A stretch of 64,000 bases of DNA from Blastococcus litoris (lineage in GTDB: Bacteria; Actinomycetota; Actinomycetes; Mycobacteriales; Geodermatophilaceae). The position numbers and the translations under genes are program-made. The number at the start of each line of letters is the position of its first letter. Position 1 is the stretch's first letter. Of this stretch, positions 1 to 64,000 are shown piece after piece. The notes beneath the pieces were generated by a model that made no database searches, was not told the DNA's origin, and was given only the letters and a program-made list of their open reading frames with translations. The DNA lies in assembly GCF_003075095.1 (NCBI RefSeq), contig NZ_QCZF01000005.1, forward strand, positions 186,001 through 250,000. Reading direction: 5' to 3'.

Positions 1-729
1 CTGGTGCGGGACCTGCTCGCCGGGATCCCGGTCGACGAAGCAGCGCTCGGCTACTCCCTCCGTGGACGTCACCTGGGGATCGTCGTCTGGGGCGACGCAC
101 CGGAGGCGGCCCTCAAGCAGCTGACGAACACGCTGGGCTGGCAGTCGCTGACTGTCACGGGGACCGCGGGAACGGTGCTGGGTTGGATCGGCCGGCCGGC
201 AGGAAAGGCGTCCGGCGACGACGACCTGTCGCGGCTGAGCCTGCCCTCGGGCACCCACCTCGCCTGCGGGGAGTACATGAACGACGTCGAGGGGATGCGA
301 CTGACCCACCGGCAGGCCTGGCAGGCCTACCGCGTCGCCAGGATCAAGGGTCAGCCGATCACGTGGTACCGCAAGGTTGCCTTGGAGGCCCTCGTTCTGC
401 GGGACCTTCCCGCAGTGCGGAGCTTCGTGCGGCAGGAACTCGGCCCGCTCTACGGCCCTGGGGAACGTGCAGTGGTCCTGCGGGAAACGTTGCGTGCGTA
501 CTTCGCCAGCGGCCAGAACGCAGCGTCGGCCGCAGCCGTCATCGGAGTGCACGAACGGACGGTCGCCTACCGGCTCCGCTCGGTGGAGAAGTGGCTGGGC
601 ACATCGATCACCTCCGTGCGGGACGAACTGTCCGTCGCGCTTCGCCTTTCCGAGCTGTTCCAGGGCGCGACGGAGGAACGGGATCTCACCTTGCAGGAGG
701 AGCAGGCCTTCGACGGATCTCCCCTCTGA
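1..729 (+). CDS. PucR-family transcriptional regulator, C-terminal part (cut by window start)
   Basis: The reading frame is already open at base 1, so the N-terminus lies outside the window. The visible 242 residues match, almost segment by segment, the C-terminal half of the complete regulator at 23152-24411. Shared blocks include DLLAGIPVDEAALGY, the NDVEGM.. TYRQAWQAYRVARI-type block and the PucR C-terminal helix-turn-helix around YFASGQNA..VIGVHERTVAYRLRS. That last domain binds DNA in PucR/CdaR-type activators. The two proteins are paralogues, probably from a duplication inside the catabolic region. The next gene in the same direction is an amino-acid/amine permease, a plausible target. 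Ligand unknown. Confidence 0.85.
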   Translation: MVRDLLAGIPVDEAALGYSLRGRHLGIVVWGDAPEAALKQLTNTLGWQSLTVTGTAGTVLGWIGRPAGKASGDDDLSRLSLPSGTHLACGEYMNDVEGMRLTHRQAWQAYRVARIKGQPITWYRKVALEALVLRDLPAVRSFVRQELGPLYGPGERAVVLRETLRAYFASGQNAASAAAVIGVHERTVAYRLRSVEKWLGTSITSVRDELSVALRLSELFQGATEERDLTLQEEQAFDGSPL

Positions 730-1050
730 GCCCATAGGCAGGTGCGTCAGCGGTCCGCCGCGCGGCGGACGGGCGCGCGGACAGTTGTGCTCGCCGCTGG
801 CGCTGCGAGCGCCTGGGCACCCGCGGCGACCTCGGTCACCAGCATCCCGGCCACGCAGGCCCTCGCGCCTGCACAGAGGACCGGGAGTCGTCGCAGCGTC
901 GACATGGGAAGCGGACTCCCGTTCGCCGTCAGACCGGGCCTTGCCGAACTCAGCAATGTCGCGAACGCTTTTGCGCGATAAGGGATAATCCTGTCACCCA
1001 GGTCACTTCAATACTTCCTCGACTGAGCAAACGCCTCACGAGGAGAAGAG
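730..1050. other. Intergenic region before the APC permease, with an 18-bp palindrome
   Basis: No convincing gene. Just after the regulator stop there is a perfect 18-bp palindrome, GTCCGCCGCGCGGCGGAC, at 753-770. It could act as a terminator stem or a protein site; there is no T-run. The segment near 985-1010 is locally AT-richer and should hold the permease promoter, but I cannot define -35/-10 boxes. The GAGGAGA ribosome site at 1040-1046 belongs to the permease. Confidence 0.4.
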
Positions 1051-2496
1051 ATGTCGTCGAACGTCGCCGAACACGCACCAGACGGCCACGAAGAACTCAG
1101 CGGACTGCAGCAGGGGACGCTGAGCCTGCCCAAGGCCCTGGGCCTTGCCGTCGTCACCTTCAGCCCGGTGCTCATGGCCGCCACCGTCGGCGCGCTGGCC
1201 GGTGGGGTAGCCGGTTCCAGTGCCTGGGTCTCCGTCCTCGCCGGTACGGTCATCGTCACGTTCATCGGCCTGGCGATCGTGCCGTTCGCCCGCCGCTACG
1301 TGGTGACCGGCGCTCTGTACTCCTACATCGGGCACGAACTCGGTTCGAAGCTGCGCACCCTGGCAGGCGCGTCCCTGGCCGTGGGCTACGCCTGCGGGAT
1401 GATCGTCTTCCTGCAGGCCCTCGGGGTGTACGCAGCCAGTTTCGTCGCCACCGTGTTCGACCTCCCCGCGGCTTACGGACTGGGAGGCCAGGCGGTCATC
1501 TACGTGCTGTCCATGGTCAGCATGGCCGCGTTCGCCATCCGCGGACTGGACACCTCCACCCGGTTGGGCATCGGCCTGCTGTTCGTGTCCACACCCGTCG
1601 TGGCAATCATCCTGGTGTCCAACGTCTTCACGGATGGCTTCGCCTTCGCCGATCAATTTGCGTTTGGCGGCTTCTCCTTCAGCGCCTTCTTCTTCGGCAT
1701 CGTCCTGTCGGCGACCTTCTTCGTGGGTTTCGAGTCCAGCGCCGCGACGGCGCTGGAGACCAAGAACCCGATGCGCACCATCCCCCGGCTGATGACGCTG
1801 GTGCCCATGATCGTCGGCGGCGTCGGAGTCCTTGCGACGATGCTTACCGTCCCCGTCCTGCCGGCGATCGCCGATGCCACTGCTGCGGGCGAGTCTCCCC
1901 TCTCGGCGATGGCCGACAACGCCGGGCTCGGGGCACTCGGTCCGGTGGCGGACCTCTGCTTGGCCATCACCTGCTACGCGGGGGTGCTGGGGTTCCTGAA
2001 CTACTCGGCGCGGGTGTGGGCCACGATGGCCGTCGACGGCATCCTGCCCAAGTACCTGGCCCACGTGGACGAGAAGCGCCACACGCCCGTGCGAGCGATC
2101 GTCATCCTCTCCGTGATCTCGATCATCGTCCCGATCGCGCTGTCAGCCTTCAGCGGCGGAACTCCCTTCGAGGTCTACGCGCACGTGGCCACGCTGTACC
2201 CGTACTACTGGGTAATCCCGTACGTGCTGATCTGCGTCGGTGCGATCGTCATGCTTTCCCGCAGCGGCGAGCTGCGCGCCGGCACGGTCGTCGTCGCCAC
2301 GATTGGCGGGCTGGGCTTCGGTTACGTCTGGCTGAGTGCCGTGCTGAACCCCACGGGGACCTCCTACGACGCCATGACGTGGGCAGCTCCCGCCTCCATC
2401 CTCCTGGCGCTGCTGGTGGTCCTGGCCATTCGGGCGTCGTCGAAGCGCAGCTCTGGCGAGAGCCGGCGTGAGGTCCCGGCGAACCGGACCGACTGA
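1051..2496 (+). CDS. APC-superfamily amino acid/amine permease
   Basis: A 481-residue, strongly hydrophobic protein with about twelve predicted membrane helices. Its opening is of APC type, LSLPKALGLAVVTFSPVLMA after a short hydrophilic N-terminus. The length and helix pattern fit proton- or cation-coupled amino acid or amine importers of the cytoplasmic membrane. The ATG at 1051 has a good GAGGAGA ribosome site 5-10 bases upstream. It follows a PucR regulator and is closed by a strong hairpin at 2516-2562. Position in the catabolic region suggests uptake of an alkaloid, amine or breakdown product, but the substrate cannot be read from the sequence. Confidence 0.85.
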   Translation: MSSNVAEHAPDGHEELSGLQQGTLSLPKALGLAVVTFSPVLMAATVGALAGGVAGSSAWVSVLAGTVIVTFIGLAIVPFARRYVVTGALYSYIGHELGSKLRTLAGASLAVGYACGMIVFLQALGVYAASFVATVFDLPAAYGLGGQAVIYVLSMVSMAAFAIRGLDTSTRLGIGLLFVSTPVVAIILVSNVFTDGFAFADQFAFGGFSFSAFFFGIVLSATFFVGFESSAATALETKNPMRTIPRLMTLVPMIVGGVGVLATMLTVPVLPAIADATAAGESPLSAMADNAGLGALGPVADLCLAITCYAGVLGFLNYSARVWATMAVDGILPKYLAHVDEKRHTPVRAIVILSVISIIVPIALSAFSGGTPFEVYAHVATLYPYYWVIPYVLICVGAIVMLSRSGELRAGTVVVATIGGLGFGYVWLSAVLNPTGTSYDAMTWAAPASILLALLVVLAIRASSKRSSGESRREVPANRTD

Positions 2497-2515
2497 CATC
2501 GGCTGGATGCGTCCG

Positions 2516-2562
2516 GCACTACCGGCGACGACGACGCAGGCAGTCGTGGTCGCCGGTAGTGC
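2516..2562. terminator. Intrinsic-type terminator hairpin between convergent genes
   Basis: Inverted repeat with 14-bp perfect arms GCACTACCGGCGAC / GTCGCCGGTAGTGC, extendable to about 20 bp with one mismatch around a 7-base loop. It starts 20 bases after the permease stop and lies between convergent genes, so it may serve both strands. There is no clear T-run, as is common in actinobacteria. Confidence 0.7.
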
Positions 2563-2772
2563 CGCGTTGCGGGCCCCCAGTGCCCTGCTGACCCCGTTCC
2601 GTCGGTCGCAGGTCGGGAAGCCGCTGATCGGCTGGCTTCGCCCGCCTGTCCGAGGAGCTGGCGAAAGCTGCTCGACCGGCTGTTGCGGAAACGCCGAGAA
2701 CGTCACCGGGCTCGGGAAACGCTCACCGCTCCCTCCCGGGCGAAACCTGAGCCGTTACTGCCAATGGGGCCC

Positions 2773-3894
2773 TCACCGCTCCGCAGTGCGGTGGATCGGC
2801 CCGTCGATGCTGGCGAGCCTCTCTCCTGAGCCCCCCCAGCGCCCGGCGATGATCTCCGCCGCGATCGAGACGGCGGTCTCCTCCGGGGTGCGGGCGCCGA
2901 GGTCCAACCCGATGGGCGAGGACAGCCGGGCGATTGCCCCCTCGGCGAGCCCGGCCTCGCGGAGCCGCTCCTCGCGCTCCCCGTGCGTGCGGCGGCTGCC
3001 CATAGCACCGACGTAGGCGACAGGAAGGCGCAGCGCCACCTCCAGCAGCGGGACGTCGAACTTGGGGTCGTGGGTGAGGACGCACAGGGCGGTCCGCTCG
3101 TCGATCCGGCCGGCGTCCACCTCCGCCTGCAGGTAGCGGTGCGGCCACTCGACGACCACCTCGTGCGCCTCGGGGAAGCGCTTGGGGGTGGCGAAGATCG
3201 GGCGGGCGTCGCAGACGGTCACCCGGTATCCGAGGAAGGCGCCGACCCGGGCGACGGCGGCGGCGAAGTCGATGGCGCCGAACACGACCATGCGGGGAGC
3301 TGGCGCAAGGGCGTTGACGAACAGCGACAGGTCGTCGCCACGGCGCTCACCGTCGTGTCCGACGTGCAGGATGCCGGTCCGGCCCGCGGCCAGCATCCCT
3401 CGAGCATCGGCGGACACGGAGTCATCCAGCCGCTGCAGGCCGAGGGTGCCCGACGCGCGGTCGGGCCAGACAACCAGTCGCCGTCCCACACGCTCGTCGG
3501 GGCCCGCGACGCAGGTGACCACGGCGACCGGCTCGTGTCGTCGGACCGAATCGCCCACCTGGCCGAGTTCCGGAAAGGATTCCCGGGACACCGATTCGAC
3601 GAAGACGTCGAGGATGCCGCCGCAGGTCAGGCCGACGGCGAAGGCGTCGTCGTCGCTCACGCCGTACCGCTCGAGGGCGGGGACTCCGGTGTCGACGACC
3701 TTCTTGGCCTCCTCGTAGACCGCGCCCTCGACGCAGCCGCCGGAGACACTGCCCACCGCGGTGCCGTCGGGTCCGACGAGCATCGAGGCGCCGGCGGGGC
3801 GGGGCGCCGACCTCCAGGTGGCAACCACGGTGCCCATGCCGACGGTCTCGCCCGCCTGCCACCAGCCCATCAGATCGTCCAGAACCTCACGCAT
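2773..3894 (-). CDS. xdhC: XdhC/CoxI-family molybdenum cofactor maturation factor
   Basis: A 373-residue protein with both XdhC halves. The N-terminal domain has the blocks SAPRPAGASMLV and SGGCVEGAVYEEA, and the C-terminal part is a Rossmann-like domain beginning RMVVFGAIDFAAAVARVGAFLGY-type (first 20 residues are diagnostic). In Rhodobacter, XdhC binds molybdenum cofactor and delivers its sulfurated form to xanthine dehydrogenase. Here it is the last gene of a CoxD-CoxE-XdhC operon, overlapping CoxE by 8 bp. Two sets of molybdenum hydroxylase subunits occur downstream in the window and are the likely clients. Confidence 0.9.
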   Translation of the reverse strand: MREVLDDLMGWWQAGETVGMGTVVATWRSAPRPAGASMLVGPDGTAVGSVSGGCVEGAVYEEAKKVVDTGVPALERYGVSDDDAFAVGLTCGGILDVFVESVSRESFPELGQVGDSVRRHEPVAVVTCVAGPDERVGRRLVVWPDRASGTLGLQRLDDSVSADARGMLAAGRTGILHVGHDGERRGDDLSLFVNALAPAPRMVVFGAIDFAAAVARVGAFLGYRVTVCDARPIFATPKRFPEAHEVVVEWPHRYLQAEVDAGRIDERTALCVLTHDPKFDVPLLEVALRLPVAYVGAMGSRRTHGEREERLREAGLAEGAIARLSSPIGLDLGARTPEETAVSIAAEIIAGRWGGSGERLASIDGPIHRTAER

Positions 3895-5074
3895 GCTGGA
3901 TCACTACCGTCAGCTCCTCGAACGCGGCCAAGCTGTGCCCCGACACGAAGTGGTCGACCGACGGCAGGGCCGCCCGCATGCCGCCGGTCAGCGGTTCATA
4001 GCCCGCACGGGCCTTGTGCGGGTTCACCCAGATGACGGCGTGGGCGAGCCGGCGCAGCCGGGCCATCTGTGCGCCGAGCAGCGCCGTCCCTCCCCGCTCC
4101 CAGCCGTCGCTGCACACTGCGACGATCGCGCCGCGAGCGATGCCCCGTTGTCCCCACCGGTCCAGAAATGCCTTGAGCATGTCGCCGAGGCGGGTGCCGC
4201 CGGACCAGTCGGGGATCGCCGACCCGCTCGCGGTCAACGCTCGGTCGGGATCGCGCAGTCGCATCTCCCGTGTGACGCGGGTCAGCCGGGTGCCGATCGT
4301 GAACACTTCCGTGGAGGAGGGTCGCGCCCGCGCCGCGACGTGCGCGAAGCGGAGCAGGGCGTCGGCGTAGGGCGCCATCGACCCGGACACGTCGACCAGC
4401 AGGACGACGCGCCGCGGCCGGGCCCGCCGCCGGTGGTGGGCAAGCCGGGTGACCTCGCCACCGGATTGCAGCGCCCGGCGCACCGTTCGTCCGGGGTGCA
4501 CCGGTCCCCGGGCGCTGGGCCGCCGGCGGCGGGAGGGCCGCATCGGCGTCGCCGGCGCCAGAAGAGCGAAAAGCCGGCGCAGGTGCGCGCGCTCGGCCGG
4601 GGTCAGCTGGGCGACGTCGCGGTGCCGCAGCACCTCCTCCGCGCTGGCATGAACGGAGAGCTCCTGTTCATCGGAGGCGTCGTCGGCGTCCGAGCCACCT
4701 GCCTCGAGCGGCGCGGCGTCGGATGCGTGAACTTCGGGGCGGGCGTTCGGGGGAGGGACACGCGGTCGCTTCCCGGCGAAGTAGGCCGAGAAGGCCGCGT
4801 CGTAGCGGTCGAGGTCGTCAGGACCCCCGCACAGGGTCAATCGGCCGGCCCAATACACGGCCCGCGGGTCGAGGACGTCGAGGCTCCCGAGCGCCTCGAG
4901 CATTGCCTCCACCCGGTCGGGCGACGCCGCGACCCCGGCGTGGCGCAGCGTCCGCGCGAACCCGAGCACGGTGTCGACCACATCGCGACGTGGTTTAGCA
5001 GCCCCGTCCGAAGGCTCGTCCTGAGTCTGCGCCGGGTGAGAGTGACGTGGTCCTTCACCCACCGAAGAGCACAC
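3887..5074 (-). CDS. coxE: CoxE-like von Willebrand factor A domain protein
   Basis: A 395-residue protein. The C-terminal half is a VWA domain with the metal-binding DVSGSM motif at about residue 225 and a later conserved SDGWERG segment. The N-terminal half carries a charged, low-complexity linker. This is the architecture of CoxE, which works with the CoxD ATPase to mature the active site of carbon monoxide dehydrogenase and related molybdenum hydroxylases. The start overlaps the end of the upstream ATPase gene by 20 bp and the end overlaps XdhC, so the three are translated as one operon. A cytoplasmic maturation role is inferred from family and context. Confidence 0.85.
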   Translation of the reverse strand: MCSSVGEGPRHSHPAQTQDEPSDGAAKPRRDVVDTVLGFARTLRHAGVAASPDRVEAMLEALGSLDVLDPRAVYWAGRLTLCGGPDDLDRYDAAFSAYFAGKRPRVPPPNARPEVHASDAAPLEAGGSDADDASDEQELSVHASAEEVLRHRDVAQLTPAERAHLRRLFALLAPATPMRPSRRRRPSARGPVHPGRTVRRALQSGGEVTRLAHHRRRARPRRVVLLVDVSGSMAPYADALLRFAHVAARARPSSTEVFTIGTRLTRVTREMRLRDPDRALTASGSAIPDWSGGTRLGDMLKAFLDRWGQRGIARGAIVAVCSDGWERGGTALLGAQMARLRRLAHAVIWVNPHKARAGYEPLTGGMRAALPSVDHFVSGHSLAAFEELTVVIQHA

Positions 5075-5978
5075 CCGGCGCCATCCCCTGCACCCGCTCG
5101 GTGTCCTCGCGATACTTCAGGACCGCCCCCAGCGTTCGGGCGGCCAGGTCGGGGTCGAGGTCGCGCGCGCCGAGCGTGTGCAGCGCCGTGGCCCAGTCCA
5201 TCGACTCGGCGATGCCCGGCGGCTTGAGCAGGTCCAGGGTGCGCAGCTTCGCCGTCGCGCGGGCTACCTCGCGGGCCAGCTGCTCGGTCACCTGCGGCAG
5301 CCGGCGGCGCAGGATCGCCACCTCCCGGTCGAACTCGGGGTGCTGCAGCCAGTGGTAGAGGCACCGGCGCTTGAGGGCGTCGTGCACCTCACGCGTGCGG
5401 TTGGAGGTGAGCACCACCAGCGGCGGGGTCTGCGCCCGCACGGTGCCCAGCTCCGGGATCGAGATGGTGAAGTCCGACAGCACCTCAAGCAGGAACGCCT
5501 CGAACTCGTCGTCGGCGCGGTCGACCTCGTCGACCAGCAGCACGCTCGGCGAGTCCTCCAGCGCCTGCAGCAGCGGGCGGGCGAGCAGGAACCGGCGGTC
5601 GTACAGCGAGGCCTCGAGCTGCTCGGTGTCGGCGGTGGCGTGCGCGGCCTCGGCGGCGCGCAGGTGCAGCAGCTGGCGGCCGAAGTCCCAATCGTAGAGG
5701 GCCTGGCTGGCCTCCAGCCCCTCGTAGCACTGCAGCCGGTAGATCGGGCGCGCGGTGACCTGGGCGAGCGCGTGCGCCAGCGCGGTCTTGCCGACGCCGG
5801 CCTCGCCCTCCAGGAACAGCGGGCGGTGCATCACCAGCGCCAGATAGGCAGCCGTCGCCAGCCCCTCGTCGGGCAGGTATCCGGTCGACTCGAGCGCCGT
5901 CGCCATCGAGTCGGGTGCGGCCATCGCGTCGGTCCCGTCGCGCGAGCCCTGCTTCGCCAAGGCGTGTGTCCGGTCCAT
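5055..5978 (-). CDS. coxD: CoxD/MoxR-type AAA+ ATPase
   Basis: A 307-residue AAA+ protein with Walker A GEAGVGKT (residues 58-65), Walker B LLVDEVDRAD and sensor-like LTSNRTREVHDALKRR, the normal order of the MoxR family. Followed by a VWA protein and XdhC, it corresponds to CoxD, the chaperone-like ATPase needed for the copper/sulfur-containing molybdenum centre of CO dehydrogenase and apparently for other family members. It is the first gene of the reverse operon 5978-2773. The motif at 6108-6123 lies about 130 bp upstream of its start and may control the operon. Confidence 0.88.
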   Translation of the reverse strand: MDRTHALAKQGSRDGTDAMAAPDSMATALESTGYLPDEGLATAAYLALVMHRPLFLEGEAGVGKTALAHALAQVTARPIYRLQCYEGLEASQALYDWDFGRQLLHLRAAEAAHATADTEQLEASLYDRRFLLARPLLQALEDSPSVLLVDEVDRADDEFEAFLLEVLSDFTISIPELGTVRAQTPPLVVLTSNRTREVHDALKRRCLYHWLQHPEFDREVAILRRRLPQVTEQLAREVARATAKLRTLDLLKPPGIAESMDWATALHTLGARDLDPDLAARTLGAVLKYREDTERVQGMAPGVLFGG

Positions 5979-6439
5979 CGAGTCCTCACTCCCGGCACGA
6001 GCCGGCGCGCTGTGGCGGCCGATCGGTCGGCATCGCCCGTGCTCGCGGCTGCATGTCGTTCGAGGCCCGTGTCATCCCATGGTTGCCCACGCGCGGACCG
6101 GAGCGCTCTGCGGAATCCGCGCAAGCCGAGCGGCTGCTTTCCGGAGGCCACAGAAACGCGTCAGCGGCCCGCACCCGGACGTACCCGCCCGGCGTCCGTC
6201 GCCGGCTCGGTCGCGGGTGCCGCCCCCGAGCGGCCTGCCATAGTGCGCAGCCGACTCGCGGAACGGAGTAGCACCGTTCCGGGCTGCATGGGTTGAGGAC
6301 CTCCCTGGGCCTGCGCAGTTGTGCACCTTCCGTAGGACATGGCCGTCGAATCTGCGGCACGTGCACTGTGGCCGCCGGCAGAGCCGCCCGAACACTGGCT
6401 TCGGGCGCAGCGCCTGGGTGCAGGAGGACCGCTGGTCAC
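5979..6439. other. Divergent promoter region, coxD operon / FAD oxidoreductase
   Basis: 460 bp between two divergent starts. It contains one exact copy of the recurrent element CTGCGGAATCCGNGCA (6108-6123). Reading frames through it show no family resemblance and look like noise. AGGAGG at 6422-6427 is the ribosome site of the forward gene, with a rather long 12-base spacer. Confidence 0.5.
6108..6123 (+). promoter_or_regulatory. Putative regulon operator, copy 1
   Basis: CTGCGGAATCCGCGCA. It differs from the copies at 9308 and 24417 only at the one variable position. The core CGGA-A-TCCG is a hyphenated palindrome, as expected for a dimeric regulator. It lies between the divergent coxD operon and the FAD oxidoreductase. 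Confidence 0.65.
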
Positions 6440-7866
6440 ATGAGCACAGACGGGACGAAGGTGGACGGAACTTTCGGGACGGGTATCCGACGGAGCCCCT
6501 GGCTCGCGGAGGCGCTGGCCGTCGAGCCTCCGACGGAGGGCACGGCCCTGAGGGGGCGGACGACCGCCGACGTGTGCATCGTCGGAGGCGGTTACACCGG
6601 TTTGTGGACGGCGCTGGAACTCAAGATCAGACGGCCGGACCTAGACGTTTGCCTGGTTGAGGCGGGGGTGTGCGGCAGCGGGGCCAGCGGCACCAACGCC
6701 GGCCTGCTGATGAATCTCTGGCCCAAGTTTCCCTCTCTGGAGGCGCTCGCGGGCCGGACCGAGGCCACCTGGCTGGCTCAGCAGTCGAGCAATGCCGTCG
6801 ACGATGTCATCGGGTTCTGTCGCGACCACGACATCGAGGCCCACATCGAACGACGCGGCTGGTTGTGGGCGTCGAGTGCTCCGGCCCAGGACGGCGCGTG
6901 GACCGAATCGCTGAACCTCGTCGAGGGGCTCGACGGTGCTCCCTTCCGGGTCCTCGACGGTGATACCGCCCGAGCCCTGGGGAGCACGGCGCTGCGTGGA
7001 GGGGTTCTCGACCCCACGTCGGCGACTCTTCAGCCGGCACTGCTCGTCCGGGGCCTGCGTCGGGTGGCGGTCGAGCGGTATGGGGTCCGGATCTACGAGC
7101 ACACCCCGATGAGGGCCACGGAGGAGCGGGGCAACTGCACCCACGTCGTCACATCGCACGGGCGGGTCGAGGCCGGCGCGGTCGTGCTGGCGATCAACGC
7201 CTGGATGAGTGCCTTCGCCCACGTCCGACGGACCATGGTGATGAGCGCCAGCGACAACGCCATCACCCGTCCGCTGCCGCCCGAGCTGCTCGCCGGCGCG
7301 GGAGACCCGGGACTGGGCGTCAGCGACTCGACCCGGATGCTGAACTACTGGCGCACCACTCGGGACGCGCGCGTCGTCTTCGGCAAGGGAGGGGTGGGGC
7401 TCGGATTCCGTCAGCACGGAGCACGGTCGATGTTCGGGCCGGTCCGACGCGACGCGATCATCCGGCGTAGTTCGACCGCCTCCTCCCAGCGCTGGCCGGG
7501 GAGGACTTCGCCGCGACCTGGCGGGCGCCGGTCGAGTACACCCTCACGTCGTTGCCCTACTTCCAGCAGCTGCCCGGTCGTAGCCGGGTGTGGTTCGGCA
7601 CCGGCTACTCCGGTGATGGTGTGGGCCCCAGCCGCATGGGAGGTCGGATCCTCGCCAGTCTGGTGCTCGGCGAGGACGACGAATGGTCGAACTGCGCCTT
7701 CACGCAACCGCCGCGCGGCTGGCTGCCGCCCGAACCGTTCCGGTTCCTGGGCGGCCAGGTGGTGAAGCACGCCATGATCAGCAAGGAGCGAGCGGAGAAC
7801 GACGGTCGGACGCCGGGCTCGGTCGTCGGCGCCCTGAGTCGCCTCGATCCGACGACCTGGGTCTGA
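6440..7866 (+). pseudogene. DAO-family FAD-dependent oxidoreductase with a frameshift
   Basis: Two adjacent frames together encode a protein of about 475 residues that parallels the intact gene at 40701-42110 along its length. Matching blocks are TADVCIVGGGYTGLWTALEL (FAD-binding GxGxxG), CGSGASGTNAG, ARVVFGKGG, and in the second frame PYFQQLPG, GYSGDGVGPSRMGGRI, EDDEWSN and WLPPEPFRFLGGQVV. The frame must change near 7466-7471: after ..DAIIRR the protein continues as FDRLLPALAGEDF only if one base is restored, and the continuing frame has a TAG at 7468. Either the gene is inactivated or there is a one-base sequence error. The family oxidises amines such as glutamylputrescine or sarcosine; a role in amine side-chain breakdown is inferred. 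Confidence 0.75.
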
Positions 7867-7934
7867 GCCGCGGCGGCCCCGGTCGCGGCGTTCCGCAGCG
7901 ACGTCCTCCGCTCACGGGCTCATCTCTCGGGCGC

Positions 7935-8981
7935 TCAGCCGCCGATGGCCGACATGGGCCGGGCCGGCTGGAGGAAGCTCGGGTCGTCGATGCCGTGGCC
8001 GGGCAGCTTCCCGAGGGTGGCGATCCGCCAGCGGTCGGCGATCTCGGCGTCGGTCGCGCCCTCGCGCATCGGCGTCCGCAGATCGGACTCCTCCCGCGCG
8101 AACAGGCAGTTGCGGACCTGGCCGTCGGCGGTGAGCCGCGTGCGGTCGCAGCTGCCGCAGAAGGAGCGGGTCACCGAGGCGATCACACCGACCGTGGCGG
8201 GTCCGCCATCGACCAGCCAGCGCTCGGCCGGTGCCGACCCGCGGGCCTCGGTGTCCGGCGTGAGCGTGTGCGCGGCCGACAGCCGCTCGAGGATGTCCTC
8301 GGCTGTCACCATCTCGCCCCGGGTCCACGCGTGGTGCGCGTCGAGCGGCATCTGCTCGATGAACCGGAGCTGGTAGCCGCGCTCCAGGCAGAAGTCGAGC
8401 AGCGGGACGGCGTCCTCCTCGTTCATCCCGCGCAGGAGGACGACGTTGACCTTGACCGGCGTCAGCCCGGCCGCCTGCGCCGCCGCGAGCCCGGCGAGGA
8501 CGTCGTCGAACCGGTCGCGGTGGGTGAGCTGCTTGAACCTGTCGCGGTCGACGGTGTCGAGGCTGACGTTGATCCGGTCCAGCCCGGCCGCGGCCAGCGC
8601 CGGGGCGACCCGCGCCAGGCCGATCGCGTTCGTGGTGAGGCTGACCTCCGGACGGGGCTCCAGGGCGGTGGCGCCCGCGACGATGCCGACCAGGCCCGGC
8701 CGCAGCAGCGGCTCCCCGCCGGTGAAACGGACCTCGCGGATGCCGAGCTGCTCCACCCCGATGCGCACCAGCCGGACGATCTCCTCGTCGGTCAGCACCT
8801 CGACCTTGGGCAGCCAGTCGAGCCCCTCGGGCGGCATGCAGTAGGTGCACCGGAGGTTGCAGCGGTCGGTCAGCGAGACGCGCAGGTCGGTGGCGACGCG
8901 GCCGTGCCGGTCGACCAGCCCGCCGCTGCCCGGCGCGGGCGCCGCGACGACCCGGCGCGCCACGGGCTCAGGCAACGTCAC
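7935..8981 (-). CDS. moaA: GTP 3',8-cyclase MoaA (molybdenum cofactor biosynthesis)
   Basis: A radical-SAM enzyme that converts GTP to 3',8-cyclo-GTP, the first step of molybdopterin synthesis. The radical-SAM cluster motif is CNLRCTYC (C41, C45, C48 from the chosen start), followed by FTGGEPLLR. The second cluster motif lies in the C-terminal part, CGSCDRTRLTADGQVRNC. The protein ends in the conserved Gly-Gly. I chose the GTG at 8981 (VTLPEPVARR), giving 348 residues, the family's usual size; the frame runs open further upstream but that part is not family-like. A cofactor gene inside this cluster fits the demand of the two molybdenum hydroxylases. Confidence 0.92.
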   Translation of the reverse strand: MTLPEPVARRVVAAPAPGSGGLVDRHGRVATDLRVSLTDRCNLRCTYCMPPEGLDWLPKVEVLTDEEIVRLVRIGVEQLGIREVRFTGGEPLLRPGLVGIVAGATALEPRPEVSLTTNAIGLARVAPALAAAGLDRINVSLDTVDRDRFKQLTHRDRFDDVLAGLAAAQAAGLTPVKVNVVLLRGMNEEDAVPLLDFCLERGYQLRFIEQMPLDAHHAWTRGEMVTAEDILERLSAAHTLTPDTEARGSAPAERWLVDGGPATVGVIASVTRSFCGSCDRTRLTADGQVRNCLFAREESDLRTPMREGATDAEIADRWRIATLGKLPGHGIDDPSFLQPARPMSAIGG

Positions 8982-9493
8982 TGCACATCCACGATGACAT
9001 CGTGCCCGAATTGCACGGGTCCCACCGTTCTCTCGAGGCGTGAGCAGGGTCCACACCAGTCTCCAGCGAGCGCCCGGCTCGTGCGTAGGCACAATCCCGT
9101 CAGCGGGTCGTGGAAGTTGCGGTGATCCGTCAACCCGCCGGGAGATGACGCGGTGCGGTCGGATACCACGATGAGGAGCGGTGGACCGACGAGGAGAGTC
9201 GTCGCCGGCCAACGCCCTGCGGCGGGAGCGGGTGGCGATCCCACGGGTCGAGTGAGCCGTGGCGGCTGGTACGCCATCGCCTCTATCCATCCGTGTCGAT
9301 CCGGTCCTGCTCGGATTCCGCAGCTAGACGGTTCCCTTTGTCGGTCCAGGGCAAGGCTTCGCGGTCGTGGATCTCGCGATACTGCTGGAGACACGCCTCG
9401 GATCCGGTGACGCCCTGCCGACACACAGCGCGCCAGCCGGGACGGTGCCGCGTGACACCACCTGTGGCGACATGTGTTCTGGAGAGGGCTCTC
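8982..9493. other. Divergent intergenic region, moaA / dihydroxypseudooxynicotine hydrolase
   Basis: About 510 bp with no supported gene. It contains an exact copy of the recurrent 16-bp element on the minus strand at 9308-9323. GGAGAGG at 9481-9487 is the ribosome site for the forward GTG start at 9494. Long frames crossing this region lack any family similarity. Confidence 0.5.
9308..9323 (-). promoter_or_regulatory. Putative regulon operator, copy 2
   Basis: On the minus strand it reads CTGCGGAATCCGAGCA, identical to copies 1 and 3 except at the variable thirteenth base. It lies 171 bp upstream of the hydrolase start at 9494. Confidence 0.65.
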
Positions 9494-10570
9494 GTGACCA
9501 ACAACAGCGGTACTGCTGCGCTGCAGCCGGAGCAGGAGATGCTCAACTGGGGACGGCTCATCCTGGATGGCGTGCCGTACGCCGATCTGGTGAGCGCCCG
9601 TGACCGCGACCCGTCCGTGACGTGGTTCGACCACTGGATGGAGACGGCCGCGAACTACGAGCGGCTCGGCGAGGAGGCGCAGGCCGCCGGTCACACGATC
9701 ACCGCCGGCGAGTACTTCGTCCTCGGTTCGCTCGCGGCGCAGTACGCCCAGTTCCTCTGGTTCGACGACCGTCGTCGTGTCGGCCAGGAGCGCAAGGTGG
9801 AGCTCTACCGCCGTGCTGCGCCGCTGCTCAACCCGCCGGCCGAGCGCTTCGAGCTGACGGTGGACGGCGCCACCGTTCCCGGTTTCGTCCGCGTGCCCGC
9901 GGTCGGAAGCGGCCCTTACCCGACCGCCGTCCTGCTCGGCGGTCTGGAGTCCACCAAGGAGGAGAGCTACCAGTTCGAGCAGCAGCTCCTGGCGCGGGGC
10001 ATCGCCACGGTCACCTTCGACGGGCCGGGGCAGGGCGAGATGTTCCCGGAGGTCCCGCTGCGCGGTGACTACGAGCGGTACACCTCCGCGGTCGTCGACT
10101 ACGCCGAGAAGCTGCCGGAGGTCGACGCCTCGCGGATCGGGGTCGTCGGTCGCAGCCTCGGCGGGCACTACGCGCTGCGCAGCGCCGCCCTCGACCAGCG
10201 CTTCGTCGCCTGCATCTCCTGGGGTGGCTTCGCCGACATGGACTCCTACGACGACGAGACGCCGATGACGAAGGAGAGCTGGAAGTACGTGACCGCCTCG
10301 TCCACGCACGAGGAGGCACGCGAGCGGGTCACGAGGCTCATGGACGTCCGGTCGGAGCTCCACAAGCTCCGCGTCCCGACGTACATCCAGCACGGCATGC
10401 ATGACGAGGTCCCGGTGAGCGAGGTCGACGTGGTCAAGCAGCTGGCCGTCGACGCACCGCTGACCATCGTCATCGAGCCCGACGGTGACCACTGCTGCCA
10501 CAACCTCGGGCCGCGCCCCCGCTTCGAGATGATCGACTGGCTGGAGGAGCAGCTCAAGCCGCGCCCCTGA
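9494..10570 (+). CDS. dhponh: 2,6-dihydroxypseudooxynicotine hydrolase-like alpha/beta hydrolase
   Basis: 358 residues from a GTG with a GGAGAGG ribosome site. The fold is an alpha/beta hydrolase preceded by a helical domain (about residues 1-110), as in the Arthrobacter enzyme that cleaves the C-C bond of 2,6-dihydroxypseudooxynicotine to 2,6-dihydroxypyridine and 4-methylaminobutanoate. The nucleophile elbow is VVGRSLGGHY (Ser221), with Asp304 in HDEVP and His333 in DGDHCCHN. These lie at a constant +4 offset from the triad I recall for the Arthrobacter enzyme (Ser217, Asp300, His329). I could not place the extra active-site glutamate reported there. The product enzymes are present in the window (27432 and 43118), which supports the assignment. 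It could still act on a related diketone. Confidence 0.82.
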   Translation: MTNNSGTAALQPEQEMLNWGRLILDGVPYADLVSARDRDPSVTWFDHWMETAANYERLGEEAQAAGHTITAGEYFVLGSLAAQYAQFLWFDDRRRVGQERKVELYRRAAPLLNPPAERFELTVDGATVPGFVRVPAVGSGPYPTAVLLGGLESTKEESYQFEQQLLARGIATVTFDGPGQGEMFPEVPLRGDYERYTSAVVDYAEKLPEVDASRIGVVGRSLGGHYALRSAALDQRFVACISWGGFADMDSYDDETPMTKESWKYVTASSTHEEARERVTRLMDVRSELHKLRVPTYIQHGMHDEVPVSEVDVVKQLAVDAPLTIVIEPDGDHCCHNLGPRPRFEMIDWLEEQLKPRP

Positions 10571-10586
10571 CACCAGCTCTTCGCTG

Positions 10587-10628
10587 CGCTGCTGCCCTCC
10601 ACCGGTCCGCCGGTAGAGGGCAGCAGCG
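10587..10628. terminator. Terminator hairpin after the hydrolase
   Basis: Arms CGCTGCTGCCCTC...CCGG and CCGG...GAGGGCAGCAGCG form a stem of about 19 bp with one mismatch and a 4-base loop, 16 bases after the stop, followed by TTT. Confidence 0.8.
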
Positions 10629-10862
10629 TTTCGGCATGTCCGGCCTGAACGGCGGCAGGTGAGCTCGTCATTCGCGGAGAGCACCGTCCGCTGGGGCCGG
10701 TGTTGCCCTCGGTCATCCGCGCTGCGACTGCCCGCCTGCGGGATCGGAAGAAAAGCCTCCCGCGCTTGTCGCCTGCTGTGTACTTCGACACATCGGTGCG
10801 CCTGCACGCTTCTCGCCAACGAGGTCACGGACTGAGTGACCACCGCGAGAAGGAGAGCTGAC

Positions 10863-12041
10863 ATGAGGGTGACCGGGGTGGGACCGCGTCGTCGCTGGGC
10901 GACGTCCGTGGTGGCGGCGTCGGCCGCGCTGGCGCTGACCGCGTGCAGCAGCGAGTCAACCGCTGGCAGTGGCTCCGACGGCGAGCCCGTCAACGAGGAG
11001 GCCGCACAGGTGGTCCAGGAGGCCCAGGAGCGCATCGAGGCCCGGCTCGCCGGCGAGACGTACGAGGAGCCGCCGAGCGAGGGACCGGCAGCCGTCAGCG
11101 GTGCCCGGGTCGCGATGGTGAACGTCGGTACCCAGGCACCCACCGGCGCCTACGTCGCCGAGAACGCGGAAGAGATCGCCGGGATCATGGGCTGGGAGCT
11201 CAGCATCTACGACGGCGAGTTCAACCCGACCAAGTTCCAGGAGGGCATCCGGCAGGCCATCGCCGCGCAGGCCGACGTCATCTGGCTCTTCGCGGTCGAC
11301 TGCCCAGTAGCTCGCACCGCGCTGGAGGAGGCCAAGGCCGCCGGTATCCCGGTCATCTCGCAGGAGGGGGCCGACTGCAGCGACGTCGAGGACGGCGCTC
11401 CGAGTTTGTTCACCCACAACCTCGAGTTCGCCGACGGCGACTTCATCGAGTGGGGCCGGGCGCTGGGCGCGGCGCAGGCGGACTACCTCATCGCCGAGAC
11501 GGGCGGGAATGCCCGCGTCATCGAGATCTCCGTACCCGACCTCTACGTGACCGCGGCCCTGCACGAGGGATTCGTCGAGCGCATGGAGGAGTGCTCGACA
11601 TGCGAGATCCTGCAGACGATCGAGAACTCCGCCGCGGCGCTCGGCCCGGAGCTGCAGGCCAAGATCGAGCAGGCTCTGCTGCGCAATCCGGACGCCAACG
11701 GGCTCGCCGTGTCCTACGACGACCTGATGACCGCGGGCGGGGCGGCCGCGGTGATGGCCTCAGGTCGATCGGACGATCTCGCGGTCGTCGCGGGCACCGG
11801 CTTCGAGCCCAACATCGAATTGGTCCGGAACGACCAGGGCCAGGACGCCGGCTACGGCATCGACTACGGCTACGAGACCTGGGCCGGTGCTGACCTGGTG
11901 AACCGGTTCTTGGCCGGTGCCGAGATCGGCCCCTCCGGGGACAGCCTGGGTTTCTACGACCGGGACAACCTGCCGGGGAGTGGCTCCTACACCAGCCCCA
12001 TCGACTACCGCCCGGCGTACACGGAGGTCTGGCAGGGATGA
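10863..12041 (+). CDS. ABC transporter substrate-binding lipoprotein (ribose/sugar-type)
   Basis: 392 residues from the ATG at 10863 (AAGGAG at 10850). A signal peptide with lipobox LTAC puts the lipidated Cys at residue 28, so the protein is anchored outside the membrane. The body is a type I periplasmic binding protein: GIMGWELSIYDGEFNPTKFQ, QADVIWLFAVDC and a C-terminal YGIDYGYETWAGADLVNRF segment. It is followed without gap by its ATPase and permease. Family relatives carry ribose, xylose or similar sugars, but the ligand here is unknown and the location allows a heterocycle or its sugar conjugate. A degenerate copy of the cluster motif (CTGCGGGATCGGAAGA, 10736-10751) precedes it. Confidence 0.85.
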   Translation: MRVTGVGPRRRWATSVVAASAALALTACSSESTAGSGSDGEPVNEEAAQVVQEAQERIEARLAGETYEEPPSEGPAAVSGARVAMVNVGTQAPTGAYVAENAEEIAGIMGWELSIYDGEFNPTKFQEGIRQAIAAQADVIWLFAVDCPVARTALEEAKAAGIPVISQEGADCSDVEDGAPSLFTHNLEFADGDFIEWGRALGAAQADYLIAETGGNARVIEISVPDLYVTAALHEGFVERMEECSTCEILQTIENSAAALGPELQAKIEQALLRNPDANGLAVSYDDLMTAGGAAAVMASGRSDDLAVVAGTGFEPNIELVRNDQGQDAGYGIDYGYETWAGADLVNRFLAGAEIGPSGDSLGFYDRDNLPGSGSYTSPIDYRPAYTEVWQG

Positions 12042-13600
12042 CCGACGGGTTGACCACTCCGGCGGGACCCGCCGGTCCGAGCAACGGTGGTCTGGCGCTG
12101 GCGAGCACTGGGGTCACCAAGACCTACGGTGTTACCAAGGCGCTCGACGACGTGAACGTCAGCGTCAGCGCTGGCCGCATCCACGCGCTGATGGGCGGCA
12201 ACGGCTCAGGGAAGTCGACGTTCATCAAGGTGCTCGCCGGGGTGGTCACCCCGGAGGACGGGCGGCTCCTCCTGTCAGGGGAGTGGAGCGACGCACGCTC
12301 GCACACCCCCGCACGGGCTAAGGCTGCAGGCCTGCACTTCGTGCACCAGCAGAACTCCACGTTCCCCGACCTGACAGTGGCGGAGAACCTGGCGCTTGGC
12401 CGGGGATTCGAGCAGACGCGGGTGGGAAGCATCGCGTGGCGAGCGCAGCGCGACCGGGCTCAGGCGGTGCTCGACCGGTTCGAGATCTCGGTCTCGCCCG
12501 ACGCCGCGGTGGTCCGCCTCAGCGCTGCCAACCAGATGATGGTCGCCATCGCGCGGGCTCTGCAGGATCAGGACCAGGCCGGCGGGCACGGCGTCCTGAT
12601 CCTCGACGAACCGACGGCCAGCCTGCCCAAGCACGAGGTGGAGGTCCTCCTCGACGCGTTGCGCCGCTACGCGGCAGCGGGCCAGACGATCGTCTACGTC
12701 TCCCACCGGCTCGAGGAGGTGACCGCGATCGCCGACGAGGTGACCGTCTTGCGCAACGGTCGGGTCGCCTCGGTGCTCTCCGGCGGCGAGATCACCCATG
12801 ACGCCCTCGTCGAGGGCATCACCGGAGCCCGGCTGTCGGTGATGAGTGCCTCGGAGTCGAATCCCCCGGCCGTCGACTCCGAGGCGCCGGTCCTCACCGC
12901 CCGGACGGCGGACGGGCAGGAGGCGGTCTGCCTCCGGCCCGGCGAGATCGTCGGAGTGGCCGGCCTACTGGGCTCTGGGCGTTCCCGGATGCTCAAGCAG
13001 CTCTTCGGCGTCCTGCCGAGGCCGGAGCTCAGCGTCGACCTCGCAGGACGCTCCCTCAGACCGGACGACGTGCGCGAGGCGATGCGGCGAGGAATAGCGT
13101 TCGTGCCCGAGAGCCGGTTGGCGGAGGCGGCATTCCCCGAGCTGAGCATCGCCGAGAACCTGTCGATCGCCCGGCTCGAGGAGTACTCCACCGCGGGGTA
13201 CGTGCCCTCCCGCCGTGAGCGGGGGATCGCCGGTCGTCTGATCAGCACGTTCGGGGTCAAGGCGCCTTCCGCCGCGGCTCCCCTCACCGCACTCTCTGGT
13301 GGCAACCAGCAGAAGGTCATCCTCGCCCGGTGGCTGCAGCGCGAGCCCAGGGTCCTCCTTCTGGACGAACCGACGCAGGGCGTCGACATCGGGGCGCGCA
13401 ACGAGATCTATGCCCTCGTCCGCCGCGCTGCACTGAGCGGGATGGCGGTGCTCGTGGCGTCGTCCGACTTCGACGAACTCGCTCAGCTCTGCCACCGGGC
13501 GATCGTGGTCAGCAAGGGCCGCGTGGTCCGGCGGCTCGATGGACCCCCCACCGAAGACCTGCTCAACGATGCCGTGTACCAACAGGAGAAGTCAGCATGA
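12038..13600 (+). CDS. ABC transporter ATP-binding protein, tandem RbsA-type
   Basis: 520 residues with two ABC domains. The first has Walker A GGNGSGKS (about residue 52), a weak signature LSAANQMMVAIARAL and Walker B VLILDEPTASL. The second has GLLGSGRS, a full signature LSGGNQQKVILARWL and Walker B VLLLDEPTQGVD. This double-domain layout is typical of sugar importers of the RbsA/MglA/XylG group. The ATG overlaps the stop of the binding-protein gene (ATGA), and the permease start overlaps its own stop in the same way, so the three are one translational unit. Confidence 0.93.
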   Translation: MTDGLTTPAGPAGPSNGGLALASTGVTKTYGVTKALDDVNVSVSAGRIHALMGGNGSGKSTFIKVLAGVVTPEDGRLLLSGEWSDARSHTPARAKAAGLHFVHQQNSTFPDLTVAENLALGRGFEQTRVGSIAWRAQRDRAQAVLDRFEISVSPDAAVVRLSAANQMMVAIARALQDQDQAGGHGVLILDEPTASLPKHEVEVLLDALRRYAAAGQTIVYVSHRLEEVTAIADEVTVLRNGRVASVLSGGEITHDALVEGITGARLSVMSASESNPPAVDSEAPVLTARTADGQEAVCLRPGEIVGVAGLLGSGRSRMLKQLFGVLPRPELSVDLAGRSLRPDDVREAMRRGIAFVPESRLAEAAFPELSIAENLSIARLEEYSTAGYVPSRRERGIAGRLISTFGVKAPSAAAPLTALSGGNQQKVILARWLQREPRVLLLDEPTQGVDIGARNEIYALVRRAALSGMAVLVASSDFDELAQLCHRAIVVSKGRVVRRLDGPPTEDLLNDAVYQQEKSA

Positions 13601-14625
13601 CCCAGACCGTCGACACCAGCCCTCAGGAGCCTTCCGCGGTGGATCGTCCCGCGCCGAGCGGACGTCCTGCCAGGCGGCGCCTGGCCTCCTTCCTCGAGGC
13701 CTACGCGCTCCTGGTCATGCTGGTGGTGATCGCTCTGTTCTTCACGTTCTGGCCGGAGACGTCGTCGACGTTCCCGACCGCGGCCAACATGCGGATTCTC
13801 GTTGCCAGCCAGGCGGTCATCGGAGTCATCGCCATCGGTGCGCTGCTGCCCTTGCTGGTCCAGGAGTTCGACCTCTCGGTGGGCGCGGTGGCGGGGGTGT
13901 CGGCGATCTTCGTCGCGGCGTATCTCTCCGATGACGGAAGCGTGCTGGTGGGGGTCCTGCTCGCGGTGGCCATCGGGCTGGTCGTCGGCACGATCAACGC
14001 GCTCTTGGTGACGCGCGCTCACGTGAGCGGCGTCATCACCACGCTCGGCATGTCGACCATCCTCGCCGGGGTCATCCTGCAGAGGACCGGAGGCCTGGCC
14101 CTGTCCAGCGACATCCCCGCAGCGCTCACGTCATTCGGCACGGGATTGCTGGCCGGCGTGCCGTTCATCTTCGTGACGCTCATCGTCATCGCGGGCATCG
14201 TGTACTTCGTCCTGGCGCACACGTCGTTCGGGCGCGCGATCTACGCGGTGGGGTCGAACAGCGAGGCGGCCAAGCTGGTCGGACTGCGGACGGATCTCAT
14301 CCGCGGGATCGCCCTGGTCGCAGGCAGCACGCTGTGCGCAGTAGCCGGCCTGCTCTACGTCGCTCGTGCCGGCGGAGCCTCGCCCAACGTGGGGATCAAC
14401 TTCACGCTGCCGGCGCTCGCTGCCGCGTTCCTGAGCGCTGCCGCGGTCCGCCCCGGTCGCTTCAACGTCTGGGGGACCATCATCGCGATCTTCTTCCTGG
14501 CGGTCCTCAACAACGGACTGAACCTGGCGGGGATGCCGCGCTACGTGAACGACTACGTCAACGGGGGGGCGCTGATCATCGGCGTCGCGCTCGCAGCTGC
14601 CCTGTACCGGCGTCGGACCACCTGA
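13597..14625 (+). CDS. ABC transporter permease, RbsC-type
   Basis: 342 residues with 8-10 hydrophobic helices and the family block VGLRTDLIRGIALVAGSTLCAV-like region (shared with ribose/xylose permeases), preceded by GRAIYAVGSNSEAAKLVG. The ATG at 13597 overlaps the ATPase stop and has an AGGAGAAG ribosome site. It forms the membrane channel for the preceding binding protein and ATPase. A strong hairpin (14655-14696) closes the operon. Confidence 0.9.
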   Translation: MTQTVDTSPQEPSAVDRPAPSGRPARRRLASFLEAYALLVMLVVIALFFTFWPETSSTFPTAANMRILVASQAVIGVIAIGALLPLLVQEFDLSVGAVAGVSAIFVAAYLSDDGSVLVGVLLAVAIGLVVGTINALLVTRAHVSGVITTLGMSTILAGVILQRTGGLALSSDIPAALTSFGTGLLAGVPFIFVTLIVIAGIVYFVLAHTSFGRAIYAVGSNSEAAKLVGLRTDLIRGIALVAGSTLCAVAGLLYVARAGGASPNVGINFTLPALAAAFLSAAAVRPGRFNVWGTIIAIFFLAVLNNGLNLAGMPRYVNDYVNGGALIIGVALAAALYRRRTT

Positions 14626-14654
14626 CCCGCGACCCCGGACGCACGGCTCACGCT

Positions 14655-14696
14655 CCGGTGCCCGCCGATCGTGCCTTCACGGACGGCGGGCACCGG
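14655..14696. terminator. Terminator hairpin between convergent genes
   Basis: Perfect 13-bp arms CCGGTGCCCGCCG / CGGCGGGCACCGG around a 16-base loop, 29 bases after the permease stop and 5 bases before the end of the convergent gene. Confidence 0.8.
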
Positions 14697-14701
14697 CCTC
14701 G

Positions 14702-15721
14702 TCAGACGCCGTGCCCGGCCGGCAACGCCTCGCGAGGTGCGAGCGGTCCCGGGGCGGTGCCGTCACCGAACGGGGAGCCGCTGAGGGCTTCGCGACCGTG
14801 GGCCGTCAGCCAACCGGACAGGTCTGGTCCGCGGGGAACGATCCGCGTCGGGTTGATGTGTGCGTGCACGACGTAGAAGTGCTGCTTCGCCTCGACGAAA
14901 TCGACGGTGTCGCCGAACCCGGGCAGCTGGAAGAGGTCACGGGCGTAGGCCCAGAGCACCGGCATCTCGGTCAGCTTGTGCCGGTTGCACTTGAAGTGGC
15001 CGTGGTACACGGCGTCGAAGCGGACGAGGGTGGTGAACAGTCGGACGTCGGCCTCGGTGATCGATCCGCCCATGAGGAAGCGCCGGGTGGCCAACCGGTC
15101 CGACAGCCAGTCCAAGGTGCCGAAGAGGCGCTCGTATGCCCGCTCGTACGCCTCCTGCGACCGGGCGAAGCCGCACCGGTAGACACCGTTGTTGACGTCG
15201 GTGTAGATGCGCTCCATCACCGCGTCCATCTCGTCACGCAGCGGCTCCGGATACAGGTTTGGAGCCCCCGCGCGGTGGAGCGCCCCCCATTCGGTAGCGA
15301 AGTCGAGCGTCATCTGCGCGAAGTCGTTGGTCACCACAGACCGCGAGGGGACGTCGACGAGCGCCGGCACCGTGATGCCCTTGTCGTAGTCCGGGAACCG
15401 AGCGAAGTACGCCTCCTGGAGTCGCTCGTACCCCAGGACCGGGTCGCGCCCATCGGGTTCGAGGTCGAACGTCCAACTGCGCTCGTCGTGCGTAGGCCCG
15501 CACGTAGCCATCGATAGTGCGTCCTCCAGGCCGAGCAGCCGGCGCACGATGATGGCCCGGCTCGCCCAGGGGCACGCCCGCGCGACGACCAGCCGGTACC
15601 GACCGGGCTCCACCTGCCACGGGCCTGAACCGTCGGTCGTGATTCGGTCGGTGATGTAGTTGGAGGCGCGCCGGAATTCCTGCTGCTCAGTGCCGGCATG
15701 CCCGGCCTGGTCATCGCTCAT
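14702..15721 (-). CDS. Glutathionyl-hydroquinone reductase-like (Xi-class GST) protein
   Basis: 339 residues from the ATG at 15721. The active-site motif CPWA (Cys50) and the C-terminal helical GST domain match S-glutathionyl-hydroquinone reductases (YqjG/PcpF type). These reduce thiol adducts of quinones, with the Cys as nucleophile. Actinobacteria normally use mycothiol rather than glutathione, so the thiol partner is uncertain. In a pathway that makes readily oxidised polyhydroxypyridines, an enzyme that repairs quinone-thiol adducts would make sense; this is inference from location. It is followed on the same strand by the end of the molybdenum hydroxylase gene, 180 bp away. Confidence 0.8.
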   Translation of the reverse strand: MSDDQAGHAGTEQQEFRRASNYITDRITTDGSGPWQVEPGRYRLVVARACPWASRAIIVRRLLGLEDALSMATCGPTHDERSWTFDLEPDGRDPVLGYERLQEAYFARFPDYDKGITVPALVDVPSRSVVTNDFAQMTLDFATEWGALHRAGAPNLYPEPLRDEMDAVMERIYTDVNNGVYRCGFARSQEAYERAYERLFGTLDWLSDRLATRRFLMGGSITEADVRLFTTLVRFDAVYHGHFKCNRHKLTEMPVLWAYARDLFQLPGFGDTVDFVEAKQHFYVVHAHINPTRIVPRGPDLSGWLTAHGREALSGSPFGDGTAPGPLAPREALPAGHGV

Positions 15722-15900
15722 GCTGGTCCCGCCCTGTCGCCTCGTGGTCCGCACACTGGGGTGGAGCTCGATCGCCGGGTTCGGCAGAGGCTTCGCGCCT
15801 TGCCTGGACCTCGCTGGCGATCGATTTTCGGGGTGACGAAACGTCGCTGGGCAGCCGCCGGGTGCCACGGCCGGCCAGCACCGTCCGGGAGACAACCCGC

Positions 15901-18333
15901 TCAGTCCCCGGCGGTGGGGGACTCCCCGAGGTGGATGTCGAGCGCGCTCGTGTCGGATGACGCACCCTCCTGCGCGGCCGTCTGCTCCCGGCCGGCCACG
16001 GCGTCACGAGCCATCCCGAAGAGGGCTTGGGGGTGCACGGGCACCCGTCGCACGCGGAACTCGCCACCGAGCGCGTCGTCGATGGCGCCGGCGACGGCGG
16101 CACCGACCGCGATGAGCCCGACCTCCCCGAGTCCCTTGGCACCGAACGGGTTGTTGGGAGTCGGTGCGTCCTCGGTGATGAAGTAGTCGACGCGTGGCAT
16201 GACGTCAGCGGTGGGGAGCAGATAGTCCATGAACGACGTCGCCAGCGGCTGACCGGCCTCGTCGTACAGGAACTCCTCGAAGAGGGCGCCCCCGATGCCC
16301 TGCGCCGCGGCGCCGATGATCTGCCCCTCGGTGGTGAGCCGGTTGATCACCTTGCCGGCCTCCGTGCTGACGAAGAACTTCCGGATCGTGTGGCTGCCCG
16401 TGGTCGGGTCCACCTCCATCTGCACCAGCGTGATCCCGTAGGGGTAGTTCATGTGGTCGTCGAGGTAGACGGCGTCGGCACCGAGCCCGGGCTCCTTGCC
16501 GGCCAGCCGGGCGGAGTAGTTGTCGAATCGCTGCGCGATCTCGGTCAAGGTCAGGGACATTCCCGGTGTCCCCACCACCTGGACCTTCCCGTCGCGCAGC
16601 TCGAGGTCGGAGACGTCGACCTCGAGCATCTCGCTGGCGAGCTCGAGCGCCTTGTCGCGCGTCTTGATCGCGGCGAGGCGGGCGGCGCCACCGGCCAGGA
16701 CGGTGGACCGGCTCGACCAGGAACCGACGCCGTCCGGGATGAGGTCCGTGTCGCCGTGAAGCACGTCGATGATGTCCGGCTCGATGCCGAGCTGGTCGGC
16801 GACGATCTGGGCCAGGATGGTCTCCACGCCCTGGCCCACGTTCGAGGCGCCCGTCAGCACGCGGACGCGTCCGGTCTCGTCCACCTCGACCGATCCGGTC
16901 TCGTACAGGCCGAGACCAGCCTTGTCCATGAGCAGCCCGACACCGTTGCCGACGAGGCGCCCCTGGGCCCGCAGCTCCTCCGCCTCGGCGCGCCAGGCAT
17001 CGAAGTCGGCAGCCACGAGCGCCTTCTGCACGTGGTCGAGCACGTCCCCGGAGTTGAACGAGTAAGGCTCGAACGCGATCTCGATGCCCGGCTCGTAGGG
17101 GAGGTCGGCGGCAGTCAGGAGATTGCGGAGCCGGAGCTCCACGGGGTCCATGCCGATCTCGGAAGCGGCGAGGTCGAGGAGCCGTTCGCGGGCGAAGGTC
17201 CCTTCGAAGCGGCCCGGTGCCCGGTAGGCGGCCAAGGGTGTCTTGTTCGTCAGCACGGCGTGCAGATCCACGTCGTACGCGGGAACCCGGTAGGGGCCGA
17301 TGATCATGCCGGCCGTGATGTCGCTGACCAGGGGCTCGGCCTGGCGCATGAATGCACCGTGGTTGTGCCAGACCTCGTCTCGGAGCGCGAGGATCCTGCC
17401 CTCGGCGTCGAAGGCGCCCGAGATGCGGTGGACCTGCTCTCGCGCGTGCGCGATGCCGACCATGTGCTCGACCCGGTCCTCGATCCACTTCACCGGCCGC
17501 CCAAGGAGCTGGGCGGCGTGCGCGACGAGGACGTACTCCGGGAAGGCACCGCCCTTGACGCCGAAGTTGCCGCCGACGTCCGTGTGGCGCATGCGCATGC
17601 TGCTCTGCGGCATTCCCAGCATCTTGGCCATGACCCGGCGGGAGTCGTGCACGTGGACGGGGCCCCACATCCACAGCTCCTTGCGCGCGGGGATCGGCTC
17701 GACGATGCAGCCGCGGGTCTCCATCGGGATCCCAGTGTGGCGACCGACCACGAACTCCCCGGACACCACGTGGGCCGCCTGCGCGAAGGCGGTCTCGACG
17801 TCGCCGTACTGCTTGAGGAACCTCGCTGGCTCGTTCCCTCCCGGGAGCAGGTGCGTGCTCGACGTCGCCGCCTCGACCGGGTCGAGGAGGACCGGGAGCT
17901 CCTCGTAGTCGACGCTCACGAGCTCGGCCGCGTCCTCGGCCAGGTACGGGTCCTCGGCGATGACGGCGGCGACCGGCTGGCCCACGTAGAGCACCTTGTC
18001 CACGGCGAGCAGGGGATGCCCGAACTCGTCGATCCGGGGAAACATCTCGTGGTAGCCGATCTCCTCGATGGGGATCAGGCCGAGGTGGCGGACGTCCTCG
18101 CCGGTCAGCACCAACCGGACACCCGGTAGCGCCCGAGCCGCCTCCGTGTCGATCGCGAGGATCCTCGCGTGGGCCATCGTGGCGCGGACGACCCGCATCG
18201 ACAGGCCGCCGGCCACCTCGACGTCGTCGACGAAGATGCCCTGACCGCGCAGGAGGCGGCGGTCCTCGATCCGTGGTGTGCGGCCGCCGACGTGCTTGGC
18301 CTCTGGCGCACGGCTGGAGCTGGTGACGGTCAT
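15901..18333 (-). CDS. Molybdenum hydroxylase large subunit (CoxL/XdhB type), set A
   Basis: 810 residues from the ATG at 18333. N-terminal domain ~20-130 (GGRTPRIEDRRLLRGQGIFVDD), then the molybdopterin-binding region with VGGNFGVKGG (about 254), active-site loop AYRAPGRFEG (about 371) and the C-terminal GLGEVGLI carrying the catalytic glutamate (about 734). Such subunits hydroxylate N-heterocycles with water as oxygen source, working with FAD and 2Fe-2S subunits. No such partners are next to it; the nearest unpaired medium and small subunits are at 24607-25985. Being divergent from the 6-hydroxynicotine oxidase suggests nicotine 6-hydroxylase, but ketone dehydrogenase is equally possible. 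Confidence 0.88.
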   Translation of the reverse strand: MTVTSSSRAPEAKHVGGRTPRIEDRRLLRGQGIFVDDVEVAGGLSMRVVRATMAHARILAIDTEAARALPGVRLVLTGEDVRHLGLIPIEEIGYHEMFPRIDEFGHPLLAVDKVLYVGQPVAAVIAEDPYLAEDAAELVSVDYEELPVLLDPVEAATSSTHLLPGGNEPARFLKQYGDVETAFAQAAHVVSGEFVVGRHTGIPMETRGCIVEPIPARKELWMWGPVHVHDSRRVMAKMLGMPQSSMRMRHTDVGGNFGVKGGAFPEYVLVAHAAQLLGRPVKWIEDRVEHMVGIAHAREQVHRISGAFDAEGRILALRDEVWHNHGAFMRQAEPLVSDITAGMIIGPYRVPAYDVDLHAVLTNKTPLAAYRAPGRFEGTFARERLLDLAASEIGMDPVELRLRNLLTAADLPYEPGIEIAFEPYSFNSGDVLDHVQKALVAADFDAWRAEAEELRAQGRLVGNGVGLLMDKAGLGLYETGSVEVDETGRVRVLTGASNVGQGVETILAQIVADQLGIEPDIIDVLHGDTDLIPDGVGSWSSRSTVLAGGAARLAAIKTRDKALELASEMLEVDVSDLELRDGKVQVVGTPGMSLTLTEIAQRFDNYSARLAGKEPGLGADAVYLDDHMNYPYGITLVQMEVDPTTGSHTIRKFFVSTEAGKVINRLTTEGQIIGAAAQGIGGALFEEFLYDEAGQPLATSFMDYLLPTADVMPRVDYFITEDAPTPNNPFGAKGLGEVGLIAVGAAVAGAIDDALGGEFRVRRVPVHPQALFGMARDAVAGREQTAAQEGASSDTSALDIHLGESPTAGD

Positions 18334-18733
18334 GCGGGGTGTCGACCTTCCGCTTCGTGGGGTGGAGCACAGTATCGAGCCGCCGGAGTGCGCCTCCTTG
18401 CTCGGAATCCGAAGGTCGAGTCGCTGGATTGCCCGCAGACGACAACAGGGTGAACTCCCACCGACTCCGCACCGCGCGCGAACGGTGCGTCCGGGGGCCC
18501 CGCCCAGTTTGGCCACTCCGCTGGCTCCCGTCGTCCGTGGCCGGCGTGAACGGTGGAACCTGCGGTCCAGCGGAGTACATGGATGGACAAACCGATCTGT
18601 CACTTCTGCTGATCCGAGACATTCCGCAGGGTGCGCGGGTCCGGATACTCCACAGCAGTCGCCGCGGGGGAGCCCGGGACGCCGTTCCTCGCTGACACCA
18701 GCGGTCCGCTGCACCTGTTCGAAGGAGAGCCGA
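18334..18733. other. Divergent promoter region, hydroxylase large subunit / 6-hydroxynicotine oxidase
   Basis: 400 bp with no supported gene. It holds a near copy of the recurrent element at 18399-18414 (66 bp from the hydroxylase start) and a half-copy, ATTCCGCAG, at 18621-18629 (105 bp from the oxidase start). This arrangement suits joint control of both divergent genes. Confidence 0.5.
18399..18414 (-). promoter_or_regulatory. Putative regulon operator, diverged copy
   Basis: Reads CTTCGGATTCCGAGCA on the minus strand, 14 of 16 positions shared with copy 2. The CGGA-W-TCCG core is kept. Confidence 0.55.
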
Positions 18734-20059
18734 GTGGCATACGACGTCATCGTTGTCGGTGGAGGGTTCGCCGGCCTCCGGGCCGCGCGCGATCTCGCAG
18801 CAGCGGGCTCCTCCGTGGTCCTCTTCGAGGGCGGGGATCGCCTCGGCGGCCGTGCCTACACCCGCGCCTCCCAGCTGTTCCCCGAGATCCAGGTCGAGAT
18901 CGGCGGTACGTACCTGGAGCGGCACCACCACCCGCGGTTGGCCGGTGAGCTCGATCGCTACGGGGTGGCCACGGCCCCAGCCCCGGAGGTCAGCGTCTTC
19001 CGCAACCGCCTCGGACCGGGCGACCACGACAGTGCCTTCCCCATCCCGGGGGAGGAGGCCGCAGCCGTCGAGACGGGCCTATACCGGATGCTCCGCGACG
19101 CTCATCGCATCGACATCACTGCAGGGCTGGAGAACCAGGGTCTCGACGATCTCGACATCCCGCTCACCGACTACGTCGACACGCTGGGCCTCGGACCCGT
19201 GGCCAGGCAGCTCGTCCTCTCCTGGAGCTGGAACATGCTGGGACAGCATCCTTCGAAGTCCTCGGCGCTGTGGGCGCTCCAGCAGATCGCCTCCCACGGA
19301 TACAGCGTGCTCGGCGTCGTCCTCTCGCTCGACGAAGTCGTCCCTGCCGGCATGAACCAGCTGGTGGCCGCCATGGCCGCCGATGTCCCGGAGGTCGTCC
19401 TCGGAGCGCGGGTGACCTCCGTCGACCGGCAGGACGACGGGTCCTACGACGTGGTGGTCGAGCGCGGCGGCGAACGAGAGCACCACCGCGCTGCGCACGT
19501 GGTGATCGCGACACCGTTCAACACGTGGCGGAACATCACGCTGGACCCGCCGCTCCCATCGGTCCGCGCTGATGAGGTGGCACGAGGGCATGCGTGCAGG
19601 GGACTCAAGCTGATCGTCCACGTCACGGGCGTGCCCGAGGGGCTGTCGTGCACCGGGGACGGCGTCTTCCCGACCGTGTACGACTACATGGCGACCCCGG
19701 ACGGAGGGCGGTTCCTGGTCGCCTTCACCGACTCCGAGTCATTCGATCCGACCGATCTGGGAGCGGTCGCCGCTGCGATCCACCACTACGTGCCCGAGGC
19801 AGTCGTGCACGGCGTCGAGTACCACGACTGGGCGGCCGATCCGCTGTTCGGCGGCCCTTGGGTTTCCCCGTACGTCGGTCAGTTCAGCCGGATCCACAAG
19901 GGTCTCGGTGAGCCGCACGGCAAGGTGTACTTCATCGGGTCGGACGTCTCGCTGCAGTTCCCCGGCTACATCGAGGGAGCGCTGGAGACCGCTGACGTCG
20001 CCGTGACCCGCGTCCTGGGCATCTCCCCGGAACGGCCTGCTGTCGCGGCCCACGTCTGA
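18734..20059 (+). CDS. 6hlno: 6-hydroxynicotine oxidase-like FAD amine oxidase
   Basis: 441 residues from GTG 18734 (GAAGGAG ribosome site). Flavin amine oxidase fold: FAD motif VVGGGFAGLRAARDL, then GGDRLGGRAYT. Long stretches resemble the Arthrobacter 6-hydroxy-L-nicotine oxidase as I recall it: VEIGGTYLERHHHPRLAGEL, LRDAHRID, LDDLDIPL, WNMLGQ, SILGVVLSLDE-like, FTDSESFDPTD, YHDWAADPLF and FPGYIEGALETA. That enzyme oxidises the pyrrolidine ring of 6-hydroxynicotine, and the product hydrolyses to 6-hydroxypseudooxynicotine. The length is also close (Arthrobacter about 425). Stereospecificity cannot be read. It is followed by the TMADH-like gene, 119 bp downstream. Confidence 0.88.
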   Translation: MAYDVIVVGGGFAGLRAARDLAAAGSSVVLFEGGDRLGGRAYTRASQLFPEIQVEIGGTYLERHHHPRLAGELDRYGVATAPAPEVSVFRNRLGPGDHDSAFPIPGEEAAAVETGLYRMLRDAHRIDITAGLENQGLDDLDIPLTDYVDTLGLGPVARQLVLSWSWNMLGQHPSKSSALWALQQIASHGYSVLGVVLSLDEVVPAGMNQLVAAMAADVPEVVLGARVTSVDRQDDGSYDVVVERGGEREHHRAAHVVIATPFNTWRNITLDPPLPSVRADEVARGHACRGLKLIVHVTGVPEGLSCTGDGVFPTVYDYMATPDGGRFLVAFTDSESFDPTDLGAVAAAIHHYVPEAVVHGVEYHDWAADPLFGGPWVSPYVGQFSRIHKGLGEPHGKVYFIGSDVSLQFPGYIEGALETADVAVTRVLGISPERPAVAAHV

Positions 20060-20178
20060 GCATTCGGGGTCCACGGACGTTCGGCGACGTATCGGCGATG
20101 CGGCACCCCGCGCCCGGCGACTGATCCGACGGCCCACACCACGACCGCGCGCCCACGTGTCGACGAGAGGTCTGCATC

Positions 20179-22287
20179 GTGCCACCTGCTGATCATCACG
20201 AGATCCTCTTCGAGCCGGTCGCCATCGGCCCCAAGACCCTCCGCAACCGCTTCTACAACGTCCCCCACGGCACCGCGTACGGGGTTCTCCGCCCGTCCAC
20301 GTGGGCCGCGTACCGGGCGGTGCGCGCAGAAGGTGGGTGGGCAGCCGTGTCGACGGAGTTCTCCAGTGTGGGCCCGAGCAGTGACGAGTTCCCGTTGCAC
20401 TCGAGCGACATCTGGGACGAGGAGGACGCCCGTCGCCACCGCTTGATGGTGGAAGCCGTCCACGCCCATGGCGCTCTCGCCGGCATCGAACTCCACCACG
20501 GTGGCGCTCACGCGATGCGTCGGATCTCCCGTGAGCCCGCTCTCTCTCCCTCCGGTCTGGCGCCCGAGCTACCCCCACCGGCGGGTCCGCCCGGGACACC
20601 GAAGGTCATGACTCTGGACGACATCGAGCGGATCGAGCAGGCCTTCGTGGACGCCGCGGTGCGCGCACGCGACGTGGGCTACGACATCGTGGACGTGCTC
20701 GCGGGGTACGGCTACCTCTTCGCACAGTTCCTGTCGCCCTTCCACAACCACCGCACGGACAGGTACGGCGGATCGTTGGAGAACCGCGCGAGGTTCTGGC
20801 TGGAGACCCTCGGTCGCGTGCGCGACGCCGTGGGCGCCGACTGCGCGATCGCGACACGCCTTTCGGTCGAGACGCAGGGGCCGTGGGGGCACAGCGTCGA
20901 GGACAGCGTGGAGCTGGTCCGGATGGCCGATCCAGTGGTCGACCTCTGGGACCTCAACGTCGGATCCGTCCTCGACTGGGGGAGCGACATCAGTCCCTCG
21001 CGGGTCATCCCCGAGGGCCGGAACCTGGAGCTCTTCGGGCGGATACGTCTCGCCACGGAGAAGCCTGTGGTGGGTGTGTCGCGGTGGACGAGTCCCGACC
21101 TCATGGCGCAGGCCGTGCGATCCGGAGTCATCGACATCGTCGGATCCGCACGTCAGTCGATCGCGGATCCCTTCTTCCCGCGGAAGGTCCAGGAGGGCCG
21201 CATCGAGGACATCCGCGAGTGCATGGGGATCAACCAGTGCATCAGCAGCCTCGACCGGGGCAACATGACCTGCGCGCAGAATGCCACCGCGGGGGAGGAG
21301 TACCGGCGCGGGTGGCACCCGGAGCGCTTCGAACCCCTCACCCGCCCCGACGTGAGCGTCCTGGTGGTGGGTGCCGGCCCGGCAGGCATGGAGGCGGCGA
21401 TCGGTCTCGCGAAGCGAGGGGCCGAGATGGTGCACCTCGTGGACGCCGCGGAGCACCTCGGCGGGCATCTCCGGTCGGTCCTCGAACTGCCGGGACTTCG
21501 GGAATGGGGACGATTCATCGACCACCGGATGATCCAGATCGAGAAGCTCCCGAACCTGCAGTTCATCCCGTCGACCAGGTTGAGCGCCGAGGACGTCCGC
21601 GACTACGGGGCCTCGCACGTGGTCGTGGCCACGGGCGCTCGCTGGTCGGGCACGGGGCTCACGCCCGGTACGCACGCTCCCCTGGAGGGGGTCGTCGAGG
21701 GGGCGGACCGGGTGTTCACGCCGGAGCAGCTGCTCGTCGAGGGCCGGCGCCCCGCTGGGGGGAGCCACGTCACGGTCTACGACGCCGAGGGCGTCTACAT
21801 GGGCGCCGGCATCGCCCAGCTCCTCGCCGACGAGGGCTACGAGGTCTCCGTCGTCACGCCCCATGCCCAGGTGGCAGCCGAGGGTGACCTGACCCTGGAC
21901 GGGCCGGCCATCCGGGCGTCGCTGCACAGCAGCGGCGTGGCGATGCACCGCGAGATCACGTTGACCGTTGCCGATCAGGGACGGGTCCTCGGGGTGGGCG
22001 AGTTCCAGGAGCCCTTCTCGTTGGAGACGGACGCTCTCGTCCTGGTGACGATGCGGGCACCGCTGGACGATCTGTACCAGGAGCTCGTCAGTGACCGCGA
22101 GACGCTCGCCGCAGTGGGCATCGAAGCCGTCCACCGCATCGGGGACGCGCTGTCGCCGCGCCCGATCGCCGAGTCGATGTTCGAAGGTCACCGACTGGCG
22201 CGCGAGTTCGAGTCGCCCGACCCCGCGGTCGCACTTCCCTACAAGCGCGAGCCGCTGCGGCTGGTCCTGAAGGACCGACCACGGTGA
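20179..22287 (+). CDS. TMADH/OYE-family iron-sulfur flavoenzyme, possibly pseudooxynicotine dehydrogenase-like
   Basis: 702 residues. The N-terminal half is a TIM-barrel FMN domain opening LRNRFYNVPHG, very like trimethylamine dehydrogenase. The C-terminal half has FAD/ADP-binding Rossmann folds (LVVGAGPAGMEAAIGLAKRG). The cluster loop reads CMGINQC with another Cys 11 residues later, before AQNATAGEEYRRGWHPE. TMADH has CxxCxxC here, so the second of four 4Fe-4S ligands is Ile. In Agrobacterium S33 a TMADH-like protein (Pno) deaminates 6-hydroxypseudooxynicotine; placement directly behind the 6-hydroxynicotine oxidase makes that a good guess. Alternatives are dimethylamine-type dehydrogenase or dienoyl reductase activity. 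Confidence 0.75.
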   Translation: MPPADHHEILFEPVAIGPKTLRNRFYNVPHGTAYGVLRPSTWAAYRAVRAEGGWAAVSTEFSSVGPSSDEFPLHSSDIWDEEDARRHRLMVEAVHAHGALAGIELHHGGAHAMRRISREPALSPSGLAPELPPPAGPPGTPKVMTLDDIERIEQAFVDAAVRARDVGYDIVDVLAGYGYLFAQFLSPFHNHRTDRYGGSLENRARFWLETLGRVRDAVGADCAIATRLSVETQGPWGHSVEDSVELVRMADPVVDLWDLNVGSVLDWGSDISPSRVIPEGRNLELFGRIRLATEKPVVGVSRWTSPDLMAQAVRSGVIDIVGSARQSIADPFFPRKVQEGRIEDIRECMGINQCISSLDRGNMTCAQNATAGEEYRRGWHPERFEPLTRPDVSVLVVGAGPAGMEAAIGLAKRGAEMVHLVDAAEHLGGHLRSVLELPGLREWGRFIDHRMIQIEKLPNLQFIPSTRLSAEDVRDYGASHVVVATGARWSGTGLTPGTHAPLEGVVEGADRVFTPEQLLVEGRRPAGGSHVTVYDAEGVYMGAGIAQLLADEGYEVSVVTPHAQVAAEGDLTLDGPAIRASLHSSGVAMHREITLTVADQGRVLGVGEFQEPFSLETDALVLVTMRAPLDDLYQELVSDRETLAAVGIEAVHRIGDALSPRPIAESMFEGHRLAREFESPDPAVALPYKREPLRLVLKDRPR

Positions 22288-23159
22288 GTCGGATCCTGGT
22301 CACCGGCGCCGGCGGCACGACGGGCCGCCACGTGGTGGCCGCACTCATGTCGCGGGGCGCCACCGTCCGCGCAGCCTCGCGCAACCCCGCACGGCTCCTC
22401 CTCGAGGGGGTGGAAACCGCCCGATTCGACTGGCATGACGAGTCGACCTGGGTTCCTGCGCTCGACGGAGTGGACGGCGTGTACCTCGTGAAGCCGCACT
22501 CGGGCGATGTCGTCGAGGTCGTCGCCGATTTCCTGATCGCCATGGAGGTCGCCGGCGCGCGCCGGCTCGTGCTTCTCTCCGAGTGCGCCGCCGACACGCG
22601 GTCCGAGGACATCAGCGAACGTCGCGTCGAGCGGGCGGTGGAGGCCAGCGGCCTGGAGTGGACGATCCTGCGTCCGAACTGGTTCATGCAGGACATCGTC
22701 GACGAGGACTTCTTCGGGCCCATGATCCGGAACGACCGGATCATCGTGATGACGACGGGTGGGTCGGCCATCGCGTGGATCGACGCCCGCGACATCGCCG
22801 CGGCCGCAGCGGAGGCGCTCGTGACCGGTGGGTGGGCGGGCACTGCGCTCGAGCTCACCGGCCCCGAGGGACTGACGCTGGCCCAGGTCGCCGAGCGCAT
22901 CGCCGCAGCCGCCGGCGGCTGCGTCCAGGCCATCGAGGAGAGCCTCCCCGAGGCCGAGAAGCGCATGCGCACCGATGGGCTCGACGAGGCGTCCGTCGCC
23001 TACATGACACGGATCGCCGAGAGCATCGTCGCGGGGCACACCGCCACCGTGACGGCCGAGGTCGAGCGGGTGACCGGTGGCCGGCCACGCCACATCGACG
23101 CCTTCCTGGCGGAGCACGCAGCAGAGCTGTGGCCGTCCGGCGACGTGAGGAATGAGTGA
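22284..23159 (+). CDS. NmrA-like NAD(P)-binding protein (atypical SDR)
   Basis: 291 residues from a GTG overlapping the previous stop (GTGA). Rossmann motif ILVTGAGGTTGRHVVAAL at the N-terminus, then LVLLSECAAD and the ILRPNWFMQDI block typical of NmrA/azoreductase-like atypical SDRs. Proteins of this group are NAD(P)H-dependent reductases or redox sensors. It is translationally coupled to the TMADH-like gene and overlaps the start of the PucR regulator, so it belongs to the same operon. Function in the pathway unknown; reduction of a quinoid or imine intermediate is possible. Confidence 0.8.
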   Translation: MSRILVTGAGGTTGRHVVAALMSRGATVRAASRNPARLLLEGVETARFDWHDESTWVPALDGVDGVYLVKPHSGDVVEVVADFLIAMEVAGARRLVLLSECAADTRSEDISERRVERAVEASGLEWTILRPNWFMQDIVDEDFFGPMIRNDRIIVMTTGGSAIAWIDARDIAAAAAEALVTGGWAGTALELTGPEGLTLAQVAERIAAAAGGCVQAIEESLPEAEKRMRTDGLDEASVAYMTRIAESIVAGHTATVTAEVERVTGGRPRHIDAFLAEHAAELWPSGDVRNE

Positions 23160-24411
23160 GCGAGACACTCGTAGGCTTCAGCGCGTGACACTCGAGGACG
23201 ACCTGCGCATCCTGGCTGACGGGGTCCGGGAACGACTACCCGCGCTCGCCACGAAGATCGCGCGGCGATTGCGGGAGGAGATCCCGGAGTTCTACCTGCG
23301 CGACGATCCCGTCCTCAGGGCCGCGGAGAGCGAGACGATTACGACCTCGGTCCGGGACATCCTCGACGGCATGACGGAGGAGCGACCTCCGCCCGAGCAG
23401 GCGTCCGACACGCGCCTCCGGGAGGCTCGCCTCGCGGCCCAGGCCGACGTCGACCTCCATGCCCTCCTGCGCACGTCCCGGGTCGGCCAGGCCCTGACCT
23501 GGGACTGCATCCTGGAGGTCGCGGACGAACTGATCCCCGACTCCGCACGGCGGCTACCCGTCCTGCGGCATGTGAGCCAGTACCACTTCGCCTGGAACGA
23601 CCGGGTCACGGCTTCGATCATCGAGGCCTACCAGCGGGAGTACCACGCGTTCTACATGCAAGGGCGTGACCGCAAGCGCCGTGCTCTGGTCCGGGATCTC
23701 CTCGCCGGCATCCCCGTCGACGAGGCCGCTCTCGGATACGCCATGCGTGGCCGGCACCTGGGTGTGATCGCCTGGGGCGCGGAACCGGAAGCGACCATCA
23801 AGAAGGCCGCCACCGCGCTCGGCTGGCAGTCACTGAGCGTCTCCGGAGCGGCCGGCACGGTCGTCGGGTGGCTGGGTCGGCCGAGCACTAGGACGACCGA
23901 CGACAGCGACCTCAGCGCGGTCGAGGTGCCGCGGGAGACGTACCTAGCAGTCGGCCAGTACGCGAACGACGTCGAGGGGATGCAGCGGACCTACCGTCAG
24001 GCCTGGCAGGCCTACCGGGTCGCACGGATCCACCCGCAGCCGCTGACCCGTTACAGCACGATCGCCTTGGAGGCTCTGGTGCTGCGGGATCTACCAGCGG
24101 TCCGTGACTTCATCGTCGAACAACTGGGGCCGCTGTACGGCAAGGACGAGCGCGCCAAGGTCCTCCGGGAAACCCTGCGCGCCTACTTCGCCAGCGGGCA
24201 GAACGCCGCAGCGACGGCCTCGGTGATCGGCGTGCACGAACGTACGGTGGCCTATCGCCTCCGGTCCGCGGAGAAGGTGCTGGAGCGGTCGATCGCCACC
24301 GCGAGGGACGAACTCTCGATCGCACTGCGCATGTACGTCCTGCTGCAGGAGGACGAGCGGACGGACCTGGCAACACTGGAGGACCAGGTCCTCGGTCCTG
24401 CTCCGCTGTGA
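23152..24411 (+). CDS. PucR-family transcriptional regulator
   Basis: 419 residues. No N-terminal PucR sensor signature, but a helical N-terminal region (about 1-160), a middle GGDEF-like segment (about 160-290) and the C-terminal helix-turn-helix YFASGQNAAATASVIGVHER (about 345-395). It is paralogous to the truncated regulator at the window start. The start overlaps the SDR gene by 8 bp; an alternative GTG lies a few codons downstream. The exact copy of the recurrent 16-bp element begins 6 bases after its stop, in front of the next hydroxylase operon. This makes the protein the leading candidate for the factor binding that element, an inference from position only. Confidence 0.85.
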   Translation: MSERDTRRLQRVTLEDDLRILADGVRERLPALATKIARRLREEIPEFYLRDDPVLRAAESETITTSVRDILDGMTEERPPPEQASDTRLREARLAAQADVDLHALLRTSRVGQALTWDCILEVADELIPDSARRLPVLRHVSQYHFAWNDRVTASIIEAYQREYHAFYMQGRDRKRRALVRDLLAGIPVDEAALGYAMRGRHLGVIAWGAEPEATIKKAATALGWQSLSVSGAAGTVVGWLGRPSTRTTDDSDLSAVEVPRETYLAVGQYANDVEGMQRTYRQAWQAYRVARIHPQPLTRYSTIALEALVLRDLPAVRDFIVEQLGPLYGKDERAKVLRETLRAYFASGQNAAATASVIGVHERTVAYRLRSAEKVLERSIATARDELSIALRMYVLLQEDERTDLATLEDQVLGPAPL

Positions 24412-24416
24412 TTCCT

Positions 24417-24432
24417 CTGCGGAATCCGGGCA
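24417..24432 (+). promoter_or_regulatory. Putative regulon operator, copy 3
   Basis: CTGCGGAATCCGGGCA, identical to copies 1 and 2 except at the variable base. It lies 175 bp upstream of the FAD subunit gene. A further half-site, ATTCCGCA, follows at 24500-24507. Confidence 0.65.
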
Positions 24433-24560
24433 GCCGATGCTCGCCAATTGTGAGAGAGCGCAGAGACATCGGCGGGTTGGTCCGGGCAGTGTGGAAGCCA
24501 TTCCGCACACGGCATCCCATCGAGGTGCCGTCGCTGCGGGCTGGTGAGGAGGAGGCCGCC

Positions 24561-24599
24561 ATGTCCGAGAGTGCGTGCGCCATGGAACGGGACCAGTGA
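24561..24599 (+). CDS. Possible 12-codon leader peptide upstream of the FAD subunit
   Basis: ATG at 24561 encodes MSESACAMERDQ and stops at 24597-24599, 7 bases before the GTG of the hydroxylase FAD subunit. It has one of the strongest ribosome sites in the window (GAGGAGGAGG, 24546-24555, 5-base spacer), while the following GTG has almost none. This layout suggests translational coupling or a small upstream ORF. It may be chance; no family. Confidence 0.35.
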   Translation: MSESACAMERDQ

Positions 24600-24606
24600 C
24601 GCGGTC

Positions 24607-25497
24607 GTGAAGCCCCCGTTGTTCGATTACGAGGCGCCGTCCACGGTGGAGGACGCAGCCCGGCTGCTCGCGGAGGGTGGCGAGGACGCGAAGCTCCTGG
24701 CAGGCGGTCAGAGCCTGATCCCTCTGCTCAACCTCCGGTTCGCGGCGCCGTCCCTGCTGATCGACCTGAACGGTGTCGACGGACTCGGACAGATCCGGGC
24801 CGAGGACGGGCAGCTGAGGCTGGGTGCGCTGGTGCGGCACAGCACGGTGGCCGGCGACCCGCTCGTGGCAGACCGGCATCCGCTGCTGAGCGAAGCGATG
24901 GGCTACGTCGCCCACCCCCAGATCCGCAACCGGGGAACGATCGGCGGCACGACCGCGCACGCGGACCCCGCTGCAGAGGTCCCGGTGGTGCTGCTGATGA
25001 GTGACGCGCGGGTCGTCGCCCGCTCCACGCGTGGACGACGGGAGATCGGGGTCGACGACCTCTTCGTCTCGATCTTCACGACCAGCCTCGAGCCGGACGA
25101 GATCATCAGCGAGGTGATCATCCCGGATCGTGCGGTGGAACCCGGCACGGCCGTCGGTTCCTCTTTCCAGGAGTTCGCCCGCCGGCACGGCGACTACGCA
25201 ATCGGCGGGGCCGCTGCGATCGTCCACCTCGGCCCCGACGGCGTGTGCCGTTCGGCACGGGTCGGCCTGCTCGGGGCCGGGATGCGACCGGAGGAGTCGC
25301 GCGCTGCAGCGGCAGTGCTCGAGAGCGGCACCTTCTCGGAAAGGGCCGCGCGGGAGGCGGCAGCAGTGGCAACGACGGACATCAGCCCCCTGGGCAACGT
25401 GCACGGCGACCCGGACTACCGGCGCGAGGTCATCCGGGAGATGACCTTCCGCGCCGTCATGACGGCAGCCGACAAGGCGAAGGCGAGGATCGCGTGA
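24607..25497 (+). CDS. Molybdenum hydroxylase FAD subunit (CoxM type), set A
   Basis: 296 residues from GTG 24607 (VKPPLFDYEAPST, the usual CoxM beginning). FAD-binding motifs are LAGGQSLIPLLNLR and RNRGTIGGTTAHADP. The subunit passes electrons from the 2Fe-2S subunit to an acceptor. A GTGA overlap joins it to the small subunit, but no large subunit follows; the likely partner is encoded at 15901-18333. The start itself has a poor ribosome site and follows a 12-codon ORF with a very good one. This is nicotine 6-hydroxylase or ketone dehydrogenase by context. Confidence 0.88.
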   Translation: MKPPLFDYEAPSTVEDAARLLAEGGEDAKLLAGGQSLIPLLNLRFAAPSLLIDLNGVDGLGQIRAEDGQLRLGALVRHSTVAGDPLVADRHPLLSEAMGYVAHPQIRNRGTIGGTTAHADPAAEVPVVLLMSDARVVARSTRGRREIGVDDLFVSIFTTSLEPDEIISEVIIPDRAVEPGTAVGSSFQEFARRHGDYAIGGAAAIVHLGPDGVCRSARVGLLGAGMRPEESRAAAAVLESGTFSERAAREAAAVATTDISPLGNVHGDPDYRREVIREMTFRAVMTAADKAKARIA

Positions 25498-25985
25498 AGC
25501 GGGAGATCGAGCTCGAGGTCAACGGCGACCGCTACCAGCGTGCGGTCGAACCGCGGATGTTGTTGTCGGACTTCATCCGACACGAGCTGCGGCTGACCGG
25601 CACGCACGTGGGCTGCGAGCACGGTGTCTGCGGCGCATGCACGGTGCTGTTCGACGGTGAACCGGTGCGCTCCTGCGTGATGCTCGCGGTCCAGGCCGAT
25701 GGGCACAGCGTGCGGACGGTCGAGAGCCTCGCCCAGGGCGGTCAGCTCAACAGGCTGCAGCGTGCGTTCAACGAGTGTCACGGACTGCAGTGCGGGTTCT
25801 GCACCCCAGGTTTCCTGATGACGTTGCAGCCCGTCGTGGACGAGGGGAAGCAGCTCTCCGACGACGAGATCCGCGACGCGATCTCCGGGAACATCTGCCG
25901 GTGCACGGGCTATCAGCAGATCGTGGAGGCCGTCAGCCAGGCTCTCGCCGAACCGCAGGAGGACGAGCGGGCCGGCACGGCCTGA
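25494..25985 (+). CDS. Molybdenum hydroxylase 2Fe-2S subunit (CoxS type), set A
   Basis: 163 residues with all eight cluster ligands: C41, C46, C49, C61 in the plant-type ferredoxin half and C100, C103, C135, C137 in the helical half. It relays electrons from the molybdenum centre to FAD. Start GTG overlaps the FAD subunit stop. A hairpin at 26012-26050 ends the transcript, so this two-gene operon lacks a large subunit of its own. Confidence 0.92.
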   Translation: MKREIELEVNGDRYQRAVEPRMLLSDFIRHELRLTGTHVGCEHGVCGACTVLFDGEPVRSCVMLAVQADGHSVRTVESLAQGGQLNRLQRAFNECHGLQCGFCTPGFLMTLQPVVDEGKQLSDDEIRDAISGNICRCTGYQQIVEAVSQALAEPQEDERAGTA

Positions 25986-26011
25986 CCAGGAGCCATCGTC
26001 TGATCCCCACG

Positions 26012-26050
26012 GCGGGGTCGGTCTCCGGGACGTCCGGGGACCGGCCCCGC
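26012..26050. terminator. Terminator hairpin after the set A small subunit
   Basis: Arms GCGGGGTCGGTC / GACCGGCCCCGC pair with one wobble around a 15-base loop, followed by TTCGTCATTT, a fair T-rich tail. Confidence 0.75.
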
Positions 26051-26200
26051 TTCGTCATTTCCGCGACGACGTGACTTTCGCGATTCGGACAAGCGCGGCC
26101 GGAGTTGTGTGGCGGATGCAATAGAAGGCAGCGGCAGGCCCTCGCAGACTTCGTCCACCGCCAAGTGATGGCGGCGTAGCGAATCCCCGAGGAGTGCAGC

Positions 26201-26497
26201 ATGATCCGGCACGTTTTCATGTGGCAGGTCGCCGAAGGCAACGACCCCGATGAGGTCATCGACCTGCTGAACACGCTCAAGGGCATGAGCAGCATCCGCA
26301 GCTGGGAGCTCGGCAAGCACACCGGCGACCCCGGCGACAACGGCACGCCGTGGGACGGCGTCCTCATCAACGACTTCGACGACTGGAACGGCCTGGAGGA
26401 GTACTCGGTCGACCCCTTCCACGCCGAGGTGGTCGGGAAGCTGCTGCCCAAGCTCGCGGCTCGCGCGGTCGTCGACTTCGAGAAGGTCACCCCGTGA
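26201..26497 (+). CDS. Dabb (stress-responsive A/B barrel) domain protein
   Basis: 98 residues starting MIRHVFMWQV, the Dabb signature, with a later SWELGKHTGD block. These small dimeric alpha/beta barrels include ligand-binding proteins and some cyclases/decarboxylases of aromatic and polyketide compounds. It is translationally coupled (GTGA) to the cyclase-family hydrolase and then to the dihydroxypyridine monooxygenase, so a role on the trihydroxypyridine product or its ring-opened form is a reasonable inference. No catalytic residues can be named. Confidence 0.8.
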   Translation: MIRHVFMWQVAEGNDPDEVIDLLNTLKGMSSIRSWELGKHTGDPGDNGTPWDGVLINDFDDWNGLEEYSVDPFHAEVVGKLLPKLAARAVVDFEKVTP

Positions 26498-27435
26498 CGG
26501 CGACGCAGCCTCGCGCGGACATCCAGGTCGCGACGAGCCCGTGGGGTCCCGACGACCAGCTCGGTGCCCTGAACTACCTGGACCCGGTCCGCTCGGCGGA
26601 GGTGCTCGCGCGCGCGGACGGGCGCCGTGTCTACGACCTCAGCATCGACTACTTCGTCGGCATGCCGAGCTTCCAGGCCGCGGGTGACCCGGCCTACCAG
26701 CTGTTCATGAGCCACACCCCGCAGGGAACTGTCGTCGACAACCTGAACGGTGTCGGGGCCGAGGTGAACCGGCACGTCTGCTACTCGGGCGACGTCGTGT
26801 TCATGTACACCCACACGGGCACGCACATCGACGCCCTCAACCACTTCGGTGTCGACGGAGCCATCTACAACAACTTCAAGGTCGACGAGCACCTCGGCAG
26901 CCGCCACTGGACCCGTGGCGGCGCGGAGCAGATCCCGCCGATCGTCACCCGAGGCGTGCTGTTCGACGTCGCCGGTCTCAAGGGCGTCGAGTGCCTGGAG
27001 CCGTCGTACGCGATCACGGTCGAGGACCTCCAGGCATGCCTCGAGCAGGCCGGCACCGAACTGCAGGCCGGCGACGTCGCACTCATCCGCACCGGGCGCA
27101 TGGCGTTCTGGCCGGACGGCAGCAAGGTGCTGGGCAATCCGCCCGGAGTGGGGCTCGACGCGGCCCGCTGGCTGACGCAGCAGAAGATCGCCGCCGTCGC
27201 CGCTGACCAGGAATGCGTCGAAGTCGGACCGTCCGAGCAGGAGGACAACTGGCTGCCCGGCCATTGCCACTTCCTCGCCGAGGCGGGTGTCCCGATGATC
27301 GAGCTTATCGATCTCGAGGCCCTGGCGCGGGACGGTGTCCGGGAGTGCGCCTTCATCGCCGCACCCATCCGCCTCCGCGGTGCCAGCGGTGCGCCGTTGC
27401 GGCCGCTGGCGATGCCACTCGTCGACCCGGCATGA
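26494..27435 (+). CDS. Cyclase-family (kynurenine formamidase-like) metal-dependent hydrolase
   Basis: 313 residues from GTG 26494. The metal-binding motif is HTGTHIDALNHF, typical of the cyclase/KynB superfamily, with GDVALIRTGRM and a C-terminal catalytic-region H (GHCHFLAEAGVPMIELIDL-type, within NWLPGHCHFLAE). Members hydrolyse amides and C-C bonds in aromatic ring breakdown. Between a Dabb protein and the 2,6-dihydroxypyridine monooxygenase, it probably acts on the ring-opened product of trihydroxypyridine on the way to 2-ketoglutaramate; that step is inference. Overlaps both neighbours by 4 bp. Confidence 0.82.
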   Translation: MTATQPRADIQVATSPWGPDDQLGALNYLDPVRSAEVLARADGRRVYDLSIDYFVGMPSFQAAGDPAYQLFMSHTPQGTVVDNLNGVGAEVNRHVCYSGDVVFMYTHTGTHIDALNHFGVDGAIYNNFKVDEHLGSRHWTRGGAEQIPPIVTRGVLFDVAGLKGVECLEPSYAITVEDLQACLEQAGTELQAGDVALIRTGRMAFWPDGSKVLGNPPGVGLDAARWLTQQKIAAVAADQECVEVGPSEQEDNWLPGHCHFLAEAGVPMIELIDLEALARDGVRECAFIAAPIRLRGASGAPLRPLAMPLVDPA

Positions 27436-28643
27436 CCGCCGCCCCGATGACCGGGCGCCCCGGCGACACGCGCATCGCCGTCGTCGGGGGCTCGATCGCA
27501 GGACTGACGGCGGCCGGGCTGCTCCGCGACGCCGGTTACGAGGTCGACGTGTACGAGCGGTCCCCGAGGCCGCTGTCCGGTCTCGGCACCGGGATCGTCG
27601 TCCAGCCGGAGCTGGTCCGGTTCCTCCTGGAGCGGACCGGCACGACCCTCGACGACATCAGCGTGCCCTCGTCCTCGGTGAAGTACGTGAACGCCGCGAG
27701 CGGAGCGATGATCGGGCAGACCGACGTCGGCTGGCGCTTCACGTCCTACAACGCGCTCTACCACCGTCTCCTCGGCCACTTCGGCCGGGAGCGCTACCAC
27801 TTCTCCTGCAACCTGGAGCGGGTGGTGGATGACGGCGACCAGGTCGAGCTCTTCTTCAGCAGTGGAGAGGTGGCACGGGCGGATCTGGTCGTGCTGGCCG
27901 ACGGTGGCGCATCCGCAGGTCGCCGCCAGTTGACCGGGGTGACGCCCGAGTACGCGGGGTACGTGACCTGGCGCGGTGTGGCGGAGCTCGACGCGTTGTC
28001 CTCACGGACCCTGGACTTCTTCGACGATGCCTTCTCGTACGGGTTGCTCGAGGACGGCCATCTCATCGCCTATCCGATCCCGGTCGTCGACGCGGAGGGT
28101 CGGGTCAGGCGGGGGCTGAACTACCAGTGGTACAGGAACGTGGCGGCGGGGCCGGAGCTCGACGCGCTGATGACCGACCGCAACGGTGTGCGGCGGCCCA
28201 CGTCGGTCCACCACCACGACCTGCACCCCGACGTGCTCGCCGGGTTCGAGGAGTCCGCACGCCATCGGCTGGACGACATGTTCGCGGAGCTGCTGCTGGC
28301 AGCTCGTGAGCCCTTCGTCACCGTGATCGCCGATGCGGAGGTGCCGCGCATGCGGATCGGACGCTGCCTCCTCATCGGCGACGCGGCGATCACCCCGCGC
28401 CCGCACGCCGCCGCCGGCGGGGCGAAGGCCTGCGCCGACGCCTGGGCGCTCGTGGACGCGCTCACCGGTGCCGGAGACGACCTCGACGGTGCCCTCAGCC
28501 GCTGGGAGACTCACCAGCTGGCCGTCGGGCGCGCGTACCTGCGAAAGGTCCGCCGCATGGCGGAGGTCCTGCAGCACGGCGGCCCCTTCCCGCCCGGCGA
28601 TCCGGCCTACCGGTTCGGCCTCCCGGCAGTCACCACGGTCTGA
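27432..28643 (+). CDS. dhph: 2,6-dihydroxypyridine 3-monooxygenase-like FAD hydroxylase
   Basis: 403 residues. Group A flavin monooxygenase motifs: VVGGSIAGLTAAGLL (FAD), LADGGASAGRR (DG motif) and CLLIGDAAITPRPHAAAGGA (GD motif). Several blocks agree with the Arthrobacter enzyme as I recall it: GTGIVVQPELV, ISVPSSS, YAGYVTWRGV, YGLLEDGHLIAYPIP, PTSVHHHDL and LQHGGPFPPG. That enzyme converts 2,6-dihydroxypyridine to 2,3,6-trihydroxypyridine with NADH and O2. The ATG overlaps the preceding gene (ATGA), linking it to the cyclase and Dabb genes. Confidence 0.92.
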   Translation: MTAAPMTGRPGDTRIAVVGGSIAGLTAAGLLRDAGYEVDVYERSPRPLSGLGTGIVVQPELVRFLLERTGTTLDDISVPSSSVKYVNAASGAMIGQTDVGWRFTSYNALYHRLLGHFGRERYHFSCNLERVVDDGDQVELFFSSGEVARADLVVLADGGASAGRRQLTGVTPEYAGYVTWRGVAELDALSSRTLDFFDDAFSYGLLEDGHLIAYPIPVVDAEGRVRRGLNYQWYRNVAAGPELDALMTDRNGVRRPTSVHHHDLHPDVLAGFEESARHRLDDMFAELLLAAREPFVTVIADAEVPRMRIGRCLLIGDAAITPRPHAAAGGAKACADAWALVDALTGAGDDLDGALSRWETHQLAVGRAYLRKVRRMAEVLQHGGPFPPGDPAYRFGLPAVTTV

Positions 28644-28686
28644 CCGCGGCCCCCCGCAACTCCCTACGAGAGGTAAGTGCCTGATC

Positions 28687-29400
28687 ATGCAGCTCACCAA
28701 CGAGTTCGACGTGTCCGTGCCTGTCGAGGAGGCATGGCGCCTGCTCACCGATCTGGAGCGGGTCGGCCCGTGCCTGCCCGGCGCCTCCATCACCGGCCGG
28801 GACGGGGAGGACTACCTCGGCCAGGCCAAGATCAAGGTGGGCCCGATCACCGCCAACTACAAGGGAACCGCACGCTTCATCGAGTTGGACGAGACGGAGC
28901 GGCGCGCCGTGCTGTCGGCCAAGGGACGGGAGTCCCGCGGTGGCGGGGATGCGCAGGCAGTGGTTACCGCGACGCTGGTGGACAAGGGAGACGTCACCCA
29001 CGTGACGGTGCTCACGGATCTCACGCTGTCCGGGAAGGTCGCCCAGTTCGGCCGTGGCGTCATCAACGACGTCAGCACTGCCCTGCTCAAGACGTTCGTG
29101 ACCCGCCTCGAGGCGATGGTCCAGCAGCAGCCCGAGGAGAGCGCGCCCGAGCCGGCTGCCGCGGGCACCAGGACCGACAGCCGCCCCGGAACCGACGCGC
29201 AGCCACCGCGGTCCCGGGGCAGCGAGCCGGACCGCCTCCGGCCCGCGACGGCACCCGCCGCTGACGACCACGAGGACGTCTTGAGCGTCCTCACCCTTGC
29301 TCGCAGCATCACCGCGAGCAAGCTGCAGCAGCCGGTCCCGCTCGGCGCCGCCCTGCTCGCTGCCCTGTTCGCCTACCTGCTCGGCAGGCGCCGGTCATGA
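28687..29400 (+). CDS. coxG: CoxG-like SRPBCC protein with C-terminal membrane anchor
   Basis: 237 residues from ATG 28687. The N-terminal 150 residues are a CoxG-type START/SRPBCC domain (MQLTNEFDVSVPVEEAWRLL, LPGASITGRDGEDYLG, KVGPITANYKGTARF). A Pro/Arg-rich linker follows and then a hydrophobic C-terminal segment LGAALLAALFAYLLG. In carboxydotrophs CoxG anchors CO dehydrogenase to the membrane. Here it may dock one of the molybdenum hydroxylases near the respiratory chain. The nitrilase gene overlaps its stop. Ribosome site GAGAGG is rather far (about 12 bases). Confidence 0.85.
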   Translation: MQLTNEFDVSVPVEEAWRLLTDLERVGPCLPGASITGRDGEDYLGQAKIKVGPITANYKGTARFIELDETERRAVLSAKGRESRGGGDAQAVVTATLVDKGDVTHVTVLTDLTLSGKVAQFGRGVINDVSTALLKTFVTRLEAMVQQQPEESAPEPAAAGTRTDSRPGTDAQPPRSRGSEPDRLRPATAPAADDHEDVLSVLTLARSITASKLQQPVPLGAALLAALFAYLLGRRRS

Positions 29401-30209
29401 CCGTTCCTTCCACGAGGACGGCGAACGTCCGGCTCCTGCAGATCGCCTACGGGGATACCGAGCCGCTGGTCGAACGCGTCGAGCGCGTCACGGCCCTGAT
29501 CCGCCAGCAGCGCGGCGCGGATCTCGTCGTGCTGCCTGAGCTCTGGGCGCACGGCGGCTTCTCCTACGAGTCGTGGCAGGACGGCGCAGAAGGCGTGACC
29601 GGGTCGACCGTCAGCGCGATCCGTGCTGCGGCACGCGAGGCGCGTGTCGTCCTGCACGGAGGGTCGATCATCGAGCGGGACCCGGTGTCAGGCGCTCTGT
29701 ACAACACCGCCGTGGTCATCGACAGCGGGGGTGAACTCGTCGCCACGTACCGCAAGCTGCACCGGTTCGGGTTCAGCGCCGGGGAACCGACCCTGCTGAC
29801 CGCGGGGGACCAGCTCGCGACGGTGGACCTCGACCTCGGCGGCGAGTTTGTCCCCGTCGGTCTGGCCACGTGCTACGACCTGCGCTTCCCCGAGCTGTTC
29901 CGGATGTTGACGGTCAACGGGATGCAGCTGAGCGTGATCGTCGCCGCGTGGCCGCTCGCGAGGGTCGAGCACTGGCGGGTGCTCGCGCAGGCGCGAGCGG
30001 TGGAGAACCAGGTCGTCGTCATCGCGTGCAACACCGCCGGGACGCACGCCGGGGTGACGATGGGCGGCCACAGCATGGTCGTCGATCCCCTGGGTCGCGT
30101 GCTGGCGGAAGCCGGAGAGGACGAAGAGGTCCTCGCCGTAGAGCTCGACCTCGGCGGAGTCGACGCGACGAGGGCGAACTTCCCCGTGCTGCTGGATCGC
30201 CGGTTCTGA
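29397..30209 (+). CDS. nit: Nitrilase-superfamily amidase, likely omega-amidase for 2-ketoglutaramate
   Basis: 270 residues with the nitrilase catalytic triad Glu48 (VVLPELW), Lys120 (YRKLHRF) and Cys159 (ATCYDLRFPEL). The YRKLHRFGF and CYDLRFPELFR forms are those of omega-amidase/Nit2-like enzymes. An omega-amidase for 2-ketoglutaramate has been described in nicotine clusters of pAO1, Nocardioides and Rhodococcus, where it yields 2-oxoglutarate from the ring. The gene is coupled to coxG and closed by a hairpin at 30229-30264. Confidence 0.85.
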   Translation: MTVPSTRTANVRLLQIAYGDTEPLVERVERVTALIRQQRGADLVVLPELWAHGGFSYESWQDGAEGVTGSTVSAIRAAAREARVVLHGGSIIERDPVSGALYNTAVVIDSGGELVATYRKLHRFGFSAGEPTLLTAGDQLATVDLDLGGEFVPVGLATCYDLRFPELFRMLTVNGMQLSVIVAAWPLARVEHWRVLAQARAVENQVVVIACNTAGTHAGVTMGGHSMVVDPLGRVLAEAGEDEEVLAVELDLGGVDATRANFPVLLDRRF

Positions 30210-30228
30210 ACGAGGACCACCCTGACGC

Positions 30229-30264
30229 CCGGCGCCGGAGGCGCGTGCCGCCCTCCGGCGCCGG
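30229..30264. terminator. Terminator hairpin after the omega-amidase
   Basis: Perfect 13-bp arms CCGGCGCCGGAGG / CCTCCGGCGCCGG with a 10-base loop, 20 bases after the stop. Confidence 0.75.
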
Positions 30265-30310
30265 TGAGCCCTGCCGCCCGTGCGCACCGCGGGTGGCCCA
30301 CGGGCCGGTT

Positions 30311-30324
30311 TGCCGGATTCCGAG
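30311..30324 (-). promoter_or_regulatory. Putative regulon operator, diverged copy
   Basis: TGCCGGATTCCGAG keeps the full CGGA-T-TCCG core and the flanking TGC shifted by one base. It lies 113 bp upstream of the set B hydroxylase operon. Confidence 0.45.
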
Positions 30325-30436
30325 TGATGAGGGGCACAGATGCCCGTCTTCCGTACGCCGACGTGTGCATCGCCGCACCTAGTGTCGGGCTTCCGGGCCT
30401 GACGGTCACGCGTCGCCGCCCTCTGGAGGTGTCTGA

Positions 30437-31291
30437 GTGAAGTCCCCTGTTTTCGCCTATGCCGCGCCCGACAACGTGGCAGAGGCCTGCCGCCTGCTCG
30501 CCGAGGACGAGGACGCGAAGATCCTCGCCGGAGGGCAGAGCCTGGTCCCGCTGCTCGCGCTGCGTCTGGCGGCACCGACCACGCTGGTCGACCTGCGTCG
30601 CGTGCCGGGGCTCACGGGCATCGAGCATGAGGCCGGTGCTCTGCGGCTGGGAGCGATGACGACACACCGTGGCATCGAGCGATCTCCGGTCGTCCGGGAC
30701 GTCGCGCCGGCGATCGCCGCGGCGGCGTCACTGATCGCCCATCCCCAGGTCCGGACCCGCGGGACCATCGGGGGTGCGGTCGCCCACGCCGACGCCGCGG
30801 CCGAGTGGCCCGCTGTGCTGCTCGCCCTGGGTGGGCACGTGGAGGTCACCGGAGTCGGCGGTGACCGCACGATCTCCGCCGACGACCTGTTCCAGGGACC
30901 GTTCATGACGTCCCTGGAGCCGGACGAAGTGATCACCTCCGTGCTGCTGCCCGTCAACGGGCGCCAGATCTGGGTCGGTGAGCACCACCGCCGTCACGGC
31001 GACTACGGGCTGTCTGTGATGGCCATGACCTATCGGCAGGACGGTGGGGTGCTCACCGACGTCCGCCTCGCCGTCGCGGGGGCAACCGGCAGCGTCACCC
31101 GCGCCCCCGACACCGAAGCGGCTCTGGAGGGACGCACGCCCGCGGACGGGGACGGCGCCGTCGCGGCGCTCGCCGGCGAGCTGTCCTACACCGCCGACAT
31201 CCACGGCTCGGCCGACTACCGGCGAGACATCACCACCACACTGTTCCAGCGCGCCCTGCGGGCCGCGGGGGAGAGGTCCGGTCAGGCATGA
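30437..31291 (+). CDS. Molybdenum hydroxylase FAD subunit (CoxM type), set B
   Basis: 284 residues from GTG 30437 with ribosome site GGAGGTG. FAD motifs LAGGQSLVPLLALR and RTRGTIGGAVAHADAAAE. First gene of a complete FAD/2Fe-2S/Mo operon, each gene overlapping the next by 4 bp. Located after the dihydroxypyridine hydroxylase and omega-amidase genes, it may be the 6-hydroxypseudooxynicotine (ketone) dehydrogenase, but nicotine 6-hydroxylase cannot be excluded. Confidence 0.9.
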   Translation: MKSPVFAYAAPDNVAEACRLLAEDEDAKILAGGQSLVPLLALRLAAPTTLVDLRRVPGLTGIEHEAGALRLGAMTTHRGIERSPVVRDVAPAIAAAASLIAHPQVRTRGTIGGAVAHADAAAEWPAVLLALGGHVEVTGVGGDRTISADDLFQGPFMTSLEPDEVITSVLLPVNGRQIWVGEHHRRHGDYGLSVMAMTYRQDGGVLTDVRLAVAGATGSVTRAPDTEAALEGRTPADGDGAVAALAGELSYTADIHGSADYRRDITTTLFQRALRAAGERSGQA

Positions 31292-31770
31292 CGCAACCAT
31301 CCGAGCAGGTCTCCGTCGAGGTCGAAGTCAACGGACGCGGCTACCGGCGCAGCGTCATGGCACGGATGACGCTCGCCGACTTCATCCGGGACGAGCTCGC
31401 GCTGACCGGCACCAAGGTCGGCTGTGAGCACGGCGTCTGCGGCGCCTGCACCGTCCTGGTCGACGACGAACCAGCCCGGTCCTGTCTCATGCTCGCCGTC
31501 CAGGCCGACGGCCGCCGGATCCGGACGGTGGAGAGCCTGGCGAACGGGCGGTCGATGAACCCCCTCCAGGAGTGCTTCCAGAAGCACCACGCCCTGCAGT
31601 GCGGCTTCTGCACGGCCGGCTTCCTCATGAGCGCCACGGCCCTGCTGGAGGAGGGGCAGCCCACGCGGGAGGACATCGTCGAGACGCTCTCCGGCCACTA
31701 CTGCCGGTGCACCGGTTACGCCCCGATCATCGATGCGGTTGAAGAGGCCGCGGCCAAGGAGCGGTCATGA
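31288..31770 (+). CDS. Molybdenum hydroxylase 2Fe-2S subunit (CoxS type), set B
   Basis: 160 residues with the eight cysteine ligands C46, C51, C54, C66 and C105, C108, C139, C141. The ATG overlaps the FAD subunit stop and the stop overlaps the large subunit ATG, which secures equal synthesis. About two thirds of the core matches the set A small subunit by eye, so the two sets descend from a duplication or related sources. Confidence 0.93.
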   Translation: MTQPSEQVSVEVEVNGRGYRRSVMARMTLADFIRDELALTGTKVGCEHGVCGACTVLVDDEPARSCLMLAVQADGRRIRTVESLANGRSMNPLQECFQKHHALQCGFCTAGFLMSATALLEEGQPTREDIVETLSGHYCRCTGYAPIIDAVEEAAAKERS

Positions 31771-34127
31771 GCTTCGCGCACAGCGAGTCCCCCTCGATCG
31801 CCGCTCGGAGCATCGGCGCCCGCGTCCCGCGGGGGGATGATCCGCGTCTGCTGACCGGTCGCGGCCAGTACCTCGCGGACATCGTGCTGCCCGGTGAACT
31901 GCACGCGTGCTTCGTCCGGAGTTCGGCCGCGCACGCCCGCATCGCCGCGGTGGAAGTCGAGGACGCTCGTGCGCTGGACGGTGTCGTCGCGGTGTGGACT
32001 GGGGAGGACGCCGCGAAGTTCTGCGAGGGGATCGTCGGCGAACTCGAAGTCGAGGGGTGCGTCGCCACGACCATGCCGTTGCTGGCGCGCGACGTCGTCC
32101 GTTACGTGGGCGAGCCGGTCGCGGTCGTCGTCGCGGAGAGCCGGTACGTGGCCGAGGACGGCTGCGACCTCGTCGACGTGGACTACGAGCCCCTCGAGCC
32201 CGTTCTGGACCCTCGGTCGGCACTCCGGGGTGGGCCCGCCGCCAACGAGGAGCTCCCCGACAACGTCGCCTTGCGGGGAGGCAGGGTCCTCGGGGACGTC
32301 GAGGCTGCGTTCGCCGGCGCAGCCCGCGTCGTGGAGGCGACCTTCCACAGCGGCCGCCTGTCCGCGGGGCCCATGGAGACCCGGGGAGTCATCGCCGACT
32401 ACGACTGGACCAGCCGGCGTCTGCGCCTGTGGACGTGCTCGCAGATGCCGCACTACGTCAAGTACTGCCTGACCGCGTACCTCGGCTTCCCCGAGAACGA
32501 GTGCGAGGTGCTGACCCCGGACACCGGTGGCGGGTTCGGGCAGAAGGCCCACGTCTTCCCGGAGGAGATGCTCCTACCGCTGCTGGCCCGGGAGCTGGAC
32601 CGGCCGGTGAAGTGGGTCGAGGACCGGCGCGAGAACCTCATGACCGCGACGCATGCGCACGAGCAGTTCGTCGACATCGCCTACGCCTTCGACGCCGATG
32701 CGAAGGCGACAGCCGTGCGGATCCGCGCCACAGGGGACGGTGGGGCCTACCACCAGCCACCGTGGTCCATGGGCGTCGAGCCGTGGTGCACGGCGATGGT
32801 CACGCCGACCGGCGTCTACGACATCCCCGTCGCGGATCTCACGTACGAGGCTGCCGCGACCAATAAGACCCCGATCGGGGCCTACCGGGGAGTCGGGTAC
32901 ATGGCGGGCACGCTCGTCCGCGAGTGCCTGATGGACGACGCCGCCCGCGCGTTCGACCTCTCTCCGTTCGAGATCCGCCGGCGCAGCGTGGTGCGCGAGT
33001 TCCCGTGGACGAATCCGCAGGGGATCGTGTACGACGAGGGCAGCTGGCTGCAGACGATCGACGAGCTCGAGAGCATGGTCGACTACCCGGCGTTCCGCCA
33101 GCGCCAGGCGGCGCTCCGTGCTGAGGGCCGGTTCATTGGCCTCGGTCTGAGCGTCTTCGTGGAGAGCAGCGGCGAGAGCACCGCGATGGGCAAGGCGCAC
33201 GATCTGGGGGGCGTCTACCACGACACCGCCACGGTGAAGATGGAACCCAACGGCAGCGTGACCGTCACCATCGGCCTCACCACCCAGGGGCAGGGGCACC
33301 GCACGACGATGGCGCAGGTCGTCTCGGACGCCCTGGGCGTCCCGCTAGAGGCGATCACCGTCCGAGCCGCCGAGTCCACCACCTACGGCTGGGGGAGCGG
33401 CACCGTGGGGAGCCGGGGCGCGGTCATCGCCGGCGGAGCAGTCCTCCGCGCGTCGCACACCATCCGCACCAAGCTCGTCGCGCTCGCGGCGAACATGCTG
33501 GAGGCGGACCCGTCGGACATCGATCTGGTGGACGGAGCGGCCGTCGTGCGCGGTGTGCCGGGATCCTCCGTCTCCATCATCGACCTCGCCACCGCCGTCT
33601 ACTTCGACCAGACTTCGTGGCCGGAGGACTTCGATCCCACGCTCGAGGCGACGCTCGCCTACGACCCGGCCCGGCCGATCTTCTCCAACGGCGGCCACGC
33701 CATGATCGTGGAGCTGGACCCGGACAACGGGTTCGTGACTGTGGAGAAGGTCTTCTCGGTCGAGGACTGCGGAACGGTGATCAACCCCGACATCGTCGAG
33801 GGCCAGATCCGGGGCGGCGTGGTGCAGGGCATCGGGGCCGCCCTGCTCGAGCGGCTGGTCTACGACGACGCCGGCCAGCTGGTCACGACCACCCTCCTCG
33901 ACTACCACATGCCGAGCATGGACTTCTCGCCGCCGTTCGAGATCCACCACCTGGAGACCCCGTCCTCGCACACCCCCGGAGGCATCAAGGGGATGGGGGA
34001 GTCCGGCCTCATCGCGGCGCCGGCCGCCGTGCTGAACGCCGTCAACGACGCCCTGTCCCACACCGGCATCGTGCTGCACGACATCCCCGTCACGCCGGAG
34101 CAGGTGCTGCGCGCCCTGCGCTCGTGA
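31767..34127 (+). CDS. Molybdenum hydroxylase large subunit (CoxL/XdhB type), set B
   Basis: 786 residues. N-terminal GARVPRGDDPRLLTGRGQYLAD, molybdopterin motif DTGGGFGQKAH (about 252), active-site loop GAYRGVGYM (about 370) and catalytic-glutamate motif GMGESGLI (about 742). The loop differs from set A (AYRAPGRFEG), suggesting different substrates. Complete operon with its FAD and 2Fe-2S subunits. In the nicotine pathway the two reactions needing this enzyme type are hydroxylation of nicotine at C6 and of 6-hydroxypseudooxynicotine at C2; assignment between sets is open. Confidence 0.92.
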   Translation: MSFAHSESPSIAARSIGARVPRGDDPRLLTGRGQYLADIVLPGELHACFVRSSAAHARIAAVEVEDARALDGVVAVWTGEDAAKFCEGIVGELEVEGCVATTMPLLARDVVRYVGEPVAVVVAESRYVAEDGCDLVDVDYEPLEPVLDPRSALRGGPAANEELPDNVALRGGRVLGDVEAAFAGAARVVEATFHSGRLSAGPMETRGVIADYDWTSRRLRLWTCSQMPHYVKYCLTAYLGFPENECEVLTPDTGGGFGQKAHVFPEEMLLPLLARELDRPVKWVEDRRENLMTATHAHEQFVDIAYAFDADAKATAVRIRATGDGGAYHQPPWSMGVEPWCTAMVTPTGVYDIPVADLTYEAAATNKTPIGAYRGVGYMAGTLVRECLMDDAARAFDLSPFEIRRRSVVREFPWTNPQGIVYDEGSWLQTIDELESMVDYPAFRQRQAALRAEGRFIGLGLSVFVESSGESTAMGKAHDLGGVYHDTATVKMEPNGSVTVTIGLTTQGQGHRTTMAQVVSDALGVPLEAITVRAAESTTYGWGSGTVGSRGAVIAGGAVLRASHTIRTKLVALAANMLEADPSDIDLVDGAAVVRGVPGSSVSIIDLATAVYFDQTSWPEDFDPTLEATLAYDPARPIFSNGGHAMIVELDPDNGFVTVEKVFSVEDCGTVINPDIVEGQIRGGVVQGIGAALLERLVYDDAGQLVTTTLLDYHMPSMDFSPPFEIHHLETPSSHTPGGIKGMGESGLIAAPAAVLNAVNDALSHTGIVLHDIPVTPEQVLRALRS

Positions 34128-34128
34128 G

Positions 34129-34986
34129 TTGGTCGGCGAACCGGTGGAGCCGCTGACCGGCGGGGGAGGTCCGGCAGACGGGGTCCACGCCCCCCGCACG
34201 GAGCGGGTCGGGTCGGTCGCCCGGTTGGAGACTGCCGCGACCAAGGGTTTCGCCCTGCGCTCCGTCCTGGCGGTCGAGGTGTCGCGCACGGGGATCGTCG
34301 GCAACCGCGAGTTCTTCCTCGTCGACATCGACGAGCGCCTCTACTCCGTACCGAAGGACCCGGTCTTCCTCGGCTACTGGACGTCGTACGACCCCGACAC
34401 CGGCGTGTTCTCCCTCGGCCGTGGTACCACGACGGTGTGCTCGGCGGTGGTCCGGCACGCGGGTGGCGTTCGTCCGTTCGTGTTCGACGATCGCATGGTC
34501 GACGGCTGGTGGGCGCCGGGCCCGTGGGACGAGGTGCTCTCCCATGTCGCCGGGCGGGACCTCCGCCTGGCGCACTGCGCCGAACCCGGGGGCGGGCACG
34601 ACGTCCATCCGGTGACCGTGCAGTCCACGGCCTCGTTGGCAGCCCTGGGCTCCGAGCTCGACGGAAGGCCCGTGGACGGGCGTCGGTTCCGGTTGAACCT
34701 CACGCTCGACGTCGGTGACGTCCCCTTCGTCGAGGACACATGGGCGGGCGATGTCCTCGTCGTGGGAGCTTGCCGGCTCCGGCTAGGCAGCGGGATCCCC
34801 CGCTGCCTCGCCGTGGAGCACCGCCCCGACGACGGTGACCGCGGACTGCTGATGCAGCGCCGCATCCGCGAACTGCGCGGCCCGATGGTGAGCGACTGGG
34901 GACCCGGCGTGCTCTTCGGGATGTACGCCGACGTCGTGGAACCCGGTCGCGTGGCCGTGGGGGACCCGGTCTGCATGGAGTCCTAG
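34129..34986 (+). CDS. MOSC domain protein
   Basis: 285 residues if the TTG at 34129 is used; a GTG at 34144 would shorten it by five. N-terminal MOSC beta-barrel type domain (SVARLETAATKGFALRSV) and a C-terminal MOSC domain with HPVTVQSTASLAALG and the conserved cysteine in GSGIPRCLAVEH. MOSC domains bind molybdenum cofactor and transfer sulfur or act in N-hydroxylated substrate reduction. Directly after a molybdenum hydroxylase operon, a part in cofactor sulfuration is the simplest inference. Confidence 0.8.
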   Translation: MVGEPVEPLTGGGGPADGVHAPRTERVGSVARLETAATKGFALRSVLAVEVSRTGIVGNREFFLVDIDERLYSVPKDPVFLGYWTSYDPDTGVFSLGRGTTTVCSAVVRHAGGVRPFVFDDRMVDGWWAPGPWDEVLSHVAGRDLRLAHCAEPGGGHDVHPVTVQSTASLAALGSELDGRPVDGRRFRLNLTLDVGDVPFVEDTWAGDVLVVGACRLRLGSGIPRCLAVEHRPDDGDRGLLMQRRIRELRGPMVSDWGPGVLFGMYADVVEPGRVAVGDPVCMES

Positions 34987-35233
34987 GTGCGCCGAGTCCC
35001 GTCCCGCCACCGACCGCCGCCGCACGATGCGGGCGGATGGCCCGGCACAGAAGCGTCAGCGACGTCTGCCAGCACGAGAGCACACGCGCCGGCGGATCAC
35101 CACCGCACGATCCCGATCTGCTCGTGACCCGCCAGCAGTCGAGAGGAACCGCGATGCCCGCGCCCCGCTCACCTGGGCACCGGCACTCGTCGCGCGATCC
35201 GCGGCGGGCGGCTCAGCAGGGAGAGAGGTGCCC

Positions 35234-36874
35234 ATGACCTTCGTGATCACCCAGAGTTGCTGTGATGACGCATCCTGTGTGCCTGTCTGCCCCGTGCAGT
35301 GCATCCGTCCGCGCCCGGGGGACCCGGAGTTCACGACCACGGAGCAGCTCTACATCGACCCGGGCACCTGCATCGACTGCGGTGCCTGCGCTTTCGCGTG
35401 TCCTGTCGAGGCCATCTTTCCCGAGGCTGAGCTGCCGCCGTCGCAGGCGGACTTCCGCGACATCAATGCTGACTACTTCGCGGCACATCCGCTCCAGGAC
35501 GTGACGCCGCTGCCCATCGAGCGCCGCCGGCTACCCCGGACACAGCCCGAGCTAAGGGTCGCGATCGTGGGAGCGGGACCGTCCGCCCTGTACGCCGCCG
35601 CGGAGCTGAGCGAGATCCGCGGAGTCACCGTCACGATCCTCGAACGAACTCCGACACCTCACGGACTGGTGCGCGCCGGAGTCGCACCCGACCACGAGCG
35701 CACCAAACTCATCGGCGATCGCTTCGACCGCGTGCTCCGGCGTCCGAACGTCATCTGTCTGTTCAACGTCGAGGTGGGGCGGCACGTCTCGGTTGCCGAG
35801 CTGCTCCGGCACCACCACGCCGTCCTCTGGGCTGCGGGCGCCTCGGACGACCGCCGCCTGGGTGTCCCAGGCGAGGAACTCGAAGGATCCATCTCCGCTC
35901 GCGAGTTCGTCTCCTGGTACAACGGCCATCCCGATGTCGCGCGACGGCACTTCGACCTCTCGGGCCCGAGGGCCGTAGTGATCGGCAACGGCAACGTGGC
36001 ACTGGACGTCGCGCGCGTGCTTGCCCGGCCCGTCACCGCGTTCGAGAAGACCACGATGTCCGATCTCGCACTCCAAGCGCTTCGGTCGAGCCGCATCGAG
36101 GAGGTGGTGGTCGTCGGCCGGCGGGGACAGGCGCTCGCCGCCTGTAGCACCGCTGAGCTTTTTTCCCTGTCCCGGCTGCCCGGAGTCGACCTGCTCGCCG
36201 ACCCGGCTGAAGTCGCGGTGACCGACAGGGATCTGCAGGCCGCCCGCAGCGGCGCAGCCGGCGACCTCGCCCGCCGGCAGGCGATCATCGATGCGGCCGC
36301 CCACCGCAGGCCTGCGTCCCCTCGTCGGATCGTGATGCGCTTCCGGCTGACCCCGACCGAGCTGACCGGCGACCAGGCCGTCAGCGGGATCGTGCTGACA
36401 CGCCCGGACGGCACGACGGAGGCACTCGAGACGTCGCTGGTCATCCGCGCTGCCGGGTTCCGCGGCCGTGCAGCGCCTGGCCTCCCTTTCGACAGCTCAG
36501 CCGGGATCATCCCGAACGACGGCGGAAGGGTCGTGGATCCGGGGACCGGCCACCCACTGCCGGGGCTCTACTGCACCGGCTGGATCAAAAGAGGACCGAC
36601 CGGAGTGATCGGGACCAACCGCGCCGACTCCGCCGAGACCGTCGCTTCGCTGCTCCGCGATGTCGCCGATCACCGTCTGACCGAGCCCCCCGACGGCCCG
36701 GAGCAACTGGTCGACCTACTGCGCCGACGTCAGCCGGACCTCGTCGATGCCTCGGGCTGGGGGCGGATCGACGAGGCGGAGAAGCACGCGGGCCGTGCCG
36801 CCGGCCGGTCCCGGGTGAAGTTCCTGAGCACGTATGACCTGCTGCTCGCAGCACGTGGGGAGCACCCGCGCTGA
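35234..36874 (+). CDS. Fused 7Fe-ferredoxin / ferredoxin-NADP+ reductase (FprB type)
   Basis: 546 residues from ATG 35234. Residues 1-90 are a ferredoxin with cysteine motifs CVPVCPVQC and CIDCGACAFACP. The rest is an adrenodoxin-reductase-like flavoprotein with FAD motif VAIVGAGPSALYAAAEL, NADP motif VVIGNGNVALDVARVL and C-terminal GWIKRGPTGVIGTNRADS. Similar to mycobacterial FprB. It can pass electrons between NADPH and iron-sulfur partners; here the partner could be a hydroxylase or the TMADH-like enzyme, but no direct link is visible. The 247 bp upstream show no clear signal beyond a GAGAGG ribosome site. Confidence 0.88.
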   Translation: MTFVITQSCCDDASCVPVCPVQCIRPRPGDPEFTTTEQLYIDPGTCIDCGACAFACPVEAIFPEAELPPSQADFRDINADYFAAHPLQDVTPLPIERRRLPRTQPELRVAIVGAGPSALYAAAELSEIRGVTVTILERTPTPHGLVRAGVAPDHERTKLIGDRFDRVLRRPNVICLFNVEVGRHVSVAELLRHHHAVLWAAGASDDRRLGVPGEELEGSISAREFVSWYNGHPDVARRHFDLSGPRAVVIGNGNVALDVARVLARPVTAFEKTTMSDLALQALRSSRIEEVVVVGRRGQALAACSTAELFSLSRLPGVDLLADPAEVAVTDRDLQAARSGAAGDLARRQAIIDAAAHRRPASPRRIVMRFRLTPTELTGDQAVSGIVLTRPDGTTEALETSLVIRAAGFRGRAAPGLPFDSSAGIIPNDGGRVVDPGTGHPLPGLYCTGWIKRGPTGVIGTNRADSAETVASLLRDVADHRLTEPPDGPEQLVDLLRRRQPDLVDASGWGRIDEAEKHAGRAAGRSRVKFLSTYDLLLAARGEHPR

Positions 36875-37095
36875 CCGGGCAGGATGGGAGTTCGGGACAG
36901 GGCGGTCGGTCACCCAGCTGCAGGGCCTCGTCAGGTCGCTGACGGTATGCGACACGGGCCCCACGTGCCGAAGGCATTTGCTCTGGCGGCCCGATGCGCC
37001 TACCGGCGATGAGCCCTACGCGCTCCGTGCTGCTGAGGCGGTCGCACATCCGCACCCTTCGTGCGCCTGCGCGGTCCTGGCGTGAGGCTGCCTGG

Positions 37096-37425
37096 TCAGA
37101 CCTCGCGATGGGCGCCGAGCTCGAGTGCCAGCACCCCGACGACGATCAGTCCCATCCCGAGCAGTTGCACGGTGGTGAGCCGCTCGCCCAGGAAGACCGC
37201 ACCGATCACGGCGATCGACACGATGGCGACGGCGGACCACAGGGCGTAGACGACCGCCACCTCGAACCCGCGCTGCAAGACCAACGACAGCAGGAAGAAG
37301 GAGACCCCATACCCGCCCAGCACCAGGAGGCTCGGCACGAGCCGGCTGAAGCCCTCGGTGGCCCTCAGTGACAAAGTCGCCATGATCTCGACGGCGATCG
37401 CCAGTGCCAGCAAACCGTACGTCAT
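37096..37425 (-). CDS. SMR-family small multidrug efflux protein
   Basis: 109 residues with four hydrophobic helices and the SMR membrane-embedded glutamate (MTYGLLALAIAVEIMATLSL, Glu13). The position matches Glu14 of EmrE, which favours the ATG at 37425 over the GTG at 37437. The WSAVAIVSIAVIGAVFLGE block is also typical. SMR proteins export cations by proton antiport. In Arthrobacter the SMR pair NepAB exports nicotine breakdown products; here only one subunit is present, so it would act as a homodimer or with a partner elsewhere. Confidence 0.88.
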   Translation of the reverse strand: MTYGLLALAIAVEIMATLSLRATEGFSRLVPSLLVLGGYGVSFFLLSLVLQRGFEVAVVYALWSAVAIVSIAVIGAVFLGERLTTVQLLGMGLIVVGVLALELGAHREV

Positions 37426-37925
37426 CAAGCCCGTCACCCAGCCTCCGCTCCGTGTCAGCCCACGCGTCCCGCTGTGGCCCGGCCGTATGGCTCGCTGTCC
37501 GAGCCGGTTCCCGCCCTTCGCCGCTCGGAGCGAGGTCCGCGTGTGCGTCGTGCGCACCGCTTCAACACTTGCCGAGCACTGCCAGGTGGCTCTCCCGCAG
37601 GCGCGAGATGCCACCGGCCAACCGTCCCCCGTCTGGCCGTACGACGGCATGCCGGAATCCGGCAGACAGCGCTCCCGTCTAGTCCATGTCAGGCAATGAC
37701 CGGCCTCCCTTCGCCTCGCTAGTGTCCGAGGGCCCGACGATCTCTTCACCTGTGGATCCACCGGGTCTCGTGGCGCTTGCTCCTCGGGGGAGACCAAGAA
37801 CGTTCGATCGAGAGCCGATCGGTACAGGCAGATCCCTCCGTGGAGGTCAGCCGGTCGGCCCTCGCAACAGTGGCATCGGCCTCCGGACGACCGTCCGGAC
37901 AGCCGTCTCTTCACAGGAGGTCGTC
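37426..37925. other. Divergent promoter region, SMR pump / dehydrogenase
   Basis: 500 bp without a supported gene. Its main feature is the perfect palindrome at 37650-37664 that contains the regulon core. AGGAGG at 37915-37920 is the ribosome site for the GTG at 37926. Confidence 0.5.
37650..37664. promoter_or_regulatory. Perfect palindrome with the regulon core
   Basis: TGCCGGAATCCGGCA is fully palindromic about a central A and contains CGGAATCCG, the core of the element at 6108, 9308 and 24417. It lies 225 bp from the SMR start and 262 bp from the dehydrogenase start. Confidence 0.5.
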
Positions 37926-38801
37926 GTGATCGCAGTCCTCGGCACGGGTTCCATGGGAGCGGCCATCGCGGAGGGCCTGATCACTTCCGGCCATGCCGTC
38001 ACCGTGTACAACCGCACCCGGGAGAAGACCGTCCCTCTCGAGAAGCTCGGTGCTCGCGTTGCAGAGTCGTCTGCAGGCGCTCTGCATGCTTGCGAGTCCG
38101 CGATCATCGTTCTTCCCGATGCGACTTCCACGCGCGAGTTGCTGCTCGAACCCTCGACTGCCGCGGCTCTCGACGGCAAGAGGGTACTCAACGTCGCGCA
38201 CACCTCCGCGGCCGAGATCGTCGAGCTGGCCGAGGACGTCCGCGGGCACGGTGGCCGGCTCGCCGAAGTCAATGTCACCGTCTATCCGGAACCCGTGCGG
38301 TCGCACTCAGGGCACTTCAACGTCGCCGCTGACGACGAGGATGCGGAGTACTGGACTGTTCTCCTCGGCGCACTTGGAGAGCACGTGCACTTCGTGGGCC
38401 CCGTCGGAAACGCCTCGCACGCCGAATTCGCCCTCTGGCTGAGTTACATGTTCAACCCCGTTGCCGTGGCCTACTCGGCTGCGGCGTTCAAGGCCCTCGG
38501 GTTGCCTCATGAGGCGCTCATCTCGGCGCTCACTGACAATCCGACGCTACGGGTCACAGGAGCGGAGTCTTACATCCCGCAGATGATCTCGCGGGCATAT
38601 GCGACGGATACTTTCTCGGTCGACAACTTCGCACACTCGGCCGGCCTGGTCATGCGAGACGCCGGACAACTAGGTCTGCCCACCTCACCGTTCGCGGACA
38701 TTCTCGAGTTGTTCCTCGCTGCATCGCGCAGGGGTCACGGCGGTGATGACGTCTCGGCCGTCTTCGAAGTGATTGCGGGCAGCTCGTCTGGCCCGAGGTG
38801 A
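37926..38801 (+). CDS. NAD(P)-binding 6PGDH/HIBADH-superfamily oxidoreductase, imine-reductase-like
   Basis: 291 residues from GTG 37926 (AGGAGG, 5-base spacer). N-terminal Rossmann motif VLGTGSMGAAIAEGL and VTVYNRTREKT, then a helical C-terminal domain. It belongs to the beta-hydroxyacid dehydrogenase superfamily that also holds imine reductases. It shares the NRT.K signature with the gene at 51738 but lacks the clear imine-reductase central block seen there. Reduction of a cyclic imine from pyrrolidine oxidation is an attractive guess; a hydroxyacid dehydrogenase is the alternative. Confidence 0.75.
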   Translation: MIAVLGTGSMGAAIAEGLITSGHAVTVYNRTREKTVPLEKLGARVAESSAGALHACESAIIVLPDATSTRELLLEPSTAAALDGKRVLNVAHTSAAEIVELAEDVRGHGGRLAEVNVTVYPEPVRSHSGHFNVAADDEDAEYWTVLLGALGEHVHFVGPVGNASHAEFALWLSYMFNPVAVAYSAAAFKALGLPHEALISALTDNPTLRVTGAESYIPQMISRAYATDTFSVDNFAHSAGLVMRDAGQLGLPTSPFADILELFLAASRRGHGGDDVSAVFEVIAGSSSGPR

Positions 38802-39115
38802 TCGTGCGGAGGGTTGCCGCAGGTCCCGCTCAAAGGGAGTCAGCCAGGTCGGCGACTGCGGCCGGCCGGGATGGACGGCCGAGCTGGACAAAGCCTGACC
38901 ACGTCGAAGGCACGGTCGGGCCCCGGACCACCGCTGGCGAGTGCGCTGATCTGCGTGAGGTGCTCGGACATTGCTGGGCAGGAAGATGATGCAACATCTC
39001 GCCGGAGTGGTGTCTCGAACCTGATCGGCGTCGAGGGCGCCTCGCCGGCGCGGAGGCGCCGACACCCATGCGAACACGGTGGAGCAGGGGGGCCGAGGAA
39101 TAGGATGACGAGCCC
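38802..39115. other. Intergenic region before the third PucR regulator
   Basis: 314 bp, no supported gene. A stem with perfect 8-bp arms GGCGCCTC / GAGGCGCC at 39036-39060 sits about 55 bp upstream of the regulator ATG and could lie in its leader transcript. No copy of the recurrent element. Confidence 0.35.
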
Positions 39116-40654
39116 ATGGGCATCACGGTCAACGAGCTCGTCGCTCTCCCATCCGTGGGCACCCGGTTTCTCGCCGGTCGCTCCGGGGCGGACCGAGCGG
39201 TGCAATGGGCGCACACGTGCGAGCTGCCCGACCCGTGGAAATGGCTGGGCACAGGAGATCTTCTGCTGTCCGACGGGTACAACTTCCCCAGCGACGCAGC
39301 GGGGCAGGTCCGCTTCCTCGAAGAGCTCGCGCACGCGGCGTTGTCGGGGCTCGCGCTCGCCGAGGGAATGCACGCGGCGCCCTTGACGCACGAGGCGATA
39401 GCGGCAGCAGATGCCTTGGCCTTCCCGGTCCTCGAGACGGCGTACGCCGTCCCGTTCGTGACCCTCGTGCGCACTGTCGCCGACAGCAACAGTCTGGAAG
39501 CCAGCGCCCGGCTCGGCAAGATCATCCGCATGTACGACATCCTCCGGCGGTCGCATCAGGCGAACTTCCGCGGGGACCCCCTGCTGGACCAGCTCAGCCG
39601 GGACGCCCGGATTCGTCTGCACGTCCTCGACCCCCAGACGGGGAAGTCCCTCCTGCCGACCGAGGTGCCGATCGCCCCTTCTCTGTGCCGGGCGGTGCTC
39701 GACAGCGTCCGGGATTCCGGTGAGCCGCTGCCGACATTCATCCGGGTGACGGTCTCAGGGCAGTCAGCTCTCGCCCTTCCCGTCGGTACCGGTGAGAAGG
39801 CGGTGTTGCTGGCCGAGCCCCTGTCTGCTGGGGCGACCTTGGACCTCGTGGTGTTGCAGCACCTGGCGACGATCGCCCACCTCGAGGTCGAGCGTCGTAC
39901 GGCCATGGCGCTCCGCCGCACTGAAGCCGGCGGGCGGCTGTTGGCCCAGCTGCTCGACGGGACCGTCGACGTCGACACCGCGGAGGCGCGGTTGGCCGCC
40001 CTGGGTCTGGCTCGCAAACCATGGCGTGCCGCCTGCATCCGGACCTCGGCTCAGGCGGATCACGACGCGGTCCAACTGCGGCTGACCTCGGCGAGGATCC
40101 CGCACTTGGTGATTCGTCGGGCCGACGAAGTGCTGGCACTGCTACCGGACGAGTGCGCCACGACGGACCTCTTCGACTTCGAGGGGGATAGCCGGGTCTC
40201 GGCCGGTATCAGCCAGGCCGTGCACACCGTGAAGGCGGTGGGGGATGCGGCGCGCCAAGCGCGGTGGGCCATGGAGGCGTCCCGGAGCGAGGGGCGCAAC
40301 GTCGTGTTCTACGGCGAGCAGGTGCCCGCATTCATGCCCAGAACCGTCACGGAGGGAGCGGCTCTGGTGACCCGCATTCTCGGTCCCCTCATCACCTACG
40401 ACAGCGAGAACGACTCGCAACTCGTGCACTCGCTGCGCGTGTTCCTCGACAGCAACCGGTCGTGGAAGGGCGGTGCCGAGCGTCTCGGCATCCATCGCCA
40501 GACCTTGGTGTACCGGATGCGGCGGGTCGAGGAGCTCACCGGTCGCCACCTGCAGAGCCTGCAGGACCAGACGGACCTCTACCTGGCCCTGAAAACCCTG
40601 CAACTGCTCGGAGGAGAGGTCCCCGTTCAGACCTCGACGGCCCGGCCTGAGTAG
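39116..40654 (+). CDS. PucR-family transcriptional regulator with N-terminal PucR domain
   Basis: 512 residues with the full PucR layout: N-terminal purine-catabolism-like sensor domain (TVNELVALPSVGTRFLAGRS, residues 4-125), a middle GAF/GGDEF-like part and the C-terminal helix-turn-helix FLDSNRSWKGGAERLGIHRQ (about 442-500). It differs from the 23152 and window-start regulators, which lack the sensor domain, so it is a separate lineage. The convergent neighbour is the intact DAO-family oxidase and the nearby divergon holds mabO and folD. It may respond to a purine-like or amine catabolite. Confidence 0.88.
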   Translation: MGITVNELVALPSVGTRFLAGRSGADRAVQWAHTCELPDPWKWLGTGDLLLSDGYNFPSDAAGQVRFLEELAHAALSGLALAEGMHAAPLTHEAIAAADALAFPVLETAYAVPFVTLVRTVADSNSLEASARLGKIIRMYDILRRSHQANFRGDPLLDQLSRDARIRLHVLDPQTGKSLLPTEVPIAPSLCRAVLDSVRDSGEPLPTFIRVTVSGQSALALPVGTGEKAVLLAEPLSAGATLDLVVLQHLATIAHLEVERRTAMALRRTEAGGRLLAQLLDGTVDVDTAEARLAALGLARKPWRAACIRTSAQADHDAVQLRLTSARIPHLVIRRADEVLALLPDECATTDLFDFEGDSRVSAGISQAVHTVKAVGDAARQARWAMEASRSEGRNVVFYGEQVPAFMPRTVTEGAALVTRILGPLITYDSENDSQLVHSLRVFLDSNRSWKGGAERLGIHRQTLVYRMRRVEELTGRHLQSLQDQTDLYLALKTLQLLGGEVPVQTSTARPE

Positions 40655-40700
40655 CCGGCGGTTCCGCGGTCGCCCGATCCGCTGACGAGGCGCCGGACCG

Positions 40701-42110
40701 TCAGCCGACGAAACTGGTCGGGTCGAGGCTCGCCAAGAAGGTCGCCACGCGCGATGGCTTGCGGCCGCTGTCCTCCGCGACCTCCTTGCTCGCGAGCGCG
40801 GTCCGCACGACCCGGCCGCCGACGTATCGGATCGGCTCCGGCGGCAGCCACATCTTCGGCTTGCGGACCATCGGGCTGTTCGACCACTCGTCGTCTGCAC
40901 CGAGCAGCAGCGACGCCATGATCCGGCCGCCGAGGCCGGACGGTCCCACGCCGTTGCCGGAGAACCCGACTCCGTAGACCACTCGGGGGTCCCCACCGAG
41001 CCGTCCGAAGAACGGCAGTGCGTCGCTGGAGTAGTCGACCGGCCCGGACCACGCGTGGGTGATGTCGGTGTTCGCGGTGGCGGGGTACATCCGCGTCAGG
41101 TGGGCGTGCACATCGGCGGGGCGGCTGTTCCTTGACCACTCCTCGCGATCAATGCGGCCGCGGAACGCCAGCCGGCCTCCGCCCTTCCCGAAAACGATGC
41201 GGCCGTCATCGGTCGACCGGTAGTAGTGCACCAGCCGCCTCGAGTCCGAGATCGCCAGGCCCTCGGGCAGCGCGGACCCCTCCAGCAGCCGCGGGACCGG
41301 CGCGGTCGCGATGACGTCACTGCCGAGGACGATCAGGTGCCGGCGGATCTCCCGGAATCGGGCCAGCCAGGCACTCGTGGCCAGCGCCACCCGCTGCGCG
41401 AGCAGCGTGCCGCCGGGGGATGTGAGGGTCACGCCCTCCGTACCGCGGTGCAGCCCGGTCATGGGGGAGTGCTCCCAGACGTGGATGCCGGCCGCGATGG
41501 CGGCCGCCCGCAACCCCCGGACCAGACCCGCCGGCTGGATGGTCGCGACGCCTGCCTCGAAGACGCCGCCCAGGTGTTGATCGCTGCCACTCATCTCGGC
41601 GACCTCGGCGGCGCTCATTTCCTTGAACGGTTCGGCGCCCAGGGCGGCGAGGTGGTCGAGCGTCGCCTGCCAGCTGTCCATCTGGCTGGTGTTGGTCGCT
41701 GCCCACAGCCAGCCCGACGGCTTGAAGGCCGCGTCGATGCCGTGTCGGCGGCAGAAGTCGCCGATGTCCCGGACCGCCGCCTCCGAGGCTGCCGCCATCC
41801 GCAGCGCGTCGCTGGTGCCCATGACCTTCGCGAGCGTCTTGACCTTCGGCCACCAGGTCATGGCGAACCCACCGTTGACGCCGCTCGCACCCGAGCCGCA
41901 GACGTCGGCCTCGAGCACGGCTACGTCCAGCGAGGGATCCTGCTCCTTCGCCCGGATCGCCGTCCACAGACCGGTCAGGCCGCCGCCCACGACGCAGACG
42001 TCGACCTTCCGCGAACCGAGCAGGGCCGTGCCAGTACCGCTCTCGCGGGCCAGCGTCTCCTGCATCCAGAGGGAGCGCGCCGCGGGCGGGAGTTCGGACG
42101 ACTGTGACAT
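40701..42110 (-). CDS. DAO-family FAD-dependent amine oxidoreductase
   Basis: 469 residues. FAD motif CVVGGGLTGLWTAIRA, then CGSGASGVNGG, VFGKGGGRLAF, GFSGNGVGPSGLGGRI and a C-terminal WLPPEPIRYVGGRVV. Similar in plan to gamma-glutamylputrescine oxidase and other DAO-family amine oxidases. It is the intact paralogue of the frameshifted gene at 6440-7866. It lies downstream of purU on the same strand (160 bp gap), in the operon region for methylaminobutanoate breakdown, so oxidation of 4-aminobutanoate-like or methylated amines is plausible. Confidence 0.82.
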   Translation of the reverse strand: MSQSSELPPAARSLWMQETLARESGTGTALLGSRKVDVCVVGGGLTGLWTAIRAKEQDPSLDVAVLEADVCGSGASGVNGGFAMTWWPKVKTLAKVMGTSDALRMAAASEAAVRDIGDFCRRHGIDAAFKPSGWLWAATNTSQMDSWQATLDHLAALGAEPFKEMSAAEVAEMSGSDQHLGGVFEAGVATIQPAGLVRGLRAAAIAAGIHVWEHSPMTGLHRGTEGVTLTSPGGTLLAQRVALATSAWLARFREIRRHLIVLGSDVIATAPVPRLLEGSALPEGLAISDSRRLVHYYRSTDDGRIVFGKGGGRLAFRGRIDREEWSRNSRPADVHAHLTRMYPATANTDITHAWSGPVDYSSDALPFFGRLGGDPRVVYGVGFSGNGVGPSGLGGRIMASLLLGADDEWSNSPMVRKPKMWLPPEPIRYVGGRVVRTALASKEVAEDSGRKPSRVATFLASLDPTSFVG

Positions 42111-42269
42111 AGGACTTCCTCACACGAGCTGCCGGGGGAACACCGCAACTGTCGCTGCAGCGGTGGAGCCGCAGCAATGCGCTCGGGATGCCAACCTGTG
42201 ACAGGGATCTGTGCACGTGTACAAACGATCAACGGGGTCCGAGCGTGGTCGGTCAGCACGGGGAACGCG

Positions 42270-43121
42270 TCAGCGGAAGACGACCGTCTTGCTGCCGTCG
42301 ATGAACACCCGCTGCTGGGCGTGCGCGGTGACCGCGCGTGCGAGAGCCAGCGCCTCGATGTCCCGGCCGACGGCTGTGAGGTCGGCAGCCGAGAGATTGT
42401 GGTCCACTCGGGTGAAGTCCTGCTCGATGATCGGGCCCTCGTCCAGGTCGGCCGTGACGTAGTGCGCGGTCGCGCCGATCACCTTGACGCCGCGGGCGTG
42501 GGCCTGGAAGTAGGGCCGAGCGCCCTTGAAGCTCGGCAGCAGGCTGTGGTGGATGTTGATCGCACGTCCGTGCAGTTCGGCGCACAGCATGTTCGACAGG
42601 ATCTGCATGTAGCGCGCGAGCACCACGGTGTCGGCCTCGTACTCATCCACGAGGCGGCGCAGCTCGTCCTCGGCCTGCGACTTGGTCTCCGCTGTGACAG
42701 GGACGTGGTGGAACGGAACGCCGTGCCACTCCACCAACCCACGTAGGTCGTCGTGGTTGGAGACGACGGCGACGATCTTCGCGGGGAGCGCACCGGTTCG
42801 CATCCGGTGGAGCAGGTCGTTGAGGCAGTGGTCATGCCGGGACACCATGACGAGCAATCGGTGCGGAGCTGTGGTGTCGTGGAGACTCCAGTTCATCGCG
42901 AACCGCTCGGCCACCTCCTCGAACGCGGAGCGCAACTCGTCCACCTTGACATCGTCGATGCTGCCGGCGTGGACACGCATGAAGAACAGCCCGGTGTCCT
43001 CGTCACCGAACTGCTGGCTGTCCCGGATGGTGAACCCGCGATCGGCGAGGAAGCCGGCCACAGTGGCCACGATGCCGGGGCGGTCCACGCAGGAAAGCTT
43101 CAGGACGACGTCGGTGTTCAA
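42270..43121 (-). CDS. purU: Formyltetrahydrofolate deformylase PurU
   Basis: 283 residues: N-terminal ACT domain (LKLSCVDRPGIVATVAGFLA, about 6-80) and C-terminal formyltransferase-like domain with INIHHSLLPSFKGARPY and GATAHYVTADLDEGPIIEQD, the latter carrying catalytic His and Asp. It hydrolyses 10-formyl-THF to formate and THF. It overlaps mabO by 4 bp, as in the pAO1 nicotine cluster, where mabO, folD and purU recycle the tetrahydrofolate loaded with the N-methyl group. Confidence 0.95.
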   Translation of the reverse strand: MNTDVVLKLSCVDRPGIVATVAGFLADRGFTIRDSQQFGDEDTGLFFMRVHAGSIDDVKVDELRSAFEEVAERFAMNWSLHDTTAPHRLLVMVSRHDHCLNDLLHRMRTGALPAKIVAVVSNHDDLRGLVEWHGVPFHHVPVTAETKSQAEDELRRLVDEYEADTVVLARYMQILSNMLCAELHGRAINIHHSLLPSFKGARPYFQAHARGVKVIGATAHYVTADLDEGPIIEQDFTRVDHNLSAADLTAVGRDIEALALARAVTAHAQQRVFIDGSKTVVFR

Positions 43122-45562
43122 CTCTTCGGCCTCTCGGACTTAGGGTCGTACATGGGGCGGAGGGAGGCCTTCGCCGGCACCCGGCGGTCCGCCACCTCGA
43201 TCGCATAGGGGGCAGCTTCGAACCAGCCCCGCTCCACCGGTCCGGGAGCGGACACCCAGCCGAGAGCCACGGCTCCGCCGAGGGTGTGGCCGTACTGCGC
43301 CGATGCGACCCGGCCCACCAGATCGCCATCCCGGTAGATGGGCTCGTCGTGGAAGAGATGGGCCTCGGGCTCGTCGAGGACGAACTGGACCAGCCGGCGG
43401 GAGACGCCCGCCTCTTTGGCAGCGAGGAGCGCTTCCCGCCCGATGAAGCCACCCGGCTTGTCCCACTTGGCCGTGAAGCCGAGACCTGCCTCGAGGAGGT
43501 TGTCCGCAGACGAGACGTCGTGACCCCAGCTGCGGTAGCCCTTCTCGAGGCGCAGCGAATTCATCGCGTGGTAGCCGACAGGGCGCAGGCCGTCGCCGTC
43601 CACCCCGAAGAGCGTGTCCCAGATGTGCCGGGCGATGTCGGAGGGGATCAGCAGTTCCCAGCCGAGTTCACCGACGTAGGTGACCCGGGTGGCGCGGACG
43701 AAGCCGAAGCCGAGATCGATCTCGCGGGACGTCCCGAAGGGGAAGGCCTCGTTCGACAGGTCAGCATCCGTGAGCGGCTGGAGGAGTCGCCGCGCATTCG
43801 GGCCCATGACCGCGAGCATCGCCATCGTGCCGGTCACGTCGGCGACGGTGCAGAAGTCCTCCGGTCCGATGTGGCGGCGGAGCCGGGCGAGGTCGCGGTT
43901 CACCGTCGCCGGCCCCGACAGCACGAGGAACTGGTCCTCGGCGAGGCGGGTGACGGTGACGTCCGCCTCGATGCCGGCGTGCTCGTTCAGCCACTGCGTG
44001 TAGACGATGCGGCCGACGTCCACGGCGATGTCGTTGACCGACATGCGCTGGAGGACGCCGAGTGCGTCGCGGCCCTGGACCAGGAGCTTGCCGAACGACG
44101 AGGTGTCGATCACACCGACGTCCTCCCGGATCGCCCGGTGCTCGGCGGCGGAGTGCTCGAACCAGTTCTGCGGTCCGAAGCTGTACCGGTACTCCTTGCT
44201 CACCCCCTCGGGGGCGTACCAGTTGGCCCGCTCCCACCCCGCCAGCTCCCCGAAGACCGCACCTGCTGCTTCGGTCCGCTCGTAGAGGGGGCTGACCCGC
44301 AGGGGCCGGGCGCTCGTCCGCTGCTGGAAGGGCCAGTGGATCTCGTAGGACTCGTCGAGATACTCGACGACGCGCCGCTCGAGGAACCGGCGGTTCGTCT
44401 CGTGGCGCTGCACCCGGGCCGGATCCGTCTCCGGCAGGTCGATCGAGCTGCGGCCTTCCACGATCCAGTCCGCGAGCACCGAGCCGGCGCCAGGACCGGA
44501 GAGGAAGCCCACCGAGTTGAACCCGGCGGCCACGAAGTAGTTCTTGAGATCCGGCGCCTCACCGAGGTGGTACTGACCGTCGGGCGTGAAGCTCTCGGGA
44601 CCGCAGAAGTGCAGCCGGATGCCGGCGTCCGCCAGAACGGGCATCCGCTCCATAATCTTCTCGTAGAAGGGCCCGAGATGGTCCCAGTCCTCGGGCAGCT
44701 GGACGAAGCCCTTGCTCTGCGGGATGCCCGTGCTCGCCCACGGATAACTGCCGGGCTCGAAGAAGCCCACCATGAGCGCGCCGGCCTCGTCCTTGATGTA
44801 GGCGTACTCGTCGCCGCTCTTGACCGTCGGCAGGTTGCGCGGCAGACCGGGGATGGCCTCGGTGACGACGTAGTAGTGCGCCAGCGCTTGCAGCGGCAGC
44901 CGGACGCCGGCGGTGACTCCGAATTCGCGCCCCCACATGCCGGTGGCGTTGACGACGTACTCCGCCTCGATGTCGCCCTGATCCGTCTGCACGCCGGTGA
45001 CCCGGCCGGCCCCCGTCGTCACGCCGATGGCGGTGACGCCCTCGAGGATCTTCGCGCCGCGGGCGGAGGCGCCCCGGGCCAGCGAGATCGTGGTGTCGGT
45101 CGCGCTGCCACGACCATCGTGCGGGAAGAAGAGGCTGCCGTGGAGACCCTCCGGGTTGAGCAGCGGGTGGCGCTCGAGGGTCTGATCGACGTCCAGCAGG
45201 GTCGCTTCGACCCCGCTTCCGCGCACCGCGCTCGCCTGGTGGCGCAGTTCGTCCATGCGTTCCGGCGAGGCCGCGACGTTCAGGGTTCCGGTTTCCACGA
45301 AACCCGTGGCGAAGCCCGTGTCCTGCTCCAGGTTCTTGAAAATCTCGAGACTGCGCTTGACGATGCGACGCGTCCCGTCCGTGCCTCGCGCCTGGGTGAC
45401 CAGGCCCGCCGCGTGCCAGGTGGTGCCCGAGGTCAGGGTGTTCATCTCGAGCAGCACCACGTCAGTCCAGCCGTGGCGGGCGAGGTGGTAGGCCGTGCTG
45501 GTCCCGATGATGCCGCCGCCGACGATGACGACCTGTGCTCGTGCCGGCAGTAGTGGCGCCAT
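43118..45562 (-). CDS. mabO: 4-methylaminobutanoate oxidase (formaldehyde-forming) MabO
   Basis: 814 residues from ATG 45562 with a strong GAAGGAGGAGG ribosome site. N-terminal FAD domain ([18 protein letters not shown]) with the TWHAAG motif, where His50 is the expected covalent flavin ligand as in the Arthrobacter enzyme (His67). Residues about 430-700 and 720-810 are the folate-binding GCV_T domains ([27 protein letters not shown]). Such enzymes demethylate the N-methylated amino acid and give methylene-THF. Dimethylglycine or sarcosine dehydrogenase is the alternative; coupling to purU, divergence from folD, and the hydrolase at 9494 favour methylaminobutanoate. Confidence 0.88.
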
Positions 45563-45779
45563 GGCCTCCTCCTTCGTTGCCGACCCACGGTTCTCGCGCG
45601 GCGCCACGCCAGCAATGCCCCATGTGTCTGAACGGGGCCGCCGAGCCTGTTCGATCGTCCAATTCCCAGCCGAGGTGCGGACCCATGACATTGAGTCGGC
45701 AAGGGGGCCGCCGAACCAGCGGCACGGCGGCTGGCATGCGTGTGGCGCGACAGCACGCCCAGGAAGGGCCCACGGACCG

Positions 45780-46682
45780 ATGAATTCGAAAGCGGCCGTC
45801 ATCGACGGCAACCTCGCGGCGGGCGAGATCAAGGCGGAGCTCCGTGCGCGCGTCGAGCGACTCGCTGCTGTTGGGCGCCGACCCGGTCTGGGCACGATCC
45901 TGGTCGGCGACGATGCCGGATCACGGTCCTACGTGGCTGGCAAGCATCGGGACTGCGCCGAGATCGGGATCGAGTCGATCCGGGTCGAGTTCCCGGAGGA
46001 CGTCACGCAGTCGGAGCTGGTCCTGGCCGTCGAGGAGCTCAACCGAGATCCGCGCTGCTCGGGCTTCATCGTCCAGCTCCCTCTGCCGCCGCACGTGGAC
46101 ATGAGAGCGGTCCTCCGCGCGATCGATCCCGATAAGGATGCGGACGGATTGCACCCCATCAACCTGGGGCGACTCGTCTTGGGCGAGTCCGGGACCGTGC
46201 CGTGCACTCCTCAGGGCATCCTGGAACTGCTCCGTCGCAACGACGTACCGATCACGGGAGCCCAGTTCTGCGTGATCGGCTGCGGGACGACCGTGGGACG
46301 TCCCCTGGGGCTCATGCTGACCCGTCCCACCGAGCATGCGACGGTCACTCTGTGCCACGAGGCGACGGTGGACGTTGCGGCTCACACGCGCGTCGCCGAT
46401 GTGGTGATCGCTGCGGCCGGAGTCGCACACCTCGTGAAGCCCTACTGGGTGAGACCGGGCGCGACAGTGCTCTCCGTGGGCATCACGCGCACGGTCGAGG
46501 GCATCCTCGGTGACGTCCATCCGGGCGTCGAAGAGGTGGCGGGGAAGTGGACTCGGGCGACCGGCGGTGTGGGGCCCATGACGCGGGCCATGCTGCTGCG
46601 CAACGTCGTCGACCTAGCCGAACGCCGCGCAGCCGCCGCCGAACGGCCCGTCCCGTCGATCACCTTGCGGCAAGGAAGGTGA
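45780..46682 (+). CDS. folD: Methylene-THF dehydrogenase/cyclohydrolase FolD
   Basis: 300 residues. Catalytic [14 protein letters not shown] (the Lys), [36 protein letters not shown] and the NADP motif [14 protein letters not shown], a variant of the usual GRSxxVGxP. It oxidises methylene-THF from MabO to formyl-THF, which PurU then cleaves. Divergent from mabO across 217 bp, so the three genes share a control region. As part of the cluster it is probably an extra copy to the housekeeping gene. Confidence 0.93.
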
Positions 46683-47242
46683 CACCTCCGGACCCTTCCT
46701 CGCTCCTTCCTCGTGAGGAGCCCACACCAGCCACGCCCGCTGAGCGCCACCGGTTGTCCATGACCATCCTCATGACCCCGGACATGTCCAACTTCGCCGG
46801 CAATGTCCATGGCGGCACCCTGCTCAAGTACCTCGATCAGGTCGCCTACACCTGCGCCACCCGGTACGCGCGCAACTACGCCGTCACCTTGTCGGTCGAC
46901 CAGGTGGTCTTTCGGGAGCCGATCCACGTAGGGGAGCTGGTGACGTTCGAGGCCAGCGTGAACCGCACCGGCCGGACGTCGATGGAGGTCGGCGTCCGAG
47001 TGACGACCCAGGATCTCGTCGCTCAGACGGTGCGGCACACCAACAGCTGCTACTTCACGATGGTCGCGGTCGGGCCGGACCGCCGGTCGGTGCCGGTGCC
47101 GCCCTGGCAGCCACGGACGGCGGAGGAGATCCGCCGGCACCGGGCCGCCGAGCGTCGGCTCGAGCTGCGCAGGGCGGTCGCGCGAGCTACCGAGGAAATC
47201 CGGCAGTCCCCGGCCGAGGTGCCGGAGGATGGCCCGACATGA
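46679..47242 (+). CDS. Hotdog-fold acyl-CoA thioesterase
   Basis: 187 residues from GTG 46679 overlapping the folD stop (GTGA). The hotdog core holds [20 protein letters not shown] and [14 protein letters not shown], typical of acyl-CoA thioesterases of the YciA/BACH kind. The C-terminus is a charged helix. An ATG at 46760 would cut the unconserved first 27 residues. Coupled to folD; its link with side-chain catabolism is unclear. Confidence 0.82.
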
Positions 47243-47659
47243 GGCGGGACAGGTTGGACGTCCACGGCGCCTCGCAGCGCTCTGCGCCTGCGCCCGTCGA
47301 CCCCGCGCTCCGTGCGGGCTTCACCTACCGGGTGAGAGCGGCCGCCCGGAGTCCTGCTGGCGGAACGGATCCCGCAGCGCTCGGCTGGAGATCGACGTCG
47401 CAGACCTGAGCCGTGGGCTGTCCGTGACCCATGGACGGCTCAGGTCGACGTCGACGACATCCTCGAACTGAGCACCTGGCCATTGAGCTCGTGACCGACA
47501 GCCGAGAGCCACGCCACACCCGGGGGTCGGAGCTCCAGCTGGACCGCCGCTGGCCGCAATCCATGCCAGTGGTCGGCCCGCCTGCCCCGCCTCGCCTTGC
47601 GCCATAGTTGTGACTTCGTGGAGCAGCAGCAGATCGCTGCTGGAGGAGGTTGGCCGGCC
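47243..47659. other. Intergenic region with a terminator hairpin before serA
   Basis: 417 bp without a supported gene. It holds a hairpin at 47403-47446, described separately, and a strong GGAGGAGG ribosome site at 47642-47649 for the following gene. Confidence 0.5.
47403..47446. terminator. Hairpin, probable terminator of the folD operon
   Basis: Perfect 12-bp arms GACCTGAGCCGT / ACGGCTCAGGTC separated by 20 bases. It lies about 160 bases after the thioesterase stop. Confidence 0.55.
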
Positions 47660-48865
47660 ATGCCCAGAGCTCTGCTCCTGGAGAACATCGATCCGGTAGC
47701 GGTGGAGCTGCTCTCCTCGGCCGGCTACGAGGTCGAGTCCGTGCGGGGAGCGCTCGACGAGGCGGATCTGACCGCTGCACTCGACGGCGTCGACGTGCTG
47801 GGTATCCGCTCTAAGACGCAGGCGACCGCGGACGTCCTGGCCGCCCGGCCGGAGCTGGCAGCGGTAGGAGCCTTCTGCATCGGCATCAACCAGATCGACC
47901 TGGCCGCAGCGGCCGCGCGCGGGGTCGCGGTGTTCAACGCGCCTTACTCCAACACCCGCAGCGTCGTCGAACTGGCGATAGCGGAGATCATCAGCCTGGC
48001 CCGGCGACTGGTCGACCGGGACCGCTCGCTGCACGCCGGAATCTGGGACAAGTCTGCGACCGGCAGCCACGAGATCCGGGGGAGGACGCTCGGCATCGTC
48101 GGCTACGGCAACATCGGCAGCCAGCTCTCCGTCCTCGCCGAGGCGCTTGGCATGCGGGTGCTCTTCTACGACCTGGAGGACAAGCTCGCGCTCGGCAACG
48201 CCGAGGCCTGTGGCAGCCTCGACGAGCTGCTCGAACGGGCCGAGACCGTGAGCCTTCACGTGGACGGGCGCGCCGGCAACGCCGGGCTGTTCGGCGCGGA
48301 CCAGTTCGCCAGGATGCGCCCGCGCAGCCTCTTCCTCAATCTCTCCCGCGGCTTCGTCGTCGACCACGCGGCGCTGCGGGAGAACGTCCTCAGCGGGCAT
48401 ATCGCGGGTGCGGCGGTCGACGTGTTCCCCGAGGAGCCCAAGGAGCAGGGCGACGAGTTCGCCTCCGTGTTGCGCGGGCTGCCCAACGTCATCCTCACGC
48501 CGCACGTCGGCGGGTCGACGAAAGAAGCCCAGCACGACATCGGGCGGTTCGTCGCCGGGAAGCTGGTGGACTACGTGCGCGCCGGGACGACGACGCTCAG
48601 TGTCAACCTCCCCCCGGTGGCGCTGCACGGGTCGTCGGCGGCCCGATTCGCGCTGCTGCACCACAACGCGCCGGGCGTCCTGGCTCGGGCCGACGCCCTG
48701 GTCGGCCAGCACGGCCTCAACGTGGACGGGCAGGTTCTCGCCACCCGAGGACAACTCGGCTACGTCGTCACCGACGTCAACGATGCACCACCCCCTGCTC
48801 TGCTGACCGCGCTCCGCGCGATGCCGGAGACCCTCCGGCTGACGGCGTTTCCCGTGCGCCCCTGA
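47660..48865 (+). CDS. serA: D-3-phosphoglycerate dehydrogenase-like protein (SerA family, with ACT domain)
   Basis: 401 residues from ATG 47660. NAD motif VGYGNIGSQLSVLAEALGMR, catalytic residues in FLNLSRGFVVD (Arg), DVFPEEP (Glu) and ILTPHVGGST (His), and a C-terminal ACT-like domain (QHGLNVDGQVLATRGQLGY). It oxidises 3-phosphoglycerate in serine synthesis; the short E. coli-like form lacks the long intervening domain of mycobacterial SerA, so this may be a second copy. Serine/glycine synthesis consumes THF one-carbon units, which could explain its place beside folD. Confidence 0.88.
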   Translation: MPRALLLENIDPVAVELLSSAGYEVESVRGALDEADLTAALDGVDVLGIRSKTQATADVLAARPELAAVGAFCIGINQIDLAAAAARGVAVFNAPYSNTRSVVELAIAEIISLARRLVDRDRSLHAGIWDKSATGSHEIRGRTLGIVGYGNIGSQLSVLAEALGMRVLFYDLEDKLALGNAEACGSLDELLERAETVSLHVDGRAGNAGLFGADQFARMRPRSLFLNLSRGFVVDHAALRENVLSGHIAGAAVDVFPEEPKEQGDEFASVLRGLPNVILTPHVGGSTKEAQHDIGRFVAGKLVDYVRAGTTTLSVNLPPVALHGSSAARFALLHHNAPGVLARADALVGQHGLNVDGQVLATRGQLGYVVTDVNDAPPPALLTALRAMPETLRLTAFPVRP

Positions 48866-49561
48866 AGGAACTCCTCCCGCAGGCTGGAGCCCGCCGACTC
48901 GACCGAGGGTGTGACCCGCGACCGACCCCAGTGCCGACGCGACAGGTGATGCCCGGCGTGTGGTTCACGCTGAGGCAACATCCGGTGGCCATCTGACGGC
49001 AGACCGTCTCGGCCGGCCGAGGGGCGCTGTGCGCCGGCGACGGTGGGGTCGCTGCCCCTTGCCAGCCGTCTGCGTGGAGCTCCGCGAGGTGCTCGTCCTC
49101 GACGGATCGGGCACCGCGGAACCGCAGCGGGGCGTCGGACATATGTCGTCAAGCGCTCCTTCGCACCTGCGACTCCTGACCACGACGGCCCTCGGTCACT
49201 GTAGGGCGTTGTCGGCGTTCTCCTGCTGAACGCCGACGTCAGAGCCGCTGTCCGTTGTCGCGAAGGGACAAGTGGGGTGTGGATATCACCGGCTTTGGCA
49301 AAGGGGTCGACAGTCGTGACGCCGATGGAAGAGCCGGAGCCAGCCGGTCCCGCCGTGACTAAGTAGCCAGAGTTCTCGACTCTCACGGTGTTGTTCGCCT
49401 GAGCGTGGCGCGCAGGTCGCACGGGGCTGGACGACTCCTCCGTTCCAACCTCGTCTCGCGCATGCGTACGGCCTTGTGCACGCCGCCTGCGGTTGACCCC
49501 CCGAACACCCGATCTCCGAATGAGGTCGGTGACTTTCGTCCGCGTAGTAGGGAGACGGCAG
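48866..49561. other. Long intergenic stretch before the chemotaxis receptor
   Basis: About 700 bp in which I find no credible gene. The only clear structure is a hairpin at 49211-49237 with perfect 10-bp arms GTCGGCGTTC / GAACGCCGAC and a 7-base loop, a possible terminator in either direction. No copy of the recurrent regulon element. It may be eroded sequence near the element's end. Confidence 0.4.
49211..49237. terminator. Short perfect hairpin
   Basis: 10-bp arms GTCGGCGTTC / GAACGCCGAC with loop TCCTGCT. It is compact enough to terminate transcription, but far (345 bases) from the upstream stop. Confidence 0.4.
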
Positions 49562-51244
49562 ATGCCCAGAGAAGACTTGTCCGGCGGTGGCGCTGCGGTG
49601 GCCACAGCTGCAGGACCCACGGTGTGGAGCCGACGTGGCCGTCCCGGGGTGCGCGGAATGATCGCCGCCGTCGGTGCCATGGGCATCGTCGCCGCACTCG
49701 TCGTGGGCGGACTGGCCTTGCAGGGGCTCTACGACGCGGGTGAAGCGCGGCGCACGACTGGGTCCGTCGGAGCGGCCCTGTCGCACGTCCAGGAGATGGA
49801 GTACCGCGGCGCAGACATCAGCGGCTGGCAGGTGGCCTACGCCTGGGACGCGAGGCGGACCACGCCGCTCCAAGCGGTCGATGCCAGCAGCGGCAATCGG
49901 GCCGGCTTCTTGCTGTCCGGCGGAGAGCTGAACCAGCTCTTGGCCGACGCCCCCGTATCCGCGTTGACGCCGACCGAGCAGGCGTACTTCAGCGCGATAG
50001 TGGATGCCTGGGAGCGGTTCTTCCAATACGACGAACAGGTGGTAGGCCTGTACCGGCAGAACACGTCGGCGTCGATGGACGCGGCCGACGCCCTGATCCT
50101 CGGCGACAGCTATGACGTGTTCTACGAGGTCCTCGAGGAGACCGCGAAGCTGAAGGAATCGCTCCAGCAGCGGGAGCGGGAGGCGACCGAAGCCGCTGAT
50201 GGCCAGCAGAGCACCACGACCTTCGTGATGATCGCGGCGACGGCCCTCGGTGCGCTACTGGTCCTCGCGGTGTCGGTTGCGGTTACACGCCGCATCACCC
50301 GTCCCCTCCTAGCCGTCGTCTCGGTGGCGGAAGCCATGGCCGACTGCGACTTGACGCAGTCCACCGGGATCACTAGAGGTGACGAGGTAGGGCGGGTGGC
50401 GGTGGCCATCGACGCCGCCCAGGCGAGTCTGCGGCGAGTGATGGCCTCAGTGATCTCGTCCGCCGATGCGGTGGCGGCATCGGCAGAGGAGCTGTCCGCC
50501 TCGTCCGCTCAGATTGCCGCCTCGGCTGAAGCGACGTCTGCACAGTCCGACGTGGCGGCAGACGCCACTCGCGAGATCAGCCAGAGCGTCGCGACCGTGG
50601 CATCCGGCGCGGAGGAGATGGGGGCGAGCATCCGCGAAATCGCCAGCAATGCAGCGGAAGCCAGTGCTGTGGCCGGACAGGCAGTGAACTCCGTCGAGTT
50701 GACCAGTTCGACGATCGGTCGGCTGGGGCAGAGCTCTGCCGAGATCGAGACCGTCGTGAAGGCCATCACCGCCATCGCCGAGCAGACGAACCTGCTGGCG
50801 CTGAACGCAACCATCGAGGCTGCACGTGCCGGAGAGGCAGGGAAGGGGTTCGGTGTGGTGGCCAGCGAGGTCAAGGAATTGGCAGAGGAGACCTCCAGGG
50901 CGACGGAAGACATCGTCCGGCAGGTCCAGGCCATCCAGAGCGACACTGGGGCGGCCGTCACGGCCATAACGGAGATCAGCGACATCGTCGGTCAGATATC
51001 GGACCGACAGACCACGATCGCCAGTGCGGTCGAGGAGCAGACCGCAACCACGAACGAGATGGCGAGATCGGCAGCCCAGGCGGCCAGCGGGACCGAGAGG
51101 ATCACCGAGAACATCGCCAGCGTCTCTGCAGGGGCGTCCGCAACGACCGGGGCACTCATGCAAACCCGTACCGCGGTGGACGAGCTGGCGCATATGGCAG
51201 CCGAGCTGCGTTCCTCCGTCGCTCGGTTCACATTCGACCGGTGA
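49562..51244 (+). CDS. Methyl-accepting chemotaxis protein
   Basis: 560 residues from ATG 49562 (an in-frame start at 49493 has no ribosome site). Membrane helix about 33-55, a helical extracytoplasmic domain (about 56-215), second helix about 219-245, a HAMP domain ending [15 protein letters not shown], and the signalling hairpin with the conserved tip [20 protein letters not shown] (about 406). This is a transmembrane receptor that controls CheA. In this region it may sense an alkaloid or breakdown product; the ligand is not visible. A terminator follows 5 bases after the stop. Confidence 0.9.
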
Positions 51245-51737
51245 CCGTCGTCCTGTCCCGGCCGCCGATCGCGAGCGGCCGGGACGGGACGATTCTTCTC
51301 GGTCGGACCCGTCACGGATGCTGTGGTTCGGCCGTCACGTACGCGTCCTCGCTGGTGGGGTGAACCGGCTCTTCGCATCCCAGGGTGTACCCGCGGTCTG
51401 AAGCCGCCGGTCCCGAGCAGGCCCATGACCAGGTGGTTGATGAGGTTGCGAAACCGGAGACGCGAATGACCAGCGCGCCCACATCCTCCGCGATTATTCA
51501 CACCGTCCTGACCGCGCCGGCGCACATCCGCCGATGCGCCCCCTTTCCGCACCGGCAGGGCCGATGTTCCGCCTGAACGCCGCGTGAGTACGTGTAGATC
51601 TTGTACACCTGTCGGCCAGCCTTTACGGATTTCGCAGAGGCCGGGCGAGAAGCGCTCATGGACGCTGACGTCCAACGGATGTCTCCCCGTCAACGGCTTG
51701 GAGCCATCCACCTCCACACCGACAAGGAGCAGCCGTC
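51245..51737. other. Intergenic region before the imine reductase-like gene
   Basis: 492 bp with no supported gene. It starts with the terminator at 51249-51291. At 51592-51608 lies GTGTA-GATCTTG-TACAC, a short inverted repeat about 130 bp upstream of the next start that could be an operator. AAGGAG at 51724 is the ribosome site of the next gene. The region is visibly poorer in GC than its surroundings. Confidence 0.4.
51249..51291. terminator. Strong terminator after the chemotaxis receptor
   Basis: 17-bp arms CGTCCTGTCCCGGCCGC / GCGGCCGGGACGGGACG with one wobble pair and a 9-base loop, followed by ATTCTTCTC. Confidence 0.85.
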
Positions 51738-52574
51738 GTGACAACGCGAACGCACAGATCTCGGGTGACCGTGCTCGGCTTGGGTCAGATGGGGACAGCC
51801 GTGGCTCGCGTGCTCAGCGAGGCGGGGCACGACGTTACCGTTTGGAACCGCACCTCTTCCAAGAGTGAGGCGTTCCGGGGCTCCGCCACGGTTGCGGACT
51901 CCGCTGCATCGGCCTGCCAGGCTTCGGATGTCGTCCTCTCGGTGCTGAGCAGCTATGCGGTCACTGACGAGATCCTGCGGGCCCCCGACGCGACGGATGC
52001 CCTGCGTGGCAGGACGCTGATCCAGATGAGTACGGGCACTCCAGACGATGTCCGCGCTACCGCCTCATGGGCCGCGCGATCGGGCGTCCAGTACCTCGAT
52101 GCCAAGATCATTGCGTACCCCAACTCCATCGGAACGGAGTTGTCAACGATCTTGTACTCCGGCGCTCCGGCAACGTTCGAACGGTGGCAGGACACGCTTG
52201 CGCCGCTCGCGGGCGAGAACGAATTCGTCGGCCAGGGCGTGACCGATGCGGCGACGTTCGACCTCGCGTGGCTTGGCTTCTGGTACGGCGCATCGGCCTC
52301 GTTCCTCCAATCGTTGGCACTGTGCCGCGCGGAGCAGCTGCCCGTCGAGAAATTGCTGTCGCGCCTGCGGTGGATGGTCGACTTCATCGAATACAGCGCG
52401 CGCGATGCGGCGGCCAGGGTGGAACGAGACGATTTCAGCGGCGCCGACTGCGCGCTCGAGGTGCACCGGCATGCGCTCGAGGACGTGACCCGAGCGAGCA
52501 AGAACAGGGGGCTCGACGACAGGCTGCCAGCTGCCGTGATCGAGCTGTTCGACCGGGCCATCTCGCTCGGATAG
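51738..52574 (+). CDS. Imine reductase-like NAD(P)-dependent oxidoreductase
   Basis: 278 residues from GTG 51738. N-terminal VTVLGLGQMGTAVARVL and VTVWNRTSSKSEAF, then the block YLDAKIIAYPNSIG..ILYSG and FDLAWLGFWYG, which I associate with imine reductases rather than hydroxyisobutyrate dehydrogenases. Imine reductases reduce cyclic imines such as pyrrolines with NADPH. Nicotine breakdown passes through an N-methylmyosmine-type imine, so a link is possible. The gene stands alone between the chemotaxis receptor and the integrase. Confidence 0.75.
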   Translation: MTTRTHRSRVTVLGLGQMGTAVARVLSEAGHDVTVWNRTSSKSEAFRGSATVADSAASACQASDVVLSVLSSYAVTDEILRAPDATDALRGRTLIQMSTGTPDDVRATASWAARSGVQYLDAKIIAYPNSIGTELSTILYSGAPATFERWQDTLAPLAGENEFVGQGVTDAATFDLAWLGFWYGASASFLQSLALCRAEQLPVEKLLSRLRWMVDFIEYSARDAAARVERDDFSGADCALEVHRHALEDVTRASKNRGLDDRLPAAVIELFDRAISLG

Positions 52575-53149
52575 GGCAACGACGAGTTGCCGGCGCTCTA
52601 TCAAGCTGTGGTTGAAGCGCAGTCCCCTGCGCCGAATTGACTCACGTGCGCCGAATAAGCTGAGCTCGATATCACCGGTTGATCATGGCGGTGATCGCGT
52701 GATCGCGTGATCGCGCGATCCGGGTCGCGGAACAGTGAGCGGTCAACGGTGTGCTGGTGCCCGGACCTCGTTATCCAGGTCGTCCACATTGGTCCGTGCT
52801 CGCGCAGCGGTGGCTGCCGAGTGCTCTGCCCGCCACGGCCGCCACGGCCCTGTCCGGACCAACCGGGCATCGTTGCGCTGGCGTGGCAGCGAGATCAAGC
52901 AGGACGAGCTCTGGCACCGGGTTGTCCGCTGACCAACGGCTCGGCTGGGGATGGCTCCTGACCTTGTCCGGTAGATCTCCAGCTATGCGCTGCGCGGCTT
53001 CTTCGTTTTTCGATTGCTCGTCCACAGCGCGACTCACTGTCCACAGATGTGGCTGCCCCTGTCCCTCAGCCCCATCAGTCGGGGTCAATGGCCATGGGCC
53101 CGGGGTCACCGTCGCTGGGCTCCTGACGGTGCGAGCAGCGGAGGCAGGG
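52575..53149. other. Non-coding region upstream of the integrase with short repeats
   Basis: 575 bp with no credible gene; I see no excisionase. It has three tandem copies of GTGATCGC at 52691-52714 and a 19-bp-spaced pair of TGCGCCGAAT (52628-52637, 52647-52656). Such repeats near an integrase may be arm-type binding sites. A small hairpin GGCAAC/GTTGCC directly follows the preceding stop. Confidence 0.4.
52691..52714. repeat. Triple tandem 8-bp repeat
   Basis: GTGATCGC occurs three times head to tail, followed by a related GCGATC. It lies about 440 bp upstream of the integrase start. Confidence 0.6.
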
Positions 53150-54346
53150 ATGACCAAGCGGCGTCACAAGGGCGAAGGCGGGATCAGTGAGTATCGAACG
53201 AGATCTGGGCCGCGGTTCCTGATCAAGTATCCGGTCTCGCTTGAGGACGGCACCACTCGCGTCGTTCTCAAGCGCGGCTTCCTAACGAAGAAGGACGCGG
53301 CCGCCGCTCTCCGATCGGAGATCCGAAAGGCCGAGATCGGGCAGTGGGTGCCTCCCTCGAATCAGCGGCTTGACGCCTATCTCGAGGACTGGATCCAGGG
53401 GCAGCGACTGAGTCCCTCGACGGTGGCCTCGTATCGTAAGAACATCCGGTTGCACATCGATCCACATCTGGGCAGTGGGCAGGTCGCACGGCTGACCGGA
53501 CCGATGGTCGACATCTGGATGCGGAAGCTGGAGTCCTCCGGCAGAGCCGACGGCACGGGCGGTCTGTCCGCGCGGACGGTCCGCTACGTCTTCACCATCC
53601 TGCGCTCGGCTCTGAGCGACGCCGTCAAGCACGGACGCTTCCCGGCTAACCCCACTGACCGATCCACCCCGCCGAGCCCCTCGGAGGCCCGCCCGCCGGA
53701 GATGCAGGCCTGGACCGCGGTCGAGCTCGGCCGCTTCCTCCGCTGGGCCGCCGCCTACGACAGAGACGCGGCCATGGGCTGGCGCCTGCTCGCGGCCACC
53801 GGCATGCGCCGCGGTGAGGCATTGGCCCTGCGGTGGCGCGACATCGATCTGGACGCCGGCCGGCTCGCGGTGCGCCGCAGCCTCGGCGTGATCAAGACCA
53901 AGGGCGCCGGCCAGCAGCTGGTCGAGGGCCCCACCAAGACGGGCCAGTCCCGAGTCGTCGACTTGGACGCCGGCACCGTGGCGGCGCTGCGCGCCTACCG
54001 CACCGCCCGGAACGAGGTTGCTGGAGATCTCATCCGGGACGGCGCGCTGCTCTTCAGCAACCTGGACGGCTCGCCGCGTCATCCGGAGCGGTTCTCCCGT
54101 CAGTTCGTCGCGCACCTTTCCCGAGCGCGCCAAGCGCTGGGCTGTGAACAGCTCCCGGCGATCCGTCTGCACGACCTCCGCCACACCCACGCCAGCCTGC
54201 TCCTCGCCGACGGTGTCCCGGTGAAGGTGGTCTCCGAGCGCCTGGGGCATGCCAACGCCACCATCACGCTCACCGTGTACCAGCACGTCCACCCCGGCAT
54301 GGGCCGCGAGGCCGCGGACCGCTTCGCCGCCCTCCTGGAAGGCTGA
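53150..54346 (+). CDS. Tyrosine site-specific integrase
   Basis: 398 residues from ATG 53150. Arm-binding-like N-terminus (1-55), SAM-like core-binding domain (about 60-160) and the catalytic domain. Catalytic signatures: ATGMRRGEAL (Arg I, about 220), HDLRHTHASLLL (His-x-x-Arg, about 340), LGHANATITL and the nucleophile Tyr in TVYQHV (about 375). It ends 116 bp from the 3' end of a tRNA-Leu gene, the usual target, which points to an integrated element extending leftward. It is full length and looks functional. Confidence 0.93.
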   Translation: MTKRRHKGEGGISEYRTRSGPRFLIKYPVSLEDGTTRVVLKRGFLTKKDAAAALRSEIRKAEIGQWVPPSNQRLDAYLEDWIQGQRLSPSTVASYRKNIRLHIDPHLGSGQVARLTGPMVDIWMRKLESSGRADGTGGLSARTVRYVFTILRSALSDAVKHGRFPANPTDRSTPPSPSEARPPEMQAWTAVELGRFLRWAAAYDRDAAMGWRLLAATGMRRGEALALRWRDIDLDAGRLAVRRSLGVIKTKGAGQQLVEGPTKTGQSRVVDLDAGTVAALRAYRTARNEVAGDLIRDGALLFSNLDGSPRHPERFSRQFVAHLSRARQALGCEQLPAIRLHDLRHTHASLLLADGVPVKVVSERLGHANATITLTVYQHVHPGMGREAADRFAALLEG

Positions 54347-54366
54347 CGAGGCAAGGCTGACGAGGC
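54339..54366. repeat. 14-bp tandem duplication over the integrase stop
   Basis: AAGGCTGACGAGGC is repeated twice without a gap, the first copy covering the integrase stop codon. It could be a slipped duplication or part of the attachment region. Confidence 0.6.
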
Positions 54367-54418
54367 GCCATAAGTATCAAATAGGTATCGCGAGGCCCTA
54401 TTGACCTTGAGGCGAAAC

Positions 54419-54454
54419 CGCCCCGGCTCTCTGACCTGCTGAGACGCCGGGGCG
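54419..54454. terminator. Hairpin between integrase and tRNA-Leu
   Basis: Outer arms CGCCCCGG / CCGGGGCG, with an inner TCTC/GAGA stem around a 9-base loop. It lies just past the 3' end of the minus-strand tRNA and after the integrase, so it could terminate both. Confidence 0.6.
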
Positions 54455-54461
54455 ATGCTGT

Positions 54462-54510
54462 GTCCGAGGGGGGACTTGAACCCCCACGCCCGATAAAGGG
54501 CACTAGCACC
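54462..54510. other. Predicted attachment site (3' end of tRNA-Leu)
   Basis: The T-arm and 3' acceptor half of the tRNA face the integrase, the standard target of tyrosine integrases. I found no second copy of this sequence in the window, so the other boundary of the element would lie to the left of base 1 if the element is intact. Confidence 0.5.
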
Positions 54511-54545
54511 TCAAGCTAGCGCGTCTGCCATTCCGCCACCCGGAC
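54462..54545 (-). tRNA. tRNA-Leu (anticodon GAG)
   Basis: On the minus strand the 84 bases fold as a class II tRNA. The acceptor stem GTCCGGG/CTCGGAC (one G-U) encloses the D-arm with TGGCGGAATGGCAGACGC, and the anticodon stem CTAGC/GCTAG has loop TTGAGGT, so the anticodon is GAG. A variable arm GCCCTTTATCGGGC and a T-arm with GGTTCAAGTCC follow. The CCA end is not encoded. It decodes CUC. Confidence 0.95.
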
Positions 54546-54600
54546 GAGTGCAGGACCAGACTACCGGAGCGCTCCCGGCGTCCGAAGCACCCCCCGCCGC

Positions 54601-55635
54601 TCAGGTCGCGGCGACCGACACCCGTCCGCGGCCGGCCCGCTTCGCCTCGTACAGGGCGGCGTCCGCGGCGGTGTAGAGCCCCCGGCGGTCGCTGGAGTGC
54701 TGAGGCACGTGGGCCACGCCGACGCTGATCGACAGCGCCAGCAGCGTGCCGTCGGGGAGCGTCATCGGTGCCGAGCGGACCGCCTGGAGCAGGTCCTGCG
54801 CCCGGTACTGCGCGATCGTGCGGTCGCACCCGGGCATCAGGACGGCGAGCTCGTCGCCGCCGAGCCGGGAGAGGACGGCGTCCTCGGCCCGCACCCGGCC
54901 CGTCAGCACGGTCGCGAGGTGCACGAGGACGTCGTCCCCGACCGGGTGCCCGTGGGTGTCGTTGATGGTCTTGAACGAGTCGACGTCGATGAGCACCAGC
55001 GCCGTCCCGCCCGGGACCGACCGCGAGAGGGCCGCCTCCAGCGCGCCGTCGAAAGCGCGGCGGGTGGCCAGACCGGTGAGGGAGTCGACCGTCAGCTGCT
55101 CCTGCAGGGCGGTCACCAGCCGCTCCTGGGTGCTGTTGGCACGGACCAGCATCACCGCCATGACCACCAGGACGGCGCCGAAGAAGACGAGGTCGGTCAT
55201 CGCCGCTTCCACGGGAAGCAGCAGCAGGAGAGCCACTCCGTCGCCGAGGACCGCCGTCCCGGTCACCACGACCACCGCCCCCCGCTGCAGGTGGGACGCC
55301 GCCCAGAGCACGGGGAAGGCGAGGAACGCCTGCGATGCCGCGGAGGGGTCGTTCGTGAGCACGTTGAGGCCGCAGATCAGCAGCACCCCGCCCAGGGCGA
55401 TCATCGTGAAGACGCCCATGCGGTCGAGCCGGTCCGCCGGCGCGAGCGAGACCGCTCCGGCGATCACGAGGACCAGGCCGACCGCCGACCAGGCGGCTAC
55501 CTTCGCCCACACGCTGTAGGGGAGCGGCTGGAAGGTGTTGAAGGCTGCGAGGACCAGGGCCGCGACGACCAGGATCAGCACACCGCTGCGGGCCGCCGAC
55601 TCCGGCTCCCGCGCCCGCATGCTCATCCCCGTCAC
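54601..55635 (-). CDS. Membrane-bound GGDEF-domain protein (diguanylate cyclase)
   Basis: 344 residues: five or six membrane helices in the first 175 residues, then a GGDEF domain. The domain has DSLTGLATRRAFDGALEAAL, VLIDVDSFKTINDTHGHPVG and the active-site motif SRLGGDELAVLMPG, with Leu as the last residue of GGDEF, a common active variant. It is predicted to make cyclic di-GMP. ATG 55635 is followed by other in-frame ATGs, so the start could be slightly later. It is a lone gene next to tRNA-Leu. Confidence 0.88.
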   Translation of the reverse strand: MTGMSMRAREPESAARSGVLILVVAALVLAAFNTFQPLPYSVWAKVAAWSAVGLVLVIAGAVSLAPADRLDRMGVFTMIALGGVLLICGLNVLTNDPSAASQAFLAFPVLWAASHLQRGAVVVVTGTAVLGDGVALLLLLPVEAAMTDLVFFGAVLVVMAVMLVRANSTQERLVTALQEQLTVDSLTGLATRRAFDGALEAALSRSVPGGTALVLIDVDSFKTINDTHGHPVGDDVLVHLATVLTGRVRAEDAVLSRLGGDELAVLMPGCDRTIAQYRAQDLLQAVRSAPMTLPDGTLLALSISVGVAHVPQHSSDRRGLYTAADAALYEAKRAGRGRVSVAAT

Positions 55636-55835
55636 CCGATGAGCATCGACCGCTCCGGGCCTTCGGACGAGAGGCCCTCACCCCTCCGGGGGTGCCCCCT
55701 TGCGCACCGATGCGGACGACCTCGTCCGGAATCCCGGCAGCGGGGCCGCCACCCGGCAGCGCACGGTCACGCCTTCCACCCCCGCCCGTGCTCCCCCTAC
55801 CCTCCGCAGCGGTCCGCCGCGGTCGGAGGTGCTGG

Positions 55836-56567
55836 GTGACGTCGTCGGAACCTCGGTCGGCCGCCGTCCGCGTCCGTGCTTTCGCGGTGCTCGGCGTCGG
55901 GGTGGCGGCCGGAGCCGCGGCGATCACCATCCTCTCCGACATCATGCGGTCGGTCGGCGCTGTGGGCGGGTCCTGCGCCGACGGCGGCCCCTACGTGTCC
56001 GCGCCGCCGTGCCCCGACGGCACGGGGACGGCGATGCTGCTCGTCCTGGGCCTCGCCGGCGTGTGCCTCGTCGGCACGCTGTGGGGCGCCCACGTGCTCC
56101 GGGCACCGCAACCGGTGTGGCTGGGCTGGCCGGCGCTGTTCCTCGTCCTCGGCTGGAACTTCCTCGAGGACGGCCTCGTCGACCCGCCCGAGGGCTTCGG
56201 CGTCAACGGCGGCTACGTCTTCTGCGGCGTCCTCTTCGTCGCGATGGGCGCCGGACCGCTGTTCATCGTGCTCTGGGCGCTGAAGGGCCACCGCCGGGAC
56301 GGGTGGCAGCCGGGGCCGGCACCGGTCGTCGTGCACCGACGGGACCTCCCGGAGTCGGCGCCGCCACCCGGCCCGCTGGACGACGACATGCCCAGCGGCG
56401 ACCTGCCCGGCGGCGACGCGCCCCCGCGCGACGACCCCCGCGCGTCGGCGATGTCGGTCGCCGGCCGCCTCGAGCGGCTGGCCGCCCTGCACGCCTCCGG
56501 CGAGCTCACCGACGAGGAGTACCGGCTGGCCAAGCAGGCCACGCTGCGCGAGGAGACCGCACGATGA
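55836..56567 (+). CDS. Membrane protein with C-terminal SHOCT domain
   Basis: 243 residues from GTG 55836. Four hydrophobic helices in the first 160 residues, a Pro/Asp-rich linker, and a C-terminal SHOCT motif (RLERLAALHASGELTDEEYR). SHOCT is a short oligomerisation domain found in actinobacterial membrane proteins of unknown role. The stop overlaps the next small gene (ATGA). Confidence 0.75.
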   Translation: MTSSEPRSAAVRVRAFAVLGVGVAAGAAAITILSDIMRSVGAVGGSCADGGPYVSAPPCPDGTGTAMLLVLGLAGVCLVGTLWGAHVLRAPQPVWLGWPALFLVLGWNFLEDGLVDPPEGFGVNGGYVFCGVLFVAMGAGPLFIVLWALKGHRRDGWQPGPAPVVVHRRDLPESAPPPGPLDDDMPSGDLPGGDAPPRDDPRASAMSVAGRLERLAALHASGELTDEEYRLAKQATLREETAR

Positions 56568-56683
56568 CCGATCCCCAGGTCCCACCGGAGCGGCGCACGT
56601 GGCCGTGGTGGCTGTTCTACCTGGGAGCCGCCGTGGTCGGGGTGCTGGCCGGGAACGCCCTGTTCACCTGGGTCAGCACCTGA
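56564..56683 (+). CDS. Small single-pass membrane protein
   Basis: 39 residues, MTDPQVPPERRTWPWWLFYL then a hydrophobic stretch ending FTWVST. Its ATG overlaps the upstream SHOCT gene's stop, which supports real translation. One membrane helix, no known family. It may be a partner of the SHOCT membrane protein. Confidence 0.65.
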   Translation: MTDPQVPPERRTWPWWLFYLGAAVVGVLAGNALFTWVST

Positions 56684-56710
56684 GGCCGGCGGGCGGCATA
56701 GGCTCGCCCG

Positions 56711-58030
56711 ATGGATGACGCGCCGCTGCTCCGGGCCCAGGACGAGGTCGCCGAGCTGCTGTCCGATCTCATCCGGATCGACACCACCAACACCGGCGAC
56801 ACCGCGACGAGCGCGGGGGAGCGGTCGGCCGCCGAATGGGTGGCCTGCAAGCTGGCCGACGTCGGCATCGAGTCCGAGATCCACGAGTCCGAACCGGGCC
56901 GGGCCAGCCTGGTCGCCCGCATCCCCGGCGCCGACCGCAGCCGCCCAGCGCTGCTCGTGCACGGCCACCTGGACGTCGTCCCGGCGGACCCGGCCGAGTG
57001 GAGCGTGCACCCGTTCTCCGGCGAGGAGCGCGACGGCTACATCTGGGGCCGGGGCGCGGTCGACATGAAGGACATGGACGCGATGGTCCTCGCACTGGTA
57101 CGCGACTGGGCCCGCACCGGCGTCCAGCCGCCGCGCGACATCGTGCTGGCCTTCCTCGCCGACGAGGAGGCCGGCGGCAAGCTCGGCGCCCGCTGGATGG
57201 TCGACGAGCACGCCGACCTGTTCGAGGGCTGCACGGAGGCGATCAGCGAGGTCGGCGGCTTCAGCATCACCGTCCGCGACGACCTGCGCCTCTACCTCGT
57301 CCAGACCGCGGAGAAGGGCCTGGCCTGGATGCGGCTCACCGCGTCGGGCAAGCCCGGCCACGGCTCGTTCGTGCACGACGACAACGCCGTCACCCGGCTC
57401 TGCCAGGCCGTGGCCCGGCTCGGGTCGGCCCGGCTGCCGACCGTCCTCACCCCGCCGATGCGCGATTTCCTCGCCGCGGTCGAGGACGCCTACGGCATCG
57501 AGATCGACCCGGACGAGCCCGAGCAGGCGCTCGCCCGGCTGGGCAGCATCAGCCGGATGATCGGCGCCGCGCTGCGCAACACAGCCAACCCGACCATGGT
57601 CGACGCCGGCTACAAGGCCAACGTCATCCCCGGGACCGCGTCGGCGACCGTCGACGGCCGCTTCCTCTACGGCCAGCACGAGGAGTTCGAGCGCCAGCTC
57701 GCCTCGCTCATCGGCGAGGGCATCCAGCGCGACTGGATCGTCCACGACCAGGCGGTCGAGACGACGTTCGACGGCCCGCTGGTCGACCAGATGGTCGCCG
57801 CGCTCAAGGCCGAGGACGACGGCGCGCGACCGGTGCCGTTCACGATGAGCGGCGGCACCGACGCCAAGAGCTTCCAGACCCTCGGCATGCGCTGCTTCGG
57901 CTTCTCGCCGCTGCGGCTCCCGCCGGAGCTGGACTTCGCCTCGCTCTTCCACGGCATCGACGAGCGGGTGCCGGTGGAGTCGCTGAGGTTCGGCATCCGG
58001 GTGCTCGACCGGTTCCTGCGCTCGGCATGA
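56711..58030 (+). CDS. M20-family metallopeptidase
   Basis: 439 residues. Metal-binding motifs of the M20/ArgE/DapE group: LLVHGHLDVVPAD, GRGAVDMKDMD and LAFLADEEAGG. The dimerisation domain is inserted at about 200-320, with the closing TMSGGTDAKSFQTLGM. The family cleaves small peptides or N-acyl amino acids. Substrate not defined. Common in actinobacterial core genomes under the name M20/M25/M40 peptidase. Confidence 0.9.
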   Translation: MDDAPLLRAQDEVAELLSDLIRIDTTNTGDTATSAGERSAAEWVACKLADVGIESEIHESEPGRASLVARIPGADRSRPALLVHGHLDVVPADPAEWSVHPFSGEERDGYIWGRGAVDMKDMDAMVLALVRDWARTGVQPPRDIVLAFLADEEAGGKLGARWMVDEHADLFEGCTEAISEVGGFSITVRDDLRLYLVQTAEKGLAWMRLTASGKPGHGSFVHDDNAVTRLCQAVARLGSARLPTVLTPPMRDFLAAVEDAYGIEIDPDEPEQALARLGSISRMIGAALRNTANPTMVDAGYKANVIPGTASATVDGRFLYGQHEEFERQLASLIGEGIQRDWIVHDQAVETTFDGPLVDQMVAALKAEDDGARPVPFTMSGGTDAKSFQTLGMRCFGFSPLRLPPELDFASLFHGIDERVPVESLRFGIRVLDRFLRSA

Positions 58031-58037
58031 TGGGGAC

Positions 58038-58841
58038 GTGACCCAGCCCACTCACGCCGCCGGATCCGTCGCTCTGATCACCGGGGGGACCGGCGGCTTC
58101 GGCCGCGCCCTCGCCACGAAGCTCACGGCCCACGACGTCACCGTCGTCCTCACCGACCTGGACTCCGAGCGCAACCGGCAGGTCGCCGCCGACCTCGGCT
58201 GCCCGTTCCTGCCGCTCGACGTCACCGACCTCGCCGCCAACGAGGCGGTCGTGGCGCAGATCGAGGCCGAGTACGGCCGGCTCGACGCCGCCTACCTCAA
58301 CGCCGGCATCTCGGCGGCGAAGTCCGACGACGCGCTCGACCTCGACGAGTTCATGAAGGTCGTGGCCATCGACCTGTTCGGCGTCGTGTACGGCGCGCAG
58401 GCCGCCCGGCCGGCGATCCAGCGCGCCGGGGGAGGGGCGATCGTGGTGACGGCCTCGCTCGCCGGGCTCTCGCCGATGGCCGGGGACCCCGGCTACAGCG
58501 TGGCCAAGGGCGGGGCGATCGCCTTCGTCCGGTCGATGGCACCGCGGCTGCAGCGCGACGGCATCACCATCTCGGCGATCTGCCCGGGCTTCGCCGACAC
58601 CGCGATCATCGACCGCATCCGCGACCAGTTCACCGCCGCGAACTTCCCGGTGCTCTCGGCCGAGGAGGTCGCCGACGCCATGGTCATGGCCTGGACGTCG
58701 GCCGAGCCCGGCGCCGCCTACGTCATCCAGCCCGGCGTCGGTGTCGTGCCCTACAAGTTCAAGGGCGTGCCGTCGGCCAAGACCGAGGCCGGCGAGACCG
58801 CCGTCGTCCCGGAGGCGCTGCGGCCGCCGTCGATGCGATGA
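58038..58841 (+). CDS. Short-chain dehydrogenase/reductase
   Basis: 267 residues from GTG 58038. Classical SDR motifs: ALITGGTGGFGRALA (cofactor site), LNAG (LDAAYLNAGISA), the catalytic Ser-Tyr-Lys as TASLAGLSPMAGDPGYSVAKGG, and ICPGFADT. NAD(P)-dependent oxidoreductase of unknown substrate. Seven bases separate it from the peptidase, and its stop overlaps the phosphatase start, so the three may be cotranscribed. Confidence 0.9.
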   Translation: MTQPTHAAGSVALITGGTGGFGRALATKLTAHDVTVVLTDLDSERNRQVAADLGCPFLPLDVTDLAANEAVVAQIEAEYGRLDAAYLNAGISAAKSDDALDLDEFMKVVAIDLFGVVYGAQAARPAIQRAGGGAIVVTASLAGLSPMAGDPGYSVAKGGAIAFVRSMAPRLQRDGITISAICPGFADTAIIDRIRDQFTAANFPVLSAEEVADAMVMAWTSAEPGAAYVIQPGVGVVPYKFKGVPSAKTEAGETAVVPEALRPPSMR

Positions 58842-59560
58842 CCGGCGCGGCGGCGGAACGGGCGGTCGACTGGGACGGCTTCCACAACGCCCGCGACCTC
58901 GGCGGTCTGCCGACCCGCGACGGACGGCGGACCCACACCGGGGCGTTCTACCGGTCGGCGACGCTGGTGCTGGTCACCGACCGCGGCTGGCAGGAGGCCC
59001 GGGACGCCGGCGTGCGGACGGTCGTCGACCTGCGCAACGACGACGAGGTGGAGTCCGAGGCGGTCGACCCGGTCGGCATGACCCGCGTGCGGGTGCCGCT
59101 CGACGGGATCGAGGACGTCGAGCTGTGGCGCCACCTGCGCGAGGAGGGGCTCGACGGGACGCCGATGTACTACCTGCCGTTCCTGTCCCGTCGCCCCGAC
59201 CGGGTCGCCGCGGTGATGACCGCCCTCGCCCGGAGCGAGCCCGGCGTCGTCTTCCACTGCAGCGCGGGCCGGGACCGGACCGGGCTGGTCACCCTGCTGC
59301 TGCTCGCGCTGGCCGGCGTCGAACCGGAAGCGGTGGCCACGGACTACGAGCTGACCGTTGAGCCGCTCAAGGTGCTCTACGCGGCCGCCGGCCGGCCCGA
59401 CGACAGCGCCGAGGTGGCGGGCTTCCTGGCGGCGCGCGGGACGACGGCTCCGGCGGCGGTCCTGGCCACTCTCGAGCAGCTGGACGTCGAGGCCTACCTG
59501 CGGGACGCCGGCGTCGCCGACGCGGACGTGGCGGAGCTCCGGGCCCGCCTGCGGGGGTGA
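58838..59560 (+). CDS. Tyrosine-protein phosphatase (MptpB/YwlE-like, Cys-based)
   Basis: 240 residues. DFHNARDLGGLPTRDGR-type opening (WDGFHNARDLGGL) and the P-loop HCSAGRDRTG with nucleophile Cys141 and Arg147. This is the Y_phosphatase3 family, which includes MptpB and acts on phosphotyrosine or phosphoinositides. Overlaps the SDR gene by 4 bp. Confidence 0.88.
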   Translation: MTGAAAERAVDWDGFHNARDLGGLPTRDGRRTHTGAFYRSATLVLVTDRGWQEARDAGVRTVVDLRNDDEVESEAVDPVGMTRVRVPLDGIEDVELWRHLREEGLDGTPMYYLPFLSRRPDRVAAVMTALARSEPGVVFHCSAGRDRTGLVTLLLLALAGVEPEAVATDYELTVEPLKVLYAAAGRPDDSAEVAGFLAARGTTAPAAVLATLEQLDVEAYLRDAGVADADVAELRARLRG

Positions 59561-59656
59561 GTCGTCCCCGAGCCCCCCGCCGTCCGTGCGCTGATTCCGT
59601 CCGGCAGCCCCCGAACGGGCCACACTGACCCACCTGCCACGACTTGGAGGTGCGCC

Positions 59657-60100
59657 ATGCGGCACCACATCGGGACCGAGATCGACATCGAGGCGCCGCC
59701 CGCCGAGGTGTGGCGGCACCTGGTCGACCTCGCCGCCTATCCCGAGTGGAACCCGTTCATCCCCTCCGCGGCGGGCACGGTGGCCGTCGGCGAGCGGCTG
59801 ACGCTCCGCCTCCAGCCGCCCGGCGGCCGCGCCCTCCCGATCCGCCCGGCGGTGACCGCGGTGACCCCCGGGTCGGTGCTCGAGTGGCTGGGCCACCTCG
59901 GCGTCCCCGGGCTGTTCGACGGCCGGCACCGGTTCGAGCTCTTCCCGACGCCGGGTGGGACCCACCTCGTGCAGAGCGAGTCGTTCAGCGGGGTGCTCGT
60001 GCGGCCGCTCCGGGCATTGCTGGACGGCGGCACCCGCGCGGGCTTCGAGGCCATGAACGACGCGCTGCGCACACGCGCGCTCGACGGGCGGGCCGACTGA
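59657..60100 (+). CDS. SRPBCC (START-like) domain protein
   Basis: 147 residues from ATG 59657 with a TTGGAGGTG ribosome site. Opening IGTEIDIEAPPAEVWRHLVD and YPEWNPFI are typical of polyketide cyclase/dehydrase-like SRPBCC proteins, which bind hydrophobic ligands. Single gene; function unknown. Confidence 0.85.
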   Translation: MRHHIGTEIDIEAPPAEVWRHLVDLAAYPEWNPFIPSAAGTVAVGERLTLRLQPPGGRALPIRPAVTAVTPGSVLEWLGHLGVPGLFDGRHRFELFPTPGGTHLVQSESFSGVLVRPLRALLDGGTRAGFEAMNDALRTRALDGRAD

Positions 60101-60154
60101 CGAGCCGAACCACCCGGTGACGGTCGTCACGAGCCATCTGGCAGGGTCGGGGCC

Positions 60155-61111
60155 ATGCGTGCATGGCGGGTACACGAGCTCGGCGACCCTTCGAAGGTCA
60201 TGAGCCTGGACGAGGTCGACCAGCCCACCCCCGGGGAGGGCCAGGTCCTGGTCAAGGTGCGGGCGGCGGCGCTGAACTTCCCCGACGTCCTCATGGCCAT
60301 GGGCATGTACCAGGAGAAGCCGCCGCTGCCCTACACCCCGGGCGTGGAGCTGTGCGGCGAGATCGTGGAGACCGGCCAGCGGGTCATCGGCTCGCCCGCC
60401 GGCGGCCCCGGCGCCTTCGCCGAGTACGCGCTCATGGACGCGGCCGGCGCCTTCCCCGTCCCCGACGAGATGTCCGACGAGAAGGCCGCCTCGCTCTACC
60501 TGACCTACCAGACCGGCTACGTCGGCCTGCACCGCCGGGCGGGCATCGCGGCCGGTGACTGGGTGCTCGTGCACGCCGGCGCCGGCGGCGTCGGGACGGC
60601 GGCGATCCAGCTGGCCAAGGCTGCCGGCGCGAAGGTCATCGCCACCGCCGGCGGGAAGCGCAAGACCGAGGTCTGCACGCAGCTGGGCGCCGACCACGTC
60701 GTCGACTACACGACCGAGGACTTCGTGCCGGTCGTCAAGGAGGTCACCGGCGGACACGGCGCCGACATCGTCTACGACCCGGTCGGCGGCGACGTCTTCG
60801 ACAAGAGCACCAAGTGCATCGCGTTCGAGGGCCGGCTCGTGGTCGTCGGCTTCACCAGCGGCCGCATGCCCGAGGCGCGCGCGAACCACCTGCTGGTGAA
60901 GAACTACAGCGTGGTCGGCCTGCACTGGGGGCTGTACCGCAAGCACGAACCGGCGATCTTCGGGCAGGTCCACGACGAGCTGGTGAAGCTCGTGCGGTCC
61001 GGCGACGTCGACCCCCTGGTCGGGTCGGTGCACCCGCTGGAGGAGGCCCCGCAGGCCCTGCTGAAGCTGGCGTCGCGGGAGACCGTCGGCAAGGTCGTCC
61101 TCGTCCCGTAA
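60155..61111 (+). CDS. Zinc-free NADPH:quinone oxidoreductase (MDR family)
   Basis: 318 residues. GroES-like N-terminal domain (VKVRAAALNFPDVLMAMGMY) and Rossmann domain with VHAGAGGVGTAAIQLAKAAG, YDPVGGDVFDKS. The cysteines for the catalytic and structural zinc of alcohol dehydrogenases are absent, as in quinone/enoyl reductases. The cofactor is probably NADPH; substrate unknown. Confidence 0.9.
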   Translation: MRAWRVHELGDPSKVMSLDEVDQPTPGEGQVLVKVRAAALNFPDVLMAMGMYQEKPPLPYTPGVELCGEIVETGQRVIGSPAGGPGAFAEYALMDAAGAFPVPDEMSDEKAASLYLTYQTGYVGLHRRAGIAAGDWVLVHAGAGGVGTAAIQLAKAAGAKVIATAGGKRKTEVCTQLGADHVVDYTTEDFVPVVKEVTGGHGADIVYDPVGGDVFDKSTKCIAFEGRLVVVGFTSGRMPEARANHLLVKNYSVVGLHWGLYRKHEPAIFGQVHDELVKLVRSGDVDPLVGSVHPLEEAPQALLKLASRETVGKVVLVP

Positions 61112-61124
61112 CTAGCGTGGAGCC

Positions 61125-61931
61125 GTGACGGAGCTCCCGCTGGTCGACGAGCGGGCGCACCTGCGGGCGGACTGCTCGCGCTGCGCCGGGCTGTGCTGCG
61201 TCGCACCGGCGTTCGCCGCCTCGGCCGACTTCGCCATCGACAAGCCGGCCGGGGTGGCGTGCCCGAACCTGCGCGAGGACTTCCGCTGCGGGATCCACGC
61301 GCAGCTGCGCGAGCGCGGCTTCCCGGGGTGCACGGTGTTCGACTGCTTCGGCGCCGGCCAGCGGATCACGCAGGAGACCTTCGGCGGGCGCAGCTGGCGC
61401 GAGGCACCGGACCTGGCGGCGGCGCAGTTCGCCGTCCTCCCCGTCGTGCGGCAGCTGCACGAGGCGCTCTGGTACCTCGCCGAGGCGCGGACGCTCACCG
61501 GTGCACGGGAGGTCCGGGAGCTGGAGCAGCTCACCGAGCGCCTCGCGGCCGGGACGGCGGACGAGCTGGCCGCCCTCGACGTCGCGGCGCACCGGGCGAG
61601 GGTCGGGGAGGTGCTCTCGGCCGCCAGCGAGGCCGTGCGCGGACCCGGAGCGCCCGACCGGCGCGGCGCGGACCTCATGGGACGCGATCTCCGCCGGACC
61701 CGGCTGCGGGATGCGAGCCTGCGCGGCGCCTACCTGATCGGGGCCGACCTGCGCGGCGTCGACCTGGGCCGGGCGGACCTGCTGGGCGCTGACCTGCGGG
61801 CCACCGACCTCCGCGGTGCCGACCTGGGCGCGGTCCTCTTCCTCACCCAGCCGCAGGTGACCGCGGCGCGCGGGAACTCCTCGACCCGGCTACCTGGCGC
61901 CGTGACGGTCCCGCCGCACTGGGGTGGCTAG
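61125..61931 (+). CDS. Cysteine-rich, pentapeptide-repeat protein
   Basis: 268 residues from GTG 61125. The N-terminal 75 residues contain about nine cysteines (CSRCAGLCC, CPNLREDFRCGIH, GCTVFDCFGAG), a possible zinc or iron-sulfur site. The C-terminal part (about 185-245) is a run of pentapeptide repeats of the A(D/N)LRG type (GADLMG, GADLRG, RADLLG, GADLRA, GADLGA). Function unknown. Its stop overlaps, tail to tail, the stop of the next gene on the other strand. Confidence 0.8.
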   Translation: MTELPLVDERAHLRADCSRCAGLCCVAPAFAASADFAIDKPAGVACPNLREDFRCGIHAQLRERGFPGCTVFDCFGAGQRITQETFGGRSWREAPDLAAAQFAVLPVVRQLHEALWYLAEARTLTGAREVRELEQLTERLAAGTADELAALDVAAHRARVGEVLSAASEAVRGPGAPDRRGADLMGRDLRRTRLRDASLRGAYLIGADLRGVDLGRADLLGADLRATDLRGADLGAVLFLTQPQVTAARGNSSTRLPGAVTVPPHWGG

Positions 61932-62149
61932 ATGACCGGCAGCGGGAGGTAGGACAGGCGCGCACGACGACGCAGGATCACCTTGCGCGTGCCGTCGGGG
62001 TGGAGCTGGAGCCGGGCGAGCTCCCAGCCGCCGGTGTCTGCCTGCAGGCTCAGCATGGTCGCCGCTGCGGACCGGGACGTGCCCGGAGGGATCCGCAGCG
62101 GCGCGTACTGGTAATCGCCGGCCGCCTCCATCGACTGCGATGGTGCCAC
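61928..62149 (-). CDS. Small conserved actinobacterial protein (DUF5703-like)
   Basis: 73 residues. The sequence DYQYAPLRIPPGTSR..A..LS...GGWELARLQLHPDGTRKV (not contiguous) fits a short conserved family I know as DUF5703. A start at the internal Met (62131) is also possible. No function known. Confidence 0.7.
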   Translation of the reverse strand: MAPSQSMEAAGDYQYAPLRIPPGTSRSAAATMLSLQADTGGWELARLQLHPDGTRKVILRRRARLSYLPLPVI

Positions 62150-62264
62150 GCGGGCACGCGCTGGTCACGCGATCGTGGCCTGGCCGACATCTCCGGTCTG
62201 CCACGGTCGATGCCGTCGGCCAGGATGGGGTCGACCCGCCAGCGCACGACCGGAGGAGGACGAC

Positions 62265-62537
62265 GTGACCGGACCCGGCATCCCGAGCGAGGTGCCCGAC
62301 GCCGACCGCGCGGAGCAGGAGGCCCTCCTGGACCCCCCGGCGGTGACCTCGGCCGGTGACGCGACCGGCCCGGGTGAGGACGTCCCCGAGGCCGACGCGC
62401 TCGAGCAGCAGCTGTCGGCGCGTCCGGGCGAGGCGGGCAGCCCTCCGCGTCCGGTGGGCGACCGCGAGGCGAACGAGGCCGACGTCCTGGAGCAGGAGGC
62501 CGACGTGCCCGTCGACGAGGACGACGTCCTGAGCTGA
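62265..62537 (+). CDS. Small acidic protein with repeated (A/E)D-EQ motifs
   Basis: 90 residues from GTG 62265 with a strong GGAGGAGG ribosome site (62252-62259). Very acidic and disordered-looking, with the recurring pattern ADRAEQE, EADALEQQ, EADVLEQE. Such short proteins are conserved in some actinobacteria but uncharacterised. Confidence 0.7.
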   Translation: MTGPGIPSEVPDADRAEQEALLDPPAVTSAGDATGPGEDVPEADALEQQLSARPGEAGSPPRPVGDREANEADVLEQEADVPVDEDDVLS

Positions 62538-62558
62538 GGACTTCCGGCGGCCCTCGGC

Positions 62559-62577
62559 TTTGGTTAGGCTGCCCTAA
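62559..62577. promoter_or_regulatory. IdeR/DtxR-like iron box
   Basis: TTTGGTTAGGCTGCCCTAA agrees at 15 of 19 positions with the DtxR/IdeR consensus TTAGGTTAGCCTAACCTAA and contains the inverted repeat GGTTAGG-CTGC-CCTAACC (62562-62579 region). It sits 20 bp before the ATG at 62598, where iron-bound IdeR would block transcription. Confidence 0.65.
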
Positions 62578-62597
62578 CCGAAGCCGAGGAGGGCGCC

Positions 62598-63401
62598 ATG
62601 CCGACCTGTCCGAGCCGCCCGGCGCCCGAGCCCGAGCGCTCCGACGTCGATGCGCTGCGCCCGGGTCCGGCCGAACGTGCCCGCACCGTGGCGGCGCGGG
62701 CCGGCGCGAGCGTCTGCGCCGTCGGTGTCGAGGGCAGCCGGGTGCTGGCCCACGCCGTCACCGACGCCGGGCAGGTGCTCGTCGCCGTGCCGACCGACGG
62801 CGACCTGGTGCGCGCGGTCGCCGCGGCTCCCGGCTCGGACCTCTCCGCGCTCATGATGGTCACCGACCACGCGCCCGTTCCGGTGCGCCGGCCGGTCCGC
62901 GCGCAGCTGTGGCTGTCCGGCTGGCTCACGCCCGTCCCGGCGCGCGACGAGCGGCCCGCAGTGCTGGCCTTCGCCGACGCGCGCCCCAGCGAGGTGCTGC
63001 TCGACGTCGGCCGGACCGCCACCCTGCTCCGCCTCGACCTGGCCGAGGTGGTGCTCGGGGAGGGCGGCGCGGCGATCGACGTGAGCCCGCTGGAGTTCCT
63101 GGCCGCGCGCCCCGACCCGCTCGCGGCGCTGGAGGCCGAGCACCTGGCCCACCTGGACGGCGACCACCCCGAGTTCCTCACCCTGCTCGGCGGCCTCCTG
63201 CCGCCCGGCTCCCTCGGCCCGGACGACGTGCTGCGCCCGCTCGGGCTCGACAGGTTCGGTTTCCGGCTGCGCGTGGAACGCCCCGCCGGCCATCGGGACG
63301 TGCGGATCCCGTTCGGCCGGCCGCTGCGCTGCGCCGGGGAGCTCGCACCGGCCATCGGCCGCCTCACCTGCGCCGCGCGCACCCGGCTGCTGCGGGGATG
63401 A
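62598..63401 (+). CDS. DUF2470 domain protein, probably iron-regulated
   Basis: 267 residues. The first 110 residues resemble the split-barrel half of heme-utilisation proteins, and the C-terminal 90 contain the DUF2470 block (LAALEAEHLAHLDGDHPEFL). Many actinobacteria carry such a protein under iron control; a heme or siderophore role is suspected. The iron box directly upstream supports IdeR repression. Confidence 0.75.
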   Translation: MPTCPSRPAPEPERSDVDALRPGPAERARTVAARAGASVCAVGVEGSRVLAHAVTDAGQVLVAVPTDGDLVRAVAAAPGSDLSALMMVTDHAPVPVRRPVRAQLWLSGWLTPVPARDERPAVLAFADARPSEVLLDVGRTATLLRLDLAEVVLGEGGAAIDVSPLEFLAARPDPLAALEAEHLAHLDGDHPEFLTLLGGLLPPGSLGPDDVLRPLGLDRFGFRLRVERPAGHRDVRIPFGRPLRCAGELAPAIGRLTCAARTRLLRG

Positions 63402-63470
63402 CACCGGCGCGATGAGTCCCGCGGCCGGCTGCGGTCCTACGGTGACGCATCCGCACCCCGGGGAGGACGC

Positions 63471-64000
63471 ATGACCGCCGTCTACACCTTCGACGTGTTC
63501 GCGACCCTCGACGGCTTCGGCTCCTACGGGGAGGACGGCGACTGGGGCGGCTTCTGGGGCAAGCAGGGCCCCGAGTTCCTCGACCGCCGCCTCGCCCAGT
63601 ACCAGCAGGACCAGCGCCTGGTCCTGGGCGCGAACACCTTCCGGGAGTTCCTGCACTTCCTGGGCTCGGCCGACGAGGCGGGCGACCCGCTGAACGCCCG
63701 CATGAAGAACCTCCCGACGACAGTCGTCTCGACGACGCTCGAGGGCCCCCTCGACTGGCCGGACGCCACGCTCGTGCGCGGTGACGCGGTCGACGTCGTC
63801 GCCGCGCTCAAGGAGGAGTCCGACGTGCCCCTGCGCTCGCACGGCAGCCTGACGATGAACCGGGCGCTGATGGCCGCGGGGCTGGTCGACCTCGTCCAGC
63901 TGACGGTCTTCCCCGTGATCACCGGGCGGACCGGCACCGATCCGGTCTTCCGGGGGGCAGCCGACTTCGACCTCGAGCTGGTCTCCAGCCAGACCCTCGA
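63471..64000 (+). CDS. DHFR/RibD C-terminal-domain reductase (cut by window end)
   Basis: ATG 63471 follows a GGGAGGA ribosome site and the frame is open to the last base (176 codons). It begins YTFDVFATLDGFGSYGEDGD and has LVLGANTFREF and LMAAGLVDLVQLTVFPVITG, typical of the dihydrofolate-reductase-like RibD_C family in actinobacteria. The C-terminus lies outside the window. Substrate unknown. Confidence 0.85.
   Translation, partial: MTAVYTFDVFATLDGFGSYGEDGDWGGFWGKQGPEFLDRRLAQYQQDQRLVLGANTFREFLHFLGSADEAGDPLNARMKNLPTTVVSTTLEGPLDWPDATLVRGDAVDVVAALKEESDVPLRSHGSLTMNRALMAAGLVDLVQLTVFPVITGRTGTDPVFRGAADFDLELVSSQTL

Follow-up and report, generated by a model that had tools for sequence, protein, structure and literature searches.

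A nine-base-pair palindrome shared by the dispersed operons of a nicotine cluster in Blastococcus litoris, a putative operator of a PucR-type regulator

How are the dispersed operons of a nicotine pyridine-pathway cluster controlled together? The cluster lies in a stretch of 64,000 nucleotides of Blastococcus litoris (NCBI RefSeq assembly GCF_003075095.1, contig NZ_QCZF01000005.1, positions 186,001 to 250,000), which is called the window here. An earlier note proposed that a near-invariant 16-bp element ties these operons into one regulon and that a PucR-type regulator encoded beside one copy binds it. The results showed that the dispersed operons (Table 1) share one element. It is seldom found in the rest of the genome, and two Klenkia clusters conserve it in part. 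Because the six sites are very rare elsewhere in the genome, they probably control the nicotine-breakdown genes together. From sequence, we consider it fairly probable that the six sites are operators of one local regulator of the cluster, with PucR1 as the likeliest binder. Control by a shared operator is of the ordinary bacterial kind; the recognition sequence is one for which, in line with the earlier note, a search of the open-licence literature found no earlier description.

Table 1. Genes, sites and candidate regulators of the cluster (window coordinates)
Feature	Position (strand)	Product or sequence	Remarks
coxD	5055..5978 (-)	coxD-like AAA ATPase	heads the maturation genes coxD-coxE-xdhC (2773-5978)
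FAD oxidoreductase	6440..7765 (+)	FAD-dependent oxidoreductase (DAO)	start picked by eye from ribosome-binding site
moaA	7935..8963 (-)	molybdenum cofactor synthesis	start approximate
pnh	9494..10570 (+)	2,6-dihydroxypseudooxynicotine hydrolase	60% to pAO1
kdhL	15901..18333 (-)	ketone dehydrogenase large subunit	62-63% to pAO1, 85% to Klenkia
6hno	18734..20059 (+)	6-hydroxynicotine oxidase	60% to pAO1, 86% to Klenkia
kdhM	24607..25497 (+)	ketone dehydrogenase FAD subunit	possible starts at 24544, 24571 and 24607; kdhS follows
ndhM-ndhS-ndhL	30437..34127 (+)	nicotine dehydrogenase	50-64% to pAO1
37926 gene	37926..38801 (+)	NAD-binding dehydrogenase	downstream of site 6; start by eye from ribosome-binding site
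pucR1	23152..24411 (+)	PucR-type regulator, GGDEF-like + HTH_30	proposed binder
pucR1'	1..729 (+)	3' part of a 70%-identical paralog of PucR1	whole match G000:C5:185497-186726
pucR2	39116..40654 (+)	PmfR-like PucR regulator, PucR + HTH_30	rival binder
Site 1	6108..6123 (+)	CTGCGGAATCCGCGCA	between coxD (-) and FAD oxidoreductase (+)
Site 2	9308..9323 (-)	CTGCGGAATCCGAGCA	between moaA (-) and pnh (+)
Site 3	18399..18414 (-)	CTTCGGATTCCGAGCA	between kdhL (-) and 6hno (+)
Site 4	24417..24432 (+)	CTGCGGAATCCGGGCA	between pucR1 and kdhM
Site 5	30311..30326 (+)	TGCCGGATTCCGAGTG	before ndhM; core at 30314
Site 6	37650..37664 (+)	TGCCGGAATCCGGCA, palindrome	before NAD-binding dehydrogenase; core at 37653
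Seventh core	7402..7410 (+)	CGGATTCCG	within coding region (FAD oxidoreductase); left out of operator count

The 16-mer CTGCGGAATCCGNGCA, in which N is the sole position that varies among the exact copies, had just three exact occurrences in the whole genome of 4.63 Mb, at 6108 (+), 9308 (-) and 24417 (+). These are the places given in the earlier note, and the 16-mer is confined to them rather than equally common elsewhere. The diverged copy at 18399 (-) was also present, with two mismatches. The description as near-invariant holds for the three exact copies, but all six sites share just the 9-bp palindrome CGGAWTCCG, an inverted repeat of two CGGA half-sites around one A/T, with weaker flanks. 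In site 6, 15 bp form a palindrome about a single central base; this palindrome, the cores of sites 5 and 6 and the coding core at 7402 were all as previously described. The best local coding score was negative at each of the six sites, in agreement with their intergenic placement, and was +0.19 at 7402, the bottom of the range of the gene controls (0.18-0.53). The half-sites ATTCCGCA that had been counted as parts of the system are present at 18621 and 24500; they were rejected as components, being conserved in Klenkia at neither place. TGCGGAAT occurs five times in the window, twice outside full sites. The sites were said to precede catabolic, cofactor-maturation and transport genes. This fits the first two kinds, the centre of site 1 lying 137 bp away from the coxD start codon, but not the third, as the permease at 1051 and the ABC transporter at 10836 both lack a core immediately in front of them.

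The core CGGAWTCCG was found 26 times in the genome, and seven copies fall within 6111-37661 (31.5 kb, 0.7% of the genome), against 0.13 expected at the outside rate (P about 1e-10). Six of these seven are non-coding by score, and 7402 is coding. The element is thus enriched at cluster promoters relative to the rest of the genome, as a regulon would require. The window alone is weak evidence: allowing up to three mismatches to the 16-mer, it held 10 matches against a shuffle mean of 4.58, a count reached in 3 of 100 shuffles. A de novo search for 9-bp palindromes in 13 hand-picked intergenic stretches returned CGGAnTCCG, and its six best sites were the six sites. The likelihood was 20.7, compared with 12.7-17.2 in eight shuffled controls, with 80 random starts for the data and 30 per control, which somewhat favours the data. 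The copies could be a chance occurrence or a non-regulatory repeat, such as a mobile repeat or a restriction or uptake signal, and the merely twofold excess in the window would agree with that. We consider this very improbable, since more than a quarter of the genome's cores lie in this small region, the site flanks are not repeated as those of a mobile element would be, and the partial conservation in Klenkia speaks against it.

Across 112 genomes of the Geodermatophilaceae, the 16-mer occurred six times, five times in nicotine clusters and once inside an open frame, so that within the family it is almost confined to genomes carrying the cluster. Blastococcus saxobsidens keeps all six sites, which is little informative because its DNA is nearly identical; site 1 differs there at the central W only, and the copy of site 6 is TGCCGGAATCCGACA. 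The genomes of K. brasiliensis and K. terrae contain 10 and 13 cores, respectively, two of which in each genome precede pnh and ndhM at the same places as in the window. Before pnh, the core of site 2 is kept in both species with the central A/T switched, a change that leaves the palindrome intact, as it does at site 1 of B. saxobsidens. Before ndhM, the 9 bp of site 5 are identical, and before kdhM, eight of the nine core bases of site 4 are retained, as CTGCGGAATCC. Against the reading as a shared operator, the core of site 3 is lost although both neighbouring genes, kdhL and 6hno, are kept at the identities given in Table 1. In alignments of the window with K. brasiliensis, the core stands out at ndhM and kdhM, where 4 of 223 and 11 of 126 nine-column windows, respectively, were as good; it does not at pnh (62 of 213) or kdhL/6hno (164 of 403).

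The expectation of finding the element in related clusters was borne out in part in the near ones and failed in the distant ones. The core was absent from all 11 nicotine-type clusters outside the family, some of them near-duplicates of each other, in the stretch read of each, and 11 of the 14 clusters other than this one are without it. The pAO1 cluster resembles the present one in its set of pathway genes, which are 44-75% identical, and in PucR-type genes by kdh, with two PucR1 relatives encoded beside kdhAB. Unlike here, CGGAWTCCG is absent from the 41 kb that were read. A motif common to pAO1 was sought by palindrome searches of widths 9, 13, 15 and 17 in 16 stretches, and the likelihoods stayed within the range of eight shuffled controls.

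Could the binder be encoded elsewhere in the genome, for instance as a global regulator of nitrogen, carbon or another function that the cluster recruited? Outside the window there are 19 cores; 11 are coding and eight have a best local coding score of at most 0.08 (four negative), so some of the latter could be real sites. Distant clusters whose PucR proteins have a near-identical recognition helix also lack the element. A global regulator would, however, be expected to have more non-coding sites, and the near-confinement of the 16-mer to cluster-bearing genomes also argues against one. A GCA flank accompanies six of six cluster sites and none of the 19 outside cores, although this feature was picked after the sites were seen and the Klenkia sites lack it. 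We therefore hold such a recruited factor to be quite unlikely.

A local regulator remains our preferred reading. Among 40 window proteins (Pfam, E 1e-5), only PucR1 and the 39116 protein carry regulator-type DNA-binding domains. PucR1 contains a C-terminal HTH_30 domain (PF13556, E 2.6e-13, residues 338-392) and a GGDEF-like domain (PF17853, E 3.1e-7). The N-terminal PucR domain (PF07905) was not reported at E 1e-5, so PucR1 is named PucR-type on the first two domains and not as a member of PF07905. According to PMC7652997, PF07905 is the domain that names the family, and about half of the family has a GGDEF-like domain. With phmmer, the sole match of PucR1 among solved structures was a photosystem protein (E 0.72), which was taken as chance. 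As claimed, a PucR-type gene adjoins the 24417 site, ending 5 bases before it. The element and PucR1 go together, because PucR1 is 99% identical in B. saxobsidens and 81% in Klenkia, where the element is found, and 36-49% identical to the aligned proteins of Flexivirga, Leekyejoonella, Amycolatopsis and pAO1.

The assignment to the adjacent regulator is qualified by two rivals, the 70% paralog and the PmfR-like 39116 protein, either of which might use the element while PucR1 has other sites. Both are encoded no more than about 40 kb from the sites. The 39116 protein carries HTH_30, the alignment of the paralog with PucR1 spans the entire HTH region, and site 6 is upstream of the 39116 gene. 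The 39116 protein is 30% identical to PmfR (205 bits, where the NCBIfam cut-off is 800), the reported activator of the pAO1 purU-mabO-folD operon (PMC3891541). In Klenkia, however, the element is kept, whereas a second PucR1 match, which would be the paralog, was not found at E 1e-30 (K. brasiliensis) or 1e-10 (K. terrae), and in the stretches compared nothing matches the 39116 protein at more than 29% identity. We regard either rival as an unlikely binder. A point against our preferred reading is that the 20 kb to the left of the window, upstream of the paralog, contain no core.

Known systems, as described in PMC7652997, give a mixed comparison. Most characterised PucR-type regulators are activators, and the operators of GabR, AdeR and PutR are inverted repeats of 17-24 bp; CGGAWTCCG is likewise an inverted repeat. 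The PucR site of Bacillus subtilis is reported to be non-palindromic, which counts against PucR1 as the binder. GabR, the gabTDP activator of Corynebacterium glutamicum, is also an actinobacterial PucR-type regulator with local catabolic targets beside it and inverted-repeat operators (likened by description); these lie upstream of the promoter, as the sites here may. It uses two 21-bp inverted repeats at one promoter, whereas here a single element of 15-16 bp, with a core of 9 bp, recurs in six intergenic regions, and GabR is described without the GGDEF-like domain that PucR1 has. AdeR and PutR of B. subtilis are activators with such a domain; their inverted repeats are 24 bp and 17 bp (likened by description as well), and their targets and phylum differ. 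PmfR of pAO1 (Paenarthrobacter nicotinovorans) is, like the activator supposed here, encoded inside a nicotine cluster and is a relative of the 39116 protein; its reported target differs (PMC3891541). The tetramethylpyrazine promoter paper concerns a LuxR-type regulator (PMC6099782). In the sources searched, the PucR-type regulators encoded next to kdh in nicotine clusters have no described operator.

The presumed recognition helix reads HERTVAYRLRS here, in Flexivirga and in one of the pAO1 proteins; in the other pAO1 protein it is HSRTIAYRLKL. A near-identical helix in clusters without the element means either that specificity changed in another part of the protein or that the binder is a different one. 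One speculative reading is that this PucR clade keeps nearly one helix and that the operator was respelled, as CGGAWTCCG here and as something else in pAO1-type clusters. Were this true, the cluster would be a mobile catabolic island with a private regulator-operator code barely touching the host genome, and the clade would offer a natural series for how operators of the PucR family change.

Binding, its binder, activation rather than repression and the ligand are what we infer, as follows. PucR1 would bind as a dimer or higher oligomer through HTH_30, possibly sharing sites with its paralog, and would probably activate transcription on nicotine or a pathway intermediate. Activation might act from about -73 at pnh, ndhM and the 37926 gene, perhaps also at kdhM, and perhaps from about -43 at kdhL. 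If bound as proposed, CGGAWTCCG would be a compact, testable switch for the cluster, one more operator for a family with few known, and a possible nicotine-responsive promoter part. It would also place a nicotine cluster with a control circuit of its own on a probable genomic island in the bacterial family to which Klenkia and B. saxobsidens belong.

A sigma-70 scan of 30200-30440 found no promoter. Counted from the centre of the core, -10-like hexamers start at +62 for pnh and ndhM and at +63 for the 37926 gene (three of nine directed promoters). This spacing is only suggestive, with a weak P of 0.085 by shuffles and 0.025 by random anchors. In Klenkia, no such hexamer lies before kdhM; before pnh and ndhM, one is present at +62 in both species.

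A search of the window sequence bore out the positions that an earlier note had given to the 16-mer, a longer element around the 9-bp palindromic core CGGAWTCCG. It is exact at sites 1, 2 and 4, the copy at site 3 is diverged as claimed (two mismatches), and further cores lie at 30314, 37653 and, within coding sequence, 7402. Enrichment is weak for the window taken alone (10 matches with up to three mismatches, where shuffled sequences averaged 4.58 and 3 in 100 reached 10) and strong genome-wide. In the whole 4.63-Mb genome, the exact 16-mer occurs at three places, all within the cluster. The core occurs at 26 places, seven of them between 6111 and 37661, where 0.13 were expected at the outside-window rate (P = 1.2e-10, or about 3e-7 once every same-size window is roughly allowed for).

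The six sites were claimed to be intergenic; within 75 bp on either side, the highest coding score was negative at all of them. The score was +0.19 at the 7402 core; among the 19 cores outside the window, it was at least 0.19 in 11 and at most 0.08 in eight, four of these being negative. When 13 intergenic stretches chosen by hand were searched de novo for palindromes, CGGAnTCCG came up at the six sites, with a likelihood of 20.7 vs. at most 17.2 in eight shuffled controls (30 random starts, vs. 80 for the data). Centre alignment of nine sites (six own, three from Klenkia brasiliensis) showed that CGGA-W-TCC is invariant. The last core base is G in 8/9, T stands six bases before the centre in 7/9, and G six bases after it in 8/9. 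GCA, a flank feature chosen after inspection of the sites, lies no more than four bases from the core, on one or both sides, at 6/6 own intergenic sites vs. 0/19 outside cores; it is absent at the 7402 core and at all three K. brasiliensis sites.

Positions of the sites and neighbouring features in the window (distances in bp from site centre to gene start; some starts were picked by eye)
Feature	Position (strand)	Context	Distance
Site 1	6108 (+)	between divergent coxD and FAD oxidoreductase gene	coxD 137
Site 2	9308 (-)	between divergent moaA and pnh	pnh 178
Site 3	18399 (-)	between divergent kdhL and 6hno	kdhL 74
Site 4	24417 (+)	between pucR1 and kdhM	kdhM 120-183 (start uncertain)
Site 5	30311 (+)	before ndhM	ndhM 119
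Site 6	37650 (+)	before dehydrogenase gene (37926)	269
PucR1	23152-24411 (+)	PucR-type regulator
PucR1 paralog	1-729	starts left of window (G000:C5:185497-186726)
ABC transporter	10836-14625	inside cluster
Integrase	52751-54346 (+)	phage type
tRNA-Leu (gag)	54460-54545 (-)	abutted by integrase gene

Judged by sequence, the cluster encodes the pyridine pathway of nicotine degradation. Identity to the pAO1 plasmid proteins was 75% for the cyclase, 64% for NdhL, 63% for KdhL and KdhS, 60% for 6-hydroxynicotine oxidase (6hno) and pnh, 58% for XdhC and 2,6-dihydroxypyridine hydroxylase, 55% for CoxD and 44% for nit. The named relatives by pnh were Blastococcus saxobsidens 67B17 (98%), K. brasiliensis (92%), which belongs to the family of the window, Geodermatophilaceae, and K. 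terrae (91%). The remaining divergent genes at sites 1-3 start 325-353 bp from the centre. The moaA start probably lies near 8963 rather than 9290, because the long upstream ORF (8963-9290) matches B. saxobsidens in two frames, switching near residue 81. A sugar-type ABC transporter by domains (substrate-binding protein, ATPase and permease), adjoining a glutathione transferase-like gene, had no counterpart among the features listed for the 41 kb of pAO1.

Conservation in related clusters held in part. B. saxobsidens keeps all six sites (site 1 with the other central base, site 6 with one flank change) in near-identical DNA and hence gives little information. The informative comparison is Klenkia, with intergenic identity of 55-68% in four regions, its two species not being independent. 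There ndhM is preceded by an identical core and pnh by one with the central A/T exchanged; upstream of kdhM, CTGCGGAATCC remains and the last core G is altered. In the kdhL-6hno gap the core is broken, though both genes are 85-86% identical. Of the 10 cores in the K. brasiliensis genome and the 13 in that of K. terrae, two in each species lie in the nicotine cluster, before pnh and ndhM. Among 9-column alignment windows, the core stands out at ndhM (4/223 as good) and kdhM (11/126) and is unremarkable at pnh (62/213) and kdhL/6hno (164/403). In the stretches read of 14 non-own clusters (12 found among the pnh relatives and two plasmids, several near-duplicates), cores were present in three and absent from 11. 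Flexivirga, Leekyejoonella and Amycolatopsis carry 60, 47 and 486 cores genome-wide despite core-free clusters; the larger Amycolatopsis stretch has one, at over 10 kb from any nicotine gene identified. The pnh match in an Actinobacteria MAG (contig 10001-11022) is split into two parts, which a stop separates in the contig as assembled. Among 112 family genomes scanned, three have the exact 16-mer: B. litoris (three copies), the B. saxobsidens-matching genome (two, inside its cluster) and a third with a single copy within a 442-codon open frame.

PucR1 (HTH_30 and GGDEF-like domains) indeed adjoins site 4, ending 5 bases upstream. Its identity to the B. saxobsidens protein is 99% and to that of Klenkia 81%; the Flexivirga, Leekyejoonella, Amycolatopsis and pAO1 proteins aligned with it reach 36-49%. 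Its 70% paralog is also present in B. saxobsidens; searches of K. brasiliensis at E 1e-30 and of K. terrae at E 1e-10 gave no second match, and no CGGAWTCCG lies in the 20 kb beyond the left window edge, on the paralog side. A second PucR protein, at 39116-40654 (+), is PmfR-like, at 205 bits vs. a cut-off of 800. Beyond PucR1 and this protein, Pfam (1e-5) found no regulator-type DNA-binding domain among 40 window proteins, a set without small frames and the last 8 kb. The presumed recognition helix, located by the HTH_30 match and what is known of the family, is almost unchanged in PucR proteins of clusters lacking the element, which counts against PucR1 as the binder.

PucR-type regulators characterised so far are mostly activators, and the B. 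subtilis PucR site is non-palindromic (PMC7652997). Here, -10-like hexamers begin 62 bp from the core centre for pnh (GATACT) and ndhM (TAGTGT) and 63 bp for the 37926 gene, an NAD-binding dehydrogenase (TAGTGT); kdhM has a poorer one at 63 bp (CAGTGT). Both Klenkia species retain the 62-bp spacing for pnh and ndhM, and neither has a hexamer at this spacing before kdhM. Closer hexamers lie at 31 and 33 bp for kdhL and 31 bp for coxD. From these distances, the operator would lie near -73 at promoters with 62/63-bp hexamers and at about -43 for kdhL, both common activator positions in the CRP literature. Since the coincidence (3/9 directed promoters) has P = 0.085 with shuffles and 0.025 with random anchors, the shared spacing is a hint of promoter architecture. 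We favour activation of the cluster genes through the element, whereby the candidate operator would serve transcriptional activation. We believe that the element is a putative operator through which a PucR-type regulator would control a local set of catabolic genes; regulons of this kind are known, and the operator sequence appears new. As claimed, no description of it was found among the papers listed from the open-licence literature (subscription journals mostly lie outside this scope), nor any paper there on nicotine degradation in Blastococcus or Geodermatophilaceae.

Seven cluster proteins (kdhM, kdhS, cyclase, coxG, nit, ndhM and ndhS; 24544-31770) share 100% identity with their B. saxobsidens counterparts. 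Because the genome that matches B. saxobsidens is assigned to a different genus than the window, this suggests recent transfer between genera. A 115-kb integrative element probably carries the nicotine cluster. A copy of the final 26 bases of the tRNA-Leu (96%), equally oriented, lies about 115 kb leftward on the same contig (G000:C5:125380-125405), and G+C climbs from about 0.69 to 0.74 to the right of the tRNA. Besides the PmfR-like regulator, the stretch 39116-45895 encodes an oxidoreductase of the DAO family and an FAD/aminomethyltransferase protein of 925 residues, 41% identical to an FAD oxidoreductase at the pAO1 locus edge. This gene set suggests that the methylaminobutyrate branch is also encoded.
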